64,000 nucleotides of DNA from positions 1 through 64,000 of the forward strand of contig JAFRCN010000001.1 in assembly GCA_017404335.1 (NCBI GenBank). Direction: 5' to 3'. This stretch comes from Candidatus Saccharimonadota bacterium. Lineage in GTDB: Bacteria; Patescibacteriota; Saccharimonadia; Saccharimonadales; Saccharimonadaceae. The notes under the pieces were generated by a model. It was not told the origin of the DNA and did no database searches. It saw only the letters and a list, made by a program, of their open reading frames with translations. A program made the translations under genes and the position numbers. Positions 1 to 64,000 of this stretch are shown in pieces. How positions within the stretch are numbered: the first letter of the stretch is position 1; each line of letters begins with the position of its first letter.

Positions 1-118
1 TTCGGCAATCCCCGGATCATTTCTCGCTGTCAGATCCCCGAGGCTTATCGCAGACTTCTACGGCCTTCATCGGTATTGATTGTCAAGGCATCCACTATCA
101 GTGCCCTTAATTACCTTT
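1..118 (-). rRNA. rrl: 23S ribosomal RNA, 5' end (partial)
   Basis: Read on the minus strand this is the conserved 5' end of bacterial 23S rRNA: GTGGATGCCTTG, then the GATGAAGG and CTGCGATAAGCC blocks in the right order and spacing. The gene runs off the left edge, so only about 118 nt are present. The exact 5' end is estimated. The next 2.6 kb upstream hold the retroelement genes and no 16S gene or tRNA. Confidence 0.95.
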
Positions 119-315
119 TTATGCATTGACTTAACTAGCAAACGAAGTTCAAATTCATCTGCTCGTTCCGTCTTTTAAATCTTTATCGTTTCCAAATTGT
201 TAAACGGAAGAGTCTTAAAGAAGATTTTGAAGTCGTACAAGCGGCCTCAAAAGATTCCTCGCTTTCCTTATCTTTCCGTAGAGGTCGAAAATGTCGACTT
301 GCTTAAACTTCCCCT

Positions 316-344
316 ATTATAGCGCACCGAATTCTAAATGTCAA
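316..344 (-). promoter_or_regulatory. 23S rRNA promoter
   Basis: Perfect -35 TTGACA (339-344) and -10 TATAAT (316-321) separated by 17 bp on the minus strand, pointing at the 23S gene. Transcription would start near 309 and give a leader of about 190 nt (119-309). That leader holds no ORF; its last bases could pair with the 23S 3' flank as a processing stem, but that flank is outside the window. I see nothing in 345-423. Confidence 0.85.
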
Positions 345-423
345 CACCTTTTTTCGACTTTTTCGACTTTTTTCAACCCAGCCAGAACATCCATCAAAAA
401 ACACTCAACCCACGAGCTAGAAT

Positions 424-461
424 CTCCTTTATACTTTCATTATAATGAAAGTATAAAGGAG
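424..461. promoter_or_regulatory. 38-bp perfect palindrome with -10 and SD of the DGR operon
   Basis: Perfect inverted repeat centred at 442/443, with arms that begin CTCCTTTATACTTTCATTA. The right arm carries the Shine-Dalgarno AGGAG 8 nt before the ATG at 470. The centre contains TATAAT on both strands (441-446 plus, 444-439 minus). It could be an operator and divergent promoter, or an RNA hairpin that hides the SD if transcription starts upstream. Confidence 0.75.
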
Positions 462-469
462 CACAAAGC

Positions 470-1408
470 ATGTCAAATAATAATTCATCAACCAAAGCAC
501 TAACCAGCAAATCATCTGAGCACCCCACCAAAAACCAACATAAATCCCATAAGCGCATCACCGAAAGCCAGCATGAATCCATCAAGCGTGCCATCATCAA
601 GCGCGAGGAGGACAATTACGACAAAATCTACCTCGTCCCCTGCTCGGGCGATCAGGGCTGGTACGAAATCTCGGAGCATTCTGCCCTTATTTACTACTAC
701 GAAGTTATTGTCCCACTAGGACTTTCCACGCGCCTTCATGAGGATACCGTGAGCTTTTACACGCATTATAAATACGGTTCCATCCGTACCAACAGCCCCG
801 CCACGATTAAAGATAATCTCGTAGCTCAAAATCTCTTCGAATCCGAACAAATCGACCGCGATGTCATCATCTATCACCTCGCCAAAACCTTCACCGCAGA
901 AGACATCAACAGTTATGCCAAACAAATTCACACCAGCCGCATCGCCAACGCATCAATCGTCAAAAGCGATAACGCCGCGCCGGAATACTACATCATCGTC
1001 AGTTCGTTCGCCAAAAACATCCTATACGCCTGTTCTAACAAAATGAACGAGATTGAACGCAACAGTTTTGCCAGCAAAATTATCAACTACGCAGTCGATC
1101 TAAGCAGAATATATCTTGAAATAAACTATCTAGACCGACGCGCCAAAGCAAACGACATCATTACTAAATGGGATAAAATTATCGACATCACTTATTACAT
1201 TCTCATCGAGCTGCATTTAATGAGAGGCCTAGGCATCTGGGCACCCGAAGTCATTATCCGCTATAGCGATCAAATACTTCGCGCCCGCGTCATCGCCCGA
1301 AGAGAAATCGCCAAACTCAAAAAAGAAATCAAAATACCACCCCAAAAATCATCAAGCCCCAAATCTACAACTACATCAAACCCTAACAATCAGAAAGGAA
1401 TTCACTAA
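470..1408 (+). CDS. avd: DGR accessory protein: N-terminal unknown domain fused to Avd-like four-helix domain
   Basis: 312 aa. Residues ~175-295 look like the accessory variability determinant (Avd): a helical bundle with FAKNILYACSNKMNEIE, then a helix ending LEINYLDRRAKANDI, a hydrophobic helix and a basic C-terminal helix. Avd binds the DGR reverse transcriptase and its RNA and is needed for mutagenic cDNA synthesis. Ordinary Avd is only about 120 aa. Here ~170 residues precede it, including a polar low-complexity start and a segment with LVPCSGDQGWYEIS that I do not recognise. The stop codon is directly followed by the RT start codon, so the two genes are co-transcribed. The start has AGGAG inside the 38-bp palindrome. 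The Avd assignment rests on pattern and position. Confidence 0.7.
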   Translation: MSNNNSSTKALTSKSSEHPTKNQHKSHKRITESQHESIKRAIIKREEDNYDKIYLVPCSGDQGWYEISEHSALIYYYEVIVPLGLSTRLHEDTVSFYTHYKYGSIRTNSPATIKDNLVAQNLFESEQIDRDVIIYHLAKTFTAEDINSYAKQIHTSRIANASIVKSDNAAPEYYIIVSSFAKNILYACSNKMNEIERNSFASKIINYAVDLSRIYLEINYLDRRAKANDIITKWDKIIDITYYILIELHLMRGLGIWAPEVIIRYSDQILRARVIARREIAKLKKEIKIPPQKSSSPKSTTTSNPNNQKGIH

Positions 1409-2689
1409 ATGTCTAAAGAATCCAAGCTATTCGACATCCCCGCCGCTATTAAAAGCATACAGCATATCGGCATTCGCCAGTGGCTGCTCAAAGAGTACAC
1501 CAAATCCTTCATCGAAGCCAGAAAGGGCAAGCTAAAAACCTTCAACGAACACAAATTCGAGCTCCATTGGCTCGAAAACATCCCTCGCCTTGTCGACACC
1601 ACCCTGGACCGCGCTTTCAAGCCCGGCACCTCCACCACTTTCGTCGTTCACGACCCGAAGGACCGTGAAATCTTCGCCGCCCCCTTCTCCGACCGCAATA
1701 TCCACCACTTCCTCTATCGCGTCTGCGGTGGCTGGTGGGATAGGCAATTTATCGACGACTCCTACAGCTGTCGCCCCAGCCGAGGCACATTCTACGGCAT
1801 TCTCCGGATTTGGGACAAAGCCAAGCGCATCACCAATAACTTTTCCGAAGAAGCCTACATCATCCAAATGGACCTCAGCAACTACTTTATGTCGTTACCG
1901 CGAAAGCGGCTATACGACGCTATCCATCGCGGGCTTTATCGCCAATTTAAAAAATACTTTCACATCCCGGAGGCCTACGAGCTCTATACCATCTGCGATT
2001 TCCTTTGGTATCAAGTCATCATGGATGACCCCGTCACCCACGCCAAACGCCGTGGTTCCATCAAAAACTGGTCCAAACTCGCCCCGGGCAAAAGTCTCCA
2101 TGATCAGCCCTACGGCTACGGCATCGCCATCGGCAATGTTACCTCACAACTTGCCTCGAATATCTACCTAGACAGTTTCGACAAATTCGTCCACTGCCGT
2201 CTAGGTTACAAATACTACGGCCGCTACGTGGACGACTTCTACATCATGGTCAAGAAAAAGGACCTAAAGCGCGCCATTCGCGATATTGAGCTTATGCGCA
2301 GTTTCTTGCTTAACGAAAAGGAGCTCACCCTTCACCCCAAGAAGCTCAGTATTCGCCGTATCGACCAAGGCTTCAAATTCCTCGGCGCTCGCATTTACCC
2401 TCACTGCCTCATCCCCTCCGACCGCCTCCAGAAAAAAATAAAGCGCATCCTACACCAACTTCGCACCGACAAGCTCAGCGACGACACCATTATCTCTTAC
2501 CTAGGTCTCACCAAGAACCTCCATGCCCACAAATTCATGAAGCGCTTTTTCAAAGAATACGACCTCAACTTCGTCCTCTATGAAGAGTTCTTGCATCGCA
2601 CACGCAAAGCAAACGACATCATAAAGGACCTCCGCACTAGCCATTGGAAAGATTACGAAGCCTATTTGAAACAAAATTCCCAACAATAA
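1409..2689 (+). CDS. DGR reverse transcriptase
   Basis: 426 aa. Retron/group-II-type RT fingers and palm: QMDLSNYFMSL (first catalytic Asp region), IGNVTSQLASNIYLD (the I/VGNxTSQ motif typical of DGR RTs, where group II intron RTs have QGxxSP), and the YVDD catalytic box in YYGRYVDDFYIMV. It copies the template-repeat RNA and misincorporates at adenines; the cDNA then replaces the variable repeat of the target gene. There is no maturase or endonuclease domain. It starts right after the Avd-like gene, whose AGAAAGGAA end serves as SD. It converges on the template repeat, which is the opposite of the usual co-directional layout. Confidence 0.95.
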   Translation: MSKESKLFDIPAAIKSIQHIGIRQWLLKEYTKSFIEARKGKLKTFNEHKFELHWLENIPRLVDTTLDRAFKPGTSTTFVVHDPKDREIFAAPFSDRNIHHFLYRVCGGWWDRQFIDDSYSCRPSRGTFYGILRIWDKAKRITNNFSEEAYIIQMDLSNYFMSLPRKRLYDAIHRGLYRQFKKYFHIPEAYELYTICDFLWYQVIMDDPVTHAKRRGSIKNWSKLAPGKSLHDQPYGYGIAIGNVTSQLASNIYLDSFDKFVHCRLGYKYYGRYVDDFYIMVKKKDLKRAIRDIELMRSFLLNEKELTLHPKKLSIRRIDQGFKFLGARIYPHCLIPSDRLQKKIKRILHQLRTDKLSDDTIISYLGLTKNLHAHKFMKRFFKEYDLNFVLYEEFLHRTRKANDIIKDLRTSHWKDYEAYLKQNSQQ

Positions 2690-2700
2690 CTATTAATAAT

Positions 2701-2721
2701 CCCCCCAGCCAAGCTGGGGGG
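2701..2721. terminator. GC-rich hairpin between RT and template repeat
   Basis: Perfect 9-bp stem CCCCCCAGC / GCTGGGGGG with a 3-nt loop. It lies where RT transcription (plus) and TR transcription (inferred minus) meet. Neither side has a strong T-run, so it may be a weak bidirectional terminator or a 3' structure of the TR RNA. Confidence 0.55.
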
Positions 2722-2736
2722 ATGTGGGCATAGGGT

Positions 2737-2949
2737 GTCGCGAAAACGCAAAAGACTCAAGACTACCGAGCCACGCAGCGGACGCTAAAACCGTTCAATC
2801 GATTGTTGCTGTTCGCTGGGTACAATTCAGAACCATTCATGTTCAAGTTGTAGCCATTAGTGCCCGACGATGCGGTACTAGACCACCAGTTCGCATTGCC
2901 GCCGACATTGTACATAGTAGTATCATTGACGTTGCCAAAGCGCGAGAAC
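2737..2949 (-). repeat. DGR template repeat (TR)
   Basis: 213 bp that match the 3' end of the surface gene at 3181-3393 except at 12 positions. On the minus (coding) strand every difference is an A in this copy: nine A-to-T, two A-to-C and one A-to-G. Read in the target frame it contains 13 AAY (Asn) codons, 11 of which are changed in the VR. The last 58 bp (2737-2794) are invariant and GC-rich and probably act as the homing-initiation (IMH-like) segment. The expected RNA is read from the minus strand. Confidence 0.97.
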
Positions 2950-3133
2950 TTTTGACGCCCCCTGCTATTTTTATAACCTTCTTCAGACTTTGGACTCTTT
3001 CGGCAAGCCCAAAGTTCAACCCAGGACTACGATGCCAACTTTCTGACACCGGAGTGAGATTATCCGACTCCCTTGTTATCCACCATCATGCAGTGACAGA
3101 CTTGCTGTGTTTCGATGGCAACCCCACAACCCT

Positions 3134-3162
3134 ATTTTACTACAAAACGCGAAATCTCCCAA
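3134..3162 (-). promoter_or_regulatory. Candidate promoter of the TR RNA
   Basis: Minus strand: -35-like TTGGGA (3157-3162), 17 bp, -10-like TAAAAT (3134-3139). It lies just left of the target gene and would drive a transcript through 2950-3130 into the TR. The region 2950-3180 shows no ORF. The -35 match is weak. Confidence 0.4.
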
Positions 3163-3180
3163 GTTTTTTCAAACAAGGGA

Positions 3181-3393
3181 GTCGCGAAAACGCAAAAGAC
3201 TCAAGACTACCGAGCCACGCAGCGGACGCTAAAACCGTACAATCGACTGTAGCTGTACGCTGGGTACAATTCAGAACCATACATGTACAAGTAGTAGCCA
3301 TTAGTGCCCGACGATGCGGTACTAGACCACCAGTACGCAGAGCCGCCGACATAGTACATAGTAGTATCATTGACGTGGCCAAAGCGCGAGAAC
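3181..3393 (-). repeat. DGR variable repeat (VR)
   Basis: Partner of the TR at a fixed offset of 444 bp. It encodes the last residues of the surface protein. Relative to the template, Asn codons became Tyr eight times, Ser twice and His once. The changed residues lie in the segment from FGHVND to RLYGFSVRCVAR, the ligand-facing end of the C-type-lectin-like fold in known DGR targets. The stop codon (3207-3209) is inside the invariant part. Confidence 0.97.
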
Positions 3394-4757
3394 GCATACG
3401 GGAGCGAAGTCATCTTATTAAATCCACCGCTCGCATAACCCACATTGGTACTACCAGCGAGATCAGTGCCACCCGCAATCCCCGCCTGAGTCAGCATCGC
3501 GTTAAAGTCTGATTGAACCACCGTACCGCTTGGGTTAGTTAGGCCATTAGGCAACCTCCAGCCCTTCGGGCAAATGGAGTTATCCGCCACCGTATACTGA
3601 CTCGAAATCGGTTGCGAATTATTCGATGCGATAGCTGCCGTCCAGTTATAGAAATTACCCACTTGGTAATGCTCACATTGCGCCTGTGTATATCCAGCCG
3701 TCACACAAGCCGATACATTGTCGTAGGCAGTAGTATTTTGCGCGTATAACACCTTTGTGCCAACTTCCGCCATATACGGCTTGTAATTATCATTAGTCCA
3801 CCCCGTCACTGAACTAGGTTGATTGCCCGATACATAATTCGTAACCGTTGCTGGCGTCCCCGTCATTGTCGAACCACTCGGCGTCCAGGTGATCACACTA
3901 TTTCCATCTACGGCATATCCCGAAGCATACGCACCCGAACCATAAGAGTTTAGGTCCGTGTTTTCAGATGTGAGCGCCGTAGTCCCCGAACAACCGATAC
4001 ACAAGTCAAGATTCTGCGTCATCCAGATATTACCATCATCGAGTTTCGATACATAATATTCTTTATTGTCGCGCGTATCGGTCACTTTATAAGTCTCTCC
4101 CGCAAGCATTGTGTCCTTCCAAGTGTCCACGCTCTGCATCGTCAGGTTATCCGATGGCGCCGACCCTGATGGATGAATTAGGACATATTTCACTTTACCA
4201 GTATAAGTCCCCGCTGGCTGAGTCGACGACACATAAGCCGTGTAGGTTACATCCATCGACGAACCCACCGTCGCATCCGTCGAAGAGGTATACTGCGCGA
4301 CCTTTGTGTATTGCGATGGCACAGCATGCGCAGAACCGAAGTTATTTTGAATCGACGGCGCATATGTCCCACTCACCGCCGAAGCTCTCATGTTCCAGTA
4401 CGAGTTTGAACCACTAGTATTCGTCGCGATATCATGCGACGACCCCAAACTATCGCTATGTAGTACCGTAGTCCCATTCGTGTCTTGCCCATAACCTATC
4501 GCGTACACTGCAAACCCGCTCGGGTCGTTACATAACATGTTGAATCGCGAAGTCCCAATTGTATCGCTCTGGCCGTTGTTGATTGTTTTAGAATAAGTAC
4601 CACCGCCGCTCATCGAACAAGAAGTCGCCACCGTTACCGACGCCGTGCTACTCGACGCTGCATCCGCTTTCACGCTCGGCGTCAACTGCGACGCACCCGC
4701 CAGAGTAGTCACTCCAACCGCCGCGCCCAGTACCATTATGTATTTTTTGTTTAGCAT
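3207..4757 (-). CDS. DGR-diversified surface protein, Fib_succ_major domain
   Basis: 516 aa, exported. Residues 1-33 are a signal peptide (basic MLNKKY, hydrophobic core, ends near VKADA). Residues ~40-200 form a domain with a Cys pair (TSCSM, MLCND) ending YTAYVSSTQPAGTYTGKVKY. The same domain forms the proteins at 11650 and 22147. The C-terminal part (~215-516) is a Fibrobacter-succinogenes major paralogous / formylglycine-enzyme-like lectin fold: SVDTWKDTM, DGNIWMTQNLDL, CPKGWRLPNG, WWSSTASSGTNGYYLY, and the closing GFSVRCVAR. The last 60 residues are the VR. It is probably displayed on the cell envelope as a variable binding protein for host or prey contact; there is no visible sortase motif or C-terminal anchor. 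SD GGAGG precedes the ATG. Confidence 0.93.
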   Translation of the reverse strand: MLNKKYIMVLGAAVGVTTLAGASQLTPSVKADAASSSTASVTVATSCSMSGGGTYSKTINNGQSDTIGTSRFNMLCNDPSGFAVYAIGYGQDTNGTTVLHSDSLGSSHDIATNTSGSNSYWNMRASAVSGTYAPSIQNNFGSAHAVPSQYTKVAQYTSSTDATVGSSMDVTYTAYVSSTQPAGTYTGKVKYVLIHPSGSAPSDNLTMQSVDTWKDTMLAGETYKVTDTRDNKEYYVSKLDDGNIWMTQNLDLCIGCSGTTALTSENTDLNSYGSGAYASGYAVDGNSVITWTPSGSTMTGTPATVTNYVSGNQPSSVTGWTNDNYKPYMAEVGTKVLYAQNTTAYDNVSACVTAGYTQAQCEHYQVGNFYNWTAAIASNNSQPISSQYTVADNSICPKGWRLPNGLTNPSGTVVQSDFNAMLTQAGIAGGTDLAGSTNVGYASGGFNKMTSLPYAFSRFGHVNDTTMYYVGGSAYWWSSTASSGTNGYYLYMYGSELYPAYSYSRLYGFSVRCVAR

Positions 4758-4862
4758 TTTGCCTCCATGGATTATTTTATTATATTAACGTTAATTATTC
4801 TATTAAACATTGTAGCATATTTTTAATTTAACACAAGCATTTTTATGTCTTGGTTGCATAAT

Positions 4863-5732
4863 TTATACGGCAAGCATTTTATTACGCTTATGTTTTTTAA
4901 CCGCCATCACAATTCCTCCAATGATTAACCCTATCACCACCCCCACCATCACCATAAACCATATCGGGCAAGCCACCACTAACTGCGTGATGCTTGAATG
5001 TTTACCCATGTAATCTACCGTTTGCGTTACTTCGTACACCCCTAGTGCCGGCATTTCGGTTATTTCTCGTGCCACCACTCGCGTCGTTTCCGGCATGACT
5101 ACTTCTTCTATCCAGCCCTCTCCGTTGTTACTCGGATATATTTGCGCCCCTGTGAGGAAGTTCTTTACCGCGATATCGATTTTCGCCACCTCATGGATGT
5201 TGCCGTCATTCTTTAATTCCACCATCACTTTCATCGGCGTCGCCGTGATAAATCCGGGTACTTCATTCAGCTGAATTTCGCCACTCCTCTGAATTTCTCC
5301 CTCCACCTGCGCGTATACTATACTCGCCATCTCAAAGACACTATTCACGCCCACTCCCTCCGCAATTCCACCTCCATCCCCATCTGTCCCCACCAGTATA
5401 GCGGCATACTGTCCCCCCGCCGGCGCCGTCTCCGGTACCGTGATGGTGTAGTGGACTTCCTTAGTTCCGTTCGGCCCCAAAGTCCCGCTTGGCTCCGCTA
5501 TCCGTATCCAATCCACAATCTGCGACCGATTCGACTGCGTCACGAGGTCCGCCACATAATCTGCCCCCGATACATTATACGGCGCCACCTCGACTTTGTA
5601 GCTGAAGTTTCCTTCCATATTCGCCGGTGTGAATACCTTTATTACCCCTTCATACACTTCACCCGCCACCAGCCTCAACTTCGCGCTCATCGGCGTAATT
5701 GAAAACACACTACCGCTCCTTGTTTCTTCCAT
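4863..5732 (-). CDS. Membrane-anchored DUF916/WxL-associated-like protein, no signal peptide
   Basis: 289 aa. Ig-like beta protein beginning FSITPMSAKLRLVAGE, then PSGTLGPNGTKEVHYTITVP and GGQYAAILVGT, and a C-terminal transmembrane helix (VACPIWFMVMVGVVIGLII) with a basic tail. It is a paralogue of the protein at 9892, sharing SxTPMxxxxxLxxGexYxGxxxxF, the GGQYxAxxxxT motif and the xVACPxW anchor. Unlike that paralogue it starts MEETRSGSVFSITP with no signal peptide, although GGAGG stands properly before this ATG and in-frame stops lie upstream. It may be truncated at the 5' end or reach the membrane through the C-terminal helix only. Role unknown; such proteins bind other surface proteins or peptidoglycan in Gram-positives. 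Confidence 0.7.
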   Translation of the reverse strand: MEETRSGSVFSITPMSAKLRLVAGEVYEGVIKVFTPANMEGNFSYKVEVAPYNVSGADYVADLVTQSNRSQIVDWIRIAEPSGTLGPNGTKEVHYTITVPETAPAGGQYAAILVGTDGDGGGIAEGVGVNSVFEMASIVYAQVEGEIQRSGEIQLNEVPGFITATPMKVMVELKNDGNIHEVAKIDIAVKNFLTGAQIYPSNNGEGWIEEVVMPETTRVVAREITEMPALGVYEVTQTVDYMGKHSSITQLVVACPIWFMVMVGVVIGLIIGGIVMAVKKHKRNKMLAV

Positions 5733-5861
5733 ATTCCTCCACTATATATTATATACAATATTATACCACACCCCCTCCATCCCGCCATTTTTTTTCAACT
5801 GCTTTTCATTTTATGTCAGAAAAAAACTAACAATCGTCATTAGAGTAATTTCGTCCAACCG

Positions 5862-5960
5862 TGCAAGCACATTGCAAGCACATTTCCTCTGTATTTTTTC
5901 TTATTTCGTCCAACCGTGCAAGCACACTACAAGCACATTGCAAGCATTCTACAAGCACAT
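5862..5960. repeat. Left phased array of 11-bp repeats (TGCAAGCACAT)
   Basis: Nine 11-bp slots: two TGCAAGCACAT units (5862-5883), a 33-bp gap equal to three slots (5884-5916), then four units with small changes (5917-5960). The gap holds CTCTGTA followed by a T-rich stretch and ends TCGTCCAACCG, which also precedes the first unit. A matching array lies on the other side of the gene at 5986. Confidence 0.85.
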
Positions 5961-5985
5961 CCTCATCATTTCAATCATTACAAAG

Positions 5986-7461
5986 CTATCTCTCCACATA
6001 AACTGGCAGATATTTTCGATCCCTCGGGCTAGAATTAACATCAAAAATTCGTAGATACTTCTGTTCAACAGCCTGCGTTAATAATCGCGAAATAACTGAG
6101 TTATCTTTATCTGGAAGCCGAAATAGCTTTCGTAACTCCTGATTCGTCAGATATTCTTTTGAAACCCATAAGTAGCAAGCGTAAGTATAAATCGTCCACA
6201 TTTTCTCGTCTGACGTCATATCGTTCAATTTTCGCCTCCCCATTAAAGAAACTCGAACGGAATCTTCTAATATTTCCATTTGCGGAGTTGGGCAACCAAA
6301 TTTCGGCGAAACCGCCGCAATTTTATCCCATCCAGTCCCCCGGCTCTCACTAATTCTAACATTAAAGAACTCCTTCATTATCCCTTCGTTCCTAGTTCTT
6401 GGCGGAAAATCTACTAACCTCTTGTCCGGGACTAAAAGACTCCCTAAATTGCTAAACTCAATCCGATTATCGAAAATCTCTACCGTCGGGTGTAGCCCAT
6501 CAATCGTAAAATCTTGATGTCCTAAAGTGTTCGCTAAAAGTTCCCTGACCGAAATATAAGGGAAACGATAAATCGTCCTCCGAACGCCGTCCTCCCCTAT
6601 CTCTTCATGGTCGATAATTCTACTTAAAATCATTCGATAAATCTTATCGAACTCTACGACATAGCCAGCCGTCGTCCGATATTCCTCTATCGTTTCTATC
6701 TTACTATTCCCTTTATAAACTATTATCCTAACCGTCTTATTAGATAAATCACGAAATGCCCCTAAATTTCTTGCGTATAGCAAAGCCCCTAAATTAGTGA
6801 TATTATATGTAGAATCCTTATTACTAGTTACCATCCCACAAGCGACTGCTTCGTCGAACAGCATACCTCTCTCTACTATCGTCCCCCTCTGTCGCATAAT
6901 ATACATAGCCTCGAAATCTAGTCGCTCTTCAATCTGTTCCCTGCTCAAATTCGCTTCCGCAACCGCAGTTTCAAAATCATAGGACAAAATTTTTTGCCAA
7001 ATTTCCTTCTCTATGATCGGGTAATTTTTTAGCTCCGTCGTATTCGAACCGATTCTAATCCAAGCCACTCCGTCGAATTTCGCTATCGCAGTCGGATTTA
7101 CGTCGATAACCAACACAACTACTCTCTTACCATTCTCATAAGTCAACGTCCGAAAAGACAAATTCGGATGCGGAACTATAATTTTACTCAACCAAAACAA
7201 CAACTCTTCATTCTTATATTTTTTCGTTTCCGGTATAAAACTCGTTCCGACAATCTCGCGAGTATCATTGCTTACGCCCCAAATAATATAACCTCGAGCC
7301 GTATCAGTTAAAACTAAGCTATTCATTATCGCCGAAATGTTTTTCCCAATTACTAAAGGGTCAAAATTATTTTGTTTCAGCTCAAACCACTCCGTCTCGG
7401 ACGGCAACGTAATTATATGCTTTAAAATGCTTTTTAAATTATCGTCAGTTAAGTTATCCAT
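5986..7461 (-). CDS. AlbA_2 domain / RecG-like ATPase-fold transcriptional regulator
   Basis: 491 aa. Residues ~15-140 match the Schlafen AlbA_2 putative DNA-binding domain (SETEWFELKQNN, GYIIWGVSN, WIRIGSN). Residues ~300-420 match the HATPase_c_4 domain found with it (SVRELLANTLGHQDFT, IEFSNLG, RGTGWDKI). The C-terminus is a winged-helix-like segment (SKEYLTNQELRKLF). Such proteins are usually local regulators or defence accessory proteins. TATAAT sits exactly 6 nt before the ATG (leaderless layout). Both flanks carry the 11-bp repeat arrays, which are therefore candidate binding sites. Base composition is AT-richer than in the housekeeping genes. Confidence 0.8.
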   Translation of the reverse strand: MDNLTDDNLKSILKHIITLPSETEWFELKQNNFDPLVIGKNISAIMNSLVLTDTARGYIIWGVSNDTREIVGTSFIPETKKYKNEELLFWLSKIIVPHPNLSFRTLTYENGKRVVVLVIDVNPTAIAKFDGVAWIRIGSNTTELKNYPIIEKEIWQKILSYDFETAVAEANLSREQIEERLDFEAMYIMRQRGTIVERGMLFDEAVACGMVTSNKDSTYNITNLGALLYARNLGAFRDLSNKTVRIIVYKGNSKIETIEEYRTTAGYVVEFDKIYRMILSRIIDHEEIGEDGVRRTIYRFPYISVRELLANTLGHQDFTIDGLHPTVEIFDNRIEFSNLGSLLVPDKRLVDFPPRTRNEGIMKEFFNVRISESRGTGWDKIAAVSPKFGCPTPQMEILEDSVRVSLMGRRKLNDMTSDEKMWTIYTYACYLWVSKEYLTNQELRKLFRLPDKDNSVISRLLTQAVEQKYLRIFDVNSSPRDRKYLPVYVER

Positions 7462-7491
7462 AGCTTGATTATATCACGAACAATTTAACTT

Positions 7492-7590
7492 TGCAAGCAC
7501 ATTGCAAGCACCCTGCAAGCACATTTACTCTGTAATTTTCCCCTCCCCGCCCATTTTTGCAAGCATCCTGCAAGCACATTGCAAGCAAAA
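7492..7590. repeat. Right phased array of 11-bp repeats (TGCAAGCACAT)
   Basis: Nine 11-bp slots again: three units (7492-7524), a 33-bp gap (7525-7557) with CTCTGTA then a pyrimidine-rich stretch, then three units (7558-7590, the last degenerate). Unit orientation, total length (99 bp) and gap length are the same as in the left array. Confidence 0.85.
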
Positions 7591-7615
7591 TACCACCCAA
7601 GCTGGATGGTATTTT
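7587..7615 (-). terminator. Rho-independent terminator
   Basis: AAAATACCA / TGGTATTTT stem around a CCCAAGCTGGA loop, downstream of the small minus-strand ORF at 7630. It overlaps the last repeat unit of the right array. Confidence 0.65.
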
Positions 7616-7629
7616 GGCATATGGCATCA

Positions 7630-8040
7630 CTACTCCGCAGAAGTCGCAGATTCCTTGTGAGGTCTTACACCCTCTTCATCTTCGTCTAAGAACACAAACC
7701 TCGCCGTTGCCGACGTAAATTTGCTCTCATCTATATATAAATTAATGATTCTCTTAGCATTGATTACTGAAAACATCGGTGATAAGTCTTCCTGATACAC
7801 TCCAACTTCGCCCATATAATTATTATAGTCAGCATGCATCCAAGAAAGTGCAATCTCCGCCGCATCGTTAGAGCTAAACTCGCCTTCATAAGTATAATTA
7901 ATTTTATCTACCACACCAGACTTAAATGTAATCTTTATTTCATGATCCGCCCTACTCGCCGTATCGTAATTGAAAAAACCTCATCGGCGCTCGACGCTCT
8001 ACAATCCAATATACCAATTGACTCCGTTTTATCACCATCC
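7630..8040 (-). pseudogene. Decapitated, frameshifted hypothetical gene next to the AbiE cassette
   Basis: The open 3' part (7630-7914, GTG start possible) encodes 94 aa with DEDEE near the end; I recognise no family. Sense-looking sequence continues upstream: DHEIKITFKSG in the same frame, then, across the T6 run (7973-7978 on plus), SIGILDCRASSADEV in another frame. One extra T would join them. No ATG is found before the sequence runs into the palindromic repeat at 8044. The simplest reading is a gene that lost its 5' end when the AbiE cassette arrived and later gained a frameshift. A short real gene starting at 7914 is the alternative, though that start lacks an SD. Confidence 0.4.
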
Positions 8041-8043
8041 GAT

Positions 8044-8078
8044 ATGTTACGAAAACTCCGAGTTTTCGTAACAAATTC
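8044..8078. repeat. Left 35-bp palindromic direct repeat of the AbiE cassette
   Basis: Identical over 35 bp to 9774-9808, and different on the very next base at both ends. The inner 27 bp (8046-8072) form a perfect palindrome: GTTACGAAAACTC, one central base, GAGTTTTCGTAAC. It ends on the first base of the abiEii stop codon. Confidence 0.9.
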
Positions 8079-9103
8079 TACTTCAATCCATTTACTTCTT
8101 TCTCAAGTTTTGCTATTTCATCAGTTATCGTATTGAAATCTGGATATTCGCCATAAAACATCGATTGCATCGCATCGTAGTCTTTGCGCAAAACCTCTTC
8201 ATTGTCCGCAGATGGCACAAGCCTCAATGTCCCCGGCTTAGCCATATCATATCTCGCCCAGCCTGCATGATAAAACTTGTTTTTGAACTCGGCAACATCT
8301 TTCAATAACTGTATATTATCCAGCGCCGACTTCTTGAACGGTGATTTCGCCATACAATACATATCGTAGTAATGTCTAGAATATCTTTGCGGGGTACGAT
8401 TCCCGTCCGGTCTATGCGCCTCGGCATGCAAAATAGTTGCTTTCTCCCAAAAACTTCTCTCCGCAGTAGTTGTCAAGATAACCGTTCCTACCCCCGCAAA
8501 AAGACCGGAATAACATTCTGCTACATACGGCGTAATTAATGCGTTTTGAGTTGGCGTCCAAGCTGCAAGAGGGCCAATTTCCAGACGAATAGCCGGCGTC
8601 AACGCAAAATCTCTGAAAATACTTGGATAGTGAAACAGCACAGTCAGCTCACCATTTTCTTCATACAAAGAAAACTTGCTACTTTTTGGCAAAATGCCAC
8701 CGATATCTTCCGAAATCTTTGGAATAAAGTCATCTGCCAAAAATTTCCTAAACTTCTCCGTGCATTCGGCCTTAAATTTCTCCCGTTGATTATTACTAGA
8801 TAATCCCAATGGGTAATCCTTTGCATATCCCAAGACTCGCCAATCCAAAATCAAGTCCACATCTTCGGAGAATCTCTTAATCAAGTGATATGCTTTCGAA
8901 AGGCTCGTCCCGCCCTTAAATACCAAATGATCTCTCCACGGGCTTTCATGAAAAAGATAGTCCAGAATAAAACAAACCCAAAAATCTTTCTCCACAATTC
9001 CCTCAGACATCCCAATTTTTGCAGCAGTATTACGAAATAACGCTTCGCGATCCTTCGCTGATAATTTAGCAACTTTACGCATGGCTTTTATCGCTACTCC
9101 CAT
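8078..9103 (-). CDS. abiEii: AbiEii/AbiGii-type nucleotidyltransferase toxin
   Basis: 341 aa. Nucleotidyltransferase-fold toxin with the family motifs in order: IVEKDFWVCFILDYLF, HLVFKGGTSLSKAY (GGTS loop) and RFSEDVDLIL (SxDxD metal site). Later TTTAERSFWEKATILHAEAH and SRHYYDMYCM are also typical of AbiEii. AbiEii toxins transfer nucleotides, in known cases to tRNA 3' ends, and arrest growth until neutralised by AbiEi. The start is taken at 9103, overlapping abiEi by 29 bp; ATG at 9082 (MRKVAKLS) is an alternative. The pair is known as an abortive-infection or type IV toxin-antitoxin system. Confidence 0.92.
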   Translation of the reverse strand: MGVAIKAMRKVAKLSAKDREALFRNTAAKIGMSEGIVEKDFWVCFILDYLFHESPWRDHLVFKGGTSLSKAYHLIKRFSEDVDLILDWRVLGYAKDYPLGLSSNNQREKFKAECTEKFRKFLADDFIPKISEDIGGILPKSSKFSLYEENGELTVLFHYPSIFRDFALTPAIRLEIGPLAAWTPTQNALITPYVAECYSGLFAGVGTVILTTTAERSFWEKATILHAEAHRPDGNRTPQRYSRHYYDMYCMAKSPFKKSALDNIQLLKDVAEFKNKFYHAGWARYDMAKPGTLRLVPSADNEEVLRKDYDAMQSMFYGEYPDFNTITDEIAKLEKEVNGLK

Positions 9104-9722
9104 CTATGACATCCGCCGACGCAATTTCCTTGAGACAATTATAAATCCAAAGCGGCAAATTATTCCCCTCTGCTAACATTTTTTCACGCTCCGCTTGGTC
9201 AAAGTGCGCCGCAAAGTTCGCAATCATTTCTTTCGTAATGCGCTCTTGTCCTATAGCACGCAGAGCCTGCGCTGTCATAATGGTCTTCGGAGAAAGCGCA
9301 GTAAATTCGCGGTCTTCTCTATGAGTGAAAATAAGTTTTGCGTTTTTTAATTCATATTCTCTAGATGGTCCAGAACTGATAAATTCCCAGGTATTAGGAA
9401 CCTGCGTAGAAATCCCCAAATAGTTCAATGCGGTTTCGCCACTTGGCGCAATCATCCAGCCATTTTTCTCAGCAAGGGCCTTGGCAACCTTTTGCGGATT
9501 TGGCTCGACCAACTCACCTAACATAGAATTATAAACAGGCTTTTCGTAAACACCTCTGACCATTCTGCGTATTAGTCCAGATGATTCCAAGCGTGCCAGA
9601 ATTGCCTTTATCGAATCATAATCACCGAAATCCAAAAATTTTTGGATATAAAAAATCTCACCCTCCGGATACGAGTTAATTCTATCCATGATTTTTTTGG
9701 TAATATCTGTATTTTCTTGCAT
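9075..9722 (-). CDS. abiEi: AbiEi-like antitoxin (DUF6088 type)
   Basis: 215 aa from the ATG at 9722 (MQENTDITKK), chosen because AAAGGA lies 6 nt upstream; a longer frame to 9749 begins directly at the -10. The N-terminal winged helix (IFYIQKFLDFGDYDSIKAIL, GLIRRMVRGVYEKP) is a DNA-binding antitoxin domain; the C-terminal half (GETALNYLG, LIFTHREDREFTALSP) matches the AbiEi C-terminal domain. It neutralises the AbiEii product and probably represses this promoter (TATAAT at 9750-9755 on minus). Confidence 0.85.
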   Translation of the reverse strand: MQENTDITKKIMDRINSYPEGEIFYIQKFLDFGDYDSIKAILARLESSGLIRRMVRGVYEKPVYNSMLGELVEPNPQKVAKALAEKNGWMIAPSGETALNYLGISTQVPNTWEFISSGPSREYELKNAKLIFTHREDREFTALSPKTIMTAQALRAIGQERITKEMIANFAAHFDQAEREKMLAEGNNLPLWIYNCLKEIASADVIDGSSDKSHA

Positions 9723-9773
9723 AATTAATCCTTTTGTATGACTAAACATATTATAACATATTTTTTAACATAA

Positions 9774-9808
9774 ATGTTACGAAAACTCCGAGTTTTCGTA
9801 ACAAATTC
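9774..9808. repeat. Right 35-bp palindromic direct repeat of the AbiE cassette
   Basis: Exact copy of 8044-8078, 1730 bp away, just upstream of the abiE promoter. Nothing else in the window contains this sequence. Confidence 0.9.
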
Positions 9809-9823
9809 GAAAAACAAAACCAG

Positions 9824-9849
9824 AAATACCGCTCATTGGAGCGGTATTT
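9824..9849 (-). terminator. Terminator of the surface-protein gene at 9892
   Basis: 11-bp perfect stem AAATACCGCTC / GAGCGGTATTT with a 4-nt loop, followed on the minus strand by a T-rich tract. Confidence 0.75.
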
Positions 9850-9891
9850 TGCTATTTCATATACGCTTTTGCTTAGCTATATCTACAATTA

Positions 9892-10881
9892 TTACGCGGC
9901 CGCAGCGTCTCGTGTCCTCTTGTTCTTTCCCCGACTCCGCACCCGCATCACGATCCAGATAATAATCGCAATGATGACAAAGAGAATCAAGAATAGTAGC
10001 CATACCGGGCAAACGATCACCAATTTTTCCGTTACGCTCGGTTCGCTATCTGTTGAATCATAATATACAGTCTGTCGCACTCTAAATATCCCAACCGCAG
10101 GTGTCTTATCCCAAGTCTGTTTTACATACCTAGTAGTATCAGGCAAAACATGATCTGTTCCTGGCTTTTCTTCCGTCGTATAAATTTCTTCATCAGAGAA
10201 AAGAGGCCAAACTTGCAAATAATAAGTCACCTCGGAGTGCGTATTCCCCTCATTTTTTGCTAGAAAAGACGTGGTAATTGGTGGATTCGTCAAGAAACTA
10301 GGGACATTATTGTCACTTATTATTCCAGACACATTAATGTCGCCAGCCACCTCAGCAAACACTGATGAAATTATCGAGATGTTATCTCTAATCGCCAAAT
10401 TACCACCATTATCATCTTCGTTCGGATTCGGCACAGAAGTAATTACTACTGCAAAGTATTGTCCACCACCCCTTGCGTCCCTAGGTACGTCTATCGTATA
10501 AGAAAAATCCACCGACTCTCCCAGTTCCAGTGACCCCCTAACTACCCCGTTCGCATCAGCCGTCTCTTCGCCATTAGAAAGCGTCACCCAGTTTACGATA
10601 TCATTATGGTCACCCTTTATATTAGTTGCAGCCGCATACTCATTATTGTTGTCATTCACTGTCAATGGTTTAATAGACGCTTCGTAATAGAAAGTGCCAC
10701 CTTGCTGCTCATTTACAAAAGCAGTCACTCTTCCCGTATATGAATCCCCCTCCGCAAGAGAGATAGTTTGTTTCATTGGCGTAACGGAAAAAGCCGAAAC
10801 AGTACCCCCGCTTACCAGCAGTCCCATCGCTACAGCGACAAAGCCTACCAGACCAAATAAAACTTTTTTATGATAACTCAT
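9892..10881 (-). CDS. Secreted, membrane-anchored DUF916/WxL-associated-like protein
   Basis: 329 aa. Signal peptide at residues 1-30 (KKVLFGLVGFVAVAMGLL, cleavage near VSAFS). The body has Ig-like beta segments: FSVTPMKQTISLAEGDSYTG, LELGESVDFSYTIDVP, GGGQYFAVVIT. One C-terminal transmembrane helix (VCPVWLLFLILFVIIAIIIW) is followed by a basic tail. Paralogue of the protein at 4863 but with a normal signal peptide. SD AGGAGG. It lies 33 bp downstream of the gene at 10915, so the two are probably one operon with the small surface protein at 11650 nearby. In Gram-positives such proteins scaffold WxL proteins on the wall; this role is inferred. Confidence 0.8.
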   Translation of the reverse strand: MSYHKKVLFGLVGFVAVAMGLLVSGGTVSAFSVTPMKQTISLAEGDSYTGRVTAFVNEQQGGTFYYEASIKPLTVNDNNNEYAAATNIKGDHNDIVNWVTLSNGEETADANGVVRGSLELGESVDFSYTIDVPRDARGGGQYFAVVITSVPNPNEDDNGGNLAIRDNISIISSVFAEVAGDINVSGIISDNNVPSFLTNPPITTSFLAKNEGNTHSEVTYYLQVWPLFSDEEIYTTEEKPGTDHVLPDTTRYVKQTWDKTPAVGIFRVRQTVYYDSTDSEPSVTEKLVIVCPVWLLFLILFVIIAIIIWIVMRVRSRGKNKRTRDAAAA

Positions 10882-10914
10882 TAAACCTCCTTATAATAAT
10901 TATAATTATATCTT

Positions 10915-11478
10915 TTAATTCACAATTTGACAAGAGAAATCTTTCGCCTCATAGGCAGATTTCATATTTTCAATATTTTTAGGAAACGGCTGTTGCGCAT
11001 CCAGAAAGAACATTGGCGCCGTAAGTGACGAAACTTTATCGGCCTTCGCTGTAATAGTCGCGGACATTTTTGCACCATTTACGCTAAAGGTATTGGAAAA
11101 AATACTGGGTTTCTCCCCATACTCTCTTCCCATAATAAGATCATAATCAACACCACCAGTATCCCTAGCGCCATCCGCCATTGACTCCGACTCATACACG
11201 CCATCGTACCGATACATGATAGAAGACAAAACATTTTCATTAAAAGTAGCCGTAATAGTATTACTAAAAGACACAGGCTTAACTCTAGTCAATGTAGGAT
11301 GAGTCAACGTATTGTCAACACATTTCAACGCTACGATTTTGCCATCTCCTTTTATAACCAACTCTCCAGATGTCGTTCCTTTCGTAAGTTGTATTATCCC
11401 AACAACAACTAAAAGTATTACTGCAAAAGATATCGCCGCTATACCCACTGTCTTTAAGTTATTCTTATTGCTATTCAC
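10915..11478 (-). CDS. Membrane-anchored hypothetical surface protein
   Basis: 187 aa. N-terminal signal anchor (TVGIAAISFAVILLVVVGII), then an extracellular part with two cysteines (ALKCVDN, DFSCQIVN) that could form a disulfide closing the domain. I do not recognise the family. SD GGAGG. Upstream member of the pair with the DUF916-like gene at 9892. Confidence 0.65.
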   Translation of the reverse strand: MNSNKNNLKTVGIAAISFAVILLVVVGIIQLTKGTTSGELVIKGDGKIVALKCVDNTLTHPTLTRVKPVSFSNTITATFNENVLSSIMYRYDGVYESESMADGARDTGGVDYDLIMGREYGEKPSIFSNTFSVNGAKMSATITAKADKVSSLTAPMFFLDAQQPFPKNIENMKSAYEAKDFSCQIVN

Positions 11479-11607
11479 ATTTCCTCCATTTTCTTAACCA
11501 TTATAACACAAAATCGAAAAATTTAGCGTGAACTCGGCAAATTTCATCTCAATGAAAACATTAATCCTAAGAAAACATCAGCACAACTAAAAATACAATT
11601 TCACACA

Positions 11608-11635
11608 AAAATCCCCTTCCGAAAAAGGGGATTTT
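11608..11635 (-). terminator. Rho-independent terminator
   Basis: AAAATCCCC / GGGGATTTT stem downstream of the gene at 11650. The rest of 11479-11649 shows nothing recognisable. Confidence 0.75.
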
Positions 11636-11649
11636 CACTCATTATCTAA

Positions 11650-12249
11650 TTAGAGAGTAGATAATGAATAAGTTACAGTACCACGGTAGGTATCAGCAGC
11701 TGTTTCAGTACCAACATATGCATCGTAAGTCACAGTGAAAGCACTGCTATCAGTCGAAGCACTCTCAGTAGCAATTATTGGTGCAGCAATCTCTTGTGTA
11801 GGTAGAGGAATGTAGCCACCAGCAATCACACCTGTACCAGAAAGAGCACCGCTCCATTGGCCTTCCGCTTGACCACTATCAGCAGCATATACAGCACCAG
11901 CAACCATAGTAATCTTATGGTTGTTTCCAGCAGTAACAGGAGCCAAATCTTGACCAGCAGCAGTTACCTTCCAACCATCATTATCGTTACATACGACATT
12001 AAATTTGTGAGTAGCCTTAGCGTTTCCGCCTACTTTGAATGCAGCTTTCTTACCGTTCAATACCGTATCGGTAAAAGTTTGGCTTTCAGTAGTTTCACCT
12101 TGATTACCAGTCGTAAAACTACAGGTTGGATTAACTTTGATTTCAAGAGTATCTGTTGAACCAGTGACATCAGCTGCAAACACGCCAACTACTGGCATCG
12201 CCGCAACCGCCAAAGAAGCAACCCCAGTCGCAATTAACATTTTTTTCAT
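11650..12249 (-). CDS. Secreted WxL-like surface domain protein
   Basis: 199 aa. Signal peptide (MKKMLIATGVASLAVAAMPVVG, cut near VFAAD). The rest is a single beta domain with NPTCSF and VVCNDNDGWKVTAAG (Cys pair), WSGALSG, then VTYDAYVGTETAADTYRGTV and YSLSTL. The same fold forms the N-terminal domain of the DGR target (3207) and of the protein at 22147, so this one is the stand-alone version. SD AAGGAG. Its closeness to the DUF916-like genes fits a WxL-type surface complex; the exact binding target is unknown. Confidence 0.75.
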   Translation of the reverse strand: MKKMLIATGVASLAVAAMPVVGVFAADVTGSTDTLEIKVNPTCSFTTGNQGETTESQTFTDTVLNGKKAAFKVGGNAKATHKFNVVCNDNDGWKVTAAGQDLAPVTAGNNHKITMVAGAVYAADSGQAEGQWSGALSGTGVIAGGYIPLPTQEIAAPIIATESASTDSSAFTVTYDAYVGTETAADTYRGTVTYSLSTL

Positions 12250-12465
12250 AATATTTTTCTCCTTCTGCCATAGCAGAATTAATTTTATATTTATGTTAAA
12301 CGCAATGTATAACCTTTAACATTTTCTATTTTACATAACCGCAATCGGCTTGTCAATATATTTTTAAGCCAATTTTAAAATTTCCCGCCCCACTTTTCCA
12401 CACATATCACCTTTTATTTCTGTGCGCCATAGCCAATTCATTATTATACTATTCCCTCGACACCT

Positions 12466-12495
12466 TTAGACAACAAAACAGAAGTATGCTATAAA
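12466..12495 (+). promoter_or_regulatory. Promoter of the HipA-like pair
   Basis: TTAGAC (12466-12471), 18 bp, TATAAA (12490-12495) preceded by TGC, 8 nt before the ATG. There is no SD, so the message is probably leaderless. The rest of 12250-12503 is AT-rich with no further feature. Confidence 0.6.
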
Positions 12496-12503
12496 TAAAA
12501 TAT

Positions 12504-13412
12504 ATGAGCCTATTTGCACCTAGATTCTATAAAATCCTTCATGAAGGCGTTGATTTTGAAGCTGAGGAGTCCTTTGGTGGAACGGGCAAAGGCACGAGAG
12601 CTAAAAAATATGTTGTAGTAAAATCTCCCTGCGGAAAAGAAAGAGGAGCCTACTTCAAATATGATAACGGCAAAAAATTTCGTCAAGGTGAAGAATGTTC
12701 TGAAAAAATCGCTTCAGAAATAGCCAAAGTGTTAGGGTATCAAACCGCTGAGATAGAACTTGCCGAAAGCATAAATGGTGAACATGGTCTAATTAGCTAT
12801 CTCTTTATTAACCCCGACAAAAACGAAATCCATATAGACATGGAAGATTACTTTCCTGACATTAATAAGGAAAGCGAATCACATTTATATACAATCAAAA
12901 AATTAAAAAACCGTCTCGCCGAAAAGTTCCCCGACGTAGATTTCGAAGATTTTCTTCGCATCTGTTTTTTCGATGCCCTAGTTGGAGAACGGGACCGCCA
13001 TATCGGCAACTGGGGATTAACTACAAAAAACGGAATCCACAATATCTCTCCTCTCTACGATACCGCTAGTTGTCTCCTACGTGACTTTCAAAACCCTAAA
13101 ATTCTACAGAAATACACCAAAAACGACGAAAAGTTTAACCAGTACATCAATAATAATAAACTCGCAATTTATAAAGAATCTACCAACGAAAATTTCTCCC
13201 CTACAAATTCATTTATAGATTATCTGTTGGACAATTATCCAAGTTTTGCACACAAAGAAATACATAACCTTTTTAAACTAAAAAATGCTATAATAGACAC
13301 TATAGTAAACAAAATTCCAAAAGAACGAATGACGAACGAACACAAAAAATATATTATAAAATATCTAAAACAACAAAGGGATAGTTTTATTCAAAAAGGA
13401 GCTAAAAAATGA
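12504..13412 (+). CDS. HipA/HipT-like Ser/Thr kinase
   Basis: 302 aa. HipA C-terminal kinase fold lacking the HipA N-terminal subdomain. Visible: KYVVVKSPCG (ATP-site strand with Lys), the catalytic loop FFDALVGERDRHIGNWGL (D, RH and N as in HipA), and the metal-binding ISPLYDTAS (HipA has PLYDxxS). HipA kinases phosphorylate tRNA synthetases and cause dormancy. Here the kinase is a separate protein, as HipT is in HipBST. The following gene overlaps by 4 bp and supplies the missing N-subdomain. AT-rich relative to the core genes, suggesting acquisition. Confidence 0.78.
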   Translation: MSLFAPRFYKILHEGVDFEAEESFGGTGKGTRAKKYVVVKSPCGKERGAYFKYDNGKKFRQGEECSEKIASEIAKVLGYQTAEIELAESINGEHGLISYLFINPDKNEIHIDMEDYFPDINKESESHLYTIKKLKNRLAEKFPDVDFEDFLRICFFDALVGERDRHIGNWGLTTKNGIHNISPLYDTASCLLRDFQNPKILQKYTKNDEKFNQYINNNKLAIYKESTNENFSPTNSFIDYLLDNYPSFAHKEIHNLFKLKNAIIDTIVNKIPKERMTNEHKKYIIKYLKQQRDSFIQKGAKK

Positions 13413-14131
13413 AACAAGATGAGTTGTGGCTAATATGGCGAGTCGCGGACCCAAAAAGCGAAAATCGCCGAAGATATAGAATTGGAACTCTAAAATGGAT
13501 TGAAGAAAAAGATTTATATGAGTTCGAATATGATTACAATCATGATTTTAAAGAAGCATTATCTGCAGGCTTTTCTTATTTTCCTGGGTTCGAAAACACA
13601 ACAAAAGGGCACATATACACTAGTGAAGGTTCTCTCTTTCCCACCATCAGTTCCAGACTACCCAAACCCGAACGCGACGACTATCTCGATCTATTAAATC
13701 GCTACGGTCTTGACGTTAAAGATTCTCCGTTCAAGGTTCTTAGCACAACAAAAGGACGTCAAATTACTGACAATTTTGAATTCGTCCCTGCATTCAACAC
13801 CGAAAAAATCGAATTTGACATAGCAGGAGTTTCTCATCTCCAAAAATCCGAATTACTTAAACATTTTGAAGATGGGCACCTTCGCAATGGAGCTAAGCTA
13901 CGGCTTTCACTTGATAAAGAAAATGAGTACGATAAGTTCGCCATCAAAATATTGTTACCAATTAAAGAAAAAAACATTTTCTTAGGCTATGTGCCAAGAT
14001 ATTACTCTAAAGATTTAACAGAAATAATAGAAAAAGGTACTGAATATTCAGCAATTATCACCGCTATCAATCTGCACTCCAAAATACGCGACGAAGGTAT
14101 CTCTGCTCGAATTCGATTAATCTTTGCTTGA
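13409..14131 (+). CDS. HipS-like domain fused to HIRAN domain
   Basis: 240 aa. Residues ~1-105 resemble HipA N-subdomain 1 / HipS: RYRIGTLKW, YEFEYD, then SRLPKPERDDYLDLLNRYGL. Residues ~130-235 are a HIRAN domain: FDIAGVSHLQKSELLKHF, LDKENEYDKFAIKI, IFLGYVPRYYSKDL. HIRAN domains bind DNA ends or 3' single strands. In HipBST the HipS protein is the antitoxin, so this protein may restrain the kinase and link it to DNA damage or invading DNA. Start ATGA-overlaps the kinase stop (translational coupling). Domain calls are by motif only. Confidence 0.65.
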   Translation: MKQDELWLIWRVADPKSENRRRYRIGTLKWIEEKDLYEFEYDYNHDFKEALSAGFSYFPGFENTTKGHIYTSEGSLFPTISSRLPKPERDDYLDLLNRYGLDVKDSPFKVLSTTKGRQITDNFEFVPAFNTEKIEFDIAGVSHLQKSELLKHFEDGHLRNGAKLRLSLDKENEYDKFAIKILLPIKEKNIFLGYVPRYYSKDLTEIIEKGTEYSAIITAINLHSKIRDEGISARIRLIFA

Positions 14132-14156
14132 GAACAGTTACTGCGCTCCAAAATGC

Positions 14157-14185
14157 TTGACTTTTTTAGCAAAGTGTGCTATAAT
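14157..14185 (+). promoter_or_regulatory. Strong promoter of the 58-aa membrane protein
   Basis: TTGACT (14157-14162), 17 bp, TATAAT (14180-14185) within AAAGTGTGCTATAAT, followed by an 85-nt leader ending in AAAGGAGG. Same design as the promoters at 17852, 32557, 35516, 43911, 44704 and 48983. Confidence 0.85.
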
Positions 14186-14270
14186 TAAGACATACTAACT
14201 CTGTTGGTCGTTTCTTTCCATTTCTCGGTTTCATCGATATCTACAATCGACGTCTAAAGGAGGTCTTCAG

Positions 14271-14447
14271 ATGCAGCTCTGGCAGTACTTCGCCGAAATC
14301 GGCGCCATGATCATCATTTGCCTGCTCTTCATGCTAAACGGCAGGCAGAACTCCAAAGATCACGCCATCTCCGGCTTCTTCTTCGGAGCTCTCGGTTTCG
14401 TCGCATTCATCGCCTACGTTACCGCCGTCCGCAAAGGACTTCTCTAA
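14271..14447 (+). CDS. Small two-helix membrane protein (58 aa)
   Basis: ATG at 14271 with SD AAAGGAGG 8 nt upstream, TAA at 14445-14447. The protein starts MQLWQYFAEIGAMIIICLLF and has two hydrophobic helices (residues ~9-22 and ~36-53) around a polar NGRQNSKDH turn. Its own promoter precedes it and a UUCG-loop terminator follows. Family unknown. Confidence 0.7.
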   Translation: MQLWQYFAEIGAMIIICLLFMLNGRQNSKDHAISGFFFGALGFVAFIAYVTAVRKGLL

Positions 14448-14499
14448 ACCGACCGCACCTTAACGCGCCAACCGCGCAGACAAAGCCGTCTATCGGCTC

Positions 14500-14524
14500 G
14501 CCGCCTTTCGAGGCGGCTTTTCTT
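14500..14524. terminator. UUCG-loop terminator
   Basis: GCCGCCT-TTCG-AGGCGGC followed by TTTTCTT on the plus strand. It ends the 58-aa gene and sits at the 3' end of the convergent gene at 14523. Confidence 0.85.
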
Positions 14525-15548
14525 ATTCGCTAGCCACCCAAGTTAAAAAATCATCATAATTATTATACGCCCCCGCATCTTCATCTGCATCCGACCGGAG
14601 CGCCTTAACAACCTGCCCATCCTTAACCACCGCCACCGACGGATAATATTTAACTGTATCCGAGAGAGACGACCCCGCCAAATCACCATACATTATCCGG
14701 TAAGCGAACCCGCCGACTGACTTAGTGTAATCTTTTACAATCTTTCTCAGTTTGTCCGCCGTCGTGCATCCGTCTTGGTCAACAAACAAAAGAAACGACC
14801 GCCCCTGAGAAATCATCTCCTCATACGCCTCAACCGTAATATCGACTAGCTCCCCCGCCGAAACCGGCGTTAAACTCTTAAAATCTATCTCATGATATGG
14901 CACTTTATAAAAATCATATACCGTTTTACCATCCACCCCAATCCGCTTAACCGTAACCGCATTTTCCCCCTTATAAAACCAGTATCCCCCAACATCATAA
15001 ATCTTCTCCTCATTCCATCCCAACGCAATCAGCATCCGTCGAAGCATCCCCGAATACCCACCCCCACCACACATCAAGAAAATCACCTTATCCTTCGGGA
15101 ACAAATCCTCTAAAATCGCCATAGATTCAACATAGTTTGGTGTGTATTTCCCTTCCACTTCTGTAAACAGAGTCTCTCCCGCATAAGTCCCGCCAACTGC
15201 TTCAGGTAACCCCGTAACATTAACTAGATACGGAAAAGGCACCACCTCAAATCCGTCTACATATCCTGACAGGTTCGCATCTCCCCCAATCGCCTCGTAA
15301 TTCCCTGGGTCTTTCAGCATTCTCACGTCCCGATAAACTGCATCGCTCCGCCCGAGATATTTATCAATCGTCTCCTCGTTGATATTTTTATCAATTCCGA
15401 GCTCCCCTCTCTGGCCCTCAGACAGCTCCGGCTTCGGCAGCTCCGGCAACGACTCGTCAATATACGGTAGCGCAAACCGCCCCAATAAAAACGCCAATAC
15501 AACTAGCACCCCCGCCCCAATTCCAAGACTAATAAAAATTTTCTTCAT
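14523..15548 (-). CDS. Membrane-anchored rhodanese / thioredoxin-like protein
   Basis: 341 aa. N-terminal membrane anchor (ISLGIGAGVLVVLAFLLG). Residues ~85-215 form a rhodanese-like domain with active-loop Cys in VIFLMCGGGGYSGMLRRML. Residues ~250-340 form a thioredoxin-like domain, SFLLFVDQDGCTTADKLRK, with one Cys where CxxC would be. It faces the outside of the cell; a role in sulfur or thiol handling or redox folding is inferred. TATACT lies 6 nt before the ATG (leaderless). The inverted-repeat element at 15563 abuts this -10. Confidence 0.65.
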   Translation of the reverse strand: MKKIFISLGIGAGVLVVLAFLLGRFALPYIDESLPELPKPELSEGQRGELGIDKNINEETIDKYLGRSDAVYRDVRMLKDPGNYEAIGGDANLSGYVDGFEVVPFPYLVNVTGLPEAVGGTYAGETLFTEVEGKYTPNYVESMAILEDLFPKDKVIFLMCGGGGYSGMLRRMLIALGWNEEKIYDVGGYWFYKGENAVTVKRIGVDGKTVYDFYKVPYHEIDFKSLTPVSAGELVDITVEAYEEMISQGRSFLLFVDQDGCTTADKLRKIVKDYTKSVGGFAYRIMYGDLAGSSLSDTVKYYPSVAVVKDGQVVKALRSDADEDAGAYNNYDDFLTWVASE

Positions 15549-15562
15549 AATTAAAGTATATC

Positions 15563-15664
15563 AGGCAATTAAATATTTGCAAATGTGTTCTGCGGACCTT
15601 GAAGACTTGGCCTGAGCGGCCCGGAGCGTGTCCGAAGGACACGCTTGCAAATATTTAATTGCCT
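15563..15664. repeat. Locus-specific inverted-repeat element E1
   Basis: Two perfect 20-bp arms (15563-15582 and 15645-15664, AGGCAATTAAATATTTGCAA and its complement) enclose a 62-nt core. The core contains GGCC-TGAGC-GGCC and GCGTGTCC-GAA-GGACACGC hairpins. The last ~43 nt of the core are almost identical (one change) to element E2 at 60046, but the arms are unrelated to those of E2. The right arm includes the 3' end and stop codon of the gene at 15655; the left arm ends 2 nt before the -10 of the gene at 14523. Confidence 0.85.
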
Positions 15665-16413
15665 ATTATTCTTTCATTAGGACAGTTCTGCAAAACTCTC
15701 GAAATCGCCTCTTTCTCAGCCGAGGTAACCCATAGCGAATATTTGTATTTCACCGACACCTGCCTCGCCACATACTGACACCGAAACTTCTTATTCGACG
15801 GCAACCACGTCGCCGCGTCCCCATCCGACTTTTGCATATTCGCCGGCCCATCTACTGCAAGCAGATTCAACGGGTCCGTCGCAATCTCGTAGCGCACCGA
15901 CTTGTCCATATACTGCGCCCCTTTCTGCCAAGCGTCCGACAAAGCAACGACGTGGTCAATCTGTACCTTCGAGACCTCCTCCCGACTAGAAAACTTCATG
16001 TGTTCCCCCGTGTACGGCTCATCAAACTCCCCCGCGACGACATTACATCCGTCTAATACCGCCGATTCCCCAAATTCCCGCTTTAAAATCCTCTGCCTCA
16101 GCGAGCATCCGTCTACCGACGGCCACCCGTTATAAAATTCTTCCCTAGAGTATCCCGTCTTCGGCGCCCGTCCCTTTACTTCAAGAAACTCTAAAACCTC
16201 CGTCGCCTTCCGCGCGTTTTCATTACCCTCCGAAACCGCCCCTGCGCTAAAACTCTCCCCACCTCCGGCATCCTCCGCCGTCGCAAACTCCGCCCCAAGA
16301 TTTTCGATTTTCGTAAAAATCGCTTCGTAGCTCGCCGGATTCGTAAAAACAAACACCGCAACCAGCACCAAGCTCGCTAAAACCGCCAGAAGTCTCCTAC
16401 TGCGATATTTCAT
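15655..16413 (-). CDS. Secreted HNH-family nuclease (DUF1524-like)
   Basis: 252 aa. N-terminal signal anchor (RRLLAVLASLVLVAVFVFTN). The C-terminal half carries VQIDHVVALSDAWQKGA (DHxxA of the beta-beta-alpha-metal site), DPLNLLAVDGPANMQKSDGD and WLPSNKKFRCQYVARQV, all typical of secreted DUF1524/GmrSD-type nucleases. Probably degrades external DNA or RNA; CPR cells rely on salvaged nucleotides. It overlaps the upstream gene at 16397 by 17 bp, so they form an operon. Its last codons lie in the arm of element E1. Confidence 0.8.
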   Translation of the reverse strand: MKYRSRRLLAVLASLVLVAVFVFTNPASYEAIFTKIENLGAEFATAEDAGGGESFSAGAVSEGNENARKATEVLEFLEVKGRAPKTGYSREEFYNGWPSVDGCSLRQRILKREFGESAVLDGCNVVAGEFDEPYTGEHMKFSSREEVSKVQIDHVVALSDAWQKGAQYMDKSVRYEIATDPLNLLAVDGPANMQKSDGDAATWLPSNKKFRCQYVARQVSVKYKYSLWVTSAEKEAISRVLQNCPNERIIGN

Positions 16414-17392
16414 TTATCTTTTCTACTTCCGCATTAGAGTTTACTATATTCGTTAGTTCCTCATTCTTCGCCACCGCCTGATTATATTCGTCAACTTTCC
16501 CGTTATATGTCGCCACCAACCGATTCACTTCCTCAAACTGCGCATTTAATTCCGTCTGTTCTCTTAAAATCTCCGACCGTCTCGTCCGAAAAGCATACTC
16601 CGAATTAAAACATCCCGCCGTCTCCGCACAGTTATTAAATTCCCCTACGGTTTTATTATATCTTTCCGCTCGCGCTTCATAATTCGCTTTTTTTGCTTCA
16701 ATCTCTGCACTCAAACTCTTTAATTCATCTTCGAGCCTAGCGAATTTAGCCTTTAGCTCCCTAAACGGCGAAATATACTGATTATAATACGAAACAATTA
16801 AGTCTTGGTCCTCAAAAAACCGCGCATAATACTTCGATAATTCCTCCGGCAATTCGGAAATCTCCGTCCCCACTCGCGAATGCAACTCGTCGTACCGTTC
16901 CGAACCCTCGTAGAGCGCCAACTCTTCACCCAAAGTATCGCTATTCTTCCGATAAACCTCCTCGAGTAGAACCGATAAAGAAATCCGCTCCGAATCCGAA
17001 AATCTTGCATAGGCCGCGTGCAGCAGCTCATGCGCCGCCGTCAGCTCCCGAATCCCATCGAAAGTTTCGTCAGTAATGTTATAAACAAAAATCCCACCGT
17101 TCGTGTAACACCCCAATATATAAATACTAGCGTCATGCGACTGACAGTTTAGATTAAAGCCCTCTCTCTCCTCCAAAACCGGAAAACTCGCATTAAAAAT
17201 TCTCACCCCCTCTCCCGTCAACTTCAATTTATCCCTAATTATAGCCATCTCCTCAGTCGGCTGATAAAACATCCCGCGCGTAAAATCTGAAATCACCGTC
17301 CGGTTCAAGGTCAAAGCCAGCGTAATTGCAATTAAAACCCCCACCCCGAGCCCCCATTTAATTACAAATAAGATTTTTGCCCGCTTCTCCAT
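16397..17392 (-). CDS. Membrane-anchored zincin-like protein with coiled coil
   Basis: 331 aa. N-terminal transmembrane helix (WGLGVGVLIAITLALTL). TAAHELLHAAYARFSDSE looks like a HExxH-type metallopeptidase helix, though the third position pattern is HELLH. Residues ~215-330 are a long coiled coil (LKSLSAEIEAKKANYEARAE) with a Cys pair NNCAETAGCF. Substrate unknown. TATAAT lies 6 nt before the ATG. First gene of the operon with the secreted nuclease. Confidence 0.6.
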   Translation of the reverse strand: MEKRAKILFVIKWGLGVGVLIAITLALTLNRTVISDFTRGMFYQPTEEMAIIRDKLKLTGEGVRIFNASFPVLEEREGFNLNCQSHDASIYILGCYTNGGIFVYNITDETFDGIRELTAAHELLHAAYARFSDSERISLSVLLEEVYRKNSDTLGEELALYEGSERYDELHSRVGTEISELPEELSKYYARFFEDQDLIVSYYNQYISPFRELKAKFARLEDELKSLSAEIEAKKANYEARAERYNKTVGEFNNCAETAGCFNSEYAFRTRRSEILREQTELNAQFEEVNRLVATYNGKVDEYNQAVAKNEELTNIVNSNAEVEKINEISQ

Positions 17393-17411
17393 TCCTTCAT
17401 TATAGCATGAA

Positions 17412-17434
17412 AAGCCCCGGACGTGCCGGGGCTT
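17412..17434 (-). terminator. Terminator of the 114-aa orphan gene
   Basis: AAGCCCCGG-ACGTG-CCGGGGCTT hairpin with TTTT on the minus-strand side. Confidence 0.85.
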
Positions 17435-17464
17435 AAGAAAAGAACTTGTTGTATTTTTAGAAAA

Positions 17465-17809
17465 TCAAGACCCACCGGCTCCGTCACGCAGAATCACATG
17501 CGTCCGCATATCCTTCGCCCAAAGGAGATATACAATCTCTCTTCCACCCCTACCATGGGTGCGCTCTCTGATCACAACAATATCATCAAGCTTTCTCTTG
17601 GACTTCCTGATTTTCTCGACGTCCTCCTCCTCGTAAACATAATGAACGGAAATACTTCCCCCATCCGTCCGTACCGGACGCACCGGCAGTTTATCCTTAC
17701 TTACCGGAAACCGCCGAATTTCCCCCGTCGTCTCCTCGTAGAGCCGAATCGTCCGGCCGGTCATGTTCACGAGGTCCTCAGTTAGTCTTACAGAGCTGTA
17801 GTCTCGCAT
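17465..17809 (-). CDS. Orphan small basic protein (114 aa)
   Basis: Basic, charged protein without transmembrane or signal segments; motifs such as VNMTGRTIRLYEETTGEIRR and DDIVVIRERTHGRGGREIVY suggest a small beta-rich fold. No family recognised. It is monocistronic with its own TTGAAT-17-TATAAT promoter, a GGGGGT SD and its own terminator, like six other orphan genes in the window. Confidence 0.65.
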   Translation of the reverse strand: MRDYSSVRLTEDLVNMTGRTIRLYEETTGEIRRFPVSKDKLPVRPVRTDGGSISVHYVYEEEDVEKIRKSKRKLDDIVVIRERTHGRGGREIVYLLWAKDMRTHVILRDGAGGS

Positions 17810-17851
17810 TCCATTTACCCCCTATTTTACTTGCCCAAAGGGCATCTTTTA

Positions 17852-17880
17852 ATTATAGCACACTTCAACTAAAAATTCAA
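17852..17880 (-). promoter_or_regulatory. Promoter of the 114-aa orphan gene
   Basis: Minus strand TTGAAT (17875-17880), 17 bp, TATAAT (17852-17857) within GAAGTGTGCTATAAT. Confidence 0.85.
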
Positions 17881-18024
17881 CCTGCTTAGCCCCCTTATGT
17901 TTTTTATCTCCGTAACGTTCAATTCTCAAGTTTCTTGGCGAGCCTTAGTTTCAAGACCACAACTTTTTAAAAATAGAATTGCATCATCATAGTCATTGCA
18001 TATCTTATATTATTATGCGCTAAA

Positions 18025-18165
18025 ACATGCTATAATTATACCTACAATAACAGATAATATAGGTTGGTTATGAATTTAAAGATCGGAGTCTTGAATTTTT
18101 AAACCAACCTGTTTCTCTTATCCTATTCTCGGTCAAAATTCATCTTTTTAAAACGAAGTGGAAAA
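18025..18165 (+). ncRNA. ychF-leader-derived hairpin RNA with 10-codon mini-ORF, copy 1
   Basis: From 18026 onward the sequence repeats the ychF promoter, leader and start (19435 onward) with one change over ~57 nt: TATAAT at 18031-18036, AGGTTGGTT, then ATG. It then diverges, giving a 10-codon ORF at 18070-18102 (MNLKIGVLNF, TAA). The ORF is followed by AAACCAACCT, which pairs with the AGGTTGGTT before the ATG and closes a hairpin around the ORF. Homology to copy 2 continues about 60 nt further. The 3' end is estimated. Nothing is seen in 17881-18024. Confidence 0.55.
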
Positions 18166-18245
18166 GTATTAATACCAAAAAAAGACGCGCTTGATATAGT
18201 TCAATATCTTGGGCATCTTTAAACACTATTATAGCATAAAAAGAA

Positions 18246-18281
18246 GGCGACATCCCGCATATATCCAATGCAGGACTCGCC
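18246..18281 (-). terminator. Terminator of the 20-aa minus-strand ORF
   Basis: GGCGA / TCGCC outer stem plus an inner GCAT-rich stem, followed on the minus strand by TTCTTTTT. Confidence 0.6.
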
Positions 18282-18305
18282 TCCAATAATTTAATTATAC
18301 GCCAA

Positions 18306-18368
18306 TTACTTTTCAAAATCAAGTATCTCTAAGACAACACCGTTAGGAATGATTTTACCTTTTTTCAT
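18306..18368 (-). CDS. 20-aa leaderless mini-ORF, possible nuclease-gene remnant
   Basis: Minus strand TATAAT (18376-18381), 7 nt, ATG, then MKKGKIIPNGVVLEILDFEK and TAA, with a terminator 25 nt further on. The start resembles the N-terminus of toxin-nuclease proteins of the kind encoded at 18604, so it may be a truncated paralogue. A genuine micropeptide is possible too. Evidence is positional only. Confidence 0.35.
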   Translation of the reverse strand: MKKGKIIPNGVVLEILDFEK

Positions 18369-18414
18369 GCGAAGCATTATATCTAATCTACCTCAATCTT
18401 TCAACCCCCACCTA

Positions 18415-18560
18415 CAATATGTGATATAATAATACCAATAATAACAGATAGAAAGGTTGGTTTTGAACTTAAAAATCGGAATCTTAAATATCTAAACCAA
18501 CCTACTTCTTTTATCCCGTTTACTACCAAAATCCGCTTATCAAAACCAAAATGAAAAAAC
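18415..18560 (+). ncRNA. ychF-leader-derived hairpin RNA with 10-codon mini-ORF, copy 2
   Basis: Diverged second copy: TATAAT at 18425-18430 preceded by TG, AGGTTGGTT, then a TTG-initiated ORF at 18463-18495 (MNLKIGILNI if read from TTG, TAA) and AAACCAACCT. Compared with copy 1 the codon changes are silent or conservative (AAT/AAC, AAG/AAA, TTG/TTA, Val/Ile, Phe/Ile), which suggests the peptide or the RNA pairing is kept. Confidence 0.55.
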
Positions 18561-18603
18561 ATAACGATTTTTATTCATAAATAGAATGGCTTATAATAAT
18601 ACC

Positions 18604-18996
18604 ATGCAAAATAAGAGAAAAACTGGAATCTATATCGCACCAGGTCGCAAGCCTTGGCCTCATGAGCTAAGAGTAGCAGAAATTCTTTCTTTAGCTGGGC
18701 ATTATATTGAATTTTTAGAAGAAGGAAATTTACATACCGCAGATATTAAACTAGATGGTATAGAATACGAAATAAAATCTCCAGAATCTTTCAACTCAAA
18801 TACTTTTGAACATAAACTAAAAGACGCCACAAAGCAATCACCAAATTTAATCATCGATACTTCTCGCATGAAAAAAGTCCGAGATTTGAAAGTTCGTAAT
18901 TTTCTCATTAATCAAATGCGCAAACAAAAGCAAATAAAACGTATGATCATGGTAACAAAACGCGGCCAAATTATTGATATTTCTGTGTTAATTTGA
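18604..18996 (+). CDS. CdiA-C-terminal-like toxin nuclease
   Basis: 130 aa from ATG 18604 (MQNKRKTGIY), chosen because TATAAT ends exactly 6 nt before it; the upstream in-frame ATG at 18586 would precede that -10. The sequence RKPWPHELRVAEILSLAGH, then IEFLEEG, TADIKLDGIEYEIKSPES and KQSPNLIIDTSRM fits the restriction-endonuclease-like fold of CdiA-type tRNase domains (H-E, D, ExK). Here it is free-standing, with no signal peptide and no recognisable immunity gene. It could be a toxin, a defence nuclease or a captured effector. AT-rich. Confidence 0.6.
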   Translation: MQNKRKTGIYIAPGRKPWPHELRVAEILSLAGHYIEFLEEGNLHTADIKLDGIEYEIKSPESFNSNTFEHKLKDATKQSPNLIIDTSRMKKVRDLKVRNFLINQMRKQKQIKRMIMVTKRGQIIDISVLI

Positions 18997-19413
18997 TATA
19001 ATACAAGTATCGAAGTTCTTGCAGGGCGCAGTATGTGCCGAGCGCGGGAGCTTCTTTTTTATAATGCTTTTAGCCCTCTCCACAAAATCTTTTTTATTAT
19101 TATAATTTATTATTTCTTCAGCAATTGAAGAAATAGCACTACTTGGGTTTACTCCAGATTTTACGAAACAGTATATCAGTTTTTTGTCATCATAAAACCA
19201 TCCGAGTTCTATACCTACACCAATAGACGGCTCACTGCATTCCGCAATCACTACATCATAGCTTTTGTAGTCTTCTCTAGAATTATGAATATCAACGCCC
19301 TCTTCATGCGGTAAAACCAATTCGTGTTCCAAGAAAAAATCATCGTTTCTCAGTGGTTCATATATCTCTTTTTTATAATCGATGCTAGTTGGATGCGCTA
19401 TATAGATTCTCAT
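18988..19413 (-). CDS. Nucleoside 2-deoxyribosyltransferase-like protein
   Basis: 141 aa from ATG 19413 (MRIYIAHPTS), with TATAAT exactly 6 nt upstream. RIYIAHPTSIDYKKEIYEPL, SYDVVIAECSEPSIGVGIEL (catalytic Glu region) and KKLIYCFVKSG match the deoxyribosyltransferase / related nucleotide-hydrolase fold. It exchanges or hydrolyses nucleoside bases in salvage. The last ~17 residues are read from the terminator hairpin of the convergent gene, so the C-terminus may be an accident of overlap. Confidence 0.7.
   Translation of the reverse strand: MRIYIAHPTSIDYKKEIYEPLRNDDFFLEHELVLPHEEGVDIHNSREDYKSYDVVIAECSEPSIGVGIELGWFYDDKKLIYCFVKSGVNPSSAISSIAEEIINYNNKKDFVERAKSIIKKKLPRSAHTAPCKNFDTCIISN
19012..19060 (+). 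terminator. Two-stem terminator or small RNA
   Basis: Outer stem GAAGTTCTTGC (19012-19022) with GCGGGAGCTTC (19044-19054), inner stem GGCGCA / TGTGCC with GTA loop, then TTTTTT. It ends the nuclease gene. A TATAAT at 18997-19002, straight after the stop codon, could also start a ~55-nt RNA covering just this structure. It overlaps the 3' end of the opposite gene at 18988. Confidence 0.7.
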
Positions 19414-19477
19414 TCTTATATTATACATTAAAGCATGTTATAATTATACCTACAATAACAGATAATATAGGTTGGTT

Positions 19478-20581
19478 ATGAATTTAAAAATCGGTATCGT
19501 CGGCCTTCCAAATGTCGGCAAATCTACACTATTTAATGCACTTACAAACGCTGGCGCACTCGCCGCGAATTACCCTTTTGCTACCATCGAACCGAATGTT
19601 GGCATTGTCCCCGTCCCCGATGAACGCTTAGACATATTAGCTAAAATATACGAAACCGATAAAGTCGTCCCGGCTACCGTAGAGTTCGTCGATATTGCCG
19701 GTCTCGTCGCCGGCGCCTCTAAAGGCGAAGGTCTCGGCAACAAATTCCTCGCCCATATCCGCGAATGCCAAGCCATCTGCCACGTCGTTCGTGCTTTCAA
19801 ATCGAGCGACATTGTCCGTGCCGACAACAAGCCCGAAGACGACATCGTAAAACAAGCCAAAGACGACATCGATATCATCAACCTCGAACTCCAACTCGCC
19901 GACGAAGAAACCAAAGCCAAAATCGAAGCCAAACGCAAAAAAGACCCCCAAGACGAAAACGTCCCCTATTTAACCGATAAACCCGTCATCTACATGTTCA
20001 ACGTCGACGAAGAAGGCCTTACCGACAAAGCCCTGCAACATGAATTAACAAAGATGGCTAAAAAGATTCACGAGAACCGTCCTTTTGAGAGCATTCGCGA
20101 CAACGGGAGCGAACGACGAAGCGAGCCCCGTAACGACGGGCGCGAGCGAGGAGGCGAACAAAAGGATGGTTCCGTGAATCTACAAACTATTTTCGTGAAT
20201 GCTAAATTGGAGGAAGAAATGTCCGGCATGAATCGCGAAGAGCGAAAAGAATTTCTTGAAAGTTACGGCGTAGCCGACGATGCACTAGGTGAGTTGATCA
20301 GAGCAGCATATAAGACTTTGGGGCTACAATCATTCCTTACCGCTGGCAAAAAAGAAGTACGAGCATGGACCATCAAGCAAGGTGCTACAGCGCCAGAAGC
20401 GGCCGGGACCATCCACACCGATTTTCAGCGTGGCTTTATCGCCGCCAACGTCTGCAAATACGATGACCTTGCCCGCCTCGGCTCCGAGCTCGCTGTCAAA
20501 CAAGCCGGCCTTCTCCGCACCGAAGGTAAAACTTACGTCATGCAAGATGGCGACGTCGTCGAATTCAAATTCAACATCTAA
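19478..20581 (+). CDS. ychF: Ribosome-binding ATPase YchF with in-frame palindromic insertion
   Basis: 367 aa. Obg-family P-loop ATPase/GTPase: GIVGLPNVGKSTLFNALT (G1), VDIAGLVAGASKGEGLGN (G3), MFNVDEEG in place of the NKxD box as in YchF, and a C-terminal TGS domain (TIKQGATAPEAAGTIHTDF). Start is ATG 19478; TTG at 19472 is less likely. The leader from TATAAT (19439-19444) to ATG is 33 nt and contains AGGTTGGTT directly before the ATG. Residues ~196-234 are not normal YchF sequence: they are read from the 116-nt element E3 and include SERRSEPRNDGRERGGEQ, probably a surface loop. Confidence 0.95.
   Translation: MNLKIGIVGLPNVGKSTLFNALTNAGALAANYPFATIEPNVGIVPVPDERLDILAKIYETDKVVPATVEFVDIAGLVAGASKGEGLGNKFLAHIRECQAICHVVRAFKSSDIVRADNKPEDDIVKQAKDDIDIINLELQLADEETKAKIEAKRKKDPQDENVPYLTDKPVIYMFNVDEEGLTDKALQHELTKMAKKIHENRPFESIRDNGSERRSEPRNDGRERGGEQKDGSVNLQTIFVNAKLEEEMSGMNREERKEFLESYGVADDALGELIRAAYKTLGLQSFLTAGKKEVRAWTIKQGATAPEAAGTIHTDFQRGFIAANVCKYDDLARLGSELAVKQAGLLRTEGKTYVMQDGDVVEFKFNI
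20065..20180. repeat. In-frame inverted-repeat element E3 inside ychF
   Basis: Arms 20065-20087 and 20159-20180 pair over 22 bp with one bulge and one G-T pair. They enclose a GC-rich core with CCCGT-AACG-ACGGG hairpin. The core resembles that of E4 in truB (shared GAGCCCCGTAACGACGGGCG, 20 nt), while the arms are unrelated to those of E4. The reading frame stays open. Confidence 0.85.
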
Positions 20582-20583
20582 AC

Positions 20584-21549
20584 TTAATTTATCGTAAACC
20601 AATCCCTCACTCTAAACTCCCCATCCACATCCGCGACCGCCAGTATCGGCGAAAACCGCCCGAATTCCCTGCTCCGAAACTTCATAAAGCTCTCCGCCGC
20701 AAATTTCATTCTATCTAGTTTTCGTTTATCCACCGCCGCCACTCCACCGCCAAAGTCTAAACTTCCCCTGGTCTTCACCTCCGTAAAATAAATAGTATCT
20801 TTAAAAACCGAAATAATATCAATCTCATAAAACTTCGTTTTAAAATTTCGCGCGACTATCTTATGCCCCAATCTCTCTAAATATTTCGAAACCGCCCCTT
20901 CCCCTCTAAGCCCTACATCTGTTGTATTTTTTACAACATTCTTCACCGAATTTAGACTCCTCGAAAACCCCACCATACTCTTAATCGGCTCAAAACTCCG
21001 CCGATGTTCCTCGCAAATCCCGTATTCGTTAATCGCCTTCAGGTGTTTTGCCGTCCCGTAGCCGACATTTTTTTCAAATCCATAATCCGGATATTTTTCA
21101 GCCAGTTCATACATATAATGGTCTCGCGCCACCTTCGCGATAATCGACGCCGCCGAAACTTCGCGCACTAAATCATCCGCCTTCGGCATAGTAGAAACAT
21201 ATTTCTCCAGCTCTGTCAACTTCAGAAAATTCACTTTTCCATCAATCACTATCTGAGAAAACACAGCGTGAAGCCCCTTTAGAGACTTCACAGCCCGCCT
21301 CGTCGCTAGCCGAAGAGCCTCCGAAATCCCAACTAAGTCCAGCTCCGACGAAGACACCCAGCCGAGCCCCGTCACCGCCTCATTTATAATCACTTCGTTT
21401 AAAGCTTCTCGCTTTTTCACCGACAACTTCTTCGAATCCCGAAGCTCCGCAAACCATTCCATTTCGTCTTCCGGCAAAACAACCGCCCCCACAACAAGCG
21501 GACCCGCTAGGGGTCCGCGTCCAACTTCGTCTATTCCGAGAATCGCCAT
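20584..21549 (-). CDS. rnhB: Ribonuclease HII fused to YraN/UPF0102 nuclease domain
   Basis: 321 aa. Residues 1-~205 are RNase HII: GIDEVGRGPLAGPLV (D, E), LRDSKKLS, VSAASIIAKVARDHYM (catalytic Asp), GYGTAKHL, HRRSFEP. Residues ~215-321 are a YraN-type endonuclease-fold domain: GEGAVSKYLERLGHKIVARN, YEIDIISVFKDTIYFTEVKT (E-D-ExK) and VDKRKLDRM. rnhB and yraN are separate neighbours in most bacteria. RNase HII removes ribonucleotides from DNA; YraN has no settled role. Start overlaps the rplS stop by one base. Confidence 0.93.
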   Translation of the reverse strand: MAILGIDEVGRGPLAGPLVVGAVVLPEDEMEWFAELRDSKKLSVKKREALNEVIINEAVTGLGWVSSSELDLVGISEALRLATRRAVKSLKGLHAVFSQIVIDGKVNFLKLTELEKYVSTMPKADDLVREVSAASIIAKVARDHYMYELAEKYPDYGFEKNVGYGTAKHLKAINEYGICEEHRRSFEPIKSMVGFSRSLNSVKNVVKNTTDVGLRGEGAVSKYLERLGHKIVARNFKTKFYEIDIISVFKDTIYFTEVKTRGSLDFGGGVAAVDKRKLDRMKFAAESFMKFRSREFGRFSPILAVADVDGEFRVRDWFTIN

Positions 21550-22043
21550 TAAGCCTTAGCTTCTTCCGCCTTAGCCTCGGTCGCTTCGGTCTTCTCAGCT
21601 TCTACCGCTTCTTCGGTTTCCACCGGAGTCTCAACGACCTCAATTTCCGGCTTCTCTTCTACGACCGTCGTGTCGTTTACCGCCACACGGTCGAAATCTC
21701 GACCCGCAAGTCTCGCCGACTTGCCCGAACGTTCGCGTAGATACGAAAGATTATTTCGACGCACTTTTGAGCGCTTCGTAATCTCAATTTTCTCCACAAG
21801 TGGCGAATGAATGAGATAAGACTTCTCAACTCCGACTCCCGAAGTCACCTTTCGCACTACAATCCGAGCCGTGTGTGATTCTTTTCGGTCAACCCGAATC
21901 ACTACACCTTCGAAAACCTGTAGTCTAAACTTTCCACCTTCCTTAATTTTTTGGGTAACTTTAACGGTATCCCCGGACCGTACGTCGACAACCGCCTTCT
22001 TTTTTTGCGCATCGCCAATCTGTTTTAGAATAGAAAAACTCAT
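21549..22043 (-). CDS. rplS: 50S ribosomal protein L19 with acidic C-terminal extension
   Basis: 164 aa; L19 is normally ~115. Core: DVRSGDTVKVTQKIKEGGK, QVFEGVVIRVDRKE, SPLVEKIEITKRSKVRR, LSYLRERSGKSARL. From ~residue 120 the protein is low-complexity Glu/Ala/Thr/Val, unusual on a basic ribosomal protein. SD-like AAAGG precedes the ATG. First gene of the rplS-rnhB/yraN operon. Confidence 0.95.
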   Translation of the reverse strand: MSFSILKQIGDAQKKKAVVDVRSGDTVKVTQKIKEGGKFRLQVFEGVVIRVDRKESHTARIVVRKVTSGVGVEKSYLIHSPLVEKIEITKRSKVRRNNLSYLRERSGKSARLAGRDFDRVAVNDTTVVEEKPEIEVVETPVETEEAVEAEKTEATEAKAEEAKA

Positions 22044-22146
22044 ATTATACCTTTTATATTAGAAACTACTTTTTATTCTATCATACTTACTCTAAAAAAT
22101 CAACATTAAATAAAAGTCTTCCTCGAGAAACATAAAACATCGATTA

Positions 22147-23946
22147 TTAAAAGTCATTAACACACCTAACGCCGAGAGCTCTAAACTTATTTTGGCTATT
22201 CGTACCCGGATAAACTTGGTCACTGCTAAAACCAAGATTATACGAATTGGCATTACTACGTGCCGTAGAGGTCCAGTAACTCCCATAGCCGCCCCTACCA
22301 CTCGTCGAAGAAACCAAGAGATGTCCACCAAAGATAAAGTTATTAGGATAACTCCTAAGTGAATTAGAAGCCAACTTCCCAGCATCAACACCATCTACTA
22401 TTCCAGAATAAGACGGCGACTCACTGTTTGTATTATTTGGCTCAATACCAGACACACTCTTCGTAAGTACGTAAAAATCACCACTTTTTCCAGAATCTAC
22501 CGTAGTTTGTCCCCCTCTTGGTAATCTCCAACCCCGTGGACAAATTGAAGTCGAGTCTGAGCTTAAATTATTGGAACCATTATGAGTAGTATCCGCAATA
22601 GCCGCATGCCAAGTATAGTAGTGACCATAAGAATACATCGCTCCATTATTTGTGGTTGGGTTTAATGCCCTAGCAGAAGTATTAGTATTGTTATAACGCG
22701 GAAATCTATACCCCGCATATGTTCCTGAAATAGTAATCTTCCCAGGTATATTATCTTCACCAGTATATAAATCATTATCAGCCGTAGATATATTAAAATT
22801 CGTTAATTCCGGAGCAGGCAAGCCAATAAAGCTTGAATGATAACCCTGCGCAAGAGTACCATCATTATTATGTTCTGCGGTACTCTCAAGCCTCAGATTC
22901 TCTATCATCCAACACTTACCATCCGCAAGCTTAGCAATAGCATAAGTTTGACCGTCACGTTGATCAGTGAGAGCAGAAACAGAAGACAAATCCGTAGCAC
23001 CAGCAGTCAGACCATTACAGACCGAAGCAACCTGATCAGCGTCTTGGAGACTTCCCTTAGGTTCGACCCATACAGCATAGAGGGAGAGACCCGAATTAGT
23101 CCCAGAAAAATCATCTACATTCAAACTGATAGTTTCACTTGGTCCATAAAACTTTGCCTCAGGATTTGTAGTATAATCAAATCGATCAGACCAACCCGCA
23201 AAACCATATCCGTCCAAGCTAAAATTAGATGTTAAAAGCGTCACCTCCGAAGCAATATTTTGACAACCCATAGTCCCCAATACACCGGGTGCATTTGCGT
23301 AATAACAAATTCTACCAGTCTGAGTCTCCTGGGGTATTGACGGAGCTTCACTTGACGGGTGTACCATTATATATCTCACTTTTCCCTCATACAACCCCAA
23401 CGCTTGTGTCGGCGAAATATACACCGCGTATGTCGTTTTCACCTGGACTCCATCAGTCGTCGTAGTCGCCGCCGGTCGACTTACCGCCAAAGTATAAGCA
23501 CTAGGCACTGCCCGATAATTATTGAAACCATTATGCAAAGATGCAGACTCCAACCCATCAATCATATTCAATTTCATTGCCCAACTCGACTCATCTCCCG
23601 AAGTCACAATTCCCGTATTAATATCATACTGCTGCCCCATCGACGCTGACATAACTGTTTTTCCGTAAACGTCATCCGTATATCCTACGGCATAAATTGC
23701 AAAACCATTATTGTCATCACAATTCGCCTTCAAAACCGTCTCACCAATACCCTGATAAAGTTCTCCATTTATCACCGAAGCAGTATGTGCCGCACTGACC
23801 GTTCCACTAAACGTACAAGCTGTACCCCTAGTCTTTACTGAAGATTCTTCCGCTCGAACCTCCTTACCCGACCAAAAACAAAGTCCGATCAGAAAACTTA
23901 CAGTTAAAGTTACTATTATTGTTCCATAAAAAAACTTAAGGCGCAT
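22147..23946 (-). CDS. Secreted surface protein: WxL-like domain + InlB-type repeat + Fib_succ_major domain
   Basis: 599 aa from ATG 23946 (MRLKFFYGTI), which has GAGGAAAA before it. Signal peptide: VTLTVSFLIGLCFWSG, cut near VRAEE. Domain 1 (~30-210) is the same fold as in the DGR target and the 11650 protein: LKANCDDNNGFAIYAVGY, VKTTYAVYISPTQALGLYEG. Domain 2 (~215-300) is an InlB B-repeat / Listeria-Bacteroides type unit: GYGFAGWSD, LSLYAVWVEP. Domain 3 (~310-599) is the Fib_succ_major lectin-like fold: DGKCWMIENLRLES, ICPRGWRLPRG, YWTSTARSNANSYNLG, ALGVRCVNDF. It ends like the DGR target but shows no nucleotide match to the TR. Terminal residues rich in Asn resemble an undiversified template. 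Confidence 0.85.
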   Translation of the reverse strand: MRLKFFYGTIIVTLTVSFLIGLCFWSGKEVRAEESSVKTRGTACTFSGTVSAAHTASVINGELYQGIGETVLKANCDDNNGFAIYAVGYTDDVYGKTVMSASMGQQYDINTGIVTSGDESSWAMKLNMIDGLESASLHNGFNNYRAVPSAYTLAVSRPAATTTTDGVQVKTTYAVYISPTQALGLYEGKVRYIMVHPSSEAPSIPQETQTGRICYYANAPGVLGTMGCQNIASEVTLLTSNFSLDGYGFAGWSDRFDYTTNPEAKFYGPSETISLNVDDFSGTNSGLSLYAVWVEPKGSLQDADQVASVCNGLTAGATDLSSVSALTDQRDGQTYAIAKLADGKCWMIENLRLESTAEHNNDGTLAQGYHSSFIGLPAPELTNFNISTADNDLYTGEDNIPGKITISGTYAGYRFPRYNNTNTSARALNPTTNNGAMYSYGHYYTWHAAIADTTHNGSNNLSSDSTSICPRGWRLPRGGQTTVDSGKSGDFYVLTKSVSGIEPNNTNSESPSYSGIVDGVDAGKLASNSLRSYPNNFIFGGHLLVSSTSGRGGYGSYWTSTARSNANSYNLGFSSDQVYPGTNSQNKFRALGVRCVNDF

Positions 23947-24051
23947 TTTTTCCTCTTTCGTAAAAACGAAGTTAAATAATATCAACGTACGCCTTAAGTC
24001 CCAAACCCCACTAAATTATAGCATAAAAATTATAAACGCAAAACAAAAATT

Positions 24052-24627
24052 TTAGTTTTTTAGCGCCAATCTCACTCTCTCTTCGACTGGAAGCTTTACA
24101 TCGACTTTCGAAAGCGCCTCGCTCGCTTCTTTTAGCGGGAATCCTAACGCAATCAATGCGTCCAATGCCTCGTCATGTTCTTCTTCAGCTTTATTATACT
24201 TAGTCTCCGTCGCCCCATACCTCGATGGAATACCAACTTTATCTCGTAAATCTACAATTACTCTTTCCGCCGACTTTTTCCCGACCCCAGAAGCTTTCGA
24301 AATAAACCCTGCGTCCGCATTCGCAATCGCGTTTCGCACTTCCTCCGCCTCGGCTAAAGACAAAATCGCAATCGCCGCCTTCGGTCCAATCCCCTGTACC
24401 GAAATCAAAAGTTCAAAAATCTTCTTCGCCGCGAGCGACGAAAACCCGTAAAGTTCCTCCGCATTTTCCCTTACTTGATGGTAAGTAAAAAACTTCTGCG
24501 TCTCGCCTAGATTTACCCGCTCGTAGTCCGGCGTCGGCACTGTAATCTCGTACCCCACTCCATTAACGTCCAATATTAACGAATTTCCGAATTTTTCTTC
24601 AATTTTTCCGACTAAATGCGCTATCAT
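24052..24627 (-). CDS. ruvA: Holliday junction branch-migration protein RuvA
   Basis: 191 aa. Domain I begins MIAHLVGKIEEKFGNSLILD, with helix-hairpin-helix motifs in LLISVQGIGPKAAIAILS and ASGVGKKSAERVIVDLRDK, and a C-terminal domain III (EALDALIALGFPLKEASEAL). Tetramers hold the junction for RuvB, which is not in the window. It overlaps the ruvC stop by 4 bp. Confidence 0.96.
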   Translation of the reverse strand: MIAHLVGKIEEKFGNSLILDVNGVGYEITVPTPDYERVNLGETQKFFTYHQVRENAEELYGFSSLAAKKIFELLISVQGIGPKAAIAILSLAEAEEVRNAIANADAGFISKASGVGKKSAERVIVDLRDKVGIPSRYGATETKYNKAEEEHDEALDALIALGFPLKEASEALSKVDVKLPVEERVRLALKN

Positions 24628-25148
24628 TTTTTCTCCTTTCGTGAATTAGAAAATTTATATTTCTCGTCAGCTCCATTTTGGTAAAGAAAGCTACATGTAA
24701 TCGCCACTGCTAGCGCATCCGCCGCATCGTCCGGCTTCGGCTTCTTCTCAAGCCCTAAATGCACTCTAACCATTTCTTCTATCTGCGTTTTCGTCGCCGC
24801 CCCATATCCAGCTAAAGACAGCTTAATTTGATTCGGCGAATACTCGTATACCGGCAATTTTAACCGCGCTGCAATTAAAAGCACAATTCCCCTCGCCTCC
24901 GCTACCGCAATCCCCGTCGTGACGTTTTTCGAAAAAAACAGCTTCTCAACAGCAACCACCTCCGGCTTCGTTTCCTCAAAGACCTGCGCCAAAGAATCAT
25001 GCAGTTCTAGTAATCTTTCCGGAAGCGGCGCATCGACGGTCGTCGTCACCGCCCCAAAGTCTAACGCCTTCGCCCCTGCCCGCGTCGTCGCCTCGATGAG
25101 TCCGAACCCGCAAATTCCAATTCCCGGATCAATCCCAAGTATACGCAT
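24624..25148 (-). CDS. ruvC: Crossover junction endodeoxyribonuclease RuvC
   Basis: 174 aa from ATG 25148 (MRILGIDPGIGICGFG), where TATAAT lies exactly 6 nt upstream. Catalytic acids: D in GIDPG, E in AVEKLFF, and the D pair in KPDDAADALAVA. Cuts Holliday junctions resolved with RuvAB. Operon ruvC-ruvA. Confidence 0.96.
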   Translation of the reverse strand: MRILGIDPGIGICGFGLIEATTRAGAKALDFGAVTTTVDAPLPERLLELHDSLAQVFEETKPEVVAVEKLFFSKNVTTGIAVAEARGIVLLIAARLKLPVYEYSPNQIKLSLAGYGAATKTQIEEMVRVHLGLEKKPKPDDAADALAVAITCSFLYQNGADEKYKFSNSRKEKK

Positions 25149-25163
25149 AATAACATTATAACA

Positions 25164-25252
25164 TGGGCGGGTGACGTCTGCGGAAGGGGACCCCAAAATG
25201 TTTTGCGAAGCAAAAATTTTGGGGAGGGAGAGCAGACGGCAGGACCCGCCCA
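25164..25252. repeat. Inverted-repeat element E5 between radA and ruvC
   Basis: Outer arms TGGGCGGGT / ACCCGCCCA (9 bp), second stem CGTCTGC / GCAGACG, and an inner long hairpin from CCCCAAAAT through TTTTGC-GAA-GCAAAA to ATTTTGGGG. It fills the whole gap from the radA stop to the extended -10 of ruvC. Architecture matches E1 and E2 (GAA-capped inner hairpin, abuts a -10), but sequence does not. Confidence 0.75.
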
Positions 25253-25255
25253 GGG

Positions 25256-26608
25256 TTATTTAACGTATTTTATTAGTGTCTCTCTTAGGTCTTTTACGGG
25301 GATGACAAATTTATCGCGAATCGTCGCGGGTCCTATCGCGTGTAAAAATCCGAGCTTTTTCGCCTCCGCGATTCTTTGATCCGCTCGAAACGCCGACCGG
25401 ATTTCTCCGCCGAGCCCCACTTCCCCAAAAACCACATATTCCTCCCCCAATTTTCTACCCGCCACTGCTGAAGCTATCGCCATACATACCGCAAGATCCG
25501 CCGCCGAATCATTCAATTTCATCCCTCCAACCACATTGATAAAAATATCTTTATCCGACAGCTTCAGTTTCGTCCGCCTCTCAAGCACCGCAATCAATAA
25601 ATTCAACCGATTAATATCAAACCCAGACGCCGTCCGCTTCGGATAACCGAAGTTCGACTGCGTACAAAGTGCCTGAATTTCCACCAATATCGGCCGATTA
25701 CCTTCAAGCGTCGCCAGAATAATCGACCCGTCTGTATTCGTCCGCTCCGCGAGTAGCGCCGCCGACGGATTTTGTACTTCTCTAAGCCCCGATTCTACCA
25801 TCTCAAAAATCGCCACCTCGTTCGTCGACCCAAACCGATTTTTCACTGCTCGCACCGTCTTAAACCCGCCGTACCTATCACCTTCAAAATTTAACACCAC
25901 GTCAACTAAGTGTTCAAGCACCTTCGGCCCAGCCAGAGTCCCTTCTTTCGTCACATGCCCAACAATTACTACCGCCGTATCCGTCTTCTTTGCCGCTCGA
26001 ATAATTAGATTACCACAGTTCGTCACCTGAGAAACCGTCCCCGGCGCCGAAGAAATTTCGTCCATCGCGAGCGTCTGAATCGAATCGACAATCACGAGGT
26101 CGAATTCATCGCTTTCAATCGTCTTCGCGATATCATTCGCGCTCGTCGAGGCTGCAAAGGACAGTTTTTCCGACTCTGCCCCGAGCCGAACCGCCCGGAG
26201 TTTCACCTGCCCCGCACTTTCCTCACCCGAAACATATAAAACATTATGTTTTTTCGCCACCTCCGCACAAATTTGCATAAGTAATGTCGACTTCCCAATC
26301 CCCGGCTGCCCCGCGAGAAGCGAAACCGACCCCATTAAAATCCCGCCTCCGAGCACTGTATTTAAATCCGGAAATTCCGTAAGCAGTCTCGCCTTCGCGT
26401 CGCTCGGCTGTATTGTCGAAATCTTCACGAAATCCAACTTTTTCCCCGAAACCTGACCTTTAGAGAGCGCTGATTTTCCGCCCGCGCCCGCCGCTTCTGG
26501 CATCTGCTCAACCAAAGAATTCCACGCCGAGCAGTTCGTACACTGCCCCATCCATTTCGCATACACCGCCCCGCATTGTTGGCAAACGAACTGGCTTCTA
26601 CTCTTCAT
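25256..26608 (-). CDS. radA: DNA repair protein RadA
   Basis: 450 aa from ATG 26608. C4 zinc finger (FVCQQCGAVYAKWMGQCTNC), RecA-type ATPase with Walker A GQPGIGKSTLL and Walker B DLVIVDSIQTL, the RadA KNRFGSTNEVAIF motif, and a Lon-like C-terminal domain (DINRLNLLIAVLERR). Helps branch migration in recombination and replication restart. Overlaps the murC 3' end by 11 bp. Confidence 0.96.
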   Translation of the reverse strand: MKSRSQFVCQQCGAVYAKWMGQCTNCSAWNSLVEQMPEAAGAGGKSALSKGQVSGKKLDFVKISTIQPSDAKARLLTEFPDLNTVLGGGILMGSVSLLAGQPGIGKSTLLMQICAEVAKKHNVLYVSGEESAGQVKLRAVRLGAESEKLSFAASTSANDIAKTIESDEFDLVIVDSIQTLAMDEISSAPGTVSQVTNCGNLIIRAAKKTDTAVVIVGHVTKEGTLAGPKVLEHLVDVVLNFEGDRYGGFKTVRAVKNRFGSTNEVAIFEMVESGLREVQNPSAALLAERTNTDGSIILATLEGNRPILVEIQALCTQSNFGYPKRTASGFDINRLNLLIAVLERRTKLKLSDKDIFINVVGGMKLNDSAADLAVCMAIASAVAGRKLGEEYVVFGEVGLGGEIRSAFRADQRIAEAKKLGFLHAIGPATIRDKFVIPVKDLRETLIKYVK

Positions 26609-27836
26609 AGTTCTCCCGAATCCAATCGTCCGCATCTCCACCTGCCATGACTACAATTAAATATTTTTGCGCCAAATATTCATCCAACTTTTCTTTCAGC
26701 TTCTCGTTCATTTCCGCCGGCTCCGCAATTTCGCTATTCTCCATCTCCGAAATCAACTCCTTCGGCGATAAAACGGCGAGCTCCGAATGTTCCTCCCTTA
26801 GTAAATATGTCGGTAGCCAAAACAGCTTATCTACTCCCTTAAAAATATCCTTATACATCTGCTTAACATCATACTGTCGCCGATTTTGATACGGCTGATA
26901 AACCACAACTACGCCCTTTTTCCCTTGTAACTCTTTTTCTTCCAGCGCAATCTCGACCGTCGCCTTGACTTCTTCCGGATGGTGTGCATAATCCGAATGC
27001 ACCCCCTCGCATATCCTCTCAAACCTTCGCGAAATCCCTGGAAACTGATTCAAAATCTCGCTAATTTCTTCGCGCGTAGCAGAAATCCCAGCATCCTCCG
27101 CCATTTTCAATACCGCCTCTGCCGCAAACGAAGCATCTTTTCGCCTCACTTCCCCCGCTAGCTTAAAGTCCTCCGACTTAAAATTCTCCGGCTTTTCGAT
27201 TACATTCTCACTTTGACTCTTAAACTGCGCAAATGCCGCCAAATATTCCTCCGGAGTATGATAAATCTCCGCGTGGTCATACGTCACCGACGGCAACACC
27301 GCCAGCCACGGATAAAAATGCAAAAAATTCCGATCGAACTCATCCGCCTCGTAAACAAAATACCGACTCCCCGGCGTATAAGCCCCCGTCGGCGCAAATT
27401 TCAAAGCCGCCCCCGCAATATACGAAACCGGAATCTTAAGTTTAAGCGACGTAAACACAATCATCGCCACCGTTGTCGACTTCCCGTGCGTCCCCGCTAC
27501 CGCGACCATCTTCGCTCCGAGCTCCTTCACTAAATACGCCGTCAACTCATCCCGCTTCGAAACTTTTAGTCCCGACTCCTTAGCTAGAACCAGCTCCGGA
27601 TGGTCATACGGCAAAGCCGACGTATGCACAAACCAATCCACCCCCTCCGCCATTTTTTCTTTTAGAAACTCTCCGTCCTGCTTACCAATAAAGACCGGAA
27701 TCCCCGCCTTAACTAACTCGTCGTAAACCCGCCCTTTATGTAAGTCCGAGCCGAAGACGTTTAGCCCCGCTTCCTTCGCCATCAAAGCCAGCGGTCCCAT
27801 CCCCGTCCCTGATACTCCCGATATATAGATATTCAT
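26598..27836 (-). CDS. murC: UDP-N-acetylmuramate--L-alanine ligase MurC
   Basis: 412 aa from ATG 27836 (MNIYISGVSGTGMGPLALMA), with TATAAT 6 nt upstream. Mur-ligase signatures: VAGTHGKSTTVAMI (P-loop), YEADEFDRNFLHFYP, VTYDHAEIYH, and SDYAHHPEEVKATV in the C-terminal domain. Adds the first amino acid of the peptidoglycan stem peptide. Mpl-type ligase is the alternative. Divergent from tsaE with only 17 bp between start codons. Confidence 0.88.
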   Translation of the reverse strand: MNIYISGVSGTGMGPLALMAKEAGLNVFGSDLHKGRVYDELVKAGIPVFIGKQDGEFLKEKMAEGVDWFVHTSALPYDHPELVLAKESGLKVSKRDELTAYLVKELGAKMVAVAGTHGKSTTVAMIVFTSLKLKIPVSYIAGAALKFAPTGAYTPGSRYFVYEADEFDRNFLHFYPWLAVLPSVTYDHAEIYHTPEEYLAAFAQFKSQSENVIEKPENFKSEDFKLAGEVRRKDASFAAEAVLKMAEDAGISATREEISEILNQFPGISRRFERICEGVHSDYAHHPEEVKATVEIALEEKELQGKKGVVVVYQPYQNRRQYDVKQMYKDIFKGVDKLFWLPTYLLREEHSELAVLSPKELISEMENSEIAEPAEMNEKLKEKLDEYLAQKYLIVVMAGGDADDWIRENYEE

Positions 27837-27851
27837 GCTATAATTATAGCA
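27836..27851. promoter_or_regulatory. Symmetric overlapping divergent promoter murC / tsaE
   Basis: Perfect 16-bp palindrome TGCTATAATTATAGCA. It carries an extended -10 (TGCTATAAT) on each strand, and the two hexamers overlap by 2 bp. The murC ATG is 6 nt from its hexamer, the tsaE ATG 9 nt from the other. Only one polymerase can bind at a time. Confidence 0.8.
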
Positions 27852-27853
27852 CA

Positions 27854-28255
27854 ATGAAAATTACCTCAGAAGAAGAAATGCTCGCCTTCGGCGAAGAGTT
27901 TGCTAAGAATTTATCAAGCAATGTTATAGAGCTAGTTGGTGATGTTGGCGCTGGAAAAACCACCTTTACTCGCGGTCTCGCGAAAGGTCTCGGTATAAAA
28001 GAGCCGATTACGAGTCCCAGCTTTACAATTTCTAAAACTTATGCTTTAAAAAACGGAGGCAATCTCATCCATTATGACTTTTATCGTCTGAATGACCCTG
28101 GCATCATGCTAGACGACCTCGCCGAAAATCTAAAAACCAACAAAAACATCATCGTCGTCGAATGGGGCGAATCCATAAAGAACCTTCTTCCAAAGAATCA
28201 TACTGTCATAAATATTAAATACAATGACGACGACACAAGGAGCGTAGAGTTATGA
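27854..28255 (+). CDS. tsaE: tRNA t6A modification ATPase TsaE
   Basis: 133 aa. P-loop GDVGAGKTTFTRGLAKGLGI, then SPSFTISKTY and HYDFYRL, IIVVEWGE (Walker B). Part of the TsaBCDE complex that makes N6-threonylcarbamoyladenosine in tRNA. No SD; leaderless. Overlaps tsaB by 4 bp. Confidence 0.93.
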   Translation: MKITSEEEMLAFGEEFAKNLSSNVIELVGDVGAGKTTFTRGLAKGLGIKEPITSPSFTISKTYALKNGGNLIHYDFYRLNDPGIMLDDLAENLKTNKNIIVVEWGESIKNLLPKNHTVINIKYNDDDTRSVEL

Positions 28256-28584
28256 AATTATTCTTAGACACATCTTCTCCTACGACTATCTTAAAACTAA
28301 ACGATAAAGTTTACGAATGGAACTCTGGTCGCGACCTCGCCGAAAAATTACTACAATTTTTAAAAGACAAGCTAGAAGAAAACGGCAAAACTTTTAACGA
28401 CATTTCCGAAGTTACCTTCATGTCCGGCCCCGGCTCCTTCACGGGATTAAGAATCGGCGCCACCGTCGTGAACACCCTCGCGCACGAGTTAAACATCCCC
28501 CTCTACGACCACAAAGGAACAAGACATAAAATCATCCTCCCCGACTACGGTCGCAATGCGAATATTAGCAACCCAAAAAAATAA
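28252..28584 (+). CDS. tsaB: Short TsaB, N-terminal lobe only
   Basis: 110 aa; TsaB is usually ~220. It has the ASKHA N-lobe motifs: LFLDTSSPTTILKL, and SEVTFMSGPGSFTGLRIGAT. The protein then stops after a short tail. The N-lobe contains the dimer surface for TsaD, so a minimal TsaB may still work. No frameshifted remainder is seen after the stop; the gene at 28587 is on the other strand. Confidence 0.85.
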   Translation: MKLFLDTSSPTTILKLNDKVYEWNSGRDLAEKLLQFLKDKLEENGKTFNDISEVTFMSGPGSFTGLRIGATVVNTLAHELNIPLYDHKGTRHKIILPDYGRNANISNPKK

Positions 28585-28586
28585 TT

Positions 28587-29708
28587 TTATTTCTTTGTAT
28601 TTACAAGATATCGCACTACAACCATAAGTAGTATCGAGAGCACGGCAATCGCAAACCCTTCAATCGTCGCGATAATCAGAAGCCCGTTCGTCCTATCCGG
28701 CTGAAAAACTTTGCTTTCGCCCAGCGGAGCAATATACGACGGATCCGACGGGTCGTAAGCCACCTGAATCCCCCCGTCCTCCGAAGCCCCTCCCTCAGCA
28801 ATTTTCGACTCCATCACATTCAAATTCATCTCTCTAAACGCTAAATTAAAAACCGACTCGCTCGAATCCCTATCCGCGTGAAAAATTCGGACAATCGAAC
28901 CTTCGTCTCTCGAAACTTTCACCCCCGAATACGCCAACTCTTCCTCGCCCACTGCACTGTAAATTTCACCACTCTCATTTATCAAAAACCTACCAACAAT
29001 CGACTCATGCACCCCACCCATATCTAAAACTAACTTATCCCCGACGAACACAAATGTATCATCGTCCGCTTCAATCGAAAACTCTTCTTTACCCGACAAT
29101 AACGGCGAAAAAGGCACCGCAAAATTCATCGTAAACAGATGGTTGTGTCCATCCTCGTTCGTAAAATCTCCGTCCGAAAACTCCGCCATGTCTAATGGGT
29201 AAAATTCCGGATCAATGAACGAAAACTCCGCCCCCTCCGCCCGATAATTCATTTTTAAGATTCCCGCATACGCCTGACTCTTCCCCTCAACCGTTGAGAA
29301 CCATCTCGAGAAATCCATTTCCCGATTCGGTGTCAACTCCCCAGAAACCGCAACCGGCAAATATTCCTTCGACAACGAAAACTCCGCCAGTCCCTCCTCA
29401 ATCGCTTTATTATAATATTCACATCTCGTCCATTCAAACTGCCTCGCCATTAAAGCATCTCGAAGCTCCGAATTATATATATCTACGCACGCATCCGCCC
29501 TTTGATCGAAATAAGAAACCGGCACTGAAAGCGTCTTTGCTTCCGACATCCCCGCGCTCGCAAGTATCGCCGTCGGCGTCTTCGAAATTGCTGTTTCCCG
29601 AATATCAGAAACTGTCCTCGACTCCGCGAAAATCATCAAAGAAACTGCCAAAATCAACGCTGCTAAAGCTCCCCAAGCAAAAAACCTTTTTTTATTCTTC
29701 TGTCCCAT
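28587..29708 (-). CDS. Membrane-anchored fibro-slime domain protein
   Basis: 373 aa. Transmembrane helix near each end (WGALAALILAVSLMIFA; LIIATIEGFAIAVLSILLMV). The outside part carries a fibro-slime/PA14-like domain: FSRWFSTVEGKS, NHLFTMNFAVPF, FSIEADDDTFVFVGDKLVLD, LGGVH-like MGGVHES. Likely adhesion. TATACT 6 nt before the ATG. Confidence 0.75.
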   Translation of the reverse strand: MGQKNKKRFFAWGALAALILAVSLMIFAESRTVSDIRETAISKTPTAILASAGMSEAKTLSVPVSYFDQRADACVDIYNSELRDALMARQFEWTRCEYYNKAIEEGLAEFSLSKEYLPVAVSGELTPNREMDFSRWFSTVEGKSQAYAGILKMNYRAEGAEFSFIDPEFYPLDMAEFSDGDFTNEDGHNHLFTMNFAVPFSPLLSGKEEFSIEADDDTFVFVGDKLVLDMGGVHESIVGRFLINESGEIYSAVGEEELAYSGVKVSRDEGSIVRIFHADRDSSESVFNLAFREMNLNVMESKIAEGGASEDGGIQVAYDPSDPSYIAPLGESKVFQPDRTNGLLIIATIEGFAIAVLSILLMVVVRYLVNTKK

Positions 29709-29755
29709 ACTTTAAGTATAAGCTATTTTTTTGCAAAAATCAACAAACCTACCGA

Positions 29756-30085
29756 CTAAATCCCTAGCCTCTCGTTCGACAAAGCTTCATCCGAAAACGG
29801 CTCACTTACTCGGCGGACCCCATCTACCTCGTCCTCTAATTTTTCTAAGTATTCTTCGAGCACCTCCGCCGAAACCTCGCCCTTCTCGCTAAATTCGCTA
29901 TTCTCCTCCTTCTGCTCTTCCCGCTCCTCTATCTCCTCCTCATCCGGCAAAAACCCCGGCCGCGACCGGTCTAGATAAATATCCCCCGAGTTATGATAAA
30001 TCGCAAGTGCCACCCCCGTCGTCGTACAAGCCACTAAAATCGCCACCACCCCGAGGATGATTAAGTTTTTTCCGCCCTTCGTCAT
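29756..30085 (-). CDS. Small acidic membrane protein
   Basis: 109 aa. One transmembrane helix (NLIILGVVAILVACTTTGVA), then a Glu-rich tail outside. Unknown family. Overlaps the upstream gene by 4 bp. Confidence 0.55.
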   Translation of the reverse strand: MTKGGKNLIILGVVAILVACTTTGVALAIYHNSGDIYLDRSRPGFLPDEEEIEEREEQKEENSEFSEKGEVSAEVLEEYLEKLEDEVDGVRRVSEPFSDEALSNERLGI

Positions 30086-30633
30086 TTCTCCCCCTCCGCT
30101 TCATTCGCCTTAGTCGCATTCTTCCCTCCGAGTTTGATCCGAAGCTCCCCTACCATTTTCTGATGTTTTGTTATCAAGTTTTCAATCTCCACCACACCCT
30201 TCCGGACCTCAGCCCGTTCCTCTCTCACTTTTTCGAGCTCCTGATAAAATTTCTCCGGCTCGTCCTTACAATTCATCGCTAGAAGCTCCTCTAACCCCTG
30301 TTGATACTTTACGAAATCTTCCACGAATTTCGCCCTCGCCGTCGCAAGCTCCGCCTGCCCTTCGATTAGCCCCGTCTGCGACAGGTTATTCTCGACTAAT
30401 CTTAAATTCAATCTCGTAACATATTTTGTCAAGATCTTCTCATAATACGACCCGAGATAAACCCGAATTTTCGAATCCTCCCTCTGCACGTTTTTTAAAA
30501 TTCCCTTTATCTCTTCGCAACGCTCGCTCACCCCCGAAAAGTCCGTTCTCTCCTCCGCAAAAACCGCCGAAAAAGGTAACGATACTTGGATGCACAAGGA
30601 GACGAGCAAGACAAAAACCGCGATTTTCTTCAT
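30082..30633 (-). CDS. Secreted coiled-coil protein
   Basis: 183 aa from ATG 30633 (MKKIAVFVLLVSLCIQV), TACAAT 6 nt upstream. Signal peptide cut near VFAEE. The rest is helical coiled coil (ELEKVREERAEVRKGVVEI). Partner of the acidic membrane protein in a two-gene operon; function unknown. Confidence 0.6.
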   Translation of the reverse strand: MKKIAVFVLLVSLCIQVSLPFSAVFAEERTDFSGVSERCEEIKGILKNVQREDSKIRVYLGSYYEKILTKYVTRLNLRLVENNLSQTGLIEGQAELATARAKFVEDFVKYQQGLEELLAMNCKDEPEKFYQELEKVREERAEVRKGVVEIENLITKHQKMVGELRIKLGGKNATKANEAEGEK

Positions 30634-30650
30634 ATCTTTATTGTACCACA

Positions 30651-32489
30651 TCAATCTCTTTTTAGCATCACCGTAAACGCCTCGCTCGGAATATCGATTT
30701 TCCCAAACCTCTTCATTCTCGCCTTTCCTCGTTTCTGTTTCTCGAGTAGTTTCGCCTTCCTATCCCTGTCCCCCGTATGTATTTTCACCGTCACGTCCTT
30801 CCGATACGCCCCAATGGTCTCCCGCGCGATAATCCGCGCCCCAATCGCCGCCTGAAGCGCAACCTCGTAATTTTGCCTCGGAATCACCTCTTTCAACTTC
30901 TTAACAACTTCTCGCCCAATTCCATCCGCCTCACTCCGATGCGCCATAACCGACAGCGCATCTATCTTGTGCCCCCCGACCAGAAAATCTACCCGCACTA
31001 AATCTTCCGCCCGATACCCATTAAGCTCATAATTAAACGACGCATAGCCCGAAGTCGCCGACTTTAGTTGGTCGTAAAAATCCGTCAAAAGATTCGCCAT
31101 CGGCGCCTCGAAGTCAATCACCGCCCGCTCCTCGATATACGACAGATTCGTCTGATGCCCCCGCTTCGCGTTAATCAAATTCAGAACTCCCCCAATCATC
31201 GACTTCGGCAAAATAATCTCCCCCTTAACCCAAGGCTCTCGAATCTCCAAAATCTCGCTCATATCCGGCAGGTCCGCCGCCGAGCGAATCTCCCGAATCT
31301 CGTGCCCTTCCTCGTCGCTTTTCGCCCCTGTTTTTACGGCAATTTCCGGCGCGCTTCCTTCGCTGACTTTTTTATTCATGACGACCTCGTAGTTAGTCGA
31401 CGGGTTCGTCACAATTAAATCTAAACCAAATTCCCGCTCGAGCCGCTCCCGGATAATATCCATATGAAGAAGTCCGAGAAACCCAATCCGAAGCCCAAAC
31501 CCAAGTACCGGCGAATTCTCCGGCTCGAACCGTAGCGCCGAATCCGAAAGGCTTAGTTTTTCAATCGCCTCTTTCAGCTCTTTATACTGGTCGTTGCTCA
31601 CCGGGAAAAACCCCGCATAAACAAACGGCAACACGTTCTTATACCCGGGTAAAGCCTCCGTCGCCGGGCTCCGGGCGAGCGTCACCGTATCACCAACCTT
31701 CGCCTCCCGCGTCGTCTTCAAGTTCGTCACGATATACCCGATTTCGCCCGCCTTCAGAGACTCTCTCGGCGACATTTTCGGCGTCAAAACTCCGACTTCA
31801 AGCGCCAACCCCTTTGTCTCCGTCGCCATCATCAATATCTCGCTCCCCTTCGTAATCTCTCCCTCAAAAATCCGCACATACAGCACCACCCCCCGATAAT
31901 CATCAAAATACGAATCAAATATCAACGCCCGCGTTTTAGTATTAACATCATTGTTTATTTTTATATCTAAATCAATCAATCTATCCAATATTTTATCAAT
32001 GTTTAATCCAGTTTTTCCCGAAACCTCAATAATCTCTTCCCTAGAGCAACCTAAAAGATTCATAATCTGCGCCGCCACCCCTTCTACATCCGCCGCTGGT
32101 AAATCCACTTTATTAATCACCGGAATAATCGCAAGATCCTGCTCTAAAGCTAAATAAACGTTAGCCAAGGTCTGCGCCTGTATCCCCTGCGTCGCATCGA
32201 CGACTAGCACCGCCGTCTCCACCGCCTGTAAAGACCGCGATACTTCGTACGAAAAATCCACATGCCCCGGCGTATCGATCAAATTCAGAGTATATCCCTT
32301 CCAATTCATCGTCACCGGAGTCAGCTTAATCGTAATTCCTTTCTCACGTTCAAGCTCCATCGAATCGAGCAATTGCTCCTTCATCTCTCGCTTCTCAACC
32401 GTCCCAGTTATCTCCATCATCCTGTCCGCGATGGTTGACTTCCCATGGTCAATATGCGCAATGATGCAAAAATTCCGAATTTTCTCCAT
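30651..32489 (-). CDS. lepA: Elongation factor 4 (LepA)
   Basis: 612 aa. GTPase motifs AHIDHGKSTIADRMME, DTPGHVDF, NKVDLPAAD; LepA-specific C-terminal domain ending KKLKEVIPRQNYEVALQAAI and GDRDRKAKLLEKQKRGKARM. Back-translocase acting on stalled or misassembled ribosomes. TATAAT 7 nt before the ATG. Confidence 0.97.
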   Translation of the reverse strand: MEKIRNFCIIAHIDHGKSTIADRMMEITGTVEKREMKEQLLDSMELEREKGITIKLTPVTMNWKGYTLNLIDTPGHVDFSYEVSRSLQAVETAVLVVDATQGIQAQTLANVYLALEQDLAIIPVINKVDLPAADVEGVAAQIMNLLGCSREEIIEVSGKTGLNIDKILDRLIDLDIKINNDVNTKTRALIFDSYFDDYRGVVLYVRIFEGEITKGSEILMMATETKGLALEVGVLTPKMSPRESLKAGEIGYIVTNLKTTREAKVGDTVTLARSPATEALPGYKNVLPFVYAGFFPVSNDQYKELKEAIEKLSLSDSALRFEPENSPVLGFGLRIGFLGLLHMDIIRERLEREFGLDLIVTNPSTNYEVVMNKKVSEGSAPEIAVKTGAKSDEEGHEIREIRSAADLPDMSEILEIREPWVKGEIILPKSMIGGVLNLINAKRGHQTNLSYIEERAVIDFEAPMANLLTDFYDQLKSATSGYASFNYELNGYRAEDLVRVDFLVGGHKIDALSVMAHRSEADGIGREVVKKLKEVIPRQNYEVALQAAIGARIIARETIGAYRKDVTVKIHTGDRDRKAKLLEKQKRGKARMKRFGKIDIPSEAFTVMLKRD

Positions 32490-32556
32490 AAACCATATTA
32501 TACAACATTTTCGGCTCCCAGAAAACCCCCGAAAACCCTAAAGACCCCTAAAAATA

Positions 32557-32585
32557 TTGACAGTTAAATCAAACTATGCTATAAT
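32557..32585 (+). promoter_or_regulatory. Promoter of the 155-aa orphan gene
   Basis: TTGACA (32557-32562), 17 bp, TATAAT (32580-32585), then an 83-nt GC-rich leader with GCAGGAGG. Confidence 0.88.
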
Positions 32586-32668
32586 AGAAACAATGGGTCC
32601 GGAGTGAGCAACCGCAACAACTCTTACGCCCTAATTTTGCCGGCGGGCTTACGCAGGAGGTACAGACT

Positions 32669-33136
32669 ATGCCGTACAGGAACCTTTCAACCAAAGAGCT
32701 CTACACTTCCATGACCACCAAAATGGTCGAGAAGCTGATGAAGCTCGGCCTCGAAGCCAAGAACGAACGGCTAACCATCTCCGCTATGGAGGAAATTCTC
32801 TGCCGTGGCGATTCTGACCTCGTCGTCAAAATCCTGAACCAGGCCTTCAAGGACAAAGTTTTCGAGCAGGAAGACCTCATCTCGGAAAATCTTCTCTTGT
32901 TCATGATCGCCCGTTCACTTTTCGACGGCACTCGCGAACTTGACCCCATGCTGTATCTCTACAGCAAAGCCGTCATCCGCGAAGGAATCTTCATGAGCCC
33001 GACCGAATGGATTAAGCAGGAAGCGCCAAACTTCCAAAAAGTCCATCGCTCCGGCGCCGTCATGAAAGCCCACCCCTGGGCCAGAGAGTTCTTCGGATTC
33101 CTCGACCAGGCCACCTCCGCCGAGTTAAATTCCTAG
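32669..33136 (+). CDS. Orphan helical protein (155 aa)
   Basis: All-helical, soluble, no signal peptide; e.g. TKMVEKLMKLGLEAKNERL and FMIARSLFDGTRELDPMLYL. No family recognised. Codon use (AAG, CTC, GAG) differs from the A-ending codons of nearby genes. Own promoter, AGGAGG SD and terminator. Confidence 0.65.
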   Translation: MPYRNLSTKELYTSMTTKMVEKLMKLGLEAKNERLTISAMEEILCRGDSDLVVKILNQAFKDKVFEQEDLISENLLLFMIARSLFDGTRELDPMLYLYSKAVIREGIFMSPTEWIKQEAPNFQKVHRSGAVMKAHPWAREFFGFLDQATSAELNS

Positions 33137-33173
33137 CGGCTCCCCCCTGCCGTCTTAGCTTTTAGCTCGGCTA

Positions 33174-33198
33174 GCCTCGCCCCCCGGCGAGGCTTTTT
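33174..33198 (+). terminator. Terminator of the 155-aa orphan
   Basis: GCCTCGCC / GGCGAGGC stem with C-rich loop, then TTTTT. Confidence 0.9.
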
Positions 33199-33206
33199 CA
33201 TCCGAC

Positions 33207-33232
33207 AAAAAAACATGGCTTAGTGCCATGCC
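33207..33232 (-). terminator. Terminator of pnp
   Basis: CATGGC-TTAGT-GCCATG stem; on the minus strand it is followed by a run of seven T. Confidence 0.85.
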
Positions 33233-33250
33233 TTTTTGTTATCGCAAATT

Positions 33251-35422
33251 CTAGTCTAACCCCTTCATCGTCAAACTTAGCTTCCCGTGGTCAATCGCAA
33301 TCAGTCTAACTCTAACCTTATCCCCAACATGTAAAACTTCCTCAACCTTTTTGAGTCTCTTATCGGAAATCTGCGAAATATGGAGCATCCCGTCAATCCC
33401 CGGGAGAATATTTACAAACGCCCCGAATTCCTTAATCGTCACCACCGTCCCTTCGTAAATCTTCCCAACTTCTGGCTCCTCAACCAGCCCCTTAATCCAC
33501 TCAATCGCCCGTCGAATTTTTTCCGGGTCATCTCCCGCGACCGTCACTAGCCCGTCATCCTCAATATTTACTTCCGCCCCTGTCTCAGTCGTAATCTTAT
33601 TTATCATCTCGCCCCCCTTGCCAATCACCGCGCCAATTTTGTCCGGGTTAATCATTAGCTTCTCAATCCTCGGCGCATACTTACTAAGCTCCTTCCTCGG
33701 CTCCGGAATCACCTCGAGAATATGCTTCAAGATAAACATTCTTCCTTCATGCGATTGTTTCAACGCCTTTTCCATAATCTCTACCGGTAGTCCGTGCACT
33801 TTCATATCCATCTGAAGTGCCGTAATCCCCTCCGTCGTTCCCGTCACCTTAAAATCCATATCTCCCGCAAAATCCTCCGCGTCCATCAAGTCCGTCAAAA
33901 CATACGCTTTATCGACATCCTCCGCGGTAATCTCCGTCCCCTTCGGCACATCTACCATCAACCCCATCGCGACCCCAGATACCGGCCGTTTAAGGGGCAC
34001 CCCCGCGTCCATCAGTGCCATACAAGAAGAACACGTCGCCGCCATCGATGTCGACCCATTCTGCGACATAATCTCCGTCACACTCCGAATCGCATACGGG
34101 AACTCCTCTTCCGACGGAAGAACCGGCAACACAGCCCTCTCGGCTAGATACCCGTGCCCGATTTCGCGACGCCCCGGCGAGCCAATCCGCCCCGGCTCCC
34201 CAACCGTATAAGACGGCGCATTATAATGATGCATATACCGCCGATGTCCATCCGTCACCTCCATTGTATCCACCTCTTGCGAATACGACAAAGGCGCCAA
34301 CGTCACAATATTCATCGCTTGCGTTACACCCCGCGTAAAGAGAGACGACCCATGCGTCCTCGGTAAAATCGCAACTTGCGACGACAAAGGTCGAACCTCG
34401 TCCAACCTTCGTCCATCCGGACGCACCCCCTCTTCGACAATCCCCCGCCTAACCTCTTTATGTACCGCAAGCTCAAACGCCTGGTCGTAAACGTCGCGCA
34501 AATTCGCGTCGTACCATTCGACCTTCTCGTTATCCGTCTCGCCCTGCCCCTTCGAAAGAGCGAATTCATCATGCATTGCGTATTTAATATCGTCTAAAAT
34601 ATGCGCTCGCTCCATCACATTTCCGCGTACCTTCGACCCAAATTTCCCCTTCGTCCAATCCGCTACCTCGGCGAGTATCTCCTCGTCCGGCAACACCAAT
34701 TCATATTCCTGAGCCGGAGCTGCAACCTGCTTAGCTAACTCTCTCTGTAAATCTAACACCGGCTTCACGTTATCGACCGCCCAGTGCATCGCCTCAATAA
34801 TCGTCTCTTCCGGGACTTCCTTCGCCCCCGCTTCAACCATCATCACCTTTCCGTCTTTACAAGCCACCACTAAGTCTAGAGGCGAAGCCTCTCTCTCTTC
34901 CGGCGTCAAAAATGCCTTAAATTTCCCCCCGATGCGCCCAATCCTCACCCCCGCAATCGGCCCATCAAACGGTACTCCCGCATTCATGAGAGCCGAAGAC
35001 GCCGCAATCATCGCGACACAATCCGGCCGAAACTCCGGATCCATCGATAATACCGTACAGACTACCTGCACCTCTTGCCGATACCCCTTCGGGAACAAAG
35101 GTCGAATCGGTCGGTCGATTAGCCTCCCGACCAGCACCGCCTCATCCGCCGGCTTCCCTTCTCTCTTGATAAACTTCGACCCGCTAATCTTCCCCGCCGC
35201 GTAGAATTTTTCTTCGTAATCTATCGAAAGTGGGAAAAAATCCTGCACCACCGGCTTAGTCCCAACTACCACTGATCCTAAAACGACTGTGTCACCGTAA
35301 GTTACGAGTACACTCGAAGTCGTCCGAAACCCGACTCTATTCACCTCTAAAGTAAGTTCTCTCCCGAGCCAGTCCGTCGAAACGGAAACCGTCTTCTTAC
35401 CATTAGGGTTAATAATGTCCAT
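33251..35422 (-). CDS. pnp: Polyribonucleotide nucleotidyltransferase
   Basis: 723 aa. Two RNase PH domains (GVPFDGPIAGVRIG; ILPRTHGSSLFTRGVTQAM, SMAATCSSCMALMDAGVP), then KH (INPDKIGAVIGKGGEMINKI) and S1 (GKIYEGTVVTIKEFGAFVNI) domains. Phosphorolytic 3'-5' RNA decay. SD AAAGGA. Confidence 0.97.
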   Translation of the reverse strand: MDIINPNGKKTVSVSTDWLGRELTLEVNRVGFRTTSSVLVTYGDTVVLGSVVVGTKPVVQDFFPLSIDYEEKFYAAGKISGSKFIKREGKPADEAVLVGRLIDRPIRPLFPKGYRQEVQVVCTVLSMDPEFRPDCVAMIAASSALMNAGVPFDGPIAGVRIGRIGGKFKAFLTPEEREASPLDLVVACKDGKVMMVEAGAKEVPEETIIEAMHWAVDNVKPVLDLQRELAKQVAAPAQEYELVLPDEEILAEVADWTKGKFGSKVRGNVMERAHILDDIKYAMHDEFALSKGQGETDNEKVEWYDANLRDVYDQAFELAVHKEVRRGIVEEGVRPDGRRLDEVRPLSSQVAILPRTHGSSLFTRGVTQAMNIVTLAPLSYSQEVDTMEVTDGHRRYMHHYNAPSYTVGEPGRIGSPGRREIGHGYLAERAVLPVLPSEEEFPYAIRSVTEIMSQNGSTSMAATCSSCMALMDAGVPLKRPVSGVAMGLMVDVPKGTEITAEDVDKAYVLTDLMDAEDFAGDMDFKVTGTTEGITALQMDMKVHGLPVEIMEKALKQSHEGRMFILKHILEVIPEPRKELSKYAPRIEKLMINPDKIGAVIGKGGEMINKITTETGAEVNIEDDGLVTVAGDDPEKIRRAIEWIKGLVEEPEVGKIYEGTVVTIKEFGAFVNILPGIDGMLHISQISDKRLKKVEEVLHVGDKVRVRLIAIDHGKLSLTMKGLD

Positions 35423-35515
35423 AAAATAATCCTTTCTGGGAAAACTTCAGGTATGAGCCCCGCCTCGTATCTGCCGTCTTCCCTAATTGTTAATTTATTA
35501 ACATTATAGCAAATC

Positions 35516-35544
35516 TTGACAAAAAACGCAATCTGTGCTATAAT
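35516..35544 (+). promoter_or_regulatory. Promoter of the 106-aa orphan gene
   Basis: TTGACA (35516-35521), 17 bp, TATAAT (35539-35544) in CTGTGCTATAAT, followed by a short leader with AAGGGGGT. Confidence 0.88.
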
Positions 35545-35583
35545 AGTATAGTTAATCACAAAAACATACAAGGGGGTAAAAGA

Positions 35584-35904
35584 ATGATTAACATTATTCA
35601 CGTCAACATTCATTGCAACGACCATCGCAAAATCACCGCCGTTGAAGTGAAGTTGAAGTCCTTTAAGGAAGAGGGCAAACCCGCCCTTTCCGGGCATCCG
35701 CTTGTCGCAACTGTCTCAGCCGCCTTTTACAATACGACTCTGCTGACCGACGTCGGTAAACAGCTCATTACGGAACTCAACCCGAAACGAACCGACATAG
35801 TCAACCTGACCGTGCGCCTGAAGGAAACCGACCTCGCTTTCGAGGATGTATCCAAATTCGTCGAATACCTCCAGAAGTCTCTCGACAACACCCACCTCTT
35901 CTAA
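35584..35904 (+). CDS. Orphan small protein (106 aa)
   Basis: Mixed alpha/beta, soluble; begins MINIIHVNIHCNDHRKITAV. No family recognised. Own promoter, SD GGGGGT, own terminator directly after the stop. Confidence 0.65.
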   Translation: MINIIHVNIHCNDHRKITAVEVKLKSFKEEGKPALSGHPLVATVSAAFYNTTLLTDVGKQLITELNPKRTDIVNLTVRLKETDLAFEDVSKFVEYLQKSLDNTHLF

Positions 35905-35909
35905 AACAA

Positions 35910-35936
35910 AAACCGCCGAACTCTCGGCGGTTTTCC
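35910..35936 (+). terminator. Terminator of the 106-aa orphan
   Basis: AAACCGCCGA / TCGGCGGTTT stem then TTTCC; also serves rpsO from the other strand, whose 3' end is at 35948. Confidence 0.88.
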
Positions 35937-35947
35937 TATTTTCGCTA

Positions 35948-36214
35948 TTATTTACGGAGGCCTAGTTTATCAATCGTCTTCTTGTACAATTCGAAATCAG
36001 TCGTCTCCAGGTATTTCAGAAGTTTCTTTCGCTTTCCGACCATCTGCATTAGACCCCTCTTAGCCATAAAGTCATGTTTGTTATTCTTTACATGCTCTGT
36101 CACTTCCTTAATCCGAGCCGTAAGAATAGAAACTTGCACCTCAGGAGAACCGACGTCGTTCTTGTTACGAGCGACCTTGGCAATAGCTTTTCCTTTATTC
36201 TCTTTTGTTATCAT
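35948..36214 (-). CDS. rpsO: 30S ribosomal protein S15
   Basis: 88 aa, normal length. VGSPEVQVSILTARIKEVTE, HDFMAKRGLMQMVGKRKKLL and LEYL-like LKYLETTDFELYK. Binds 16S rRNA central domain. TATAAT 9 nt before the ATG. Confidence 0.97.
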   Translation of the reverse strand: MITKENKGKAIAKVARNKNDVGSPEVQVSILTARIKEVTEHVKNNKHDFMAKRGLMQMVGKRKKLLKYLETTDFELYKKTIDKLGLRK

Positions 36215-36282
36215 AGTGCATCTATTATATCACGCCTCCCCTAAAAAGTAAACCCTAAAGACAGATATGGTATAATTACCCC

Positions 36283-37038
36283 ATGGAAGACAGAATCATC
36301 CTCATCGACAAACCCGCCGGGATTTCTAGCTTCGGCATTGTCGCAAAAATCCGCGGAAAGTTAAAAGCCGAGCTCGGCAAAAAAGTCAAAGTCGGCCATA
36401 CCGGCACCTTAGACCCCTTCGCGACTGGCCTTTTAATCCTCCTAACTGGCAAAATGACCAAAAAGTCCTCCGACTTCTTAAAGCTCGACAAAACCTACGA
36501 AGCAACCCTAAAACTTGGCTTTACCTCCACCACCGGCGACCCCGAAGGAGAAATTAGAGAAGTGATCTCTTCAAAACATAGTGAGAACCTCGGAGTTCAA
36601 TACCAACCAATTGAGGACCATGCCCGACCAACGGGGAGGGAACGAGCGACTGAGCCCCGTAACGACGGGCGCGAAGGAGCGCGTCCGAAATTGGTTGATA
36701 TTGAACTCGTTCTTTCTCCATTTATTGGTAAAATCACCCAAACCCCTCCAAAATTCAGCGCCATCAAAATCAACGGTCAAAGAGCATACAAACTCGCCCG
36801 TAAAGGCGCCGACTTCGAAGTCCCTTCTCGCGAAGTCACTATCTATAATATCGAAATCCTAGATTATAATTACCCCGAGCTTAGGATCCGTTGCGACGTC
36901 TCCTCCGGCACCTACATTCGCACCCTTGCCGAAGATATCGGAGAAAAGCTCGGCACCGGCGCCTACCTTACCGCTCTCCGCCGTATCAAAATCGGCGATT
37001 ATGACATTAAAGACGCAAAAACTTTAGACATGATATAA
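36283..37038 (+). CDS. truB: tRNA pseudouridine-55 synthase TruB with in-frame insertion
   Basis: 251 aa. Catalytic VGHTGTLDPFATGLLIL (Asp), KTYEATLKLGFTSTTGDPEG, QTPPKFSAIKINGQRAYKLAR, and RCDVSSGTYIRTLAEDIGEKL. Makes the T-loop pseudouridine. TATAAT 6 nt before the ATG (leaderless). Residues ~104-142 come from element E4 and include RPTGRERATEPRNDGREG, not present in ordinary TruB. Confidence 0.95.
   Translation: MEDRIILIDKPAGISSFGIVAKIRGKLKAELGKKVKVGHTGTLDPFATGLLILLTGKMTKKSSDFLKLDKTYEATLKLGFTSTTGDPEGEIREVISSKHSENLGVQYQPIEDHARPTGRERATEPRNDGREGARPKLVDIELVLSPFIGKITQTPPKFSAIKINGQRAYKLARKGADFEVPSREVTIYNIEILDYNYPELRIRCDVSSGTYIRTLAEDIGEKLGTGAYLTALRRIKIGDYDIKDAKTLDMI
36593..36708. repeat. In-frame inverted-repeat element E4 inside truB
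   Basis: Arms 36593-36612 and 36689-36708 are complementary at 19 of 20 positions (GAGTTCAATACCAACCAATT). The core has the CCCGT-AACG-ACGGG hairpin shared with E3. Total length 116 nt, the same as E3. Confidence 0.87.
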
Positions 37039-37045
37039 TAATATT

Positions 37046-37642
37046 ATGTTAGTGTATAACTCTAAACTAATTGGTACTCCTATCCTCAGCGTTCAAGCCA
37101 GCGGCCCAATCGGCTCCGTCAGCGAACCCATTATCGACCCGAATTCTCTTAAAATCCTCGCTTTCCGTATTGCCGGACCCCTCGTTTCCGGTCCCGAAAA
37201 TCTTCTCGATATTAATAGTATCCGCGAGTACTCCAATCTCGGCATGGTTATCGACAGTATCGACGAACTCATCTCCGCCGACGACGTCGTAAAAATCAGT
37301 AAAGTTCTCGAATTAAATTTCAGTCTTATCGACCTCAAAGTCGAAACTAAAAAGGGCTCCAAGCTCGGCAAGGTTATCGACTTCACCCTATCTTCCGAAG
37401 ATTTCGTCGTCAAGCAACTCATCGTTAAGCGCCCCCTGATGAAAAGTTTTACCGATTCCGAGCTAGTTATCCCCCGCTCCGAAATCGTCGAAATCACCGA
37501 CTATAAAATTATCGTCAAAGACGAAGAAAAGGTTATTAAAGCCCGTGCAACTAAAGAAGATTTTATTCCGAATTTCGTCAATCCTTTTCGCGAACCCGGC
37601 TTCGTCTCCGCTGACACCGACAAAATAGAGTCTAAAGACTAG
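37046..37642 (+). CDS. Double PRC-barrel domain protein
   Basis: 198 aa. Two PRC-barrel-like halves: SKLIGTPILSVQASGPIGSV and ETKKGSKLGKVIDFTLSSED. PRC barrels bind RNA or proteins (RimM type). TATAAT 6 nt before the ATG. The stop codon shares CTAG with the convergent recX stop (4-bp overlap). Confidence 0.75.
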   Translation: MLVYNSKLIGTPILSVQASGPIGSVSEPIIDPNSLKILAFRIAGPLVSGPENLLDINSIREYSNLGMVIDSIDELISADDVVKISKVLELNFSLIDLKVETKKGSKLGKVIDFTLSSEDFVVKQLIVKRPLMKSFTDSELVIPRSEIVEITDYKIIVKDEEKVIKARATKEDFIPNFVNPFREPGFVSADTDKIESKD

Positions 37643-38310
37643 CCCTCCGCGTTTTCCCCCGAGCCTTCCCCGCTGTCTTCTACCGCTTTTTTCACTTCAC
37701 TATACGAAAACCCTTGCCTTACTAAATACGCGATTAACTTTTCGTCCGTATATTTCCCCCGCTTTTTCGCCACCATCTTTAAGATTTCTTCCTCGTCGTT
37801 CCTTTTTTCTAACACATCCTCAATTGTCTCGTTCGAGATTCCCTTTTTCATTAGCTCCATTTTTAGTCTCTTTTTCGACACTCCCTTCTTCACAAACCGA
37901 TTCTCAGCGTACCACTCCGCAAACTTTACATCATCAAGATATTTTCTCTCTTTTAATTTTTCAACAATACTATTTATATAATTTTTATCTAATTTCTTCT
38001 CATATATTTTTTTATACAAATAATCATTAACTTCTTTTTCACTCCGCGGTCTTAAAAGCACCCATTCCAAAGCTCTTTGATACAGCTTCCCGTATTCTGA
38101 CGCTTTTTTAAAGTCTAAAAGTTCTTCTTCCGAAATTTCGCGCCCAACCTTAATCTTTAAATCTACCACCTGAGAAATATCTAATGAAAAGGCATATTCC
38201 GAATTCACAAAAACATTCACCCGATTCGGATTCTTCACCCCAGGCTTAAGATTAGTAATTACTGAATTTCTGTTTTCTTTTCCATCCTCTGCAATTTTAT
38301 AGATTTCCAT
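37639..38310 (-). CDS. recX: Regulatory protein RecX
   Basis: 223 aa. RecX three-helix repeats: ALEWVLLRPRSEKEVNDYLY, YLDDVKFAEWYAENRFVKKG and AYLVRQGFSYSEVKKAVED. Modulates RecA filaments. AGGAG SD. It lies two genes downstream of recA on the same strand. Nothing is recognisable in 38311-38386. Confidence 0.92.
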   Translation of the reverse strand: MEIYKIAEDGKENRNSVITNLKPGVKNPNRVNVFVNSEYAFSLDISQVVDLKIKVGREISEEELLDFKKASEYGKLYQRALEWVLLRPRSEKEVNDYLYKKIYEKKLDKNYINSIVEKLKERKYLDDVKFAEWYAENRFVKKGVSKKRLKMELMKKGISNETIEDVLEKRNDEEEILKMVAKKRGKYTDEKLIAYLVRQGFSYSEVKKAVEDSGEGSGENAEG

Positions 38311-38386
38311 CTCTTGACTCCTAGTTCAGCATTTGTTATAATAATAACATAATGTTGACGCGGGGATGAACCAAACGGAGAAATAC

Positions 38387-38974
38387 CTAAGGCGAACCCG
38401 CATTTTTAATGGCTTCCATTCTTAGCATTATTTTTCTTTTGACATCGACTTTATCAAGATAATCGATATAAATATCCTTAGTTTTCTTTTTGTAAAGCGA
38501 GGAAATATTTTTTCGACTAGGCGCTAATAGTTTTTGGAATTTCCCTTTTTCAATAAAATAATTTACCATTTTCCAATAATCTCCATCATCCGAAACCAAT
38601 AAAATTTTATTGAATTTTTCTCCGTCTGCTAGTTTTTTCATGGCAGAAAAAACTATATCCGTATCCACATTCCCTTTCTTCCCACTTTTAGAACCATCAA
38701 AATGCTCACGAAATACTAAGACATACCCATAGTTTTGTATTGCATCATACATATTTTTGTACCTTACATTGTATGAACCAATAAAATAGTAGGCTGTTGA
38801 AATATTATATTTTTCTCTTAAATATATTCTAAAACGTAGTAGATCAATTTTCCATGGATGCTCATTTTTGCGCGCCGTATTATATATTAAGTTTTGTCCA
38901 TCGATAAAAGCATAATTTATTAATTCATTTTTTGTATTCAACACAAAAAACTGACTTCCTCTAGTTCCCGTCAT
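38387..38974 (-). CDS. NYN/LabA-type PIN-fold nuclease
   Basis: 195 aa. AFIDGQNLIYNTARK (first Asp), KGNVDTDIVFSAMKKLADG (Asp pair) and ILLVSDDGDYWKMVNYF give the NYN metal site. Probable RNase. Start near 38974, 8 bp after recA; MTGTRGSQFFV could be replaced by a later start. Confidence 0.85.
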   Translation of the reverse strand: MTGTRGSQFFVLNTKNELINYAFIDGQNLIYNTARKNEHPWKIDLLRFRIYLREKYNISTAYYFIGSYNVRYKNMYDAIQNYGYVLVFREHFDGSKSGKKGNVDTDIVFSAMKKLADGEKFNKILLVSDDGDYWKMVNYFIEKGKFQKLLAPSRKNISSLYKKKTKDIYIDYLDKVDVKRKIMLRMEAIKNAGSP

Positions 38975-38982
38975 AGCTATCC

Positions 38983-40014
38983 TTAATCGATAGCTTTTTC
39001 CCTAACCTTCGCTTCAATCTCCGCCATCAATTCCGGTTTTTCGCGGAACAATTTCTTCACCGCTTCGCGACCCTGCCCCAAAGTTTCACCATTATATTTA
39101 ATAAATGCCCCAGCTTTATCTAGCACTCCATACTGCACCCCAAGATCCAGCACGTCTCCCGACTTCGAAATCCCCTCATTATACATAATATCAAATTCCG
39201 CAGTCCTAAATGGCGCCGCAATTTTATTTTTTACGACTTTTATCTTCGTCCGGTTACCCGAAATATTATCACCCTCCTTAATCTGCCCAATTCTCCGAAT
39301 ATCCACCCGCACCGACGCGTAAAACTTCAAAGCGTTCCCGCCCGTCGTCGTTTCCGGATTCCCAAACATCACGCCAATCTTCATCCGAATCTGGTTAATA
39401 AAGATTACCGTCGCCCGCGACTTCGAAATAATCCCAGTTAGCTTCCGCATCGCTTGCGACATCAACCGCGCCTGAAGCCCCATCTGCGCATCACCCATAT
39501 CTCCATCGATTTCCGCCTGCGGAACTAGCGCCGCAACCGAGTCGACTACGATTAAATCTACTGCATTCGATCGCACCAACGTCTCACAAATCTCTAAAGC
39601 TTGTTCCCCATTATCCGGCTGAGAAATCAACAAATTTGCCGTATCGACACCAATTTTCTTCGCATACGCCGGATCGAGAGCATGCTCCGCGTCAATAAAC
39701 GCCGCCTGACCACCTTGTTTCTGTATCTCCGAAATAGCGTGCAGAGCCAAAGTCGTCTTACCCGAAGATTCCGGCCCGTAGATCTCAATAATCCTTCCCT
39801 TCGGCCAGCCTCCACCCAAAGCCAAATCCAAAGACAACGAACCCGAAGGCAAAAGTTCGACATCCATCTTCGGCGTCTCACCGAGTTTCATAATCGACCC
39901 GTCGCCGAACTGCTTCGTGATTTGCGAAATCGCGAGCTTCAAAGCCTCACTCTTTCCGTCCGAAACCTCCTTTTTGGTATTTTTCTTGTCTTCCACCGTA
40001 TCTTTTTTAGTCAT
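38983..40014 (-). CDS. recA: Recombinase RecA
   Basis: 343 aa from ATG 40014 (MTKKDTVED). Walker [32 protein letters not shown]-like segment, [23 protein letters not shown] and [20 protein letters not shown]. The N-terminus has a Lys/Asp-rich extension. SD AAAGG ~10 nt upstream. No LexA-type box is evident upstream. Confidence 0.98.
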
Positions 40015-40123
40015 AGCAGTATTACCTTTCTTTATACTATTATAACATTTTAATATTAAACTTCCCACCCTACTTTCTGCCCCCTATGTAGCACACCTGT
40101 AAATATAAATCAACCTTTTTATT

Positions 40124-40918
40124 TTACCTATGCTTATTATAAGCTTCTAAAACATGTTCAAATAAACAAGTAACGGTTAAAGGCCCGACCCCGCCAACTT
40201 TCGGAGTAATCGCACGTAAGTCTTCCCGCGCTCGAACGTCTTCCGAAACATCCCCAACTAAAATCCCCTTCTCACTCGCCGTTCCTGCATCGACTACCAC
40301 CGCTCCGCCCCGCAGCATCGAACTCTTAATCAACCCCGGCACCCCCGTCGCCGTGATAATCACGTCAAATTCAACAAGCCTAGCTAAATCATCTCCTCGA
40401 TGAAACATCTCCGCCTGAACTCCCGACTTCAAAAACATTTTCATTAAAGGCGCCCCAACCAACTTCCCTCTCCCAACGACTGCCACCCGTACCCCCTCAA
40501 GCGAAATATCATATCCCGCAAGAAGCCACAAAATCGCCGTCGCCGTCGCCGAATCAAAATCGCCATGAGAAAACAATCCATCAACATCCTTCTCCGGCGC
40601 AATTAAATCCGTCAGCTCATCCGTCTTTTCTTTTTCAACAATCGGCAATTGCAAAATAATCCCATCAATCTCCACATCAGAATTCGCTTCTAAAATCCGC
40701 TCCCGTATTTCCTCAAAACTGCTAGCGTAATAATCCTCGACCAAAACTCCAATATCCTCCCCATACTGCTTTTTTAATCTCACGTATTTCAAAATCACCG
40801 GATTATCCGAATCTCGGATAATCAAAAGTTTCGGTCGTCGCCCCAAAGTCCCTCGACCAACTTCAAATTGTCGTTCCTTAATAAAACCAGCTAATTCTCG
40901 TCCATCTAAAATTTTCAT
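40124..40918 (-). CDS. folD: Bifunctional methylenetetrahydrofolate dehydrogenase/cyclohydrolase
   Basis: 264 aa from ATG 40918 (MKILDGRELAGFI). YVRLKKQYGEDIG (catalytic Tyr, Lys), DGIILQLPIV, PEKDVDGLFS, VVGRGKLVGAPL and ITPKVGGVGPLTV. One-carbon metabolism. Starts 2 nt after the murB stop, with no SD: translational coupling. Confidence 0.93.
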   Translation of the reverse strand: MKILDGRELAGFIKERQFEVGRGTLGRRPKLLIIRDSDNPVILKYVRLKKQYGEDIGVLVEDYYASSFEEIRERILEANSDVEIDGIILQLPIVEKEKTDELTDLIAPEKDVDGLFSHGDFDSATATAILWLLAGYDISLEGVRVAVVGRGKLVGAPLMKMFLKSGVQAEMFHRGDDLARLVEFDVIITATGVPGLIKSSMLRGGAVVVDAGTASEKGILVGDVSEDVRAREDLRAITPKVGGVGPLTVTCLFEHVLEAYNKHR

Positions 40919-40920
40919 AA

Positions 40921-41931
40921 TTAAGCTATTTCTACCGGCTCCTGTTCTAACCAAAAACCAAATTTATCATACACTCCCCCAACAATCTCCGCCCTAGCCG
41001 CCGCAAGCTCTGCGTAAGTCGTCGCCGATTCGTTGATTAAAACTAACGCCGCCTTTTCGTTTACCCTAAATCCATGCAAAACTTTCCCCGAAAATCCTGC
41101 CTTCTCAATCAACCATCCAGCGTTAATCTTACGCCCATCTTTTCCCTCATAAACTGGCAGCCCTTTGTCCTTCGCTTTCTCTGTCTCTTCTTCCGATAAA
41201 TACACATTCTTAAAGAAAGACCCCGCGCTCGCCTTAAACTTAGGATCGGGCAATTTATCCGCTCGAATCGCCGACACAATCTCCCGAATCCCCATCGGGC
41301 TAAAATCAGATAGCCCCTTATCCGCCGCATAAGTCTCAATCGAATTATAAAATGGCTTGCTCATTTGCCCCTTTTTCAACAATAAAGTCACCGAAATCAC
41401 AAAGTATCTCCCCCGCGCCGTCGTATTTAAAAGGCTCTTCCGGTATGAAAATCCTAAATCTTCCTTCTTTAAAGTTTTCAATGTCTTCGTCGCAAGGTCT
41501 AAAACTTCAATACTTTCTAGCGTATCCGCAATCTCCTGCCCGTACGCTCCGATATTTTGAACTGGCGCCGCTCCGGTAAGCCCCGGGATTTTCGACAACG
41601 CCTCAATTCCCGTTAATCCCCTTTCGCAAGCGACTCTAACAATCTCATCCCAAACTTCTCCCCCCATCGCTTTCAGCCTAAATCCCTCCGGCACCTCGGT
41701 CAAAGTCACTCCCCGCATCCGATTAATTAAAATCACTCCATTAAACCCCTCATCTCTTCCAATCGTATTCGCCCCTCCCCCAAGAATAAAGATCGGCAAT
41801 CGATAAAACTCTGCAAACTCTACCGCCTCGACCACCTCGTTCGGCTGCTCCACCTCAACCACATACTTCGCCACCCCCCCAATCCTCATGGTCGTAATGC
41901 TAGAAATCAAAACTTTTTCCGTCGTTCTCAT
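40921..41931 (-). CDS. murB: UDP-N-acetylenolpyruvoylglucosamine reductase
   Basis: 336 aa from ATG 41931 (MRTTEKVLIS), TATAAT 6 nt upstream. FAD domain IFILGGGANTIGRDEGFNGV, SKIPGLTGAAPVQNIGAYG, SFRKSL-like GFSYRKSLLNT, SAGSFFKNVYLS (catalytic Ser) and KAALVLINE. Second step of peptidoglycan precursor synthesis. Confidence 0.95.
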   Translation of the reverse strand: MRTTEKVLISSITTMRIGGVAKYVVEVEQPNEVVEAVEFAEFYRLPIFILGGGANTIGRDEGFNGVILINRMRGVTLTEVPEGFRLKAMGGEVWDEIVRVACERGLTGIEALSKIPGLTGAAPVQNIGAYGQEIADTLESIEVLDLATKTLKTLKKEDLGFSYRKSLLNTTARGRYFVISVTLLLKKGQMSKPFYNSIETYAADKGLSDFSPMGIREIVSAIRADKLPDPKFKASAGSFFKNVYLSEEETEKAKDKGLPVYEGKDGRKINAGWLIEKAGFSGKVLHGFRVNEKAALVLINESATTYAELAAARAEIVGGVYDKFGFWLEQEPVEIA

Positions 41932-41950
41932 ATTTATATTATACAATAAA

Positions 41951-41982
41951 AAATGAATCGGACACAAGTTCCGATTCATTTT
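41951..41982 (-). terminator. Terminator of the DUF11 surface gene
   Basis: AATGAATCGG / CCGATTCATT stem with TTT on both sides. Confidence 0.8.
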
Positions 41983-42003
41983 CCTACGTAAGCGGTCAAC
42001 TAA

Positions 42004-43275
42004 TTATTTGCGTTTCGAAATAACGTAACCAAGAAGCGTCACTGCCGAGCCAGCGCCAACCGCGCTAATCGCTACCGTCTCACCCATACCAGTTTCGACA
42101 ATCTTTTCCGGAGTCGGAGTTGGAGTCGGGGTCGGAGTTGGAGTTGGGGTTGGGGTCGGTTTTTCTTCACAAACTTCCCCATCTTTCGAAACCATCACCG
42201 AAGCGTCGTCTTTATAAACTAAGTTTTTAGAAGACGAGCTAGAAACCGTCACATTCGCCCAGTTAACCAATTGGTTCGAACCACAAGCCAGCGACTTGTC
42301 CACTACTTTACCAGTGAAGCGAATATAAGCATTCCCATTCGTATTATAACTACCAATGTTGATACCAGTAGTCGTTAAAGTGTTCTCCTTAAGGAGCACA
42401 CCACTCTGGTAATTGGAGTTATAAAGGTAAGTCGAATCCTTAACGTATTCAACGTTGGTTGGGAGAATGTCGCGAATCATGACGTCATTAACTTTCTCAG
42501 AAAGCAAATTGACGTATTCAATCTGATATTCAACCTCGTCACCAACCTTAGCGTCTACCGACTCATTCCAACCCTTCGTACCTTTGATCCGAACAGTCTT
42601 CGAGAGCTTCGCCGCAACAGAAGTATGAACCTTAATCTTCATAGTTACGACCCCATCGTAAGCATAACAACCAGGAATCTTACCATCGAGCTTATCATAC
42701 CCAAGCGTTGCACCAGAAGTGATTAATTCGTTCGGAAGTTTAACCGTTCCCATCGCCGCGTTCGTATATTCAGCCGAACCGTCGACATACTCGAGATAAA
42801 TATTATCTTTCGAGCGGAACGTAATCTCGTCCCAATACCGATTCGGAGTCGCATTCGACGAATCGAGGTAACCCACAATCGTCAGTTCCTTCGAAACCGC
42901 CGTCGAAACTGAGAAAGTCGCCTTAACGCCTTCCGCAATTCTTTCCGTCCCCTTCGGGTTATTATTGTGGACGTAAAGTCGGACTAAATAAGTCTCACCG
43001 TCTTTTACGTCAATCGTATCTGCGCTCCAGGTCGCCCCAGTAGCAGAAGCCAACCTCGCGCCTACGAAGTTCTTCTCGTTTCCGATTTTCGAATCCGAAA
43101 TCGAGTTAAAGGTAATCGTGTCGCCAAGCTTACCATCGTCAATATCAGCGATTGTATAACTCGGTCGACCATTCGCTGAATCACCCCAGGCGAACACCGC
43201 CGTCGGCGCTAGCGACGCACTTAGGACGATCGAAGCCGCCCCGGCGCTTAAAATGGATTTATAAATCTTGTTCAT
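42004..43275 (-). CDS. DUF11 surface protein with Thr-Pro linker and C-terminal anchor
   Basis: 423 aa. Signal peptide cut near VFAWG. DUF11-type repeat at ~235-350 (VDAKVGDEVEYQIEYVNLL, VMIRDILPTNVEYV). Then a (Thr-Pro) linker PTPTPTPTPTPTPTPTP and a sortase-like tail: VETGMGETVAIS, hydrophobic stretch, SKRK. The LPxTG position reads KIVETG, so recognition by a sortase is uncertain. The linker is coded by 6-bp repeats. SD AAAGGAG. Confidence 0.82.
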   Translation of the reverse strand: MNKIYKSILSAGAASIVLSASLAPTAVFAWGDSANGRPSYTIADIDDGKLGDTITFNSISDSKIGNEKNFVGARLASATGATWSADTIDVKDGETYLVRLYVHNNNPKGTERIAEGVKATFSVSTAVSKELTIVGYLDSSNATPNRYWDEITFRSKDNIYLEYVDGSAEYTNAAMGTVKLPNELITSGATLGYDKLDGKIPGCYAYDGVVTMKIKVHTSVAAKLSKTVRIKGTKGWNESVDAKVGDEVEYQIEYVNLLSEKVNDVMIRDILPTNVEYVKDSTYLYNSNYQSGVLLKENTLTTTGINIGSYNTNGNAYIRFTGKVVDKSLACGSNQLVNWANVTVSSSSSKNLVYKDDASVMVSKDGEVCEEKPTPTPTPTPTPTPTPTPEKIVETGMGETVAISAVGAGSAVTLLGYVISKRK

Positions 43276-43380
43276 AAATCTCCTTTCTCTTAATAATTAT
43301 TACTGCCCAACAATCGAATTATTTCAAGTTCTAATTTGGAACGCCCAGCGACTCGAAAGCCGCTAGGCTAAAGTAAGGTA

Positions 43381-43812
43381 CTAATCGTGATACATGACCA
43401 CGTCGATAAGCATAATGACTAAGGCAATCACCGAAATGACCACCGGCATACTCATAACCCAATTTGCCTTAAAGGCATATCGAGTCACAGAAGCCGCCGA
43501 CTTTGCCGTCAGTGTCACTGGTATCAGGACCAGGAAAGTAATAAACAGTTGTTTGAACGAACCGTACAATCCCTGATCATGTAACCAGTAAAACATCATG
43601 GTAATTGCCGCCACCACGCCTATCATCACCAGGCTAAACACCGGCCCCAGCCACACAGTTGCCCATGTCAGCTTCGGCGATAGCCAGTTTACGAGACCCG
43701 TCACGACACCAATCAACAGTCCGACCCAGGCATATTTGTTCGACTGAAAAGTCAAAAACAAAATACTCGCGACTCCGACCGCTTCAATGATTGACAGAAT
43801 GAAAATCAACAT
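43381..43812 (-). CDS. Orphan membrane protein (143 aa)
   Basis: About four transmembrane helices (ILSIIEAVGVASILFLTF; VGLLIGVVTGLVNWL; VFSLVMIGVVAAITMMFYWL; VVISVIALVIMLIDVV). Unknown family. Own TTGACA-17-TACAAT promoter and a GAGGGGGGAG SD. A GC-rich hairpin at 43342-43374 may terminate it. Confidence 0.65.
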   Translation of the reverse strand: MLIFILSIIEAVGVASILFLTFQSNKYAWVGLLIGVVTGLVNWLSPKLTWATVWLGPVFSLVMIGVVAAITMMFYWLHDQGLYGSFKQLFITFLVLIPVTLTAKSAASVTRYAFKANWVMSMPVVISVIALVIMLIDVVMYHD

Positions 43813-43910
43813 CCGTCTCCCCCCTCTCTTTTTTCGAGTTATCTTAAAACCCGAAATAATTCGATTGTTAATGACTCGTCGCAGAATCTCCCAATTCTCC
43901 GATTACCACC

Positions 43911-43939
43911 ATTGTATCACACTTTAGCTTTTTTGTCAA
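43911..43939 (-). promoter_or_regulatory. Promoter of the 143-aa membrane orphan
   Basis: TTGACA (43934-43939), 17 bp, TACAAT (43911-43916) within AAAGTGTGATACAAT; leader of about 98 nt. Confidence 0.85.
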
Positions 43940-43996
43940 TACTTTTAACACATTTTATGCTTATGCTCAAAAAATCAAAAATACCACAGCAGAAAA

Positions 43997-44017
43997 GAGC
44001 CGACTCAAAGTCGACTC
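43997..44017 (-). terminator. Terminator of the 200-aa orphan
   Basis: GAGCCGACT-CAA-AGTCGACTC stem; T-run on the minus strand. Confidence 0.75.
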
Positions 44018-44035
44018 TAATCAAAGTTCGTGTAG

Positions 44036-44638
44036 CTATTGGTTAATTCTGGCCGCCTTCGTCATCCTGTTGCGCGGTACATACTTGCGCACCTGTGCAG
44101 GAGTCAGCAAATCGAGTGGGTTCCCGTTCCTGTCATACCAGCAGAAAACGAGGCCCAGCACGATTCCCTTCGCCTTAGCAACGAGAATGCTCGGATCGGA
44201 ATCCGGATAGGATTCCTCCGTGTCGGTCGTGATATAGAGCCACTCCTTGCCCCATCTCACTGCGCCCTTCGGCGCATCAGGGAACACGACCTTCGAGGGT
44301 TCGGTATTGGCCTTTTCGGCCTGCGGCTTCGGAGCCTCAGCCTTTTTGGCCTGCGGCTTCTGAGCCCCAGCCTTTTCGGCCTCCGCCGCAGCTTCCTCCT
44401 CGGCTTCCTTCTCGGCCTCGCTGGAATCCTTCGGCACCTTACCCTCAAGCGCGGCAATTCGCCGCTCGTGGTCATCGAGCTCCTTGCAGTGCCTAAGCGC
44501 CTCCAACAGACGCTCGAAATCCGACAAAGAAAACTCAGGAGCTTTTCGCTCCGGCTTGGCATCCTTCGTATTCACGGTCGTATTTGCCTTCGTGATCTTC
44601 CCGGGCATCGTGCCCTTCCTTTCAGCTCTACTCGCCAT
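44036..44638 (-). CDS. Orphan protein with Ala/Glu/Lys low-complexity region (200 aa)
   Basis: Basic start (MASRAERKGTMPGKITKANT), a helix FSLSDFERLLEALRHCKELD, then a disordered segment with repeated AEKAGAQKPQAKKAEAPKPQ, and a globular C-terminal part (VRWGKEWLYITTDTEESYPD). Unknown. GC-rich codons unlike its neighbours. Own promoter, AAGGAGG SD and terminator. Confidence 0.6.
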   Translation of the reverse strand: MASRAERKGTMPGKITKANTTVNTKDAKPERKAPEFSLSDFERLLEALRHCKELDDHERRIAALEGKVPKDSSEAEKEAEEEAAAEAEKAGAQKPQAKKAEAPKPQAEKANTEPSKVVFPDAPKGAVRWGKEWLYITTDTEESYPDSDPSILVAKAKGIVLGLVFCWYDRNGNPLDLLTPAQVRKYVPRNRMTKAARINQ

Positions 44639-44703
44639 AATTTTCCCCTCCTTACTATCGTTATAGTTTTATGGCGATGCAACCTGTTAAGCTACATGAT
44701 TAC

Positions 44704-44732
44704 ATTATAGCACACATCACCAAAAATGTCAA
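44704..44732 (-). promoter_or_regulatory. Promoter of the 200-aa orphan
   Basis: TTGACA (44727-44732), 17 bp, TATAAT (44704-44709) within GATGTGTGCTATAAT. Confidence 0.87.
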
Positions 44733-44763
44733 TATCTAAAACATAAAAACTTTATAAATCAAA

Positions 44764-44782
44764 AATAACCCCTCGGGTTATT
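44764..44782 (-). terminator. Terminator of the tRNA-His/tRNA-Gly transcript
   Basis: AATAACCC-CTC-GGGTTATT stem then T-run on minus, right after tRNA-Gly. Confidence 0.85.
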
Positions 44783-44784
44783 GG

Positions 44785-44856
44785 TGCGGGTAGAGAGAAT
44801 CGAACTCTCATCTCAAGTTTGGAAAACTTGCATACTAACCACTGTACTATACCCGC
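44785..44856 (-). tRNA. tRNA-Gly (TCC)
   Basis: Acceptor GCGGGTA, anticodon stem/loop CAAGT-TTTCCAA-ACTTG with TCC, T-loop GTTCGATTC, discriminator A, and CCA encoded (44782-44784). Confidence 0.95.
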
Positions 44857-44869
44857 AAGTTGTTAATGG

Positions 44870-44944
44870 GGTGGGATATCGGGATCGAACCGACGACCTT
44901 CTGGACCACAATCAGACGCTCTAACCATCTGAGCTAATCCCACC
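44870..44944 (-). tRNA. tRNA-His (GTG)
   Basis: Anticodon stem/loop TCTGA-TTGTGGT-CCAGA with GTG. The extra G at -1 (44944) pairs with discriminator C73 (44870), the tRNA-His hallmark. CCA encoded at 44867-44869. TATAAT (44953-44958 on minus) starts the two-tRNA transcript 8 nt upstream. Confidence 0.95.
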
Positions 44945-44965
44945 ATATGTATATTATAACATATC

Positions 44966-45343
44966 CTATCTAAAAATCCCAGGATTTTTTCTCGGCATCG
45001 CCGCTCTTTTTGTTGCCGAGCTAGACTTATCATTGGAGGTCTTAAAAACCATTTCCGACCTACTATCATCCCTCTTTCCGAATCGCTCCTCTCTCTTCGC
45101 TAAGTCTTTCTTCATCTCCGCCCGAATCTGTGCCGTATGTCTCCCCATATCATTTATCATTTTTGAGTCATTGTACCCCTTAACCAACTTCCGATTCAAA
45201 TCAATTCTTCGACGCTCTTCGAAGCTTTCCGTCGAGCTCGCCCCCATCCCAACTCTATTTTGCGTCTTCGCATACCCCGTAGAGTGCAAAATATCCTCTT
45301 TTTTATCCTTAAACACAAACCTCTTCAAAATTTCACTTCGCAT
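44966..45343 (-). CDS. Hypothetical basic protein (125 aa)
   Basis: Highly charged, mostly helical (MKKDLAKREERFGKRDDSRS), no membrane segment, disordered C-terminus. Unknown. Third gene of the tpiA operon, 3 bp after the previous stop. Confidence 0.5.
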   Translation of the reverse strand: MRSEILKRFVFKDKKEDILHSTGYAKTQNRVGMGASSTESFEERRRIDLNRKLVKGYNDSKMINDMGRHTAQIRAEMKKDLAKREERFGKRDDSRSEMVFKTSNDKSSSATKRAAMPRKNPGIFR

Positions 45344-45346
45344 ACA

Positions 45347-45859
45347 TTACTTCGGGAGCAGAAGAAACGCCACCGTTCCTGCCGCCGCTCCTAAAACTAT
45401 CGTTAAAATTATCGTTACGATTAAGCTTACGCGCGCACCCTTATCCGGTTTCGAGATAATCGTCACCGGCCCTTTCGGCTTCTCGTCCGGAGTCTTAACT
45501 TCCTTTTTGTAGACATTCTTCGAGAGAGGTCTCTTCACCACCTTCGCTGTATTAATAAATGGATTCTTCGGAATTGCCATTTTCGAGCTCGAAACCGCAG
45601 GGTTTTTTGCAGACTTTTCCACAGGTTTTTCCACAGTCACAACCGCCGGCTTCTTCGCAACTGGCTTCGCTAATATATCTTTCCCTGTCGCCTTTATTTT
45701 TTTCTCCTTAAACTCACTCGAACTCGTCGCCCTAGATCTAGCAATGCTCACTGCTTTAACTCTCGCGACATTTTTCACTTCTTTTTCCGAAAAAGGCGAC
45801 CCCTTTAAATCTACCTCCCCCTTCTTAACTGGTACAAAATCTATATACCTCTTATTCAT
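45347..45859 (-). CDS. Basic, disordered, tail-anchored membrane protein (170 aa)
   Basis: Lys/Ala/Pro/Val-rich cytoplasmic part (AKPVAKKPAVVTVEKPVEKS) and one C-terminal helix (VSLIVTIILTIVLGAAAGTV). Unknown. Overlaps the tpiA stop by 4 bp. Confidence 0.55.
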   Translation of the reverse strand: MNKRYIDFVPVKKGEVDLKGSPFSEKEVKNVARVKAVSIARSRATSSSEFKEKKIKATGKDILAKPVAKKPAVVTVEKPVEKSAKNPAVSSSKMAIPKNPFINTAKVVKRPLSKNVYKKEVKTPDEKPKGPVTIISKPDKGARVSLIVTIILTIVLGAAAGTVAFLLLPK

Positions 45860-46626
45860 GATTTCACTCTCTTTGCTACCTCAATTATATCAGCGAACTC
45901 GCTTAGAATCAAGCTCGAACCACCGATAAGGAGCCCGTTCACGCCCGGCACGGTCAAATACCCGCCCGCATTCGAAGGATTCACGCTTCCTCCGAAGAGT
46001 ATCGGCACTTTCTCAGCTATTTTCTCTCCATAAGTTTCCGCCAGAATCTTCCGGATTAAAGCCATCGCCTCGGCAATTTCATCTGGTGAAGCCAACTTTG
46101 CCGCTTTTGTTGACGAAATCGCCCAAACCGGCTCATAGGCAATAATCACCTTCTCCAACTCGTCATCTGCTACTTCCGACAATCCCCCAATTAGCTGGTC
46201 TCGAATCACGTCCGCCGTCTCTCCGAACGCCCGCTCACTCTCCGTCTCGCCGATGCAAAGAATCGGCGTAATCTTATTTCGCATCGCTGCCGCGACTTTT
46301 TTCTGGATCATCTTATCATCTTCGCCAAAAATATGTCTTCTCTCCGAATGCCCAATAATACAATAATCTACTATCCCTCTGAGTTGCGAAAAGGAAACTT
46401 CTCCCGTAAACGCTCCATAGTCTCGGTAAAACCCGTTTTGCGCCGCTAATTTCATCTTATGTCGGTCAATTTGTAAAGACAAAGATTGCAAAGCAATCAA
46501 AGACGGCGAAATCACCACCTCTAAATCTCGATAATTAGGTATTTTTTTAAGAAGTTTGTGAAGATAAATCGACGCCTCCCCCACCGTAAAATTTAACTTC
46601 CAGTTGCCCACGATATAAGTTTTCAT
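45856..46626 (-). CDS. tpiA: Triosephosphate isomerase
   Basis: 256 aa. IVGNWKLNF (Asn, Lys), CIIGHSERRHIFGEDD (His), VIIAYEPVWAISSTKAA (catalytic Glu), PILFGGSVNPSNAGGYL. TATAAT 6 nt before the ATG; divergent from the aldolase fusion, with 30 bp between starts. Confidence 0.97.
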   Translation of the reverse strand: MKTYIVGNWKLNFTVGEASIYLHKLLKKIPNYRDLEVVISPSLIALQSLSLQIDRHKMKLAAQNGFYRDYGAFTGEVSFSQLRGIVDYCIIGHSERRHIFGEDDKMIQKKVAAAMRNKITPILCIGETESERAFGETADVIRDQLIGGLSEVADDELEKVIIAYEPVWAISSTKAAKLASPDEIAEAMALIRKILAETYGEKIAEKVPILFGGSVNPSNAGGYLTVPGVNGLLIGGSSLILSEFADIIEVAKRVKS

Positions 46627-46656
46627 ATTCTCATTATAACATGCTATAATAAACTT

Positions 46657-48501
46657 ATGAATATTTTAATCGTGGGCAATATTCTTAAAGATATTTACCT
46701 AAACCTAGACAGTCGCTCCGAGCCCTTCGAGACCGACAAAAATTCCGTAAAATGGCTAAATTTAAGTTTCGATGCCTCGAGCCATCGTTTTTTTAGTCGC
46801 AGTAGTAGTTTCTCTGGCGCCGCCGTGACTCTAGAAGTCCTGAGAAACCTCGGGCTTAATGCCGAAGTCGTCGGCTCTTCCCTAGACTTCGAATCCGAAG
46901 CTTCCACCGAAGCTAAGGCGCATCGCTACATCCTCGTTTCCGATAACACCGTAAGTTATTTTACTCCCTCAACCCCATCACCGACCGATTTTGTCACTCC
47001 TGAAATCAGTGTCGACTATCTCTATATCGATCGCTCCGCCAATCTGACCCCCGAAGCCTCCTCTAAAATCTCTGCTTATCTCGATACAAACCCAAACGCT
47101 AAACTCGTCATCTATCTTAAAGATTTTACCCCCGAAACTTTAACTCCCTTAATCTCACGTGCCAATCTCGTCTTTCTCGAAGATAACCCCGAAAAACCGG
47201 CAATTTCCTACGCGCCTCTCTTAAAGGCTCTCGACCCGAAGAATATCATTCGCATCTCCGAAAAACGCCTCTCGACTTACAATATGTCCGAAAATCTCTC
47301 GATTAGTCGTGTCGACGTACAAACTCATCTCTCCGCCTTTTCAATCGCCTCGGCCACCATCCTTGGCTGTTTTATCCTCGGTAAATCCGTCGAAGAAAGT
47401 CTCGAGCTCGCCCGCATTAATACCGAAAACTCCAAGCTAAACGCCTCCCTCTCCCTCGAAAAACTCGAAGAGCTGATGGAAGAACCTAGCCCCGACGAAA
47501 ATCTCGAGCTCATCGCAAAATCCCTCGTCCTCCCCGGTAAAGGCATTCTCGCCGCCGACGAATCCGGCGGTTCAATCAAAAAGAAGTTCGAAAAACTTGG
47601 CATCGAAGACACCTACGATAATCGCCGCAGTTACCGCAACATCTTCTTTACCACCCCGAAACTCGAAGAGTTCGCCTCCGGCGTTATCCTTTTCGACGAA
47701 ACCGCCCGCCAGCTCTCCGACGATGGCCGTAATTTCGTCGATTTTCTCATTTCCCGCCGTATTATCCCCGGTATTAAAGTCGATCAAGGTCTCGAACCCT
47801 TCGAAAAATCCGAAGAAACCTATACCAAAGGTCTCGATGGTCTCGAATATCGTCTCGCCGACTACTACGATATGGGTCTTCGCTTCGCCAAATGGCGCTC
47901 CGCCTTCGAAATCCGTCTTGACGATAACGGTAATTTAAAAACTCCGACCAATCGCGCCATCGAGAAAAACTGCACTGACCTCGCGACATATGCTCGCGCT
48001 TGTCAATCCGCCGGTCTCGTACCTATCGTCGAACCCGAAGTCGTCTACGACGGCCTCTATGACATCAATAAATCCGCCGCCGTAACCAGTAAAATTCTCG
48101 ACTGCCTCTTCGAATCACTCAGCGAAGCCGGAGTCAATCTCCGCGCCTGCCTCCTCAAAGTCAACATGATTCTTGCCGGCAAACAATCCGAAGCCCAATC
48201 TACCCCCGAAGAAGTCGGCCTAAAAACCGCCGAAATCTTAAAGACCCACGTTCCTAAAAACCTCGCCGGCGTCGTTTTCCTATCTGGTGGCCAATCCGCC
48301 GAACAAGCCACCGACAATCTCGCCGCCGTCGAAAAAAACGGTCCTTTCCCTTGGCCCGTAACTTTCTCTTTCGCTCGTGCCCTCCAAGACCCCGCCCTCT
48401 ATACTTGGCGTGGTCGCCCCGAATACGAAAACGCCGCTCGCGCTGCTTTCCTTGCTCGCCTGATGGCAAACGCCCGTGCCCTAAACCCCAACAATAATTA
48501 A
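46657..48501 (+). CDS. Degenerate PfkB-like domain fused to class I fructose-bisphosphate aldolase
   Basis: 614 aa. Residues 1-~265 resemble the PfkB sugar-kinase fold: ILIVGNILKDIYLNL, FSGAAVTLEVLRNLGLNAEV (signature 1), and DVQTHLSAFSIASATIL where active kinases have DTTGAGDAF; the GAGD anion hole and catalytic Asp are replaced. Residues ~275-610 are class I aldolase: PGKGILAADESGGSIKKKFE, FFTTPKL, GVILFDETARQ, RLADYYDMGLRFAKWRSAF, CLLKVNMILAGK (Schiff-base Lys), GVVFLSGGQSAEQATDNLAA, and FSFARALQDPALYTWRG. Cleaves fructose-1,6-bisphosphate next to tpiA, the following glycolytic enzyme. TATAAT 6 nt before the ATG. Confidence 0.88.
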   Translation: MNILIVGNILKDIYLNLDSRSEPFETDKNSVKWLNLSFDASSHRFFSRSSSFSGAAVTLEVLRNLGLNAEVVGSSLDFESEASTEAKAHRYILVSDNTVSYFTPSTPSPTDFVTPEISVDYLYIDRSANLTPEASSKISAYLDTNPNAKLVIYLKDFTPETLTPLISRANLVFLEDNPEKPAISYAPLLKALDPKNIIRISEKRLSTYNMSENLSISRVDVQTHLSAFSIASATILGCFILGKSVEESLELARINTENSKLNASLSLEKLEELMEEPSPDENLELIAKSLVLPGKGILAADESGGSIKKKFEKLGIEDTYDNRRSYRNIFFTTPKLEEFASGVILFDETARQLSDDGRNFVDFLISRRIIPGIKVDQGLEPFEKSEETYTKGLDGLEYRLADYYDMGLRFAKWRSAFEIRLDDNGNLKTPTNRAIEKNCTDLATYARACQSAGLVPIVEPEVVYDGLYDINKSAAVTSKILDCLFESLSEAGVNLRACLLKVNMILAGKQSEAQSTPEEVGLKTAEILKTHVPKNLAGVVFLSGGQSAEQATDNLAAVEKNGPFPWPVTFSFARALQDPALYTWRGRPEYENAARAAFLARLMANARALNPNNN

Positions 48502-48510
48502 ACATGAAAA

Positions 48511-48555
48511 AGGGAGACTAGACCAGTCTCCCTATACCCGTACGGGTATTTTTGC
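48511..48555. terminator. Two hairpins between convergent genes
   Basis: AGGGAGACT / AGTCTCCCT (48511-48533), then the 16-bp palindrome ATACCCGTACGGGTAT (48534-48549) followed by TTTTT on plus. They end the aldolase gene and the orphan at 48559. Confidence 0.8.
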
Positions 48556-48558
48556 GGC

Positions 48559-48906
48559 TTATTCAGCCTCGATGTCAAACAGGCGCCCAATGACAACCCC
48601 AGACTCGGAGCAGACGTTGTAGTCATAATACTCCAAACTGCCCTTCTCAAGCACGTCGATTTTGGGATCTTCACCCGGAACCCGATAAGTCAGCCAGTAA
48701 GACTGACCCGGAATCGCGACTTTGCAACCTTCGTCCGTCAACACGTTCCAGCTCCCGTCCTCGTTCTTGGCGATCATCTCCGGGTTAATCCCAAGCCTCA
48801 CGGGGAAATCCCCGGTCACCACCATGGACCGACTCATCCGCCGGTCAGCGCACCCGTTTCTCTTTTGAAGATAGAATACGCCATCGAGTATCTTGCACTT
48901 CGTCAT
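48559..48906 (-). CDS. Orphan beta-rich small protein (115 aa)
   Basis: Starts MTKCKILDGVFYLQKRNGC; beta-rich (KVAIPGQSYWLTYRVPGEDP), two or three cysteines, acidic end. Unknown. Own TTGACT-17-TATAAT promoter, AGGAGG SD and terminator. Confidence 0.63.
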   Translation of the reverse strand: MTKCKILDGVFYLQKRNGCADRRMSRSMVVTGDFPVRLGINPEMIAKNEDGSWNVLTDEGCKVAIPGQSYWLTYRVPGEDPKIDVLEKGSLEYYDYNVCSESGVVIGRLFDIEAE

Positions 48907-48982
48907 ATTTATCCCTCCTAAGACTAGTGTCGATTCAATGTACCAAAAGCCACCAGCTAAAGCCTCTGTGCTTTATATCATC

Positions 48983-49011
48983 ATTATAGCACACTTTACG
49001 AAAAAAGTCAA
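48983..49011 (-). promoter_or_regulatory. Promoter of the 115-aa orphan
   Basis: TTGACT (49006-49011), 17 bp, TATAAT (48983-48988) within AAAGTGTGCTATAAT, nearly the same as the promoter at 14157. Confidence 0.87.
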
Positions 49012-49019
49012 GTATCAAG

Positions 49020-49781
49020 CTATAGAACTCCCAGGATTCCCCTCAGCGCATACGCCGTATCTTCGTGGCTTCTCACCGTAATCGTCTCAAATCCCATCTC
49101 GACTACCGGGTAGTCATTTCCTCCCGGTTTCGTCATATCGCCAAAATACAAGACATCTTCCTTTGAAACTCCAAGCTCCTCAAGTAGATGCTTCATCCCA
49201 AACGACTTATTCATTCCTGGCGTCACCGCGTTAATCGAAGTTGTCCCGCCAATTTCGTACATAAATTCAGGCGCGAGTTCCTTACATCTTGCAACGATTT
49301 TCTCCCGCTTTTTCATATCTGGGTCCCAAGCGTATTTTACGTCTGTCCCCGCCTTCTGTCCTAAAGCCGAAAAAGTCACCTGAGATAATCGATTCTCGAT
49401 AATTTCATCACCCGGTTGCAATTTATCCTCTTCCCAATACCCAAGCTCTTTCGCTGCCTGCTCAATCGTCGCGGTAATTTTTGCAACCTGCTCCTCGGTC
49501 AAAGGATAATTGTAAATCAATTTCCACTCCGAACCATCATACTTATAATATTGCGTCCCCTGGGCGACGAAAAGATGGAGATGTTTAAGGTCCTCCGGTG
49601 TCGCATCAGTTAGTCTATCAACAATCTGCACCAAAAACTGATCGAATTTCTGCCCCGAAATCGGACAAACCTCGAATTTCTTTAGACATTTCGTCAGAAG
49701 TTCCGCAATTTCCTCTGTAATCGGCGTCTTCGCGACGTTTAATGTCTGATCTATATCAAATGCTAAAACTTTTTTCATCAT
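49020..49781 (-). CDS. HAD-IIB phosphatase, phosphomannomutase-like
   Basis: 253 aa. AFDIDQTLNVAKTPI (DxDxT nucleophile), CPISGQKFDQF, NRLSQVTFSALGQKAG, WDPDMKKRE and VLYFGDMTKPGGNDYPV resemble eukaryotic-type phosphomannomutase / HAD-IIB sugar phosphatases. Probable hexose-phosphate mutase or phosphatase for envelope sugars. SD GGAGGT; the second ATG of the ATGATG pair may be used. Confidence 0.78.
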   Translation of the reverse strand: MMKKVLAFDIDQTLNVAKTPITEEIAELLTKCLKKFEVCPISGQKFDQFLVQIVDRLTDATPEDLKHLHLFVAQGTQYYKYDGSEWKLIYNYPLTEEQVAKITATIEQAAKELGYWEEDKLQPGDEIIENRLSQVTFSALGQKAGTDVKYAWDPDMKKREKIVARCKELAPEFMYEIGGTTSINAVTPGMNKSFGMKHLLEELGVSKEDVLYFGDMTKPGGNDYPVVEMGFETITVRSHEDTAYALRGILGVL

Positions 49782-49809
49782 ACCTCCAATTTATGTTTTT
49801 ATTATACCA

Positions 49810-49833
49810 AAAATAGCCCCGTAGGGCTATTTT
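49810..49833 (-). terminator. Terminator of rplY
   Basis: AAAATAGCCC / GGGCTATTTT stem. Confidence 0.85.
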
Positions 49834-49837
49834 AAGT

Positions 49838-50509
49838 CTAAGCTTCAGAAGCTGGCTCTTCCGGCTTTGCACCGTTATCCGCCGGGACATCCGCCGCTTC
49901 GACCGCCGGCTCTTCCGCCTCGGCTTCGCGCTTTTCCGCTTCCGCCGCCGGGTCATAGAGGGAAGCGACCACTTGCTCTGGATCAAGCTCCTTATCAGCC
50001 AACTCAACCCCCTTCGGCAACTTAATATCCGCAATCGTAATTTTGTCATCCACCGAAGCTAGACCAGTCGCGTCAATCGCGAGCTCCTTCGGAAGATCCG
50101 CCGGCTTTGCCTTTACCGCGATTTCCTCAATCGACTGCGTCATTGCGAAGTGGTAAGTCTTCGAAGCTTCGCTCGCCTCGAAATTAAGAATCACAATCGG
50201 AGTCGTCGCTTCGACCACTTCGTTCGCCGAAACCGCCTGGAACTCGATATTAATAATCTTTCGAGAAACCGGATCGATCTGGATATCCTTTACGATCGCA
50301 AGTTGCTTTTTACCAGCGATGTCAAGATCAATCGGGGAATGATAACCAGCAAGCCCCAAAACTTTCTCGGTCGCGACATAATCCGAAACGGTCATCACCG
50401 GCTCCTTCATGCCATAAACAATCGAAGGGATTTTCCCGTCCGCACGTAGAGCCTTCAGTTTTTTACCCGAGACCTCACGCTTTTCTAAACTTAATTTTTG
50501 TTCAGCCAT
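49838..50509 (-). CDS. rplY: 50S ribosomal protein L25/Ctc
   Basis: 223 aa, long (Ctc) form. MAEQKLSLEKREVSGKKLKA, LRADGKIPSIVYG, IDPVSRKIINIEFQAV; beta-barrel C-terminal domain (LPKGVELADKELDPEQVVAS) and an acidic Ala/Glu tail. Binds 5S rRNA. Confidence 0.95.
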   Translation of the reverse strand: MAEQKLSLEKREVSGKKLKALRADGKIPSIVYGMKEPVMTVSDYVATEKVLGLAGYHSPIDLDIAGKKQLAIVKDIQIDPVSRKIINIEFQAVSANEVVEATTPIVILNFEASEASKTYHFAMTQSIEEIAVKAKPADLPKELAIDATGLASVDDKITIADIKLPKGVELADKELDPEQVVASLYDPAAEAEKREAEAEEPAVEAADVPADNGAKPEEPASEA

Positions 50510-50538
50510 AAAATAATAAACTCCTTTACTTAATTATA

Positions 50539-50985
50539 TCATATTTTATTCACTTTGACCATAGCGGGACGTAGTAATTCCCCTTCGTAAAAGTATCCTG
50601 GACGCAAAACTTCCGAAATCACCTCTTTTTCGCCGTCTCCCTCCGCCGAAATCGCTTCATGAATCTCCAAATTAAAGTCCGCATTCACCTCCGCCGGAAC
50701 TTTCGCTAGTTTTAGCTCACTTAAAGTCTTTTCTAACGACTTTTCGAGCGGCTTAAGCTCCTCGTAGCTAGAAATCGCGCGATCTAAATCATCTAAAATC
50801 GGCAAAATTTTAAAAACCGTCGCCAGCTTCGCAGTTTTCATCGCGTTTTCTTTTTGAGTTTCAGTTTGTTTGCGAAAATTTTCAAAGTCCGCCCGCGTCC
50901 GCTGCAAATCATTCGTTAGCTCGACAATTTTTGCTTCGTAAACCTCAGCCCTTTCGTCTATTTTTTCCTTACTTTCTTTTTTCAT
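50539..50985 (-). CDS. grpE: Nucleotide exchange factor GrpE
   Basis: 148 aa. Coiled coil ELTNDLQRTRADFENFRKQT, LPILDDLDRAI, and the C-terminal beta part HEAISAEGDGEKEVISEVLR, GYFYEGELLRPAMVKV. DnaK exchange factor; 10 bp after hrcA. SD AAAGGA. Confidence 0.95.
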   Translation of the reverse strand: MKKESKEKIDERAEVYEAKIVELTNDLQRTRADFENFRKQTETQKENAMKTAKLATVFKILPILDDLDRAISSYEELKPLEKSLEKTLSELKLAKVPAEVNADFNLEIHEAISAEGDGEKEVISEVLRPGYFYEGELLRPAMVKVNKI

Positions 50986-50995
50986 GCTTTCCTTT

Positions 50996-51763
50996 CTATA
51001 AAATTTCCTCTAACATTTCACCAGCGTGCTTAACCAGCGCCATCACGCGCGAATAATTCTGGCGTGTCGGCCCGAGTACGCCAATATAACTCCGGTCCGA
51101 AAACGGCGAACGGAATTTCGAAATAATCAAAGATACCTCAGAATTTTTACCAATCGGGTTTTCGTGCCCGATAAAGATATTCAGAGCTTCGCCCGGCGCC
51201 GCTTCGCGTAGCCACGGCTCGAGATTATCGAGTAGTCTCGCGACCGCCTGGACCCGCCTAGTCTCCGTAAACTCCGGCTGCGTAAATAATCTCGTCAAAC
51301 CCGAAAGATAAAGTTGTCCTCCAATCGTCGCAAGCCCCAAATTTCCAGTTAACTCAACCAGAGAATCAACCGCCTGGCGAATTGCCGTATCGGCTTGCGA
51401 CTGCGACATAATCCGCCGACGCAACACGTGCGCCGCCCGACCATATTGGCCGGACTCAATCGCCTGCACCTCAGGCAAACCCGCAACATAAGCCGCATCC
51501 GTATCATCGTCCCAATAATCTTCCTGCGTCTCCAAATTATTAACGTAAAATCGATAGCCCGCATCCGTCGGTACACGCCCCGCCGAAGTATGGGGCTGCG
51601 CTATTAATCCGAGTACCTCCAGTCGCGCCATTTCCGACCGAATCGTCGCCGGCGAAACCCCAAAAAGCTTTGCGAGCGTCACGCTTCCAACCGGAGACGC
51701 CGTCTCCGCATATTCCTCAACAATCTGGCATAAAATCGCCTTCTGCCGCTCACTGATTTCCAT
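50996..51763 (-). CDS. hrcA: Heat-shock repressor HrcA
   Basis: 255 aa from ATG 51763 (MEISERQKAIL), TATAAT 7 nt upstream. Winged helix FGVSPATIRSEMARLEVLGL, QPHTSAGRVPTDAGYRFYV, and a GAF-like C-terminal domain ending SYIGVLGPTRQNYSRVMALV. No CIRCE operator is visible between this start and the divergent gene at 51801. Confidence 0.95.
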   Translation of the reverse strand: MEISERQKAILCQIVEEYAETASPVGSVTLAKLFGVSPATIRSEMARLEVLGLIAQPHTSAGRVPTDAGYRFYVNNLETQEDYWDDDTDAAYVAGLPEVQAIESGQYGRAAHVLRRRIMSQSQADTAIRQAVDSLVELTGNLGLATIGGQLYLSGLTRLFTQPEFTETRRVQAVARLLDNLEPWLREAAPGEALNIFIGHENPIGKNSEVSLIISKFRSPFSDRSYIGVLGPTRQNYSRVMALVKHAGEMLEEIL

Positions 51764-51800
51764 ACCCATTATTATATCATAAATATGGTATAATAGCACC

Positions 51801-52424
51801 ATGGAAGACAAGCTTGAAACTATTAAACAGTGGCTCGGCACCGGCTCGATTAACCTTTTCGGCCTCCCCATGTCCGGCAAAGACACTCAGGGGATCAAAC
51901 TCGCCGAAGCCTTAAACGCCAAATTTCTCTCCTCCGGCATGATCATCCGCGCCATGGAGAAAGAAACCAAACAGGACTTGACCAAAAACGGCGCCCTAAT
52001 CCCTACTAATATCTTCTACGAATGGGTTCTCCCCTACTTCGAACGTCGCGACTTATTCGAATATCCTCTGATTCTCTCTTCTATCGGTCGCTGGAAAGGC
52101 GAAGAAGACCAGGTCATGTCCGTCGCCGCCGGTGCTGGCCACGAAATCAAAGCTGTTATTATTTTAAATATTTCCGAAGCCGACGTCGAAAAGCGTTTCG
52201 AAACCGCAAAGAAACTTAACGACCGCGGTGAACGCGAAGACGATATCGATATCGACGTCTTTAAAACCCGCATCAAAGAATTTCGCGAAAAGACCATGCC
52301 AGTCATCCAACACTATAAAACCTTGGAGCTTCTCATCGAAGTCAACGGAGATCAAACCCGCGACGCCGTCTTTAACGAGCTCGTCGAAAAACTTTACGAA
52401 AAAGCTTCCAAATCTCTTTCCTAA
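51801..52424 (+). CDS. Adenylate-kinase-like nucleoside monophosphate kinase
   Basis: 207 aa. P-loop INLFGLPMSGKDTQGIKLAE, SSGMIIRAM, GALIPTNIFYEWVLP, and the lid/core ALILSSIGRW-like segment with R residues. Resembles Adk but has a Pro-Met P-loop variant and a divergent LID, so substrate is uncertain. TATAAT 6 nt before the ATG. Its 3' end overlaps the convergent gene by 53 bp. Confidence 0.8.
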   Translation: MEDKLETIKQWLGTGSINLFGLPMSGKDTQGIKLAEALNAKFLSSGMIIRAMEKETKQDLTKNGALIPTNIFYEWVLPYFERRDLFEYPLILSSIGRWKGEEDQVMSVAAGAGHEIKAVIILNISEADVEKRFETAKKLNDRGEREDDIDIDVFKTRIKEFREKTMPVIQHYKTLELLIEVNGDQTRDAVFNELVEKLYEKASKSLS

Positions 52425-53748
52425 ATTCATAGATTACATAAACTAACCCGACCCCAACCACTCCAAGTATCGCATATAAAGCCACGAAAGAAGAATTTTC
52501 CTCATAAGTTTCCGGCGTTAGGCTATAGTTCGCACCCGTGTTTTTCTGAATCTTTCGACATCGGTTCGTCTCCGGATTAAGAATATATCCCTCTTTACAA
52601 ACTTTTGCGCTCGCCACTTCGATTTTTTTGCATCTCCCCGTCAAAAGATTTAAATATTGCCCTTCTCCACAAATTTTCTCCGCTACCGTCGTCGCTTTCA
52701 CACAGTTTCCCGTCGCCTCGTTGATCACCTTCCCCTCCTCACACGTTCGAAACTCCTGATAGTTATTCGCTTCCCCCGGCGTCGGCGCGAAAGTCGTTCG
52801 CCAAATTTCCTGACCCGAAGCGTCATATCCAATAAATGCGAAAGCCGTCCCCTTTTTTTGCCCATTGTAATACTCTAAAGTATCCACAATTTTCTCAGCC
52901 TTATCGATTAACTCAATTTTATTCGCGTTCGCCGGATTCTTCGTTAAGCTAAACCCGTCCGGATGATACGCGAAGTATCCCCCCTCCCTCAAAGTCCCCG
53001 AAAGTGGATAATTTTTATTCTTATATCTTATCAAACAACTGTCTAACAATATCGCATTCGAACTATTATTATATATCTCAATAAATTGCTCCGTTTTAGA
53101 ATCCTCGTAGTAGCTTAAAATCTCCGAAAACTCCAGCCCAACGCAAGAAACTATCTCCTCATCAACCGCAATCTCACCCCTACCCTCCTCTAAATAATAA
53201 CTCTCTTCTTTATATTCCGACTCATAGTCAGTTTTAAACTCAAACTCTCCAGTTTCTAAATTCCTCACTAAGCTTTCTCCACTCCCACTTTTGAACTTCC
53301 GATAGCAGTCGTCTTTTCCCGTCCAACAAACCGAATCTAGAACCTCCTCGCCTCGTTTTAATTCTAGCGGTCCCGCCCCCTGTGCCAGCCCCGTACTCGA
53401 TCCGGCAACCTTGTACGTCCCGGCGGCTAGCTCGCTTTCCGGCGAGCTAGCCAAACGAAGGAGGATGCTCTCGCCGGCTAGAAAACTGTACTCGGGAAAC
53501 TCGAAAATCGTCGAACTCCCGCTCGAATTTGTATAGCCTACAGTAACCCCAGCGAGCGAAACCATTTCGTCGGAGTTTTTGCCAATCTCAATCATCTCTC
53601 CGACATTACTAACCCCTTCTACCGAATAACCCGGATTCAGAGCTCGAATATATATTTCCGGTAATGCTACTAATTCTTCTGCTTGAACCAATGCGATATT
53701 TAATAAACTCCCGAAAACTAAACCTAAAATCATCCAATATTTTTTCAT
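52372..53748 (-). CDS. Secreted lamin-tail domain protein with C-terminal membrane anchor
   Basis: 458 aa from ATG 53748 (MKKYWMILGLVFGSLLNIAL, signal peptide). Two lamin-tail (LTD) domains: ~35-150 (EMIEIGKNSDEMVSLAGVTV, FEFPEYSFLAGESILLRL) and ~195-320 (EFSEILSYYEDSKTEQFIEI, LIRYKNKNYPLSGTLREGGY). Then a Cys-rich repeat (three CxxGxxLNxxTxxCxKx units: GQYLNLLTGRCKKI, GYILNPETNRCRKI) and one transmembrane helix (SFVALYAILGVVGVGLVYVI). LTD proteins of bacteria often pair with extracellular nucleases. An 11-bp perfect hairpin lies in the coding sequence at 53425-53452. Confidence 0.8.
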   Translation of the reverse strand: MKKYWMILGLVFGSLLNIALVQAEELVALPEIYIRALNPGYSVEGVSNVGEMIEIGKNSDEMVSLAGVTVGYTNSSGSSTIFEFPEYSFLAGESILLRLASSPESELAAGTYKVAGSSTGLAQGAGPLELKRGEEVLDSVCWTGKDDCYRKFKSGSGESLVRNLETGEFEFKTDYESEYKEESYYLEEGRGEIAVDEEIVSCVGLEFSEILSYYEDSKTEQFIEIYNNSSNAILLDSCLIRYKNKNYPLSGTLREGGYFAYHPDGFSLTKNPANANKIELIDKAEKIVDTLEYYNGQKKGTAFAFIGYDASGQEIWRTTFAPTPGEANNYQEFRTCEEGKVINEATGNCVKATTVAEKICGEGQYLNLLTGRCKKIEVASAKVCKEGYILNPETNRCRKIQKNTGANYSLTPETYEENSSFVALYAILGVVGVGLVYVIYEFRKEIWKLFRKVFRRAR

Positions 53749-53808
53749 GCCCCGAACTCTAGCACACGGTTTTTTAAAAATCAACCCTATTCATGCTATA
53801 ATTTAAGC

Positions 53809-54525
53809 ATGGGTGTTTTGACCTCTTTAGAAATCCTAATACTGATTACGCTTATCGGGGCATTTTTACAGCTAACTCCGGGTGTTTTCATGCTTTTTTA
53901 TCATTACGCTCTTGGTAAAAAGTCGAAAAAAACCGCCGACGACCTCGCCCTCTACTTCCTCGCCGGCGTCGAAACGACCATTATCGTCCTATTTCTGATT
54001 ATTTACTATGTAATCTACTTCCTACTCCAAAACAACCTCACTCTTACCACCGGACTTCCCGTCTGGCTAATCTCCGGCATTCTCGTCGCTCTTGCGCTTT
54101 TTTCTTTCTTTTTCTACTTTAGAAGAGGCCCCTCGATGAGTCTCTTTATCCCCCGAAGGCTCGCTAAATCCTACGACAATTTTGCAAGAGATATTAAGAC
54201 TCGCAAAAAAGCCTTTCTACTTGGTTTTCTCTCAACTCTTCCCGAACTTTTTCTGACCATTCCCCTCTATATTATAGCGACGATTGAAATCATGAAATGG
54301 GACAACCCGAGTTTTCCTCGTCCGCTTCTCGTTTTTCTCGGTCTCTTTATTGTTTTTGGCAATCTCTTCTTTACCCGCATCCTCTTTCGTTCCGACCATA
54401 ACCTCGCCGAAATCGACCGTCTTCGCCGCAAAAACAAAACCTTCATTCGCATCATGCTAAGTTTATTTTACCTCGTCCTCGCGCTCTTAATTATCCTTCC
54501 GGAGTTTACAAAATATGGAATATAA
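53809..54525 (+). CDS. Polytopic membrane protein
   Basis: 238 aa, about six transmembrane helices (ILILITLIGAFLQLTPGVFM; TIIVLFLIIYYVIYFLL; LALFSFFFYF; ...). Unknown family. TATAAT 6 nt before the ATG. Overlaps the next gene by 11 bp. Confidence 0.65.
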   Translation: MGVLTSLEILILITLIGAFLQLTPGVFMLFYHYALGKKSKKTADDLALYFLAGVETTIIVLFLIIYYVIYFLLQNNLTLTTGLPVWLISGILVALALFSFFFYFRRGPSMSLFIPRRLAKSYDNFARDIKTRKKAFLLGFLSTLPELFLTIPLYIIATIEIMKWDNPSFPRPLLVFLGLFIVFGNLFFTRILFRSDHNLAEIDRLRRKNKTFIRIMLSLFYLVLALLIILPEFTKYGI

Positions 54526-54751
54526 CGAAAAAGACCTCAAAAAACTCTTAAAAACCGACGCCAAAGCCCTCGGCATCCCCTCCGGCGCCGCCGAAATTTT
54601 CATCGAACGAACATTAAAATCCATCGAAAAATCCTTAAAATCAAAAGACCTAATCACCGAATCCGATCTCACCCGCCTCGTCGTCCGCGAATTAAAAAAA
54701 TATCACGCGGATTTAGCTTATGTTTACCAAAATCGTGATAAAATAGTATAA
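54515..54751 (+). CDS. Small helical protein resembling an ATP-cone tail
   Basis: 78 aa. Helical (FIERTLKSIEKSLKSKDLIT), ending RELKKYHADLAYVYQNRDKI, which resembles the end of ATP-cone/NrdR domains. Middle gene of a three-gene operon. Confidence 0.5.
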   Translation: MEYNEKDLKKLLKTDAKALGIPSGAAEIFIERTLKSIEKSLKSKDLITESDLTRLVVRELKKYHADLAYVYQNRDKIV

Positions 54752-54753
54752 GG

Positions 54754-56133
54754 ATGGGAAAAAAATACGGTTTTAAATATATAGTTATTGGTAGTGGCCC
54801 CGCCGGCTCTGCCACTGCTTTAGCCCTAGCTAAAGCCAAAAAAAGCGTTGCTTTGGTCGAAGGTCGCTTCTTCGGTGGCGCAAATCTAAACACCCGCGAC
54901 ATTCCATACGCGGTAGCGCTAAATTCCGCGCATAATTATTACCTCGCGCGCATTTCTCCAGAATTCTCGAGTTCTGATTTTTCGGTTAATCTACCCGCAA
55001 TTATAAGTCGCGAGCTTAAAGCCTCGCTCTCCGCCGGCGCGAATGATACTAAATCTTTCGAAGACGCCGGCATATCTTGTATTAAAGGCTATGCTAATTT
55101 TCTTGATAACCATACTATCGCCGTCGGCAAAAATAAATACACCGCCGAACGTTTTATCCTCGCCACCGGCGCAAAGCTGGACACTAAAGGCATCGTCGGG
55201 ACCGATTCTGTCAGCTTCCTTACCCCCGAGACCGCCATCCGTCTTCGTAAGTTACCCAAAGTCGCACTCGTCGTTGGTGGTGGCTCAACCGGCGTCGAAA
55301 TCGCCGAATACTACGCCAAACTTGGCGTTAAAGTTATTCTCATGGAAGCCAAATCCCGTATCCTTCCGCGCGAAGACGAGGAAGTCAGCCTCGCTATCTC
55401 CGACCATCTAACCCGTCTCGGCGTCATGATTCTTCCAGATTGCCAAGTCGTCGCTCTAGAACAAGGAAAATCCACTAAGCGTGTTATTTTTAAACAGGCT
55501 TCCGCCGAAAAAATGATCAAAATCGACTGCGTCGTTCTCGCGACCGGCTCGAAACCGGCCCTCGACTACGGACTAGAAAACGCCGGCGTCAAATACAAAG
55601 AAACCGGCATTCTAACTAATAGCTCGTTCGAAACTTCCGCTAAAAATATCTACGCCATCGGCGACTGCGTTAATAACTCCCCAGAATCTTCAACCGACCG
55701 CGCAAACTACGAGGGTCTCCTCCTCGCTTCAAACCTAACCGGTAAAGCTAAGTCCCCCTGCAATTACTCTGGTATCATCCGTATAATCAAAACCAACCCT
55801 GGAGTCGCGACTATTGGTCGGAACGAAGCCGACCTCATCGCGAAAAAAATTAAATCTAAGAAAGCCTTCGTTCCACTTTCCGAAATCACCGCCTCAAAAA
55901 CCAGTCTAGGTGTATCCGGTTTCGTAAAACTTCTCGCCGATTCCGACAATAAACTCCTCGGCGCCACCATCGTCGCCCCTAACGCCGAACTAATTATCGA
56001 AGAACTAGCTCTCGCTATGCGCCATCATCTCTCTGCCCTCGAACTCGCCGCCACCCCTCATTCTATGAATAGCTACAACTACGCTGTTAAACTCGCCGCG
56101 AAAAAACTTATTTCCGCCAAGAAAACTAAATAA
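54754..56133 (+). CDS. FAD/NAD(P) oxidoreductase of the disulfide-reductase family lacking the redox cysteines
   Basis: 459 aa. FAD site VIGSGPAGSATALALAKAKK, second dinucleotide site VALVVGGGSTGVEIAEYYAK, FAD-binding NIYAIGDCVNN, and dimer domain GVATIGRNEADLIA. Where family members have GGxCxNxGCxPSK this protein reads GGANLNTRDIPYAVAL: both cysteines are gone. The C-terminal HPT...E pair is also altered (ATPHSMNSYNYA). It is therefore not a dithiol reductase; NAD(P)H oxidase or quinone-type reduction is possible. Confidence 0.85.
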   Translation: MGKKYGFKYIVIGSGPAGSATALALAKAKKSVALVEGRFFGGANLNTRDIPYAVALNSAHNYYLARISPEFSSSDFSVNLPAIISRELKASLSAGANDTKSFEDAGISCIKGYANFLDNHTIAVGKNKYTAERFILATGAKLDTKGIVGTDSVSFLTPETAIRLRKLPKVALVVGGGSTGVEIAEYYAKLGVKVILMEAKSRILPREDEEVSLAISDHLTRLGVMILPDCQVVALEQGKSTKRVIFKQASAEKMIKIDCVVLATGSKPALDYGLENAGVKYKETGILTNSSFETSAKNIYAIGDCVNNSPESSTDRANYEGLLLASNLTGKAKSPCNYSGIIRIIKTNPGVATIGRNEADLIAKKIKSKKAFVPLSEITASKTSLGVSGFVKLLADSDNKLLGATIVAPNAELIIEELALAMRHHLSALELAATPHSMNSYNYAVKLAAKKLISAKKTK

Positions 56134-56151
56134 CCGATAAGCTCCAAACAC

Positions 56152-56193
56152 AAAAATCGACCTAAGTTAGGGGGGTAACTTAGGCCGATTTTT
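56152..56193. terminator. Bidirectional terminator
   Basis: AAAAATCG, CCTAAGTTA, G6 loop, TAACTTAGG, CGATTTTT: A-stem-T layout on both strands, between the oxidoreductase and tRNA-fMet. Confidence 0.9.
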
Positions 56194-56223
56194 ACTCTGA
56201 AATCTATAGACTTCAAAACTTGG

Positions 56224-56297
56224 TTGCGGGGGCTAGATTTGAACTAGCGACCTTTTGGTTATGAGCCAAACGAGCTACCAGGCTGCTCTACCCCGCG
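56224..56297 (-). tRNA. Initiator tRNA-fMet (CAT)
   Basis: Anticodon loop CTCATAA, three-G stem replaced by TTGG-type pairs, and the C1:A72 mismatch (acceptor CGCGGGG with CCCCGCA) that marks initiators. CCA encoded (56221-56223). Confidence 0.94.
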
Positions 56298-56344
56298 ACA
56301 TTCAATACCTTGAGCGTCTAGGCTTAAACCTGCGCTACCCCCCA

Positions 56345-56373
56345 AGTATAGCACTCCCCCCGCAAAATGTCAA
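56345..56373 (-). promoter_or_regulatory. Promoter of tRNA-fMet
   Basis: TTGACA (56368-56373), 17 bp, TATACT (56345-56350); about 47 nt of leader before the tRNA. Confidence 0.8.
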
Positions 56374-56380
56374 GTGCTTT

Positions 56381-57748
56381 TTATAAACCATATTCAATCG
56401 TAGTGGTCAAATCTTTTCTTAGCAAAGAGTTACCGTCGTCATCGCCTAAAAGTTGCAACGCATACAGCGGATATGGGAAATTCGCGTCCGCTGAGTCTAA
56501 CCTCGCTTCGACCCTCCGGTAAAGATCATTCGCACGTCCAGTTGAATCAATATTAATCTGTACTCCACTCAGCATTGCTTGTGAAATTTTTTCATCGCCT
56601 AGTTCAGCTGCTTCAATGGTTGACTTCCCGCAACTTTCACCATTACAGAAAAACTCTAACGCAAAATCAGTGTTAGGCTGACCATAAGGCACCGACACTA
56701 CAAACATAAACGTTTCATCATTTCTCTCTCCACCAATCGGCTTAGGAAGCGACAGCAGTGCCGAACAAACAAACTCCGTTCCTCCATTCGGATCACAATA
56801 AACCGCATAAGGTAAATTCTTCACTGTCCGATCATTCGATTTTACAATTTGTGCCGCCGAAACCATGTTCTCACCTAATTCCTTATTAAAAGCACCTATG
56901 TAATTGTCTGCTTTTGATTTCGAAGCATAATTATCACTATCCGTCGGAACCAAAAACACCGTTCCTCGATTCGTCTGACCATCGGACACTGCATCAAAAC
57001 TCGCCAAATTAAAGCTCGCCCCCGTTTGCACTAATTGAACCGAAATCATCGGTGGTGACGCAGGCGGAGTAGAAGTAATCGATCTAAAAGTCACACCGCT
57101 ATTCACCTCAGAAGAAGAGTTAAAGTTATTATATTTCAAATCTGTCAAACCATCATTTTCAAACCAACTCACCCTTACCCTGTCAATATTATTAGCTGCC
57201 ACCCCGTCAAGTTTAACTTTTACAACTCTCATAGTGTTATCGGATGATAAACTACCTCGGTAATCCGAAAGATTCGTCTTAATTTGTACGCAAGTATAAG
57301 CCTGCGCCATATTGTTTCCCGACGCCGATGACTCTTCTACAATTACACCACCCGCATCATCTCCAGACTCATACTTACCTATTCGACCCAAGATGTGTGC
57401 CACCATATCACATGGCTTATTGTAGTCCTTACTCCCATCCGAATGCTCAACCCAATATATAATATCTTGGCAAGTAATATCTCCACCCATAGATAAATCC
57501 ATAGAGCTAGTTATCCCTTTTTCTAAACAACTCTGATAGTTATAAAACGCCAACTTCGCATCTTCGATCCCAGCCAACGCCGAATCGTAAGCTGATTGAG
57601 ACAAATCATCGTTCGAAGAGCGGGTCACTTCCGAAATAATTACTGCCGCAAACCCAATCGCTACAATCGTCAAAATCAGCGTCGAAAACGCCACTACATA
57701 AAACGCCGCCGCCCCAGATTTATTTTTACTAGATAATCTTTTTTTCAT
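56381..57748 (-). CDS. PilX-like pilus assembly protein
   Basis: 455 aa. Basic start, then a long N-terminal hydrophobic helix (AAAFYVVAFSTLILTIVAIG) without the G-FTLIE cleavage motif, then a secreted beta-rich domain with three Cys pairs (FFCNGESCGKS). Third of a pilin operon, 2 bp after the previous gene. Confidence 0.7.
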   Translation of the reverse strand: MKKRLSSKNKSGAAAFYVVAFSTLILTIVAIGFAAVIISEVTRSSNDDLSQSAYDSALAGIEDAKLAFYNYQSCLEKGITSSMDLSMGGDITCQDIIYWVEHSDGSKDYNKPCDMVAHILGRIGKYESGDDAGGVIVEESSASGNNMAQAYTCVQIKTNLSDYRGSLSSDNTMRVVKVKLDGVAANNIDRVRVSWFENDGLTDLKYNNFNSSSEVNSGVTFRSITSTPPASPPMISVQLVQTGASFNLASFDAVSDGQTNRGTVFLVPTDSDNYASKSKADNYIGAFNKELGENMVSAAQIVKSNDRTVKNLPYAVYCDPNGGTEFVCSALLSLPKPIGGERNDETFMFVVSVPYGQPNTDFALEFFCNGESCGKSTIEAAELGDEKISQAMLSGVQINIDSTGRANDLYRRVEARLDSADANFPYPLYALQLLGDDDGNSLLRKDLTTTIEYGL

Positions 57749-57750
57749 AC

Positions 57751-58761
57751 TTACTCTCCAGTCGCCTGCACGGCAAAATTAAATTTATTAATCGCACAAT
57801 AATCAGTATTCGCGTAAGCCGCATCAGCGTAATCTTTTGGCGGCACACAATAATTTCCTGACGCCGTCACGTCTATCCCTCCCTGAATCGTCCCTAAAAC
57901 GAAAGACGCTGAATAGAAAAGACCATTTTCCGCCGCATTTTGCACCGCCGCCGTCGAACGCAAATCGTATAATACTAAGTTATTCACCGCACCCGGAACT
58001 AGAACCTCAACGATATCGCCTTCCGTTAACTCATGAAAAGTATAGGCATCCTCTTCTGTTCTTTTTATCAAACTAAAGATGCTAGCCTTCCCGTTTCGAT
58101 TAATACTGGCTAAGGCTCCAGTGGCATTATCGGTATTTTTTACTGTGTATCTTTGGCCACCATCACTACTAATCGTATCACCAAGAGTCGCTGAAATACA
58201 AACCGCCCGCGCCGTATCTTTGACTTTTATCAACCTAAAAGGTTTTTTTAGATCCTCAGGAAAAGTTTTCACGCCCCCGCCAGCCACATTATACTCCAAA
58301 CTAGCTGGATCTACACCCCCCAACACCTCTGCCTCCAATTTATCAGTAAAGAAATATCCCGAATTCCAAATATACGAATACGAACCTGTGCAAAACGCTC
58401 CAAAAACCGGCACATTGTCGACATCCTTCCCACGAATTTTAACCGTTGCCAACTTCTCTACCGAAGTAAAATTCCGGGCATTATCTGTTTCGCATTCATC
58501 CTTCGCACCTGAAGAACTCCCATACACTACACCACAAAGATTTTTCACCGAGCTCACTGATGAGTTCTGTACTGCCGCCCGGAAGTCATCTACCAAATCT
58601 ATCCCTGTAGTATTAATCTGATTTAAAATCATTCCGCGCCGATACGCCGCAATTGTATCGTTTATAATTAGCGCTACCGCAATCGACAGAAGACCAATAA
58701 ACGCCACCGATAGCGAGAACTCAATCAACGTAAATCCTTTTCTGAATTCTTTTTCCCGCAT
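57751..58761 (-). CDS. Type IV prepilin-like protein
   Basis: 336 aa from ATG 58761 (MREKEFRKG), TATAAT 6 nt upstream. Class III prepilin motif RKG|FTLIEFSLSVAFIGLLSI: cleavage after Gly, E5, hydrophobic helix. Large C-terminal domain with cysteines near the end (GNYCVPP, NTDYCAIN). Minor pilin or tip subunit. Confidence 0.85.
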   Translation of the reverse strand: MREKEFRKGFTLIEFSLSVAFIGLLSIAVALIINDTIAAYRRGMILNQINTTGIDLVDDFRAAVQNSSVSSVKNLCGVVYGSSSGAKDECETDNARNFTSVEKLATVKIRGKDVDNVPVFGAFCTGSYSYIWNSGYFFTDKLEAEVLGGVDPASLEYNVAGGGVKTFPEDLKKPFRLIKVKDTARAVCISATLGDTISSDGGQRYTVKNTDNATGALASINRNGKASIFSLIKRTEEDAYTFHELTEGDIVEVLVPGAVNNLVLYDLRSTAAVQNAAENGLFYSASFVLGTIQGGIDVTASGNYCVPPKDYADAAYANTDYCAINKFNFAVQATGE

Positions 58762-58784
58762 ATGTTTATTATACCACATACTAA

Positions 58785-59597
58785 TCAGCTCGAGCAACGA
58801 TAGTCCTCCGAATCACTAGTGACCAAAATAACTCCCGACGCATTTCTTGCCCCCTTCACCAATCGAACATTCTGCCGCAACCTATTCGCCTCTCCTGGCG
58901 TCGGATTAATACAAAAATCAATATCTAACATCTCAAAATCCTCTAAATTGGCTTTTAGAGGATTGTCCGAAAAGCCAGAGCCATCCTCCGTTCCAGTATT
59001 AATACCCACATTGTACCAATACTTAGTCTGATTAACCGGAATTGCTCTATTCTCTAAAATATATGTAAAAACCGTTCCTGAACGCGGATGGCGAACTATC
59101 ATAATAGAGCCAGTAAAATCCGAAAAACCGGACTTTTTTTCAATTGTCGCCCCCCACTTCGGCGTATAACTCGCCGCCATTCCAGAAGAGTAGTAATTAT
59201 TATTCTTCTCATCATAAAAGACTATGTTGGCCTCTAAATCCGACAGGGCTTTCTTTATGTCACCGGTTCCAATATCGCCCACATTTCCGATAATATCATA
59301 AGTAAATATCGCATTCCGATCATCAATCCGCTCTTCCGCCAAATCATATTTTTCGCCAAAGGTAATCAACTTACCATAAATTGCTTTATCCGATCGACCT
59401 TGTCCTTGGTTCTCTACATTCGAAACCTGAGAGTAAATACCCCTTAAAAACTCTACAAAGTTTTGTACTGAATCATTATAGCGCTGTTGAAAAATCGAAT
59501 TATGCGTCCCAACTGCTACCGCTACGAATAGTGCCGCCGTCAAAACCAAAAACATCACCACCTCAATCAACGTAAATCCTTTACGCGTTGTTCTCAT
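58785..59597 (-). CDS. Type IV prepilin-like protein
   Basis: 270 aa. TRKG|FTLIEVVMFLVLTAALFV prepilin motif with E5. C-terminal Cys in DIDFCINPTPGEANRLR and DSEDYRCSS. TATAAT 6 nt before the ATG. First gene of the three-pilin cluster. Confidence 0.87.
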   Translation of the reverse strand: MRTTRKGFTLIEVVMFLVLTAALFVAVAVGTHNSIFQQRYNDSVQNFVEFLRGIYSQVSNVENQGQGRSDKAIYGKLITFGEKYDLAEERIDDRNAIFTYDIIGNVGDIGTGDIKKALSDLEANIVFYDEKNNNYYSSGMAASYTPKWGATIEKKSGFSDFTGSIMIVRHPRSGTVFTYILENRAIPVNQTKYWYNVGINTGTEDGSGFSDNPLKANLEDFEMLDIDFCINPTPGEANRLRQNVRLVKGARNASGVILVTSDSEDYRCSS

Positions 59598-59609
59598 GCT
59601 TATATTATA

Positions 59610-60032
59610 TCATGGAAATAAAAATTTCATCCATTTTTCAAAATTTGAATATTCTTTCACTGCCGTCTCTTCTTTTATACTACCGTGCTTGTTTTTCGCC
59701 TCTTCCGTATTCTCCGGAAGTATCACCATATTTTCGTTCGGAAGTTTCTTATCTAAATACTTACGCGCGGAGAGTTCTTGATATTCTTCCGTTTTATAGT
59801 ATTCATTCTCTAGTTCCGCCATCTCAACCTCAACCCTAAGAAGCTCCAAACTTCTCTTTTCCGCCGCTAATCTCTCGGTCAACTCCCAGTTTCTCGACAT
59901 TGCTTTAATCGACTGAAACGTCCACACCGACCCGAGCACAATCGCAAGTAGCAACACAACATTCTCCACCGCCAAAAAATCATGTTTAAACTTATACTTC
60001 ATCCTCCTAAACCAGCTTCTAATACCGTTCAT
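59610..60032 (-). CDS. FtsB/DivIC-like single-pass coiled-coil protein
   Basis: 140 aa. One transmembrane helix (NVVLLLAIVLGSVWTF), coiled coil (ELTERLAAEKRSLELLRVEV) and the septum-initiator ending YQELSARKYLDKKLPNENMV. Divisome or pilus-associated role. TACAAT 6 nt before the ATG; element E2 abuts this -10. Confidence 0.75.
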   Translation of the reverse strand: MNGIRSWFRRMKYKFKHDFLAVENVVLLLAIVLGSVWTFQSIKAMSRNWELTERLAAEKRSLELLRVEVEMAELENEYYKTEEYQELSARKYLDKKLPNENMVILPENTEEAKNKHGSIKEETAVKEYSNFEKWMKFLFP

Positions 60033-60045
60033 GTTTAAATTGTAT

Positions 60046-60152
60046 CACAAGATGAAAAATATTCCCAAACTGTCCTAAGGAACATGAAGACTTGGCCAGA
60101 GCGGCCCGGAGCGTGTCCGAAGGACACGCTTGGGAATATTTTTCATCTTGTG
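60046..60152. repeat. Locus-specific inverted-repeat element E2
   Basis: Two perfect 23-bp arms (60046-60068, 60130-60152; CACAAGATGAAAAATATTCC... and complement) enclose a 61-nt core sharing ~43 nt with E1 (one change), with GGCC-AGAGC-GGCC and GCGTGTCC-GAA-GGACACGC hairpins. It lies exactly between the -10 of the minus gene at 59610 and the -10 of tRNA-Ile. Confidence 0.87.
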
Positions 60153-60168
60153 GTATAATAATACTAAA

Positions 60169-60242
60169 GGGGATGTAGCTCAGCTGGTTAGAGCATGCGT
60201 CTTATACACGCAGTGTCCCAGGTTCGAATCCTGGCATCCCTA
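60169..60242 (+). tRNA. tRNA-Ile (TAT)
   Basis: Acceptor GGGGATG with CATCCCT, anticodon stem/loop TGCGT-CTTATAC-ACGCA with TAT, T-arm CCAGG-TTCGAATC-CTGG, discriminator A, CCA encoded (60243-60245). TGGTATAAT (-10 60154-60159) lies 9 nt upstream. Reads AUA without needing lysidine. Confidence 0.9.
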
Positions 60243-60301
60243 CCAAATACCAAAATAAAAGCCCCGTAGGACTCTTATTTTTTATAACTATTTACCGTCT
60301 T

Positions 60302-63300
60302 CTAATATCTAGGCGCCACCTCATGTAGATAAACTGTCTGTAGTTTACCAGAAGCACTAGCCTCAGATTCCCTCATTCCCCATCCATAAAGTGTCGCATC
60401 GTAATCAATTGTCTCTGCTGGAACCACCGAGTTTATTCCCTTAGCAGCTCCATAAGTTCTATTTGCGACCAATTTATTCGCAATAACCGTTCCAGTAATC
60501 TTTAATGGATTAGAATTCTCCGGAGTATTCACCAAAATAGTAGAACCATGTTTCCAATTAATTGCCGAAGCAATATCTCCAGTATAAGGCACAAAGTTAG
60601 TCCTACAGGTGTTCACAATACCGTCAGCCTCATTCGTCCTTCCTGCAATCAGGACAGCATCAATTCTCGTTACGCCACAGCCAATCAAAATATTCTTTTC
60701 AGCATAGATAATCAGTTTTGGTATTTGAGCTAAACTCGTAAAATTATCCTCATATACTAAATCCCCATCTATTGTGATGCTACCAGTAGCATGAATCACT
60801 TTTATGGCTCCTTTAGGAGTAATCGTTGCTCCAAGTATATAGTCCCCGTCCGCCTTAATATAATCTATTCCACTACTTTCCGTTTCTTGCGTAAATCTAG
60901 CTATTAACTTATCTTTGTCTGAAGAACCAACCGAATCACTACTAGTTACATACCCTCCCGCAATCGAACGACCCCTACACGGAATCGCCGAATTCGTATT
61001 AGCAATAGTAAGAGGTACCCTAATACAATAATCCAATCCCGCCCCCTCGTAGCTACCGCCTAAGCCAAACATTCCCTTAGCGTCAAGTCCACCATTTTTA
61101 GGGGTCCTTCCTGACGCCGGGACCTCAGACGAGGAAGATCCAAAATACCCAGTTGAAGCACCAGAAGCAATTCCCGCCGTATTTCCAACCGACAAAATCT
61201 GATGCTCTACCCACGAGCCAAAAACCGTCGTATTGCTCTTATCACTTCCGTTCAGTATGACAGGATAGAATCCATAAATATTACGCTTAATAGCAACCGA
61301 AGTGAACAATTTGTCTGACGAAAACATACCGCCACCCAGAACTTGCAAATTCGGTCGCTTTGCCACTACAAAGCATCTTGAATCCGAAATCCGCCAAGCA
61401 TTATTTCCGTCCACACTATCCCAATTCGTCTCTAGCCCCGAATTTGAAGGGAAAATCGCTGCCGCTACACAAATACTCTGTCCTGCATCCAAATCAGGTA
61501 CATTAAAAGATGTCGGAAAAGTCGTTGAATTGCCATTCATATTTCCAGACTCGTTAAAACTACCAGTTCTTGTTACAAAATCACTACAACGCCAATTCTC
61601 ACTAACCACGCTACTAACCTTCCCGTAGTAACTACAAAGATCGGCCGTTCTGCTCGCACCATAATTATTGATACCGCCCTTACCGCTTGAGCCGTCATCT
61701 AGATATACAATTATCTTCACTGTAGAATTGCCAGTCCTTGTCGCATAGTCTGGATCGCCTGGATTATTTGTAACACTATTTGGTTTTGGCTTAATATCCA
61801 CTTTAACATCTATCGGCTTGTTCTCTCCAGCATAAACAATCTCTGGTGCTGGCACTTTTTCGGCAGGAGTACTTGGATTCTCCGGATTAGTCGGATCACC
61901 CGGATCCGGTTCAGGCTTTTTGGGTTCTTCTGGGTCAGGAATTGGTACAGTAATATCAGTCGTATAGTTGTACGGAATTCGCGCATAAGCGATTCGATAT
62001 CTTCGCACTGTCGAAACGTTCCCTAAATTACTTGTTCCATCAGACGTAAAAGCAACCTGCACAGGCGTCGTCTTAATTGAGCTATTGTTTGGATAATTTA
62101 TCTCCGCGTTCTCATTTAGGCTTCGCCCCACCTCTCTTACTACAACACTATGGTCGTTGGTCTCCGAATGTTTAGCAATACTTCCATTCACATAATTATA
62201 TGTTTGCGAAAAGCTATTACTAGCAAAGTTCGTACTGTACATGATAATATCGTTATTCCAACCAGGCGACTTTATCGCATTAAACATCGTCGCAAGACTT
62301 TGTGTCGTGTTAGGATATACCGTCCCACCATCAATTCGTATCTTCTCCGGCTTTAGATAATAAGTATATTGTAAATTCGGGTTATAACTACCCCGATAGG
62401 TCAACAAATCTCCAGGTTTACCATACACTACTCGCCGATAAGTATTAAATTTAGTGACGCTATTATTTTTTACTTCAATATCTACCAATGCGTCATTACC
62501 GTTATCACCATCCGGATCATTTTCACAAGCCGACCCGACACACCCCGATGGACTAGGATCGTCCGGTTGAGCCTTTCCTAATGCCGAAGCACAAATTTTC
62601 GTCGTCACGTCGCCAGGCACACTAACCTGATCATTATTGGGCTTAAAAGTCAATGTTTCGCAAACCACCATTCCCGGATAAAGCGTAAACGGCCCAGAAG
62701 AGCTAACCTCCGTTTCGGTCGAATTAAACGTCCCACTATCGACATCGTCATTATTTGCAATCGCCTTATCACTCGTCGTCATATTAGAGGTCCTCTTTAC
62801 TACATAATTAGTCCAGCCCAAAGCTTCACTCGGTCTCCTTAAGCGATGGTTAAAGGAAACTTGACATCCCGTCGTCGGCGAACAGTTTTCAATAAACGCC
62901 GTTTCAGTTTTATTCGAATTCTGCCATTCCGTCGATTTGGTCGTCGCCCCTGTAACCGACGACTTCCCCTGAAAATTAGTTACTTTTGCCGTCGCGCAAG
63001 CCTCAGTGTACGCAACAGCCAACGCTGCATTTGAAGTAAGACGAGAAATAAAAGATATCCCATAGCAAACTGTCTGCCCAGGTTTTAGTGTCTCCGTTTT
63101 ACTATAAACTGAACGACCACCCCCCGGGTCGAAACTAGGATTGTTCCCAATAGGCACGCCATTTTTGTATACCGTATAAGACGTCCCTCTGTCACCCCGG
63201 GTTCTCCTCAATCCTAAATCAAACGAAGCATCACACCCGTTATTTTTACATTCAATCTCTATCCCAGTACCTCTATTTTCTTTAGTCCAACCAGTGGAAC

Positions 63301-64000
63301 CAGAAACACTCCCAGACGATACATTGGCGTATCCATCAAATTCACTAATATCCATCCCTTCCCAATAACAAAAAAATCCTAATGTACTCGGAAAACTATT
63401 ACCCGTATGGTCCGCCCCATTATGATAATACCTATAAGCAACTTTGAACTGTTCCATTACCTCAGCTTTCGTTCCGTACTTTGCTGCACGATAAATCTCT
63501 ACATAATTACCATTAATTTTTTTATAAAGATGATGATTTAGTTTTGCACTATCAAATGTCCGATAGTCCGACCCCGACCATACACGGCTAGTACTACCTT
63601 GATATCCCCATGGATAAATTCCATACAAACCATACTTACCTTTATCAGTAGCATAAACATTTACATAGCCTGAAGTTCCAGTCCCCCCAAGAGTCATAGC
63701 CGCATCTCCATCAGTACTAAAAACATATGTACCGCCTCCAGGATACTCTTTATCCTTCCATTCTCCACGCCCCCCCACGCCAAACGCCCAAAAACCTCTA
63801 TTCGGAGCCGCACATTCACTCGAAATTACATTTCCTGAAACCTGATGAATACGCGGGCTAAACGTAATATCAACACCACTTTCTCCCGCATATCCCGTGG
63901 CTTCATAATAAATCCAAGATACCCCCATACAATCCAATCCCCCATCATTTCCAATACCAGCACTACAAGTACTACCATTACCACCGCCGCCACCACCACC
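60302..64000 (-). CDS. Giant secreted surface/pilus-associated protein (5' end outside window)
   Basis: At least 1232 aa; the frame stays open to the right edge, beginning with a Gly-rich run, so the first in-frame ATG (63937) is not the start. Two copies of a domain with CKNNGCDASFDLGLRRTRGD / CSPTTGCQVSFNHRLRRPSE and a following TVCYGISF / MVCETLTF element. Pro-rich linker (DPEEPKKPEPDPGDPTNPEN) at ~620-660. C-terminal part has beta-helix-like repeats (GAIKVIHATGSITIDGDLVY, KLIIYAEKNILIG). Probably a pilus-tip or adhesin protein, as it lies in the pilin cluster. Function inferred from context only. Confidence 0.75.
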   Translation of the reverse strand, partial: GGGGGGGNGSTCSAGIGNDGGLDCMGVSWIYYEATGYAGESGVDITFSPRIHQVSGNVISSECAAPNRGFWAFGVGGRGEWKDKEYPGGGTYVFSTDGDAAMTLGGTGTSGYVNVYATDKGKYGLYGIYPWGYQGSTSRVWSGSDYRTFDSAKLNHHLYKKINGNYVEIYRAAKYGTKAEVMEQFKVAYRYYHNGADHTGNSFPSTLGFFCYWEGMDISEFDGYANVSSGSVSGSTGWTKENRGTGIEIECKNNGCDASFDLGLRRTRGDRGTSYTVYKNGVPIGNNPSFDPGGGRSVYSKTETLKPGQTVCYGISFISRLTSNAALAVAYTEACATAKVTNFQGKSSVTGATTKSTEWQNSNKTETAFIENCSPTTGCQVSFNHRLRRPSEALGWTNYVVKRTSNMTTSDKAIANNDDVDSGTFNSTETEVSSSGPFTLYPGMVVCETLTFKPNNDQVSVPGDVTTKICASALGKAQPDDPSPSGCVGSACENDPDGDNGNDALVDIEVKNNSVTKFNTYRRVVYGKPGDLLTYRGSYNPNLQYTYYLKPEKIRIDGGTVYPNTTQSLATMFNAIKSPGWNNDIIMYSTNFASNSFSQTYNYVNGSIAKHSETNDHSVVVREVGRSLNENAEINYPNNSSIKTTPVQVAFTSDGTSNLGNVSTVRRYRIAYARIPYNYTTDITVPIPDPEEPKKPEPDPGDPTNPENPSTPAEKVPAPEIVYAGENKPIDVKVDIKPKPNSVTNNPGDPDYATRTGNSTVKIIVYLDDGSSGKGGINNYGASRTADLCSYYGKVSSVVSENWRCSDFVTRTGSFNESGNMNGNSTTFPTSFNVPDLDAGQSICVAAAIFPSNSGLETNWDSVDGNNAWRISDSRCFVVAKRPNLQVLGGGMFSSDKLFTSVAIKRNIYGFYPVILNGSDKSNTTVFGSWVEHQILSVGNTAGIASGASTGYFGSSSSEVPASGRTPKNGGLDAKGMFGLGGSYEGAGLDYCIRVPLTIANTNSAIPCRGRSIAGGYVTSSDSVGSSDKDKLIARFTQETESSGIDYIKADGDYILGATITPKGAIKVIHATGSITIDGDLVYEDNFTSLAQIPKLIIYAEKNILIGCGVTRIDAVLIAGRTNEADGIVNTCRTNFVPYTGDIASAINWKHGSTILVNTPENSNPLKITGTVIANKLVANRTYGAAKGINSVVPAETIDYDATLYGWGMRESEASASGKLQTVYLHEVAPRY

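Follow-up and report, generated by a model that had tools for sequence, protein, structure and literature searches.

How does a diversity-generating retroelement (DGR) rewrite its variable repeat (VR) but never its template repeat (TR), and how does its cDNA find the VR? This was still described as incompletely understood in 2026 (PMC12875486), although the directionality determinant IMH has long been known (PMC3240598 and work cited there). The question is raised anew by a locus at the start of a 64,000-nt stretch of DNA (positions 1 to 64,000 of contig JAFRCN010000001.1, assembly GCA_017404335.1; hereafter, the window) from a Candidatus Saccharimonadota bacterium, a tiny bacterium of a host-dependent lineage. 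Here the template RNA appears to be a separate transcript that faces the reverse transcriptase (RT) gene, and its front part is complementary to the boundary of the gene to be rewritten and less so to that of its own template. This offers a testable explanation for how such cassettes may find their target.

Results

Template and variable repeats

As listed in Table 1, the locus comprises an accessory gene and an RT gene on the plus strand, and a TR, a VR and a target gene on the minus strand. With a constant offset of 444, TR and VR differ at 12 positions, and all 12 are A in the TR when read on the minus strand (A>T 9, A>C 2, A>G 1). Since the TR holds 47 A in 213 nt, the probability of 12 out of 12 falling at A by chance is 3.9e-9. 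Eleven codons change, all of them AAY in the TR; eight become Tyr and the others Ser, Ser and His, while two of the 13 AAY codons are unchanged. A further A/T difference sits at the very edge (2736/3180), exactly where the leader described below matches VR and not TR. TR and VR are the only two copies in the genome, and a search for remote VRs of this TR found none.

The first-pass annotation, which had reported 12 of 12 substitutions at template adenines and an RT inverted relative to TR and target, was therefore correct in its observation. It had also taken the pattern as direct evidence of an active or recently active DGR. Twelve changes at A and none elsewhere do argue for recent retrohoming, albeit on the evidence of sequence alone. 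The abundance of Tyr is what a known DGR RT produces from AAC (PMC12875486), so that it does not constitute separate evidence of selection.

Table 1. Coordinates of the features discussed, within the 64,000-nt window
Position	Strand	Feature	Evidence
1..120	-	5' end of a 23S rRNA gene at the contig edge	no 16S found in the window
424..461		Perfect 38-bp palindrome just upstream of the accessory gene; possible operator	single copy in the genome
470..1408	+	Accessory protein, 312 aa: extra N-terminal alpha/beta domain (res 30-161) and C-terminal four-helix Avd-like bundle (res 171-288), both predicted	AlphaFold pLDDT 88; Foldseek to BPP-1 Avd 4dwl_D TMt 0.80, rmsd 2.6, to Avd in DGR RNP 8ub7_E TMt 0.76, and to S23-family bundles 2gsc/2rld, all E > 0.02; no Pfam hit; homologues upstream of RT in most relatives
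1409..2689	+	DGR reverse transcriptase, 426 aa, TSQ and YVDD motifs	PF00078; PHROG reverse transcriptase 2.9e-64; best PDB hit DGR RT 8ub7_A, 1.2e-23; 26% identity to BPP-1 Brt with TSQ/YxDD aligned
2701..2722	-	GC-rich perfect hairpin between TR 3' end and RT stop; likely end of TR RNA	folds as a strong hairpin; not called by a simple terminator scan, its tail being A/T-rich rather than a T run
2737..2949	-	Template repeat (TR)	comparison with VR
2970..3072	-	Structured leader core: P1 3063-3057/2979-2973, P2 3055-3047/3034-3026, P3 3015-3005/2997-2987	covariance model built without the window, E=5e-4; covariation for P1 and P3; P2 assigned by eye
3065..3077	-	Putative guide segment AACAAGGGAGTCG, reverse complement of the VR 3' boundary	13-nt perfect match to VR, at most 7 anywhere in the leader to TR; sequence present exactly twice in the genome
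3134..3162	-	Predicted TR promoter TTGGGA-17-TAAAAT	9 of 12 consensus matches, weak alone; position conserved in relatives
3156..3181	-	DNA hairpin 3' of VR with GAAA loop (fits GRNA), overlapping the guide site	hairpin type described in PMC3240598; two internal mismatches in the stem; not consistently present in relatives
3172..3184	-	Putative guide target site CGACTCCCTTGTT at the VR 3' boundary (IMH)	match to the guide segment
3181..3393	-	Variable repeat (VR), spanning the target's C-terminus, stop codon and about 26 nt beyond	comparison with TR
3207..4757	-	Target protein, 516 aa, signal-like N-terminus, C-terminal FISUMP domain	TIGR02145 60 bits over a cut-off of 41.65; PF09603 just below cut-off
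5857..5958 and 7487..7588		Arrays of an 11-nt TGCAAGCAC-type repeat on both sides of a Schlafen AlbA_2 gene
8042..9808		AbiEii toxin gene and a DUF6088 partner flanked by two identical 35-nt copies of a palindromic sequence

The RT motifs, with the SQ dipeptide in motif 4 and YxDD, and the A-only differences identify the element as a DGR. The assignment of the accessory protein to Avd rests on structural similarity only, as no sequence-family hit was obtained; a family search over its homologues found nothing for the additional N-terminal domain, for which no fold match was found either. In DGRs the VR lies at the 3' end of a target ORF with a C-type-lectin-like domain; here the VR covers the C-terminus of a FISUMP-domain protein. 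We considered whether the palindrome upstream of the accessory gene might be an operator shared among the DGRs of this genome, but no other copy was found in the genome, even when allowing 3 mismatches.

Arrangement across the clade

The genome (686 kb in 6 contigs, 96% complete; named relatives are Candidatus Saccharibacteria from ruminant guts) contains four RTs of this kind (contig and position: C5:1409, C5:71322, C1:15250 and C2:2212), each with its own TR/VR, as well as further FISUMP-domain loci beyond the four targets. At least one such RT is found in 91 of 174 genomes of the genus.

When a TR/VR finder was run on about 90 loci, TR was placed antisense to the RT, with its RNA 3' end at the RT stop (gap mostly -60 to +100 nt), in about 60 of them. 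In an RT tree, all 57 inverted-TR rows fell in one 76-row clade (100/100 support), with same-strand TRs outside; the clade also contained two loci (L053 and L161 in our numbering) in which TR and VR have swapped places around avd-RT, as if the block had inverted between these inverted repeats. The target lies upstream on the RT strand in 45 loci and downstream on the TR strand, as in the window, in 12, and the latter state changed 9-11 times. So the convergence of TR and RT is the stable feature, whereas the target moves. In one further locus (L142, 2400-3240) the template unit is duplicated in tandem: there are two leader hits, the second followed by an 81-nt TR remnant, with a TATAAT between the units.

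A probable separate template RNA with a structured leader

The first-pass annotation had also maintained that the TR RNA must come from its own minus-strand promoter and end against the RT 3' end. A dedicated promoter is supported by the element predicted in the window and by the occurrence of TATAAT 165-255 nt upstream of TR, on the TR strand, in 27 of 60 relatives (2.5 expected, at most 6 in 200 shuffles). However, 'must' is too strong, since in this locus the target gene lies upstream on the same strand and read-through is possible. Overall, that interpretation is supported only in part: DGR identity, inverted RT and recent activity fit, but it did not include the structured leader, the target-matching segment, the clade-wide fixation of the arrangement or the presence of four DGRs in one genome. 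A terminator role for the hairpin that follows TR was not confirmed by the terminator scan.

Between promoter and TR lies a conserved leader of ~180 nt. A MAFFT alignment of all leaders proved too divergent, and we therefore proceeded by subfamily and with covariance models. On a nine-sequence alignment that left out the window, the two best helices found mechanically were P3 and P1, and all 16 pairs showed changes on both sides. A covariance model built from these nine sequences found the window leader as its only hit in 64 kb. After one round of growth, the model aligned 25 leaders with 156 double-change cells, against 54 in shuffles and far fewer in slid versions, although this larger alignment was fitted to the structure. 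An earlier complementarity test for P1 had given only a moderate result (61 of 20,000 permutations), several of its automatically placed anchors being wrong, and was superseded by these analyses. Minimum-energy folding of the window leader alone yielded P3 but not P1 or P2 (z = -1.2), so the support for the fold is comparative. In most loci, the 3' side of TR has no room for a structured spacer.

A leader segment complementary to the target

Directly before P1, the leader carries a segment of 9-15 nt (13 nt in the window) that is the reverse complement of the VR 3' boundary. Over 59 loci, the complement to the locus's own VR was ≥9 nt in 27 and ≥11 nt in 19, while the 3' flank gave 2 and 0; the VRs of other loci reached ≥9 nt in 2.6% of cases. 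About half of the loci, including two of the four DGRs in this genome, showed no such segment above 8 nt. At positions next to the shared core where VR and TR differ, the leader fits VR 60 times and TR 6 times.

In the discovery set, no permutation out of 20,000 reached the own-pair value. The same prediction, written down beforehand, was tested on 20 unseen loci: the own-pair mean was 7.85 against 6.37, again none of 20,000 permutations reached it, and VR beat TR 12 to 3. The excess of VR over TR matches may partly reflect our choosing the longest match, though the held-out loci agree. Sixteen of the 20 had the antisense TR; the other four, from other families, have TR on the RT strand downstream of RT, and their guide is still 5' of TR, so the 5' position is not tied to the inversion.

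In BPP-1, the spacer segment 48-56, AGGTGGTCA, is complementary to IMH (TGACCACCT) and not to IMH*. The BPP-1 primer is A56, the last base of this segment. Across 54 BPP-1-like viral loci, the spacer has GTGGTCA in 49, VR has TGACCAC in 46, and TR has it in none. Because the pairing is invariant, no covariation supports it, and five variant VRs (loci L192, L198, L233, L221 and L231) are not compensated by the spacer. Among 13 diverse phage DGRs, only BPP-1 and Bacteroides phage Versailles passed the spacer-VR test.

Discussion

We interpret the locus as a DGR with a rearranged, self-standing template RNA, a reading we hold with moderate confidence. The sequence itself establishes the layout (avd-RT on the plus strand; a TR RNA encoded on the minus strand, behind its own predicted promoter, as leader, TR and hairpin) and the complementarity of the 13-nt segment to the target's coding strand at the IMH and, less so, to the TR's own boundary, IMH*. 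What these parts do is inferred from that complementarity and from the phage prototype. In BPP-1, an internal spacer adenine primes cDNA within IMH* (PMC12875486), and the 21-bp part of IMH, with five mismatches to TR, sets the direction of transfer (PMC3240598). In our view, the Avd-RT complex would bind the leader fold, and the 3' end of the guide, which often pairs also with IMH*, would prime mutagenic cDNA synthesis on TR. The resulting guide-cDNA chimera, perfectly complementary to VR but not to TR, would then anneal to the VR strand and be fixed by repair or replication. The same RNA segment would thereby act as primer and guide, giving both target choice and one-way flow from TR to VR, while the target gene, a surface-type FISUMP protein, would gain variants at 11 or more AAY codons.

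A broader reading, which we consider somewhat more likely than not, is that DGR template RNAs carry a readable guide: the priming segment would be the reverse complement of the target's IMH and not of IMH*, so that RNA-target base pairing would set both target choice and one-way information flow, and the guide may sit on either side of TR (3' in the BPP-1 type, 5' in Saccharibacteria). Such a guide would explain directionality as well as target finding, and would predict targets from sequence alone, which is directly testable in the reconstituted E. coli system; for the Nanoarchaeota IMH/IMH* pair TGGGGT/TGGAAT (PMC4372165), for instance, it predicts ACCCCA in the template RNA. It would also show that the template RNA can be permuted and uncoupled from the RT transcript, in a lineage where such RTs are widespread in one genus.

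Among the alternatives, the one that survives best, though we consider it unlikely, is that the leader segment only pairs within the RNA with the TR 3' end to self-prime cDNA synthesis, like the BPP-1 RNA homoduplex, its match to VR being a by-product of the resemblance between IMH and IMH*. A core of 6-10 nt next to the fold is indeed shared with TR in many loci, and an internal spacer nucleotide is the known primer in BPP-1. However, the discriminating positions favor VR 60:6 and extend past the end of TR/VR homology, where TR cannot be the source; in the window, pairing with TR is interrupted; and the TRs of the BPP-1 type never carry the spacer complement, whereas most VRs do.

It is more doubtful that the TR RNA is simply a read-through product of the target transcript. 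In the window VR ends 231 bp before TR on the same strand and the promoter match is modest, but in 45 of 57 inverted loci the target is elsewhere on the other strand, yet the promoter-like element keeps its place. An antisense action of the leader on the target mRNA, whose 3' end past the stop codon carries the complementary site, appears very unlikely: target and TR RNA can be co-expressed, but the site sits at the TR/VR boundary in locus after locus (VR positions -7 to -12), which regulation does not require, and the same relation occurs in phage IMH known to direct homing. Finally, that this is an ordinary inverted DGR, with leader fold and complementarity due to chance or shared ancestry, is contradicted by the compensatory changes in all pairs and by the locus-specific guide-VR matching in two sets.

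Comparison with known systems

Inverted DGRs were reported in 2012 and again in 2019 (PMC3521204, PMC6642488), and hence the inverted RT alone is not new. What we regard as new is the fixation, across a clade of about 57 loci, of a TR antisense to and abutting the RT 3' end while the target moves; the 5' leader with its predicted promoter and covarying multi-helix RNA; and the target-matching segment. Neither the permuted leader nor this segment was found in the papers we examined, although prior notice of spacer-IMH complementarity in the primary literature on BPP-1 priming (Naorem 2017, Handa 2018 and a later RNP structure paper), which lay outside that survey, cannot be excluded.

The Bordetella phage BPP-1 DGR (avd-TR-spacer-brt, mtd VR) shares with the present element the RT with TSQ/YxDD, the Avd-type bundle, the A-only changes, the IMH boundary and an RNA segment complementary to IMH more than to IMH*. 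The described DGR target hairpin has a 7-10 bp GC-rich stem and a GRNA loop just 3' of VR; the hairpin in the window has a fitting GAAA loop, but its stem has two internal mismatches and it is not consistently present in relatives. In BPP-1, however, TR lies on the RT strand and the structured priming spacer is 3' of TR, between TR and RT, while here TR is antisense, 43-47 nt from the RT stop, and the structured segment with the guide is 5' of TR. Moreover, the guide is longer here (13 vs 9 nt) and varies together with VR between loci, and Avd carries an extra N-terminal domain.

In the inverted DGRs of Shewanella, Vibrio and Photobacterium (Schillinger 2012, Group 4) and in the G5 cassette of Yan 2019, as in the window, the RT is on one strand and TR, VR and target are on the other. 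In most relatives of the window, by contrast, the target is on the RT strand and only TR is inverted, i.e., TR and VR are on opposite strands. The Patescibacteria DGRs (clade 2 of Roux 2021) are likewise cell-encoded CPR elements, and we found no description of their template RNA architecture.

Two further systems resemble the proposed mechanism only in the way they work. In group II introns, EBS-IBS pairing brings an RNA segment onto the target strand at the insertion boundary, as proposed for the guide, but there is neither ribozyme nor splicing here. In the retron msr-msd RNA, a structured 5' part primes the copying of the 3' part, much as we suppose the leader to do for TR.

Follow-up and report, generated by a model that had tools for sequence, protein, structure and literature searches.

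The terminal repeats of MITEs, REP/RAYT and ERIC sequences belong to the element itself, REP systems rely on a Y1 transposase, and copies of Rickettsia palindromic elements form families conserved over their entire length. The latter are palindromes of about 150 bp, divided into several families; their host genome is reduced, and many of the insertions are in-frame ones in genes unrelated to each other, according to the accessible part of their description (PMC10969869). Template switching between inverted repeats yields arm homogenization and spacer inversion, as far as the available portions of two accounts go (PMC8604942; PMC8794818), and perfect inverted repeats within translated genes, with both arms encoding conserved protein, are described for Nematomorpha mitochondria in the part of the report at hand (PMC6649704). 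The elements analyzed here are short, dispersed and palindromic like MITEs, REP/RAYT and ERIC, and like Rickettsia palindromic elements they form palindromes of approximately 100-150 bp in frame in unrelated protein genes. A literature search, which left most subscription papers out of its reach, returned no description of elements with their combination of a shared core and arms that belong to the site. With a probability of roughly 0.45, we read them as small mobile palindromes for which the target serves as template of the outer stem, with snap-back copying or template switching keeping that stem paired.

The window, i.e., the whole stretch of DNA analyzed, comprises bases 1-64000 of contig 5 in a Saccharibacteria genome of 685,718 bases in six contigs, and all features are given on its forward strand. 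E1 consists of a 20-nt left arm (15563..15582) in the gap before a leftward gene (14523-15548), a 62-nt core, named A, in canonical orientation (15583..15644), and a 20-nt right arm (15645..15664) that is the exact inverted repeat of the left one. As the original prediction had it, this right arm is the 3′ end of a gene: it contains the stop codon (15655-15657) of a second leftward gene (15655-16413). In E2, exactly repeated inverted arms of 23 nt (60046..60068 and 60130..60152) enclose the core A shared with E1 (60069..60129). The arms pair perfectly in both elements and are unrelated between them, and the two cores have 47 nt in common with one change, which bears out the prediction of one core between unrelated perfect arms. 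E1 and E2 each fold singly into one long stem, RNA folding against shuffles gave z = -8.68 and z = -10.58, respectively, and the core A pattern matched the window twice, against 0 matches expected by shuffling. On the 3′ side of the E2 right arm there is a TATAAT motif, read as a promoter by eye, and then a tRNA gene (60169-60245).

Elements within truB and ychF share a second core, B, again as predicted. In truB the left arm (36593..36612, 20 nt), the core (36613..36688, 76 nt) and the right arm (36689..36708, 20 nt) are all in frame; in ychF the left arm (20064..20087, 24 nt) and the right arm (20159..20181, 23 nt) pair with some mismatches around the core (20088..20158), whose match to core B covers 20085-20145 at 81%. 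E5 (25164..25252) had been thought to follow the same plan as E1-E4, which it does not, because its site-specific part extends by eye only about 4 nt beyond ends that are constant in its family, here called core C. It is another palindromic family, which has the palindromic habit in common with the A and B elements and lacks their long arms. The window also holds a perfect 38-bp palindrome without a core (424-461).

A genome-wide search for the cores, as proposed with the original prediction, returned 10 stem-bearing copies of core A, 16 matches of core B and 12 of core C. Within the genus, core A was present in 54 of 174 genomes (E≤1e-6) and core B in 27 of 36; core A was absent from all 24 genomes of other genera in the same order. 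The proposal that the arms follow the locus and not the core held for core A: over the 45 pairs formed by the ten own-genome copies, identity was 0.90 in the core and 0.42 in the outer arms, against 0.37 for shuffled arms. When copies identical over 105 bases were merged, an inverted stem score of at least 15 was reached by 129 of 134 core A copies, compared with 4 of 300 left-right pairings across different copies, and the outer stem alone scored at least 12 in 102 of the 134 copies vs. 1 of the 300 cross-copy pairings. The Saccharibacteria stem has two zones, an inner one of about 15 bp that is conserved with recurrent mismatches and an outer one of about 20 bp that is near-perfect and site-specific. 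The latter zone separates these elements from Rickettsia palindromic elements as generally described. Unlike MITEs, core A copies have no arms in common, and the core B arms read by eye differ from copy to copy, while the ends of core C copies are constant (by eye). The exception is a pair of core B copies with the same arms, down to the mismatches; by-eye naming places one of them in obgE and the other in a gene for a P-type ATPase. Among the own-genome copies read, this was the single case of copies sharing both core and arms, a finding that the prediction had named as counting against it, and since these two copies have arms as well as core in common, arms can travel.

In-frame, stop-free copies occur in gatA, ksgA, tsaD (two), truB, metG, obgE, queA, argS, valS, rumA, ychF, gyrA and others (names assigned by eye, with TruB and YchF confirmed). 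For ten of the genes, three to five relatives sharing roughly 57-86% protein identity were compared per gene; every one of these genes had at least one element-free relative, and the inserts measured 78-114 nt against the relatives used. As the host housekeeping genes carry elements that relatives lack, sequence comparison identifies these as insertions, and as apparently mobile ones. Among the tsaD relatives, L083 carries core A at the identical position, and shorter extra sequence, in some cases a clear remnant, was found in L082 (tsaD), L086 (truB), L094 (obgE), L100 (queA) and L110 (rumA). Among 59 core B copies (those identical over 77 bases merged, stem scores below 13 dropped), 49 lie in open frames of at least 130 codons, with the core in sense in 40 of these 49. 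For core A in Saccharibacteria (copies identical over 64 core bases merged, stem scores below 15 dropped), 24 of 68 lie in frames of at least 150 codons, 15 antisense and 9 sense. Inverted repeats inside translated genes are also the trait of the Nematomorpha palindromes, from which the present elements differ by a dispersed core common to the copies, as none is mentioned in the available part of that account. With regard to target-site duplication, a MITE trait, three truB sites showed direct duplications; the relatives compared yielded no empty site of near-identical sequence, and no fresh insertion was observed.

Insertions into genes bear on the possibility that the core targets the tip of a host palindrome or terminator that already exists, both arms being old. 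Palindromes without a core do occur, as at 424-461, an otherwise empty truB site (L085) reads AAGCACCAG..CTGGTGCTT, and both queA arms match, by eye, the protein of empty relatives. The L085 arms are, however, those of the occupied site L262, so that a deletion remnant is simpler, and perfect 20-bp palindromes are not expected beforehand in so many unrelated housekeeping genes. Moreover, in obgE, ychF and tsaD (vs. three of four relatives) the insertion has nearly the whole length of the hairpin, and we regard old arms on both sides as improbable.

We tentatively infer that arms are created at the time of insertion. The original prediction proposed either a snap-back or template-switch event, with one arm seemingly copied in inverted form from flanking DNA, or strong selection to close the stem. 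Template switching fits the core inversion and the indels matched between arms that are described below; the copied-flank part met with mixed observations. Across the ten genes, the hairpin was longer than the insert by a median of 17 nt, close to one arm, with values from 4 to 58.5 that do not point to one arm in particular; at metG and rumA, the arm finder extended into flanking sequence. Judged by eye, it is not the same arm that appears ancestral in every gene, metG and gatA being an example. A polarity rule under which the ancestral arm would always adjoin the GGACACGC end of core A (or the matching end of core B) fits E1, ksgA, metG, truB and obgE by eye, with queA, rumA and valS fitting both ways; gatA, again by eye, does not fit, and the rule was discarded as unproven.

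Orthologous sites show how the stems change. At the same insertion place in tsaD, the stems of the own genome and of G035 differ at 6 of 20 positions, each matched on the opposite side (by eye). The E1 orthologue in L195 lacks one base in both arms, a matched single-base indel likewise distinguishes the two arms of L136 from those of L150, and L119 and L132 differ by matched transversions. In a truB survey of 45 loci, 6 of them without a readable site, the same loop was occupied across many species by core B, core C or other cores, usually inside complementary arms at the sites read, and L279 and L291 carry different cores between the same outer arms at one truB site (by eye). Over 13 orthologous Saccharibacteria pairs, outer-arm identity ranged from 0.30 to 1.00. 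Four species with core A at the same gatA loop, and likewise the pair L048/L052, had outer arms near random (identity 0.30-0.50) between flanks that were 71-79% alike, which indicates either separate insertions at a favored site or arms evolving faster than their flanks. Separate insertions would fit arms made at insertion; faster-evolving arms would fit a selected stem or fast conversion. Outer-stem mismatches on the core strand comprised 61 G.T and 39 A.C (p = 0.035), a lean that fits, weakly, selection on a single-stranded hairpin.

Core A is not confined to Saccharibacteria. A 26-base piece of it, searched against 84,980 species genomes, matched at least 57 Saccharibacteria and at least 57 Bifidobacteriaceae stretches. 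Saccharibacteria are an epibiotic or parasitic phylum living on Actinobacteria, and the shared core hints at DNA exchange between them and Bifidobacterium. Most Bifidobacterium stems stop near 29 bp and consist of site-specific sequence, and some of the copies stand, by eye, shortly 5′ of start codons. At one orthologous locus, B. callitrichos and B. rousetti (L124/L148) have the core in opposite orientations between arms that are the same except for one matched pair, while at this locus B. santillanense has a different core within different, perfect 29-bp arms; no core A was present in the 3.4 kb fetched from B. platyrrhinorum, the right flank of which is not collinear. Flanks matching in inverted order were seen in 14 Bifidobacterium pairs, representing about six loci, with the arms also shared in the L124/L148 pair only.

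These orthologous comparisons resemble template-switch hairpins, as described in the accessible parts of the reports, in their homogenized arms, matched changes and multi-base compensatory changes, and, in the one clear case of L124/L148, in a spacer inverted between intact arms. The hairpins of those reports, again in the parts available, arise from sequence already on site, while the spacer here is a dispersed conserved core. Template switching is described as homogenizing arms, producing matched indels and inverting spacers, and mobile cores with stems maintained by this process are therefore the reading that we favor.

Selection is the main competitor to this reading. A structured RNA or DNA hairpin could be kept for its conserved tip, the conservation of the core reflecting a protein or fold requirement, while any paired stem would serve and the arms would drift by two-step compensatory change. 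Very strong covariation speaks for it, as it also does for the favored reading: in an alignment of 52 Bifidobacterium copies over 29 pairs (52 of 55 copies, one of 56 having been dropped beforehand as out of register), 91.2% of cells were paired, against 56.4 (sd 0.9) when shuffled and 33-47% when slid, and 512 pair cells were altered on both sides; outermost pairing is lowered in this alignment because aligner gaps shift some pairs out of register. On the Bifidobacterium core strand, G.T mismatches exceeded A.C ones (60 vs. 27 at stem positions 4-29, p = 0.0005; 22 vs. 17 when the count is restricted to the outer part), several orthologous sites have arms that are near random yet still paired, and selection would also agree with the copies placed before start codons by eye. 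Against it, copies within genes occur in either orientation, as the core A counts given above illustrate, matched indels and the transversions of L119/L132 bypass a G.U intermediate, and the inserts vary among species of one genus. A search of 8 loci against Rfam gave no family at the gathering score, the only hit being a tmRNA elsewhere in L130. In the mRNA sense the G.U excess is absent (cores A plus B, 16 G.U vs. 18 A.C), and selection acting on mRNA was rejected on this count. We consider a selected hairpin unlikely as the main cause, if the most serious of the alternatives weighed here.

Candidate agents for moving the core were also considered. The own genome has four matches to RVT_1, one of them in the window (1409-2689), and target-primed reverse transcription with snap-back, in which a cellular reverse transcriptase would start at a nick in the target to copy a core RNA before going on to copy the primer strand, has a geometry that would yield one ancestral and one copied arm. 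However, 30 of the 54 genomes that carry core A have reverse transcriptase genes, as do 97 of all 174 genomes (Fisher p = 1.0), and the ancestral arm did not lie consistently on one side; this route appears very improbable, and the enzyme was set aside as a partner of core A. Assignment of the window reverse transcriptase to a defence family was rejected, as its matches fell below the NCBIfam cut-offs and its PADLOC hits were to general reverse transcriptase models. Y1 transposases were detected in 6 of 174 genus genomes (E≤1e-5) and not in the own genome, which sets the elements apart from REP/RAYT; being nearly absent, this transposase was rejected as the mover. At the sensitivities applied, the core A pattern was unmatched in viral contigs, and one Bifidobacterium core A copy used as query found nothing among phages or plasmids, so a phage or plasmid vehicle was likewise dropped.

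Under mobile cores with template-switched stems, the travelling unit would be the core alone, approximately 60-76 nt including the loop and the inner stem, which might arrive as single-stranded DNA or be acquired where a replication fork has stalled. Folding back on itself, the nascent strand would then copy the adjoining 20 nt or so and close the hairpin with host sequence, and further template switching could repair mismatches, flip the spacer or swap one core for another. Within genes, only in-frame and stop-free events would survive. Taken to its full extent, this would describe a class of elements without ends of their own, with arms copied from the host site at each insertion, cores of different families interchanging within the same arms, and a core passed between Saccharibacteria and Bifidobacterium; we hold this broader proposal to be possible and put it forward tentatively. 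If true, the terminal repeats of a transposable element may come from the site and not from the element, and these genomes would hold a natural, high-copy record of bacterial template switching, readable inside essential proteins, in which the persistence of stems by selection or by repair would become testable.

At E1, the hairpin at 15563-15664 built around the shared centre termed core A, the right arm (15645-15664) takes in the 3' end of a gene with a GmrSD_C domain, located on the reverse strand at 15655-16413. The second core A hairpin, E2 (60046-60152), lies ahead of a tRNA gene (60169-60245, anticodon tat), called as tRNA-Ile by ARAGORN; on inspection by eye, its right arm (from 60130) is directly continued by TATAAT, and its left arm (60046-60068), when inverted, presents a similar promoter-like stretch pointing to the gene at 59610-60032.

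Among bifidobacteria, Bifidobacterium panos (loci L147 and L188) has a pair of core A hairpins that are inverted relative to each other and separated by about 190 bp; this pair occurs at two places, with the same arms at both. In B. santillanense a hairpin with perfect 29-bp arms was found (locus L331), in which the ends of the core resemble core A and the inner part is much longer. At the truB loop, the site in truB where many species carry core B, core C or other cores, usually inside complementary arms among the loci read, the left arm and part of the element are directly duplicated at three loci (L279, L290, L291).

The window also contains palindromes with little or no spacer: a perfect, spacerless one of 38 bp (424-461), and two weaker ones, respectively 76% complementary without spacer (46604-46679) and 94% complementary with a 1 nt spacer (8042-8076). 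The perfect palindrome lies shortly ahead of the gene at 470-1408, which, together with that at 2724-3512, flanks a forward-strand reverse transcriptase gene (1409-2689) recognized by its RVT_1 match; neither flanking gene matched Pfam, NCBIfam or PADLOC at E ≤ 0.001. RVT_1 matches number four in the organism's own genome, and at least one is present in 97 of the 174 genomes of the genus.
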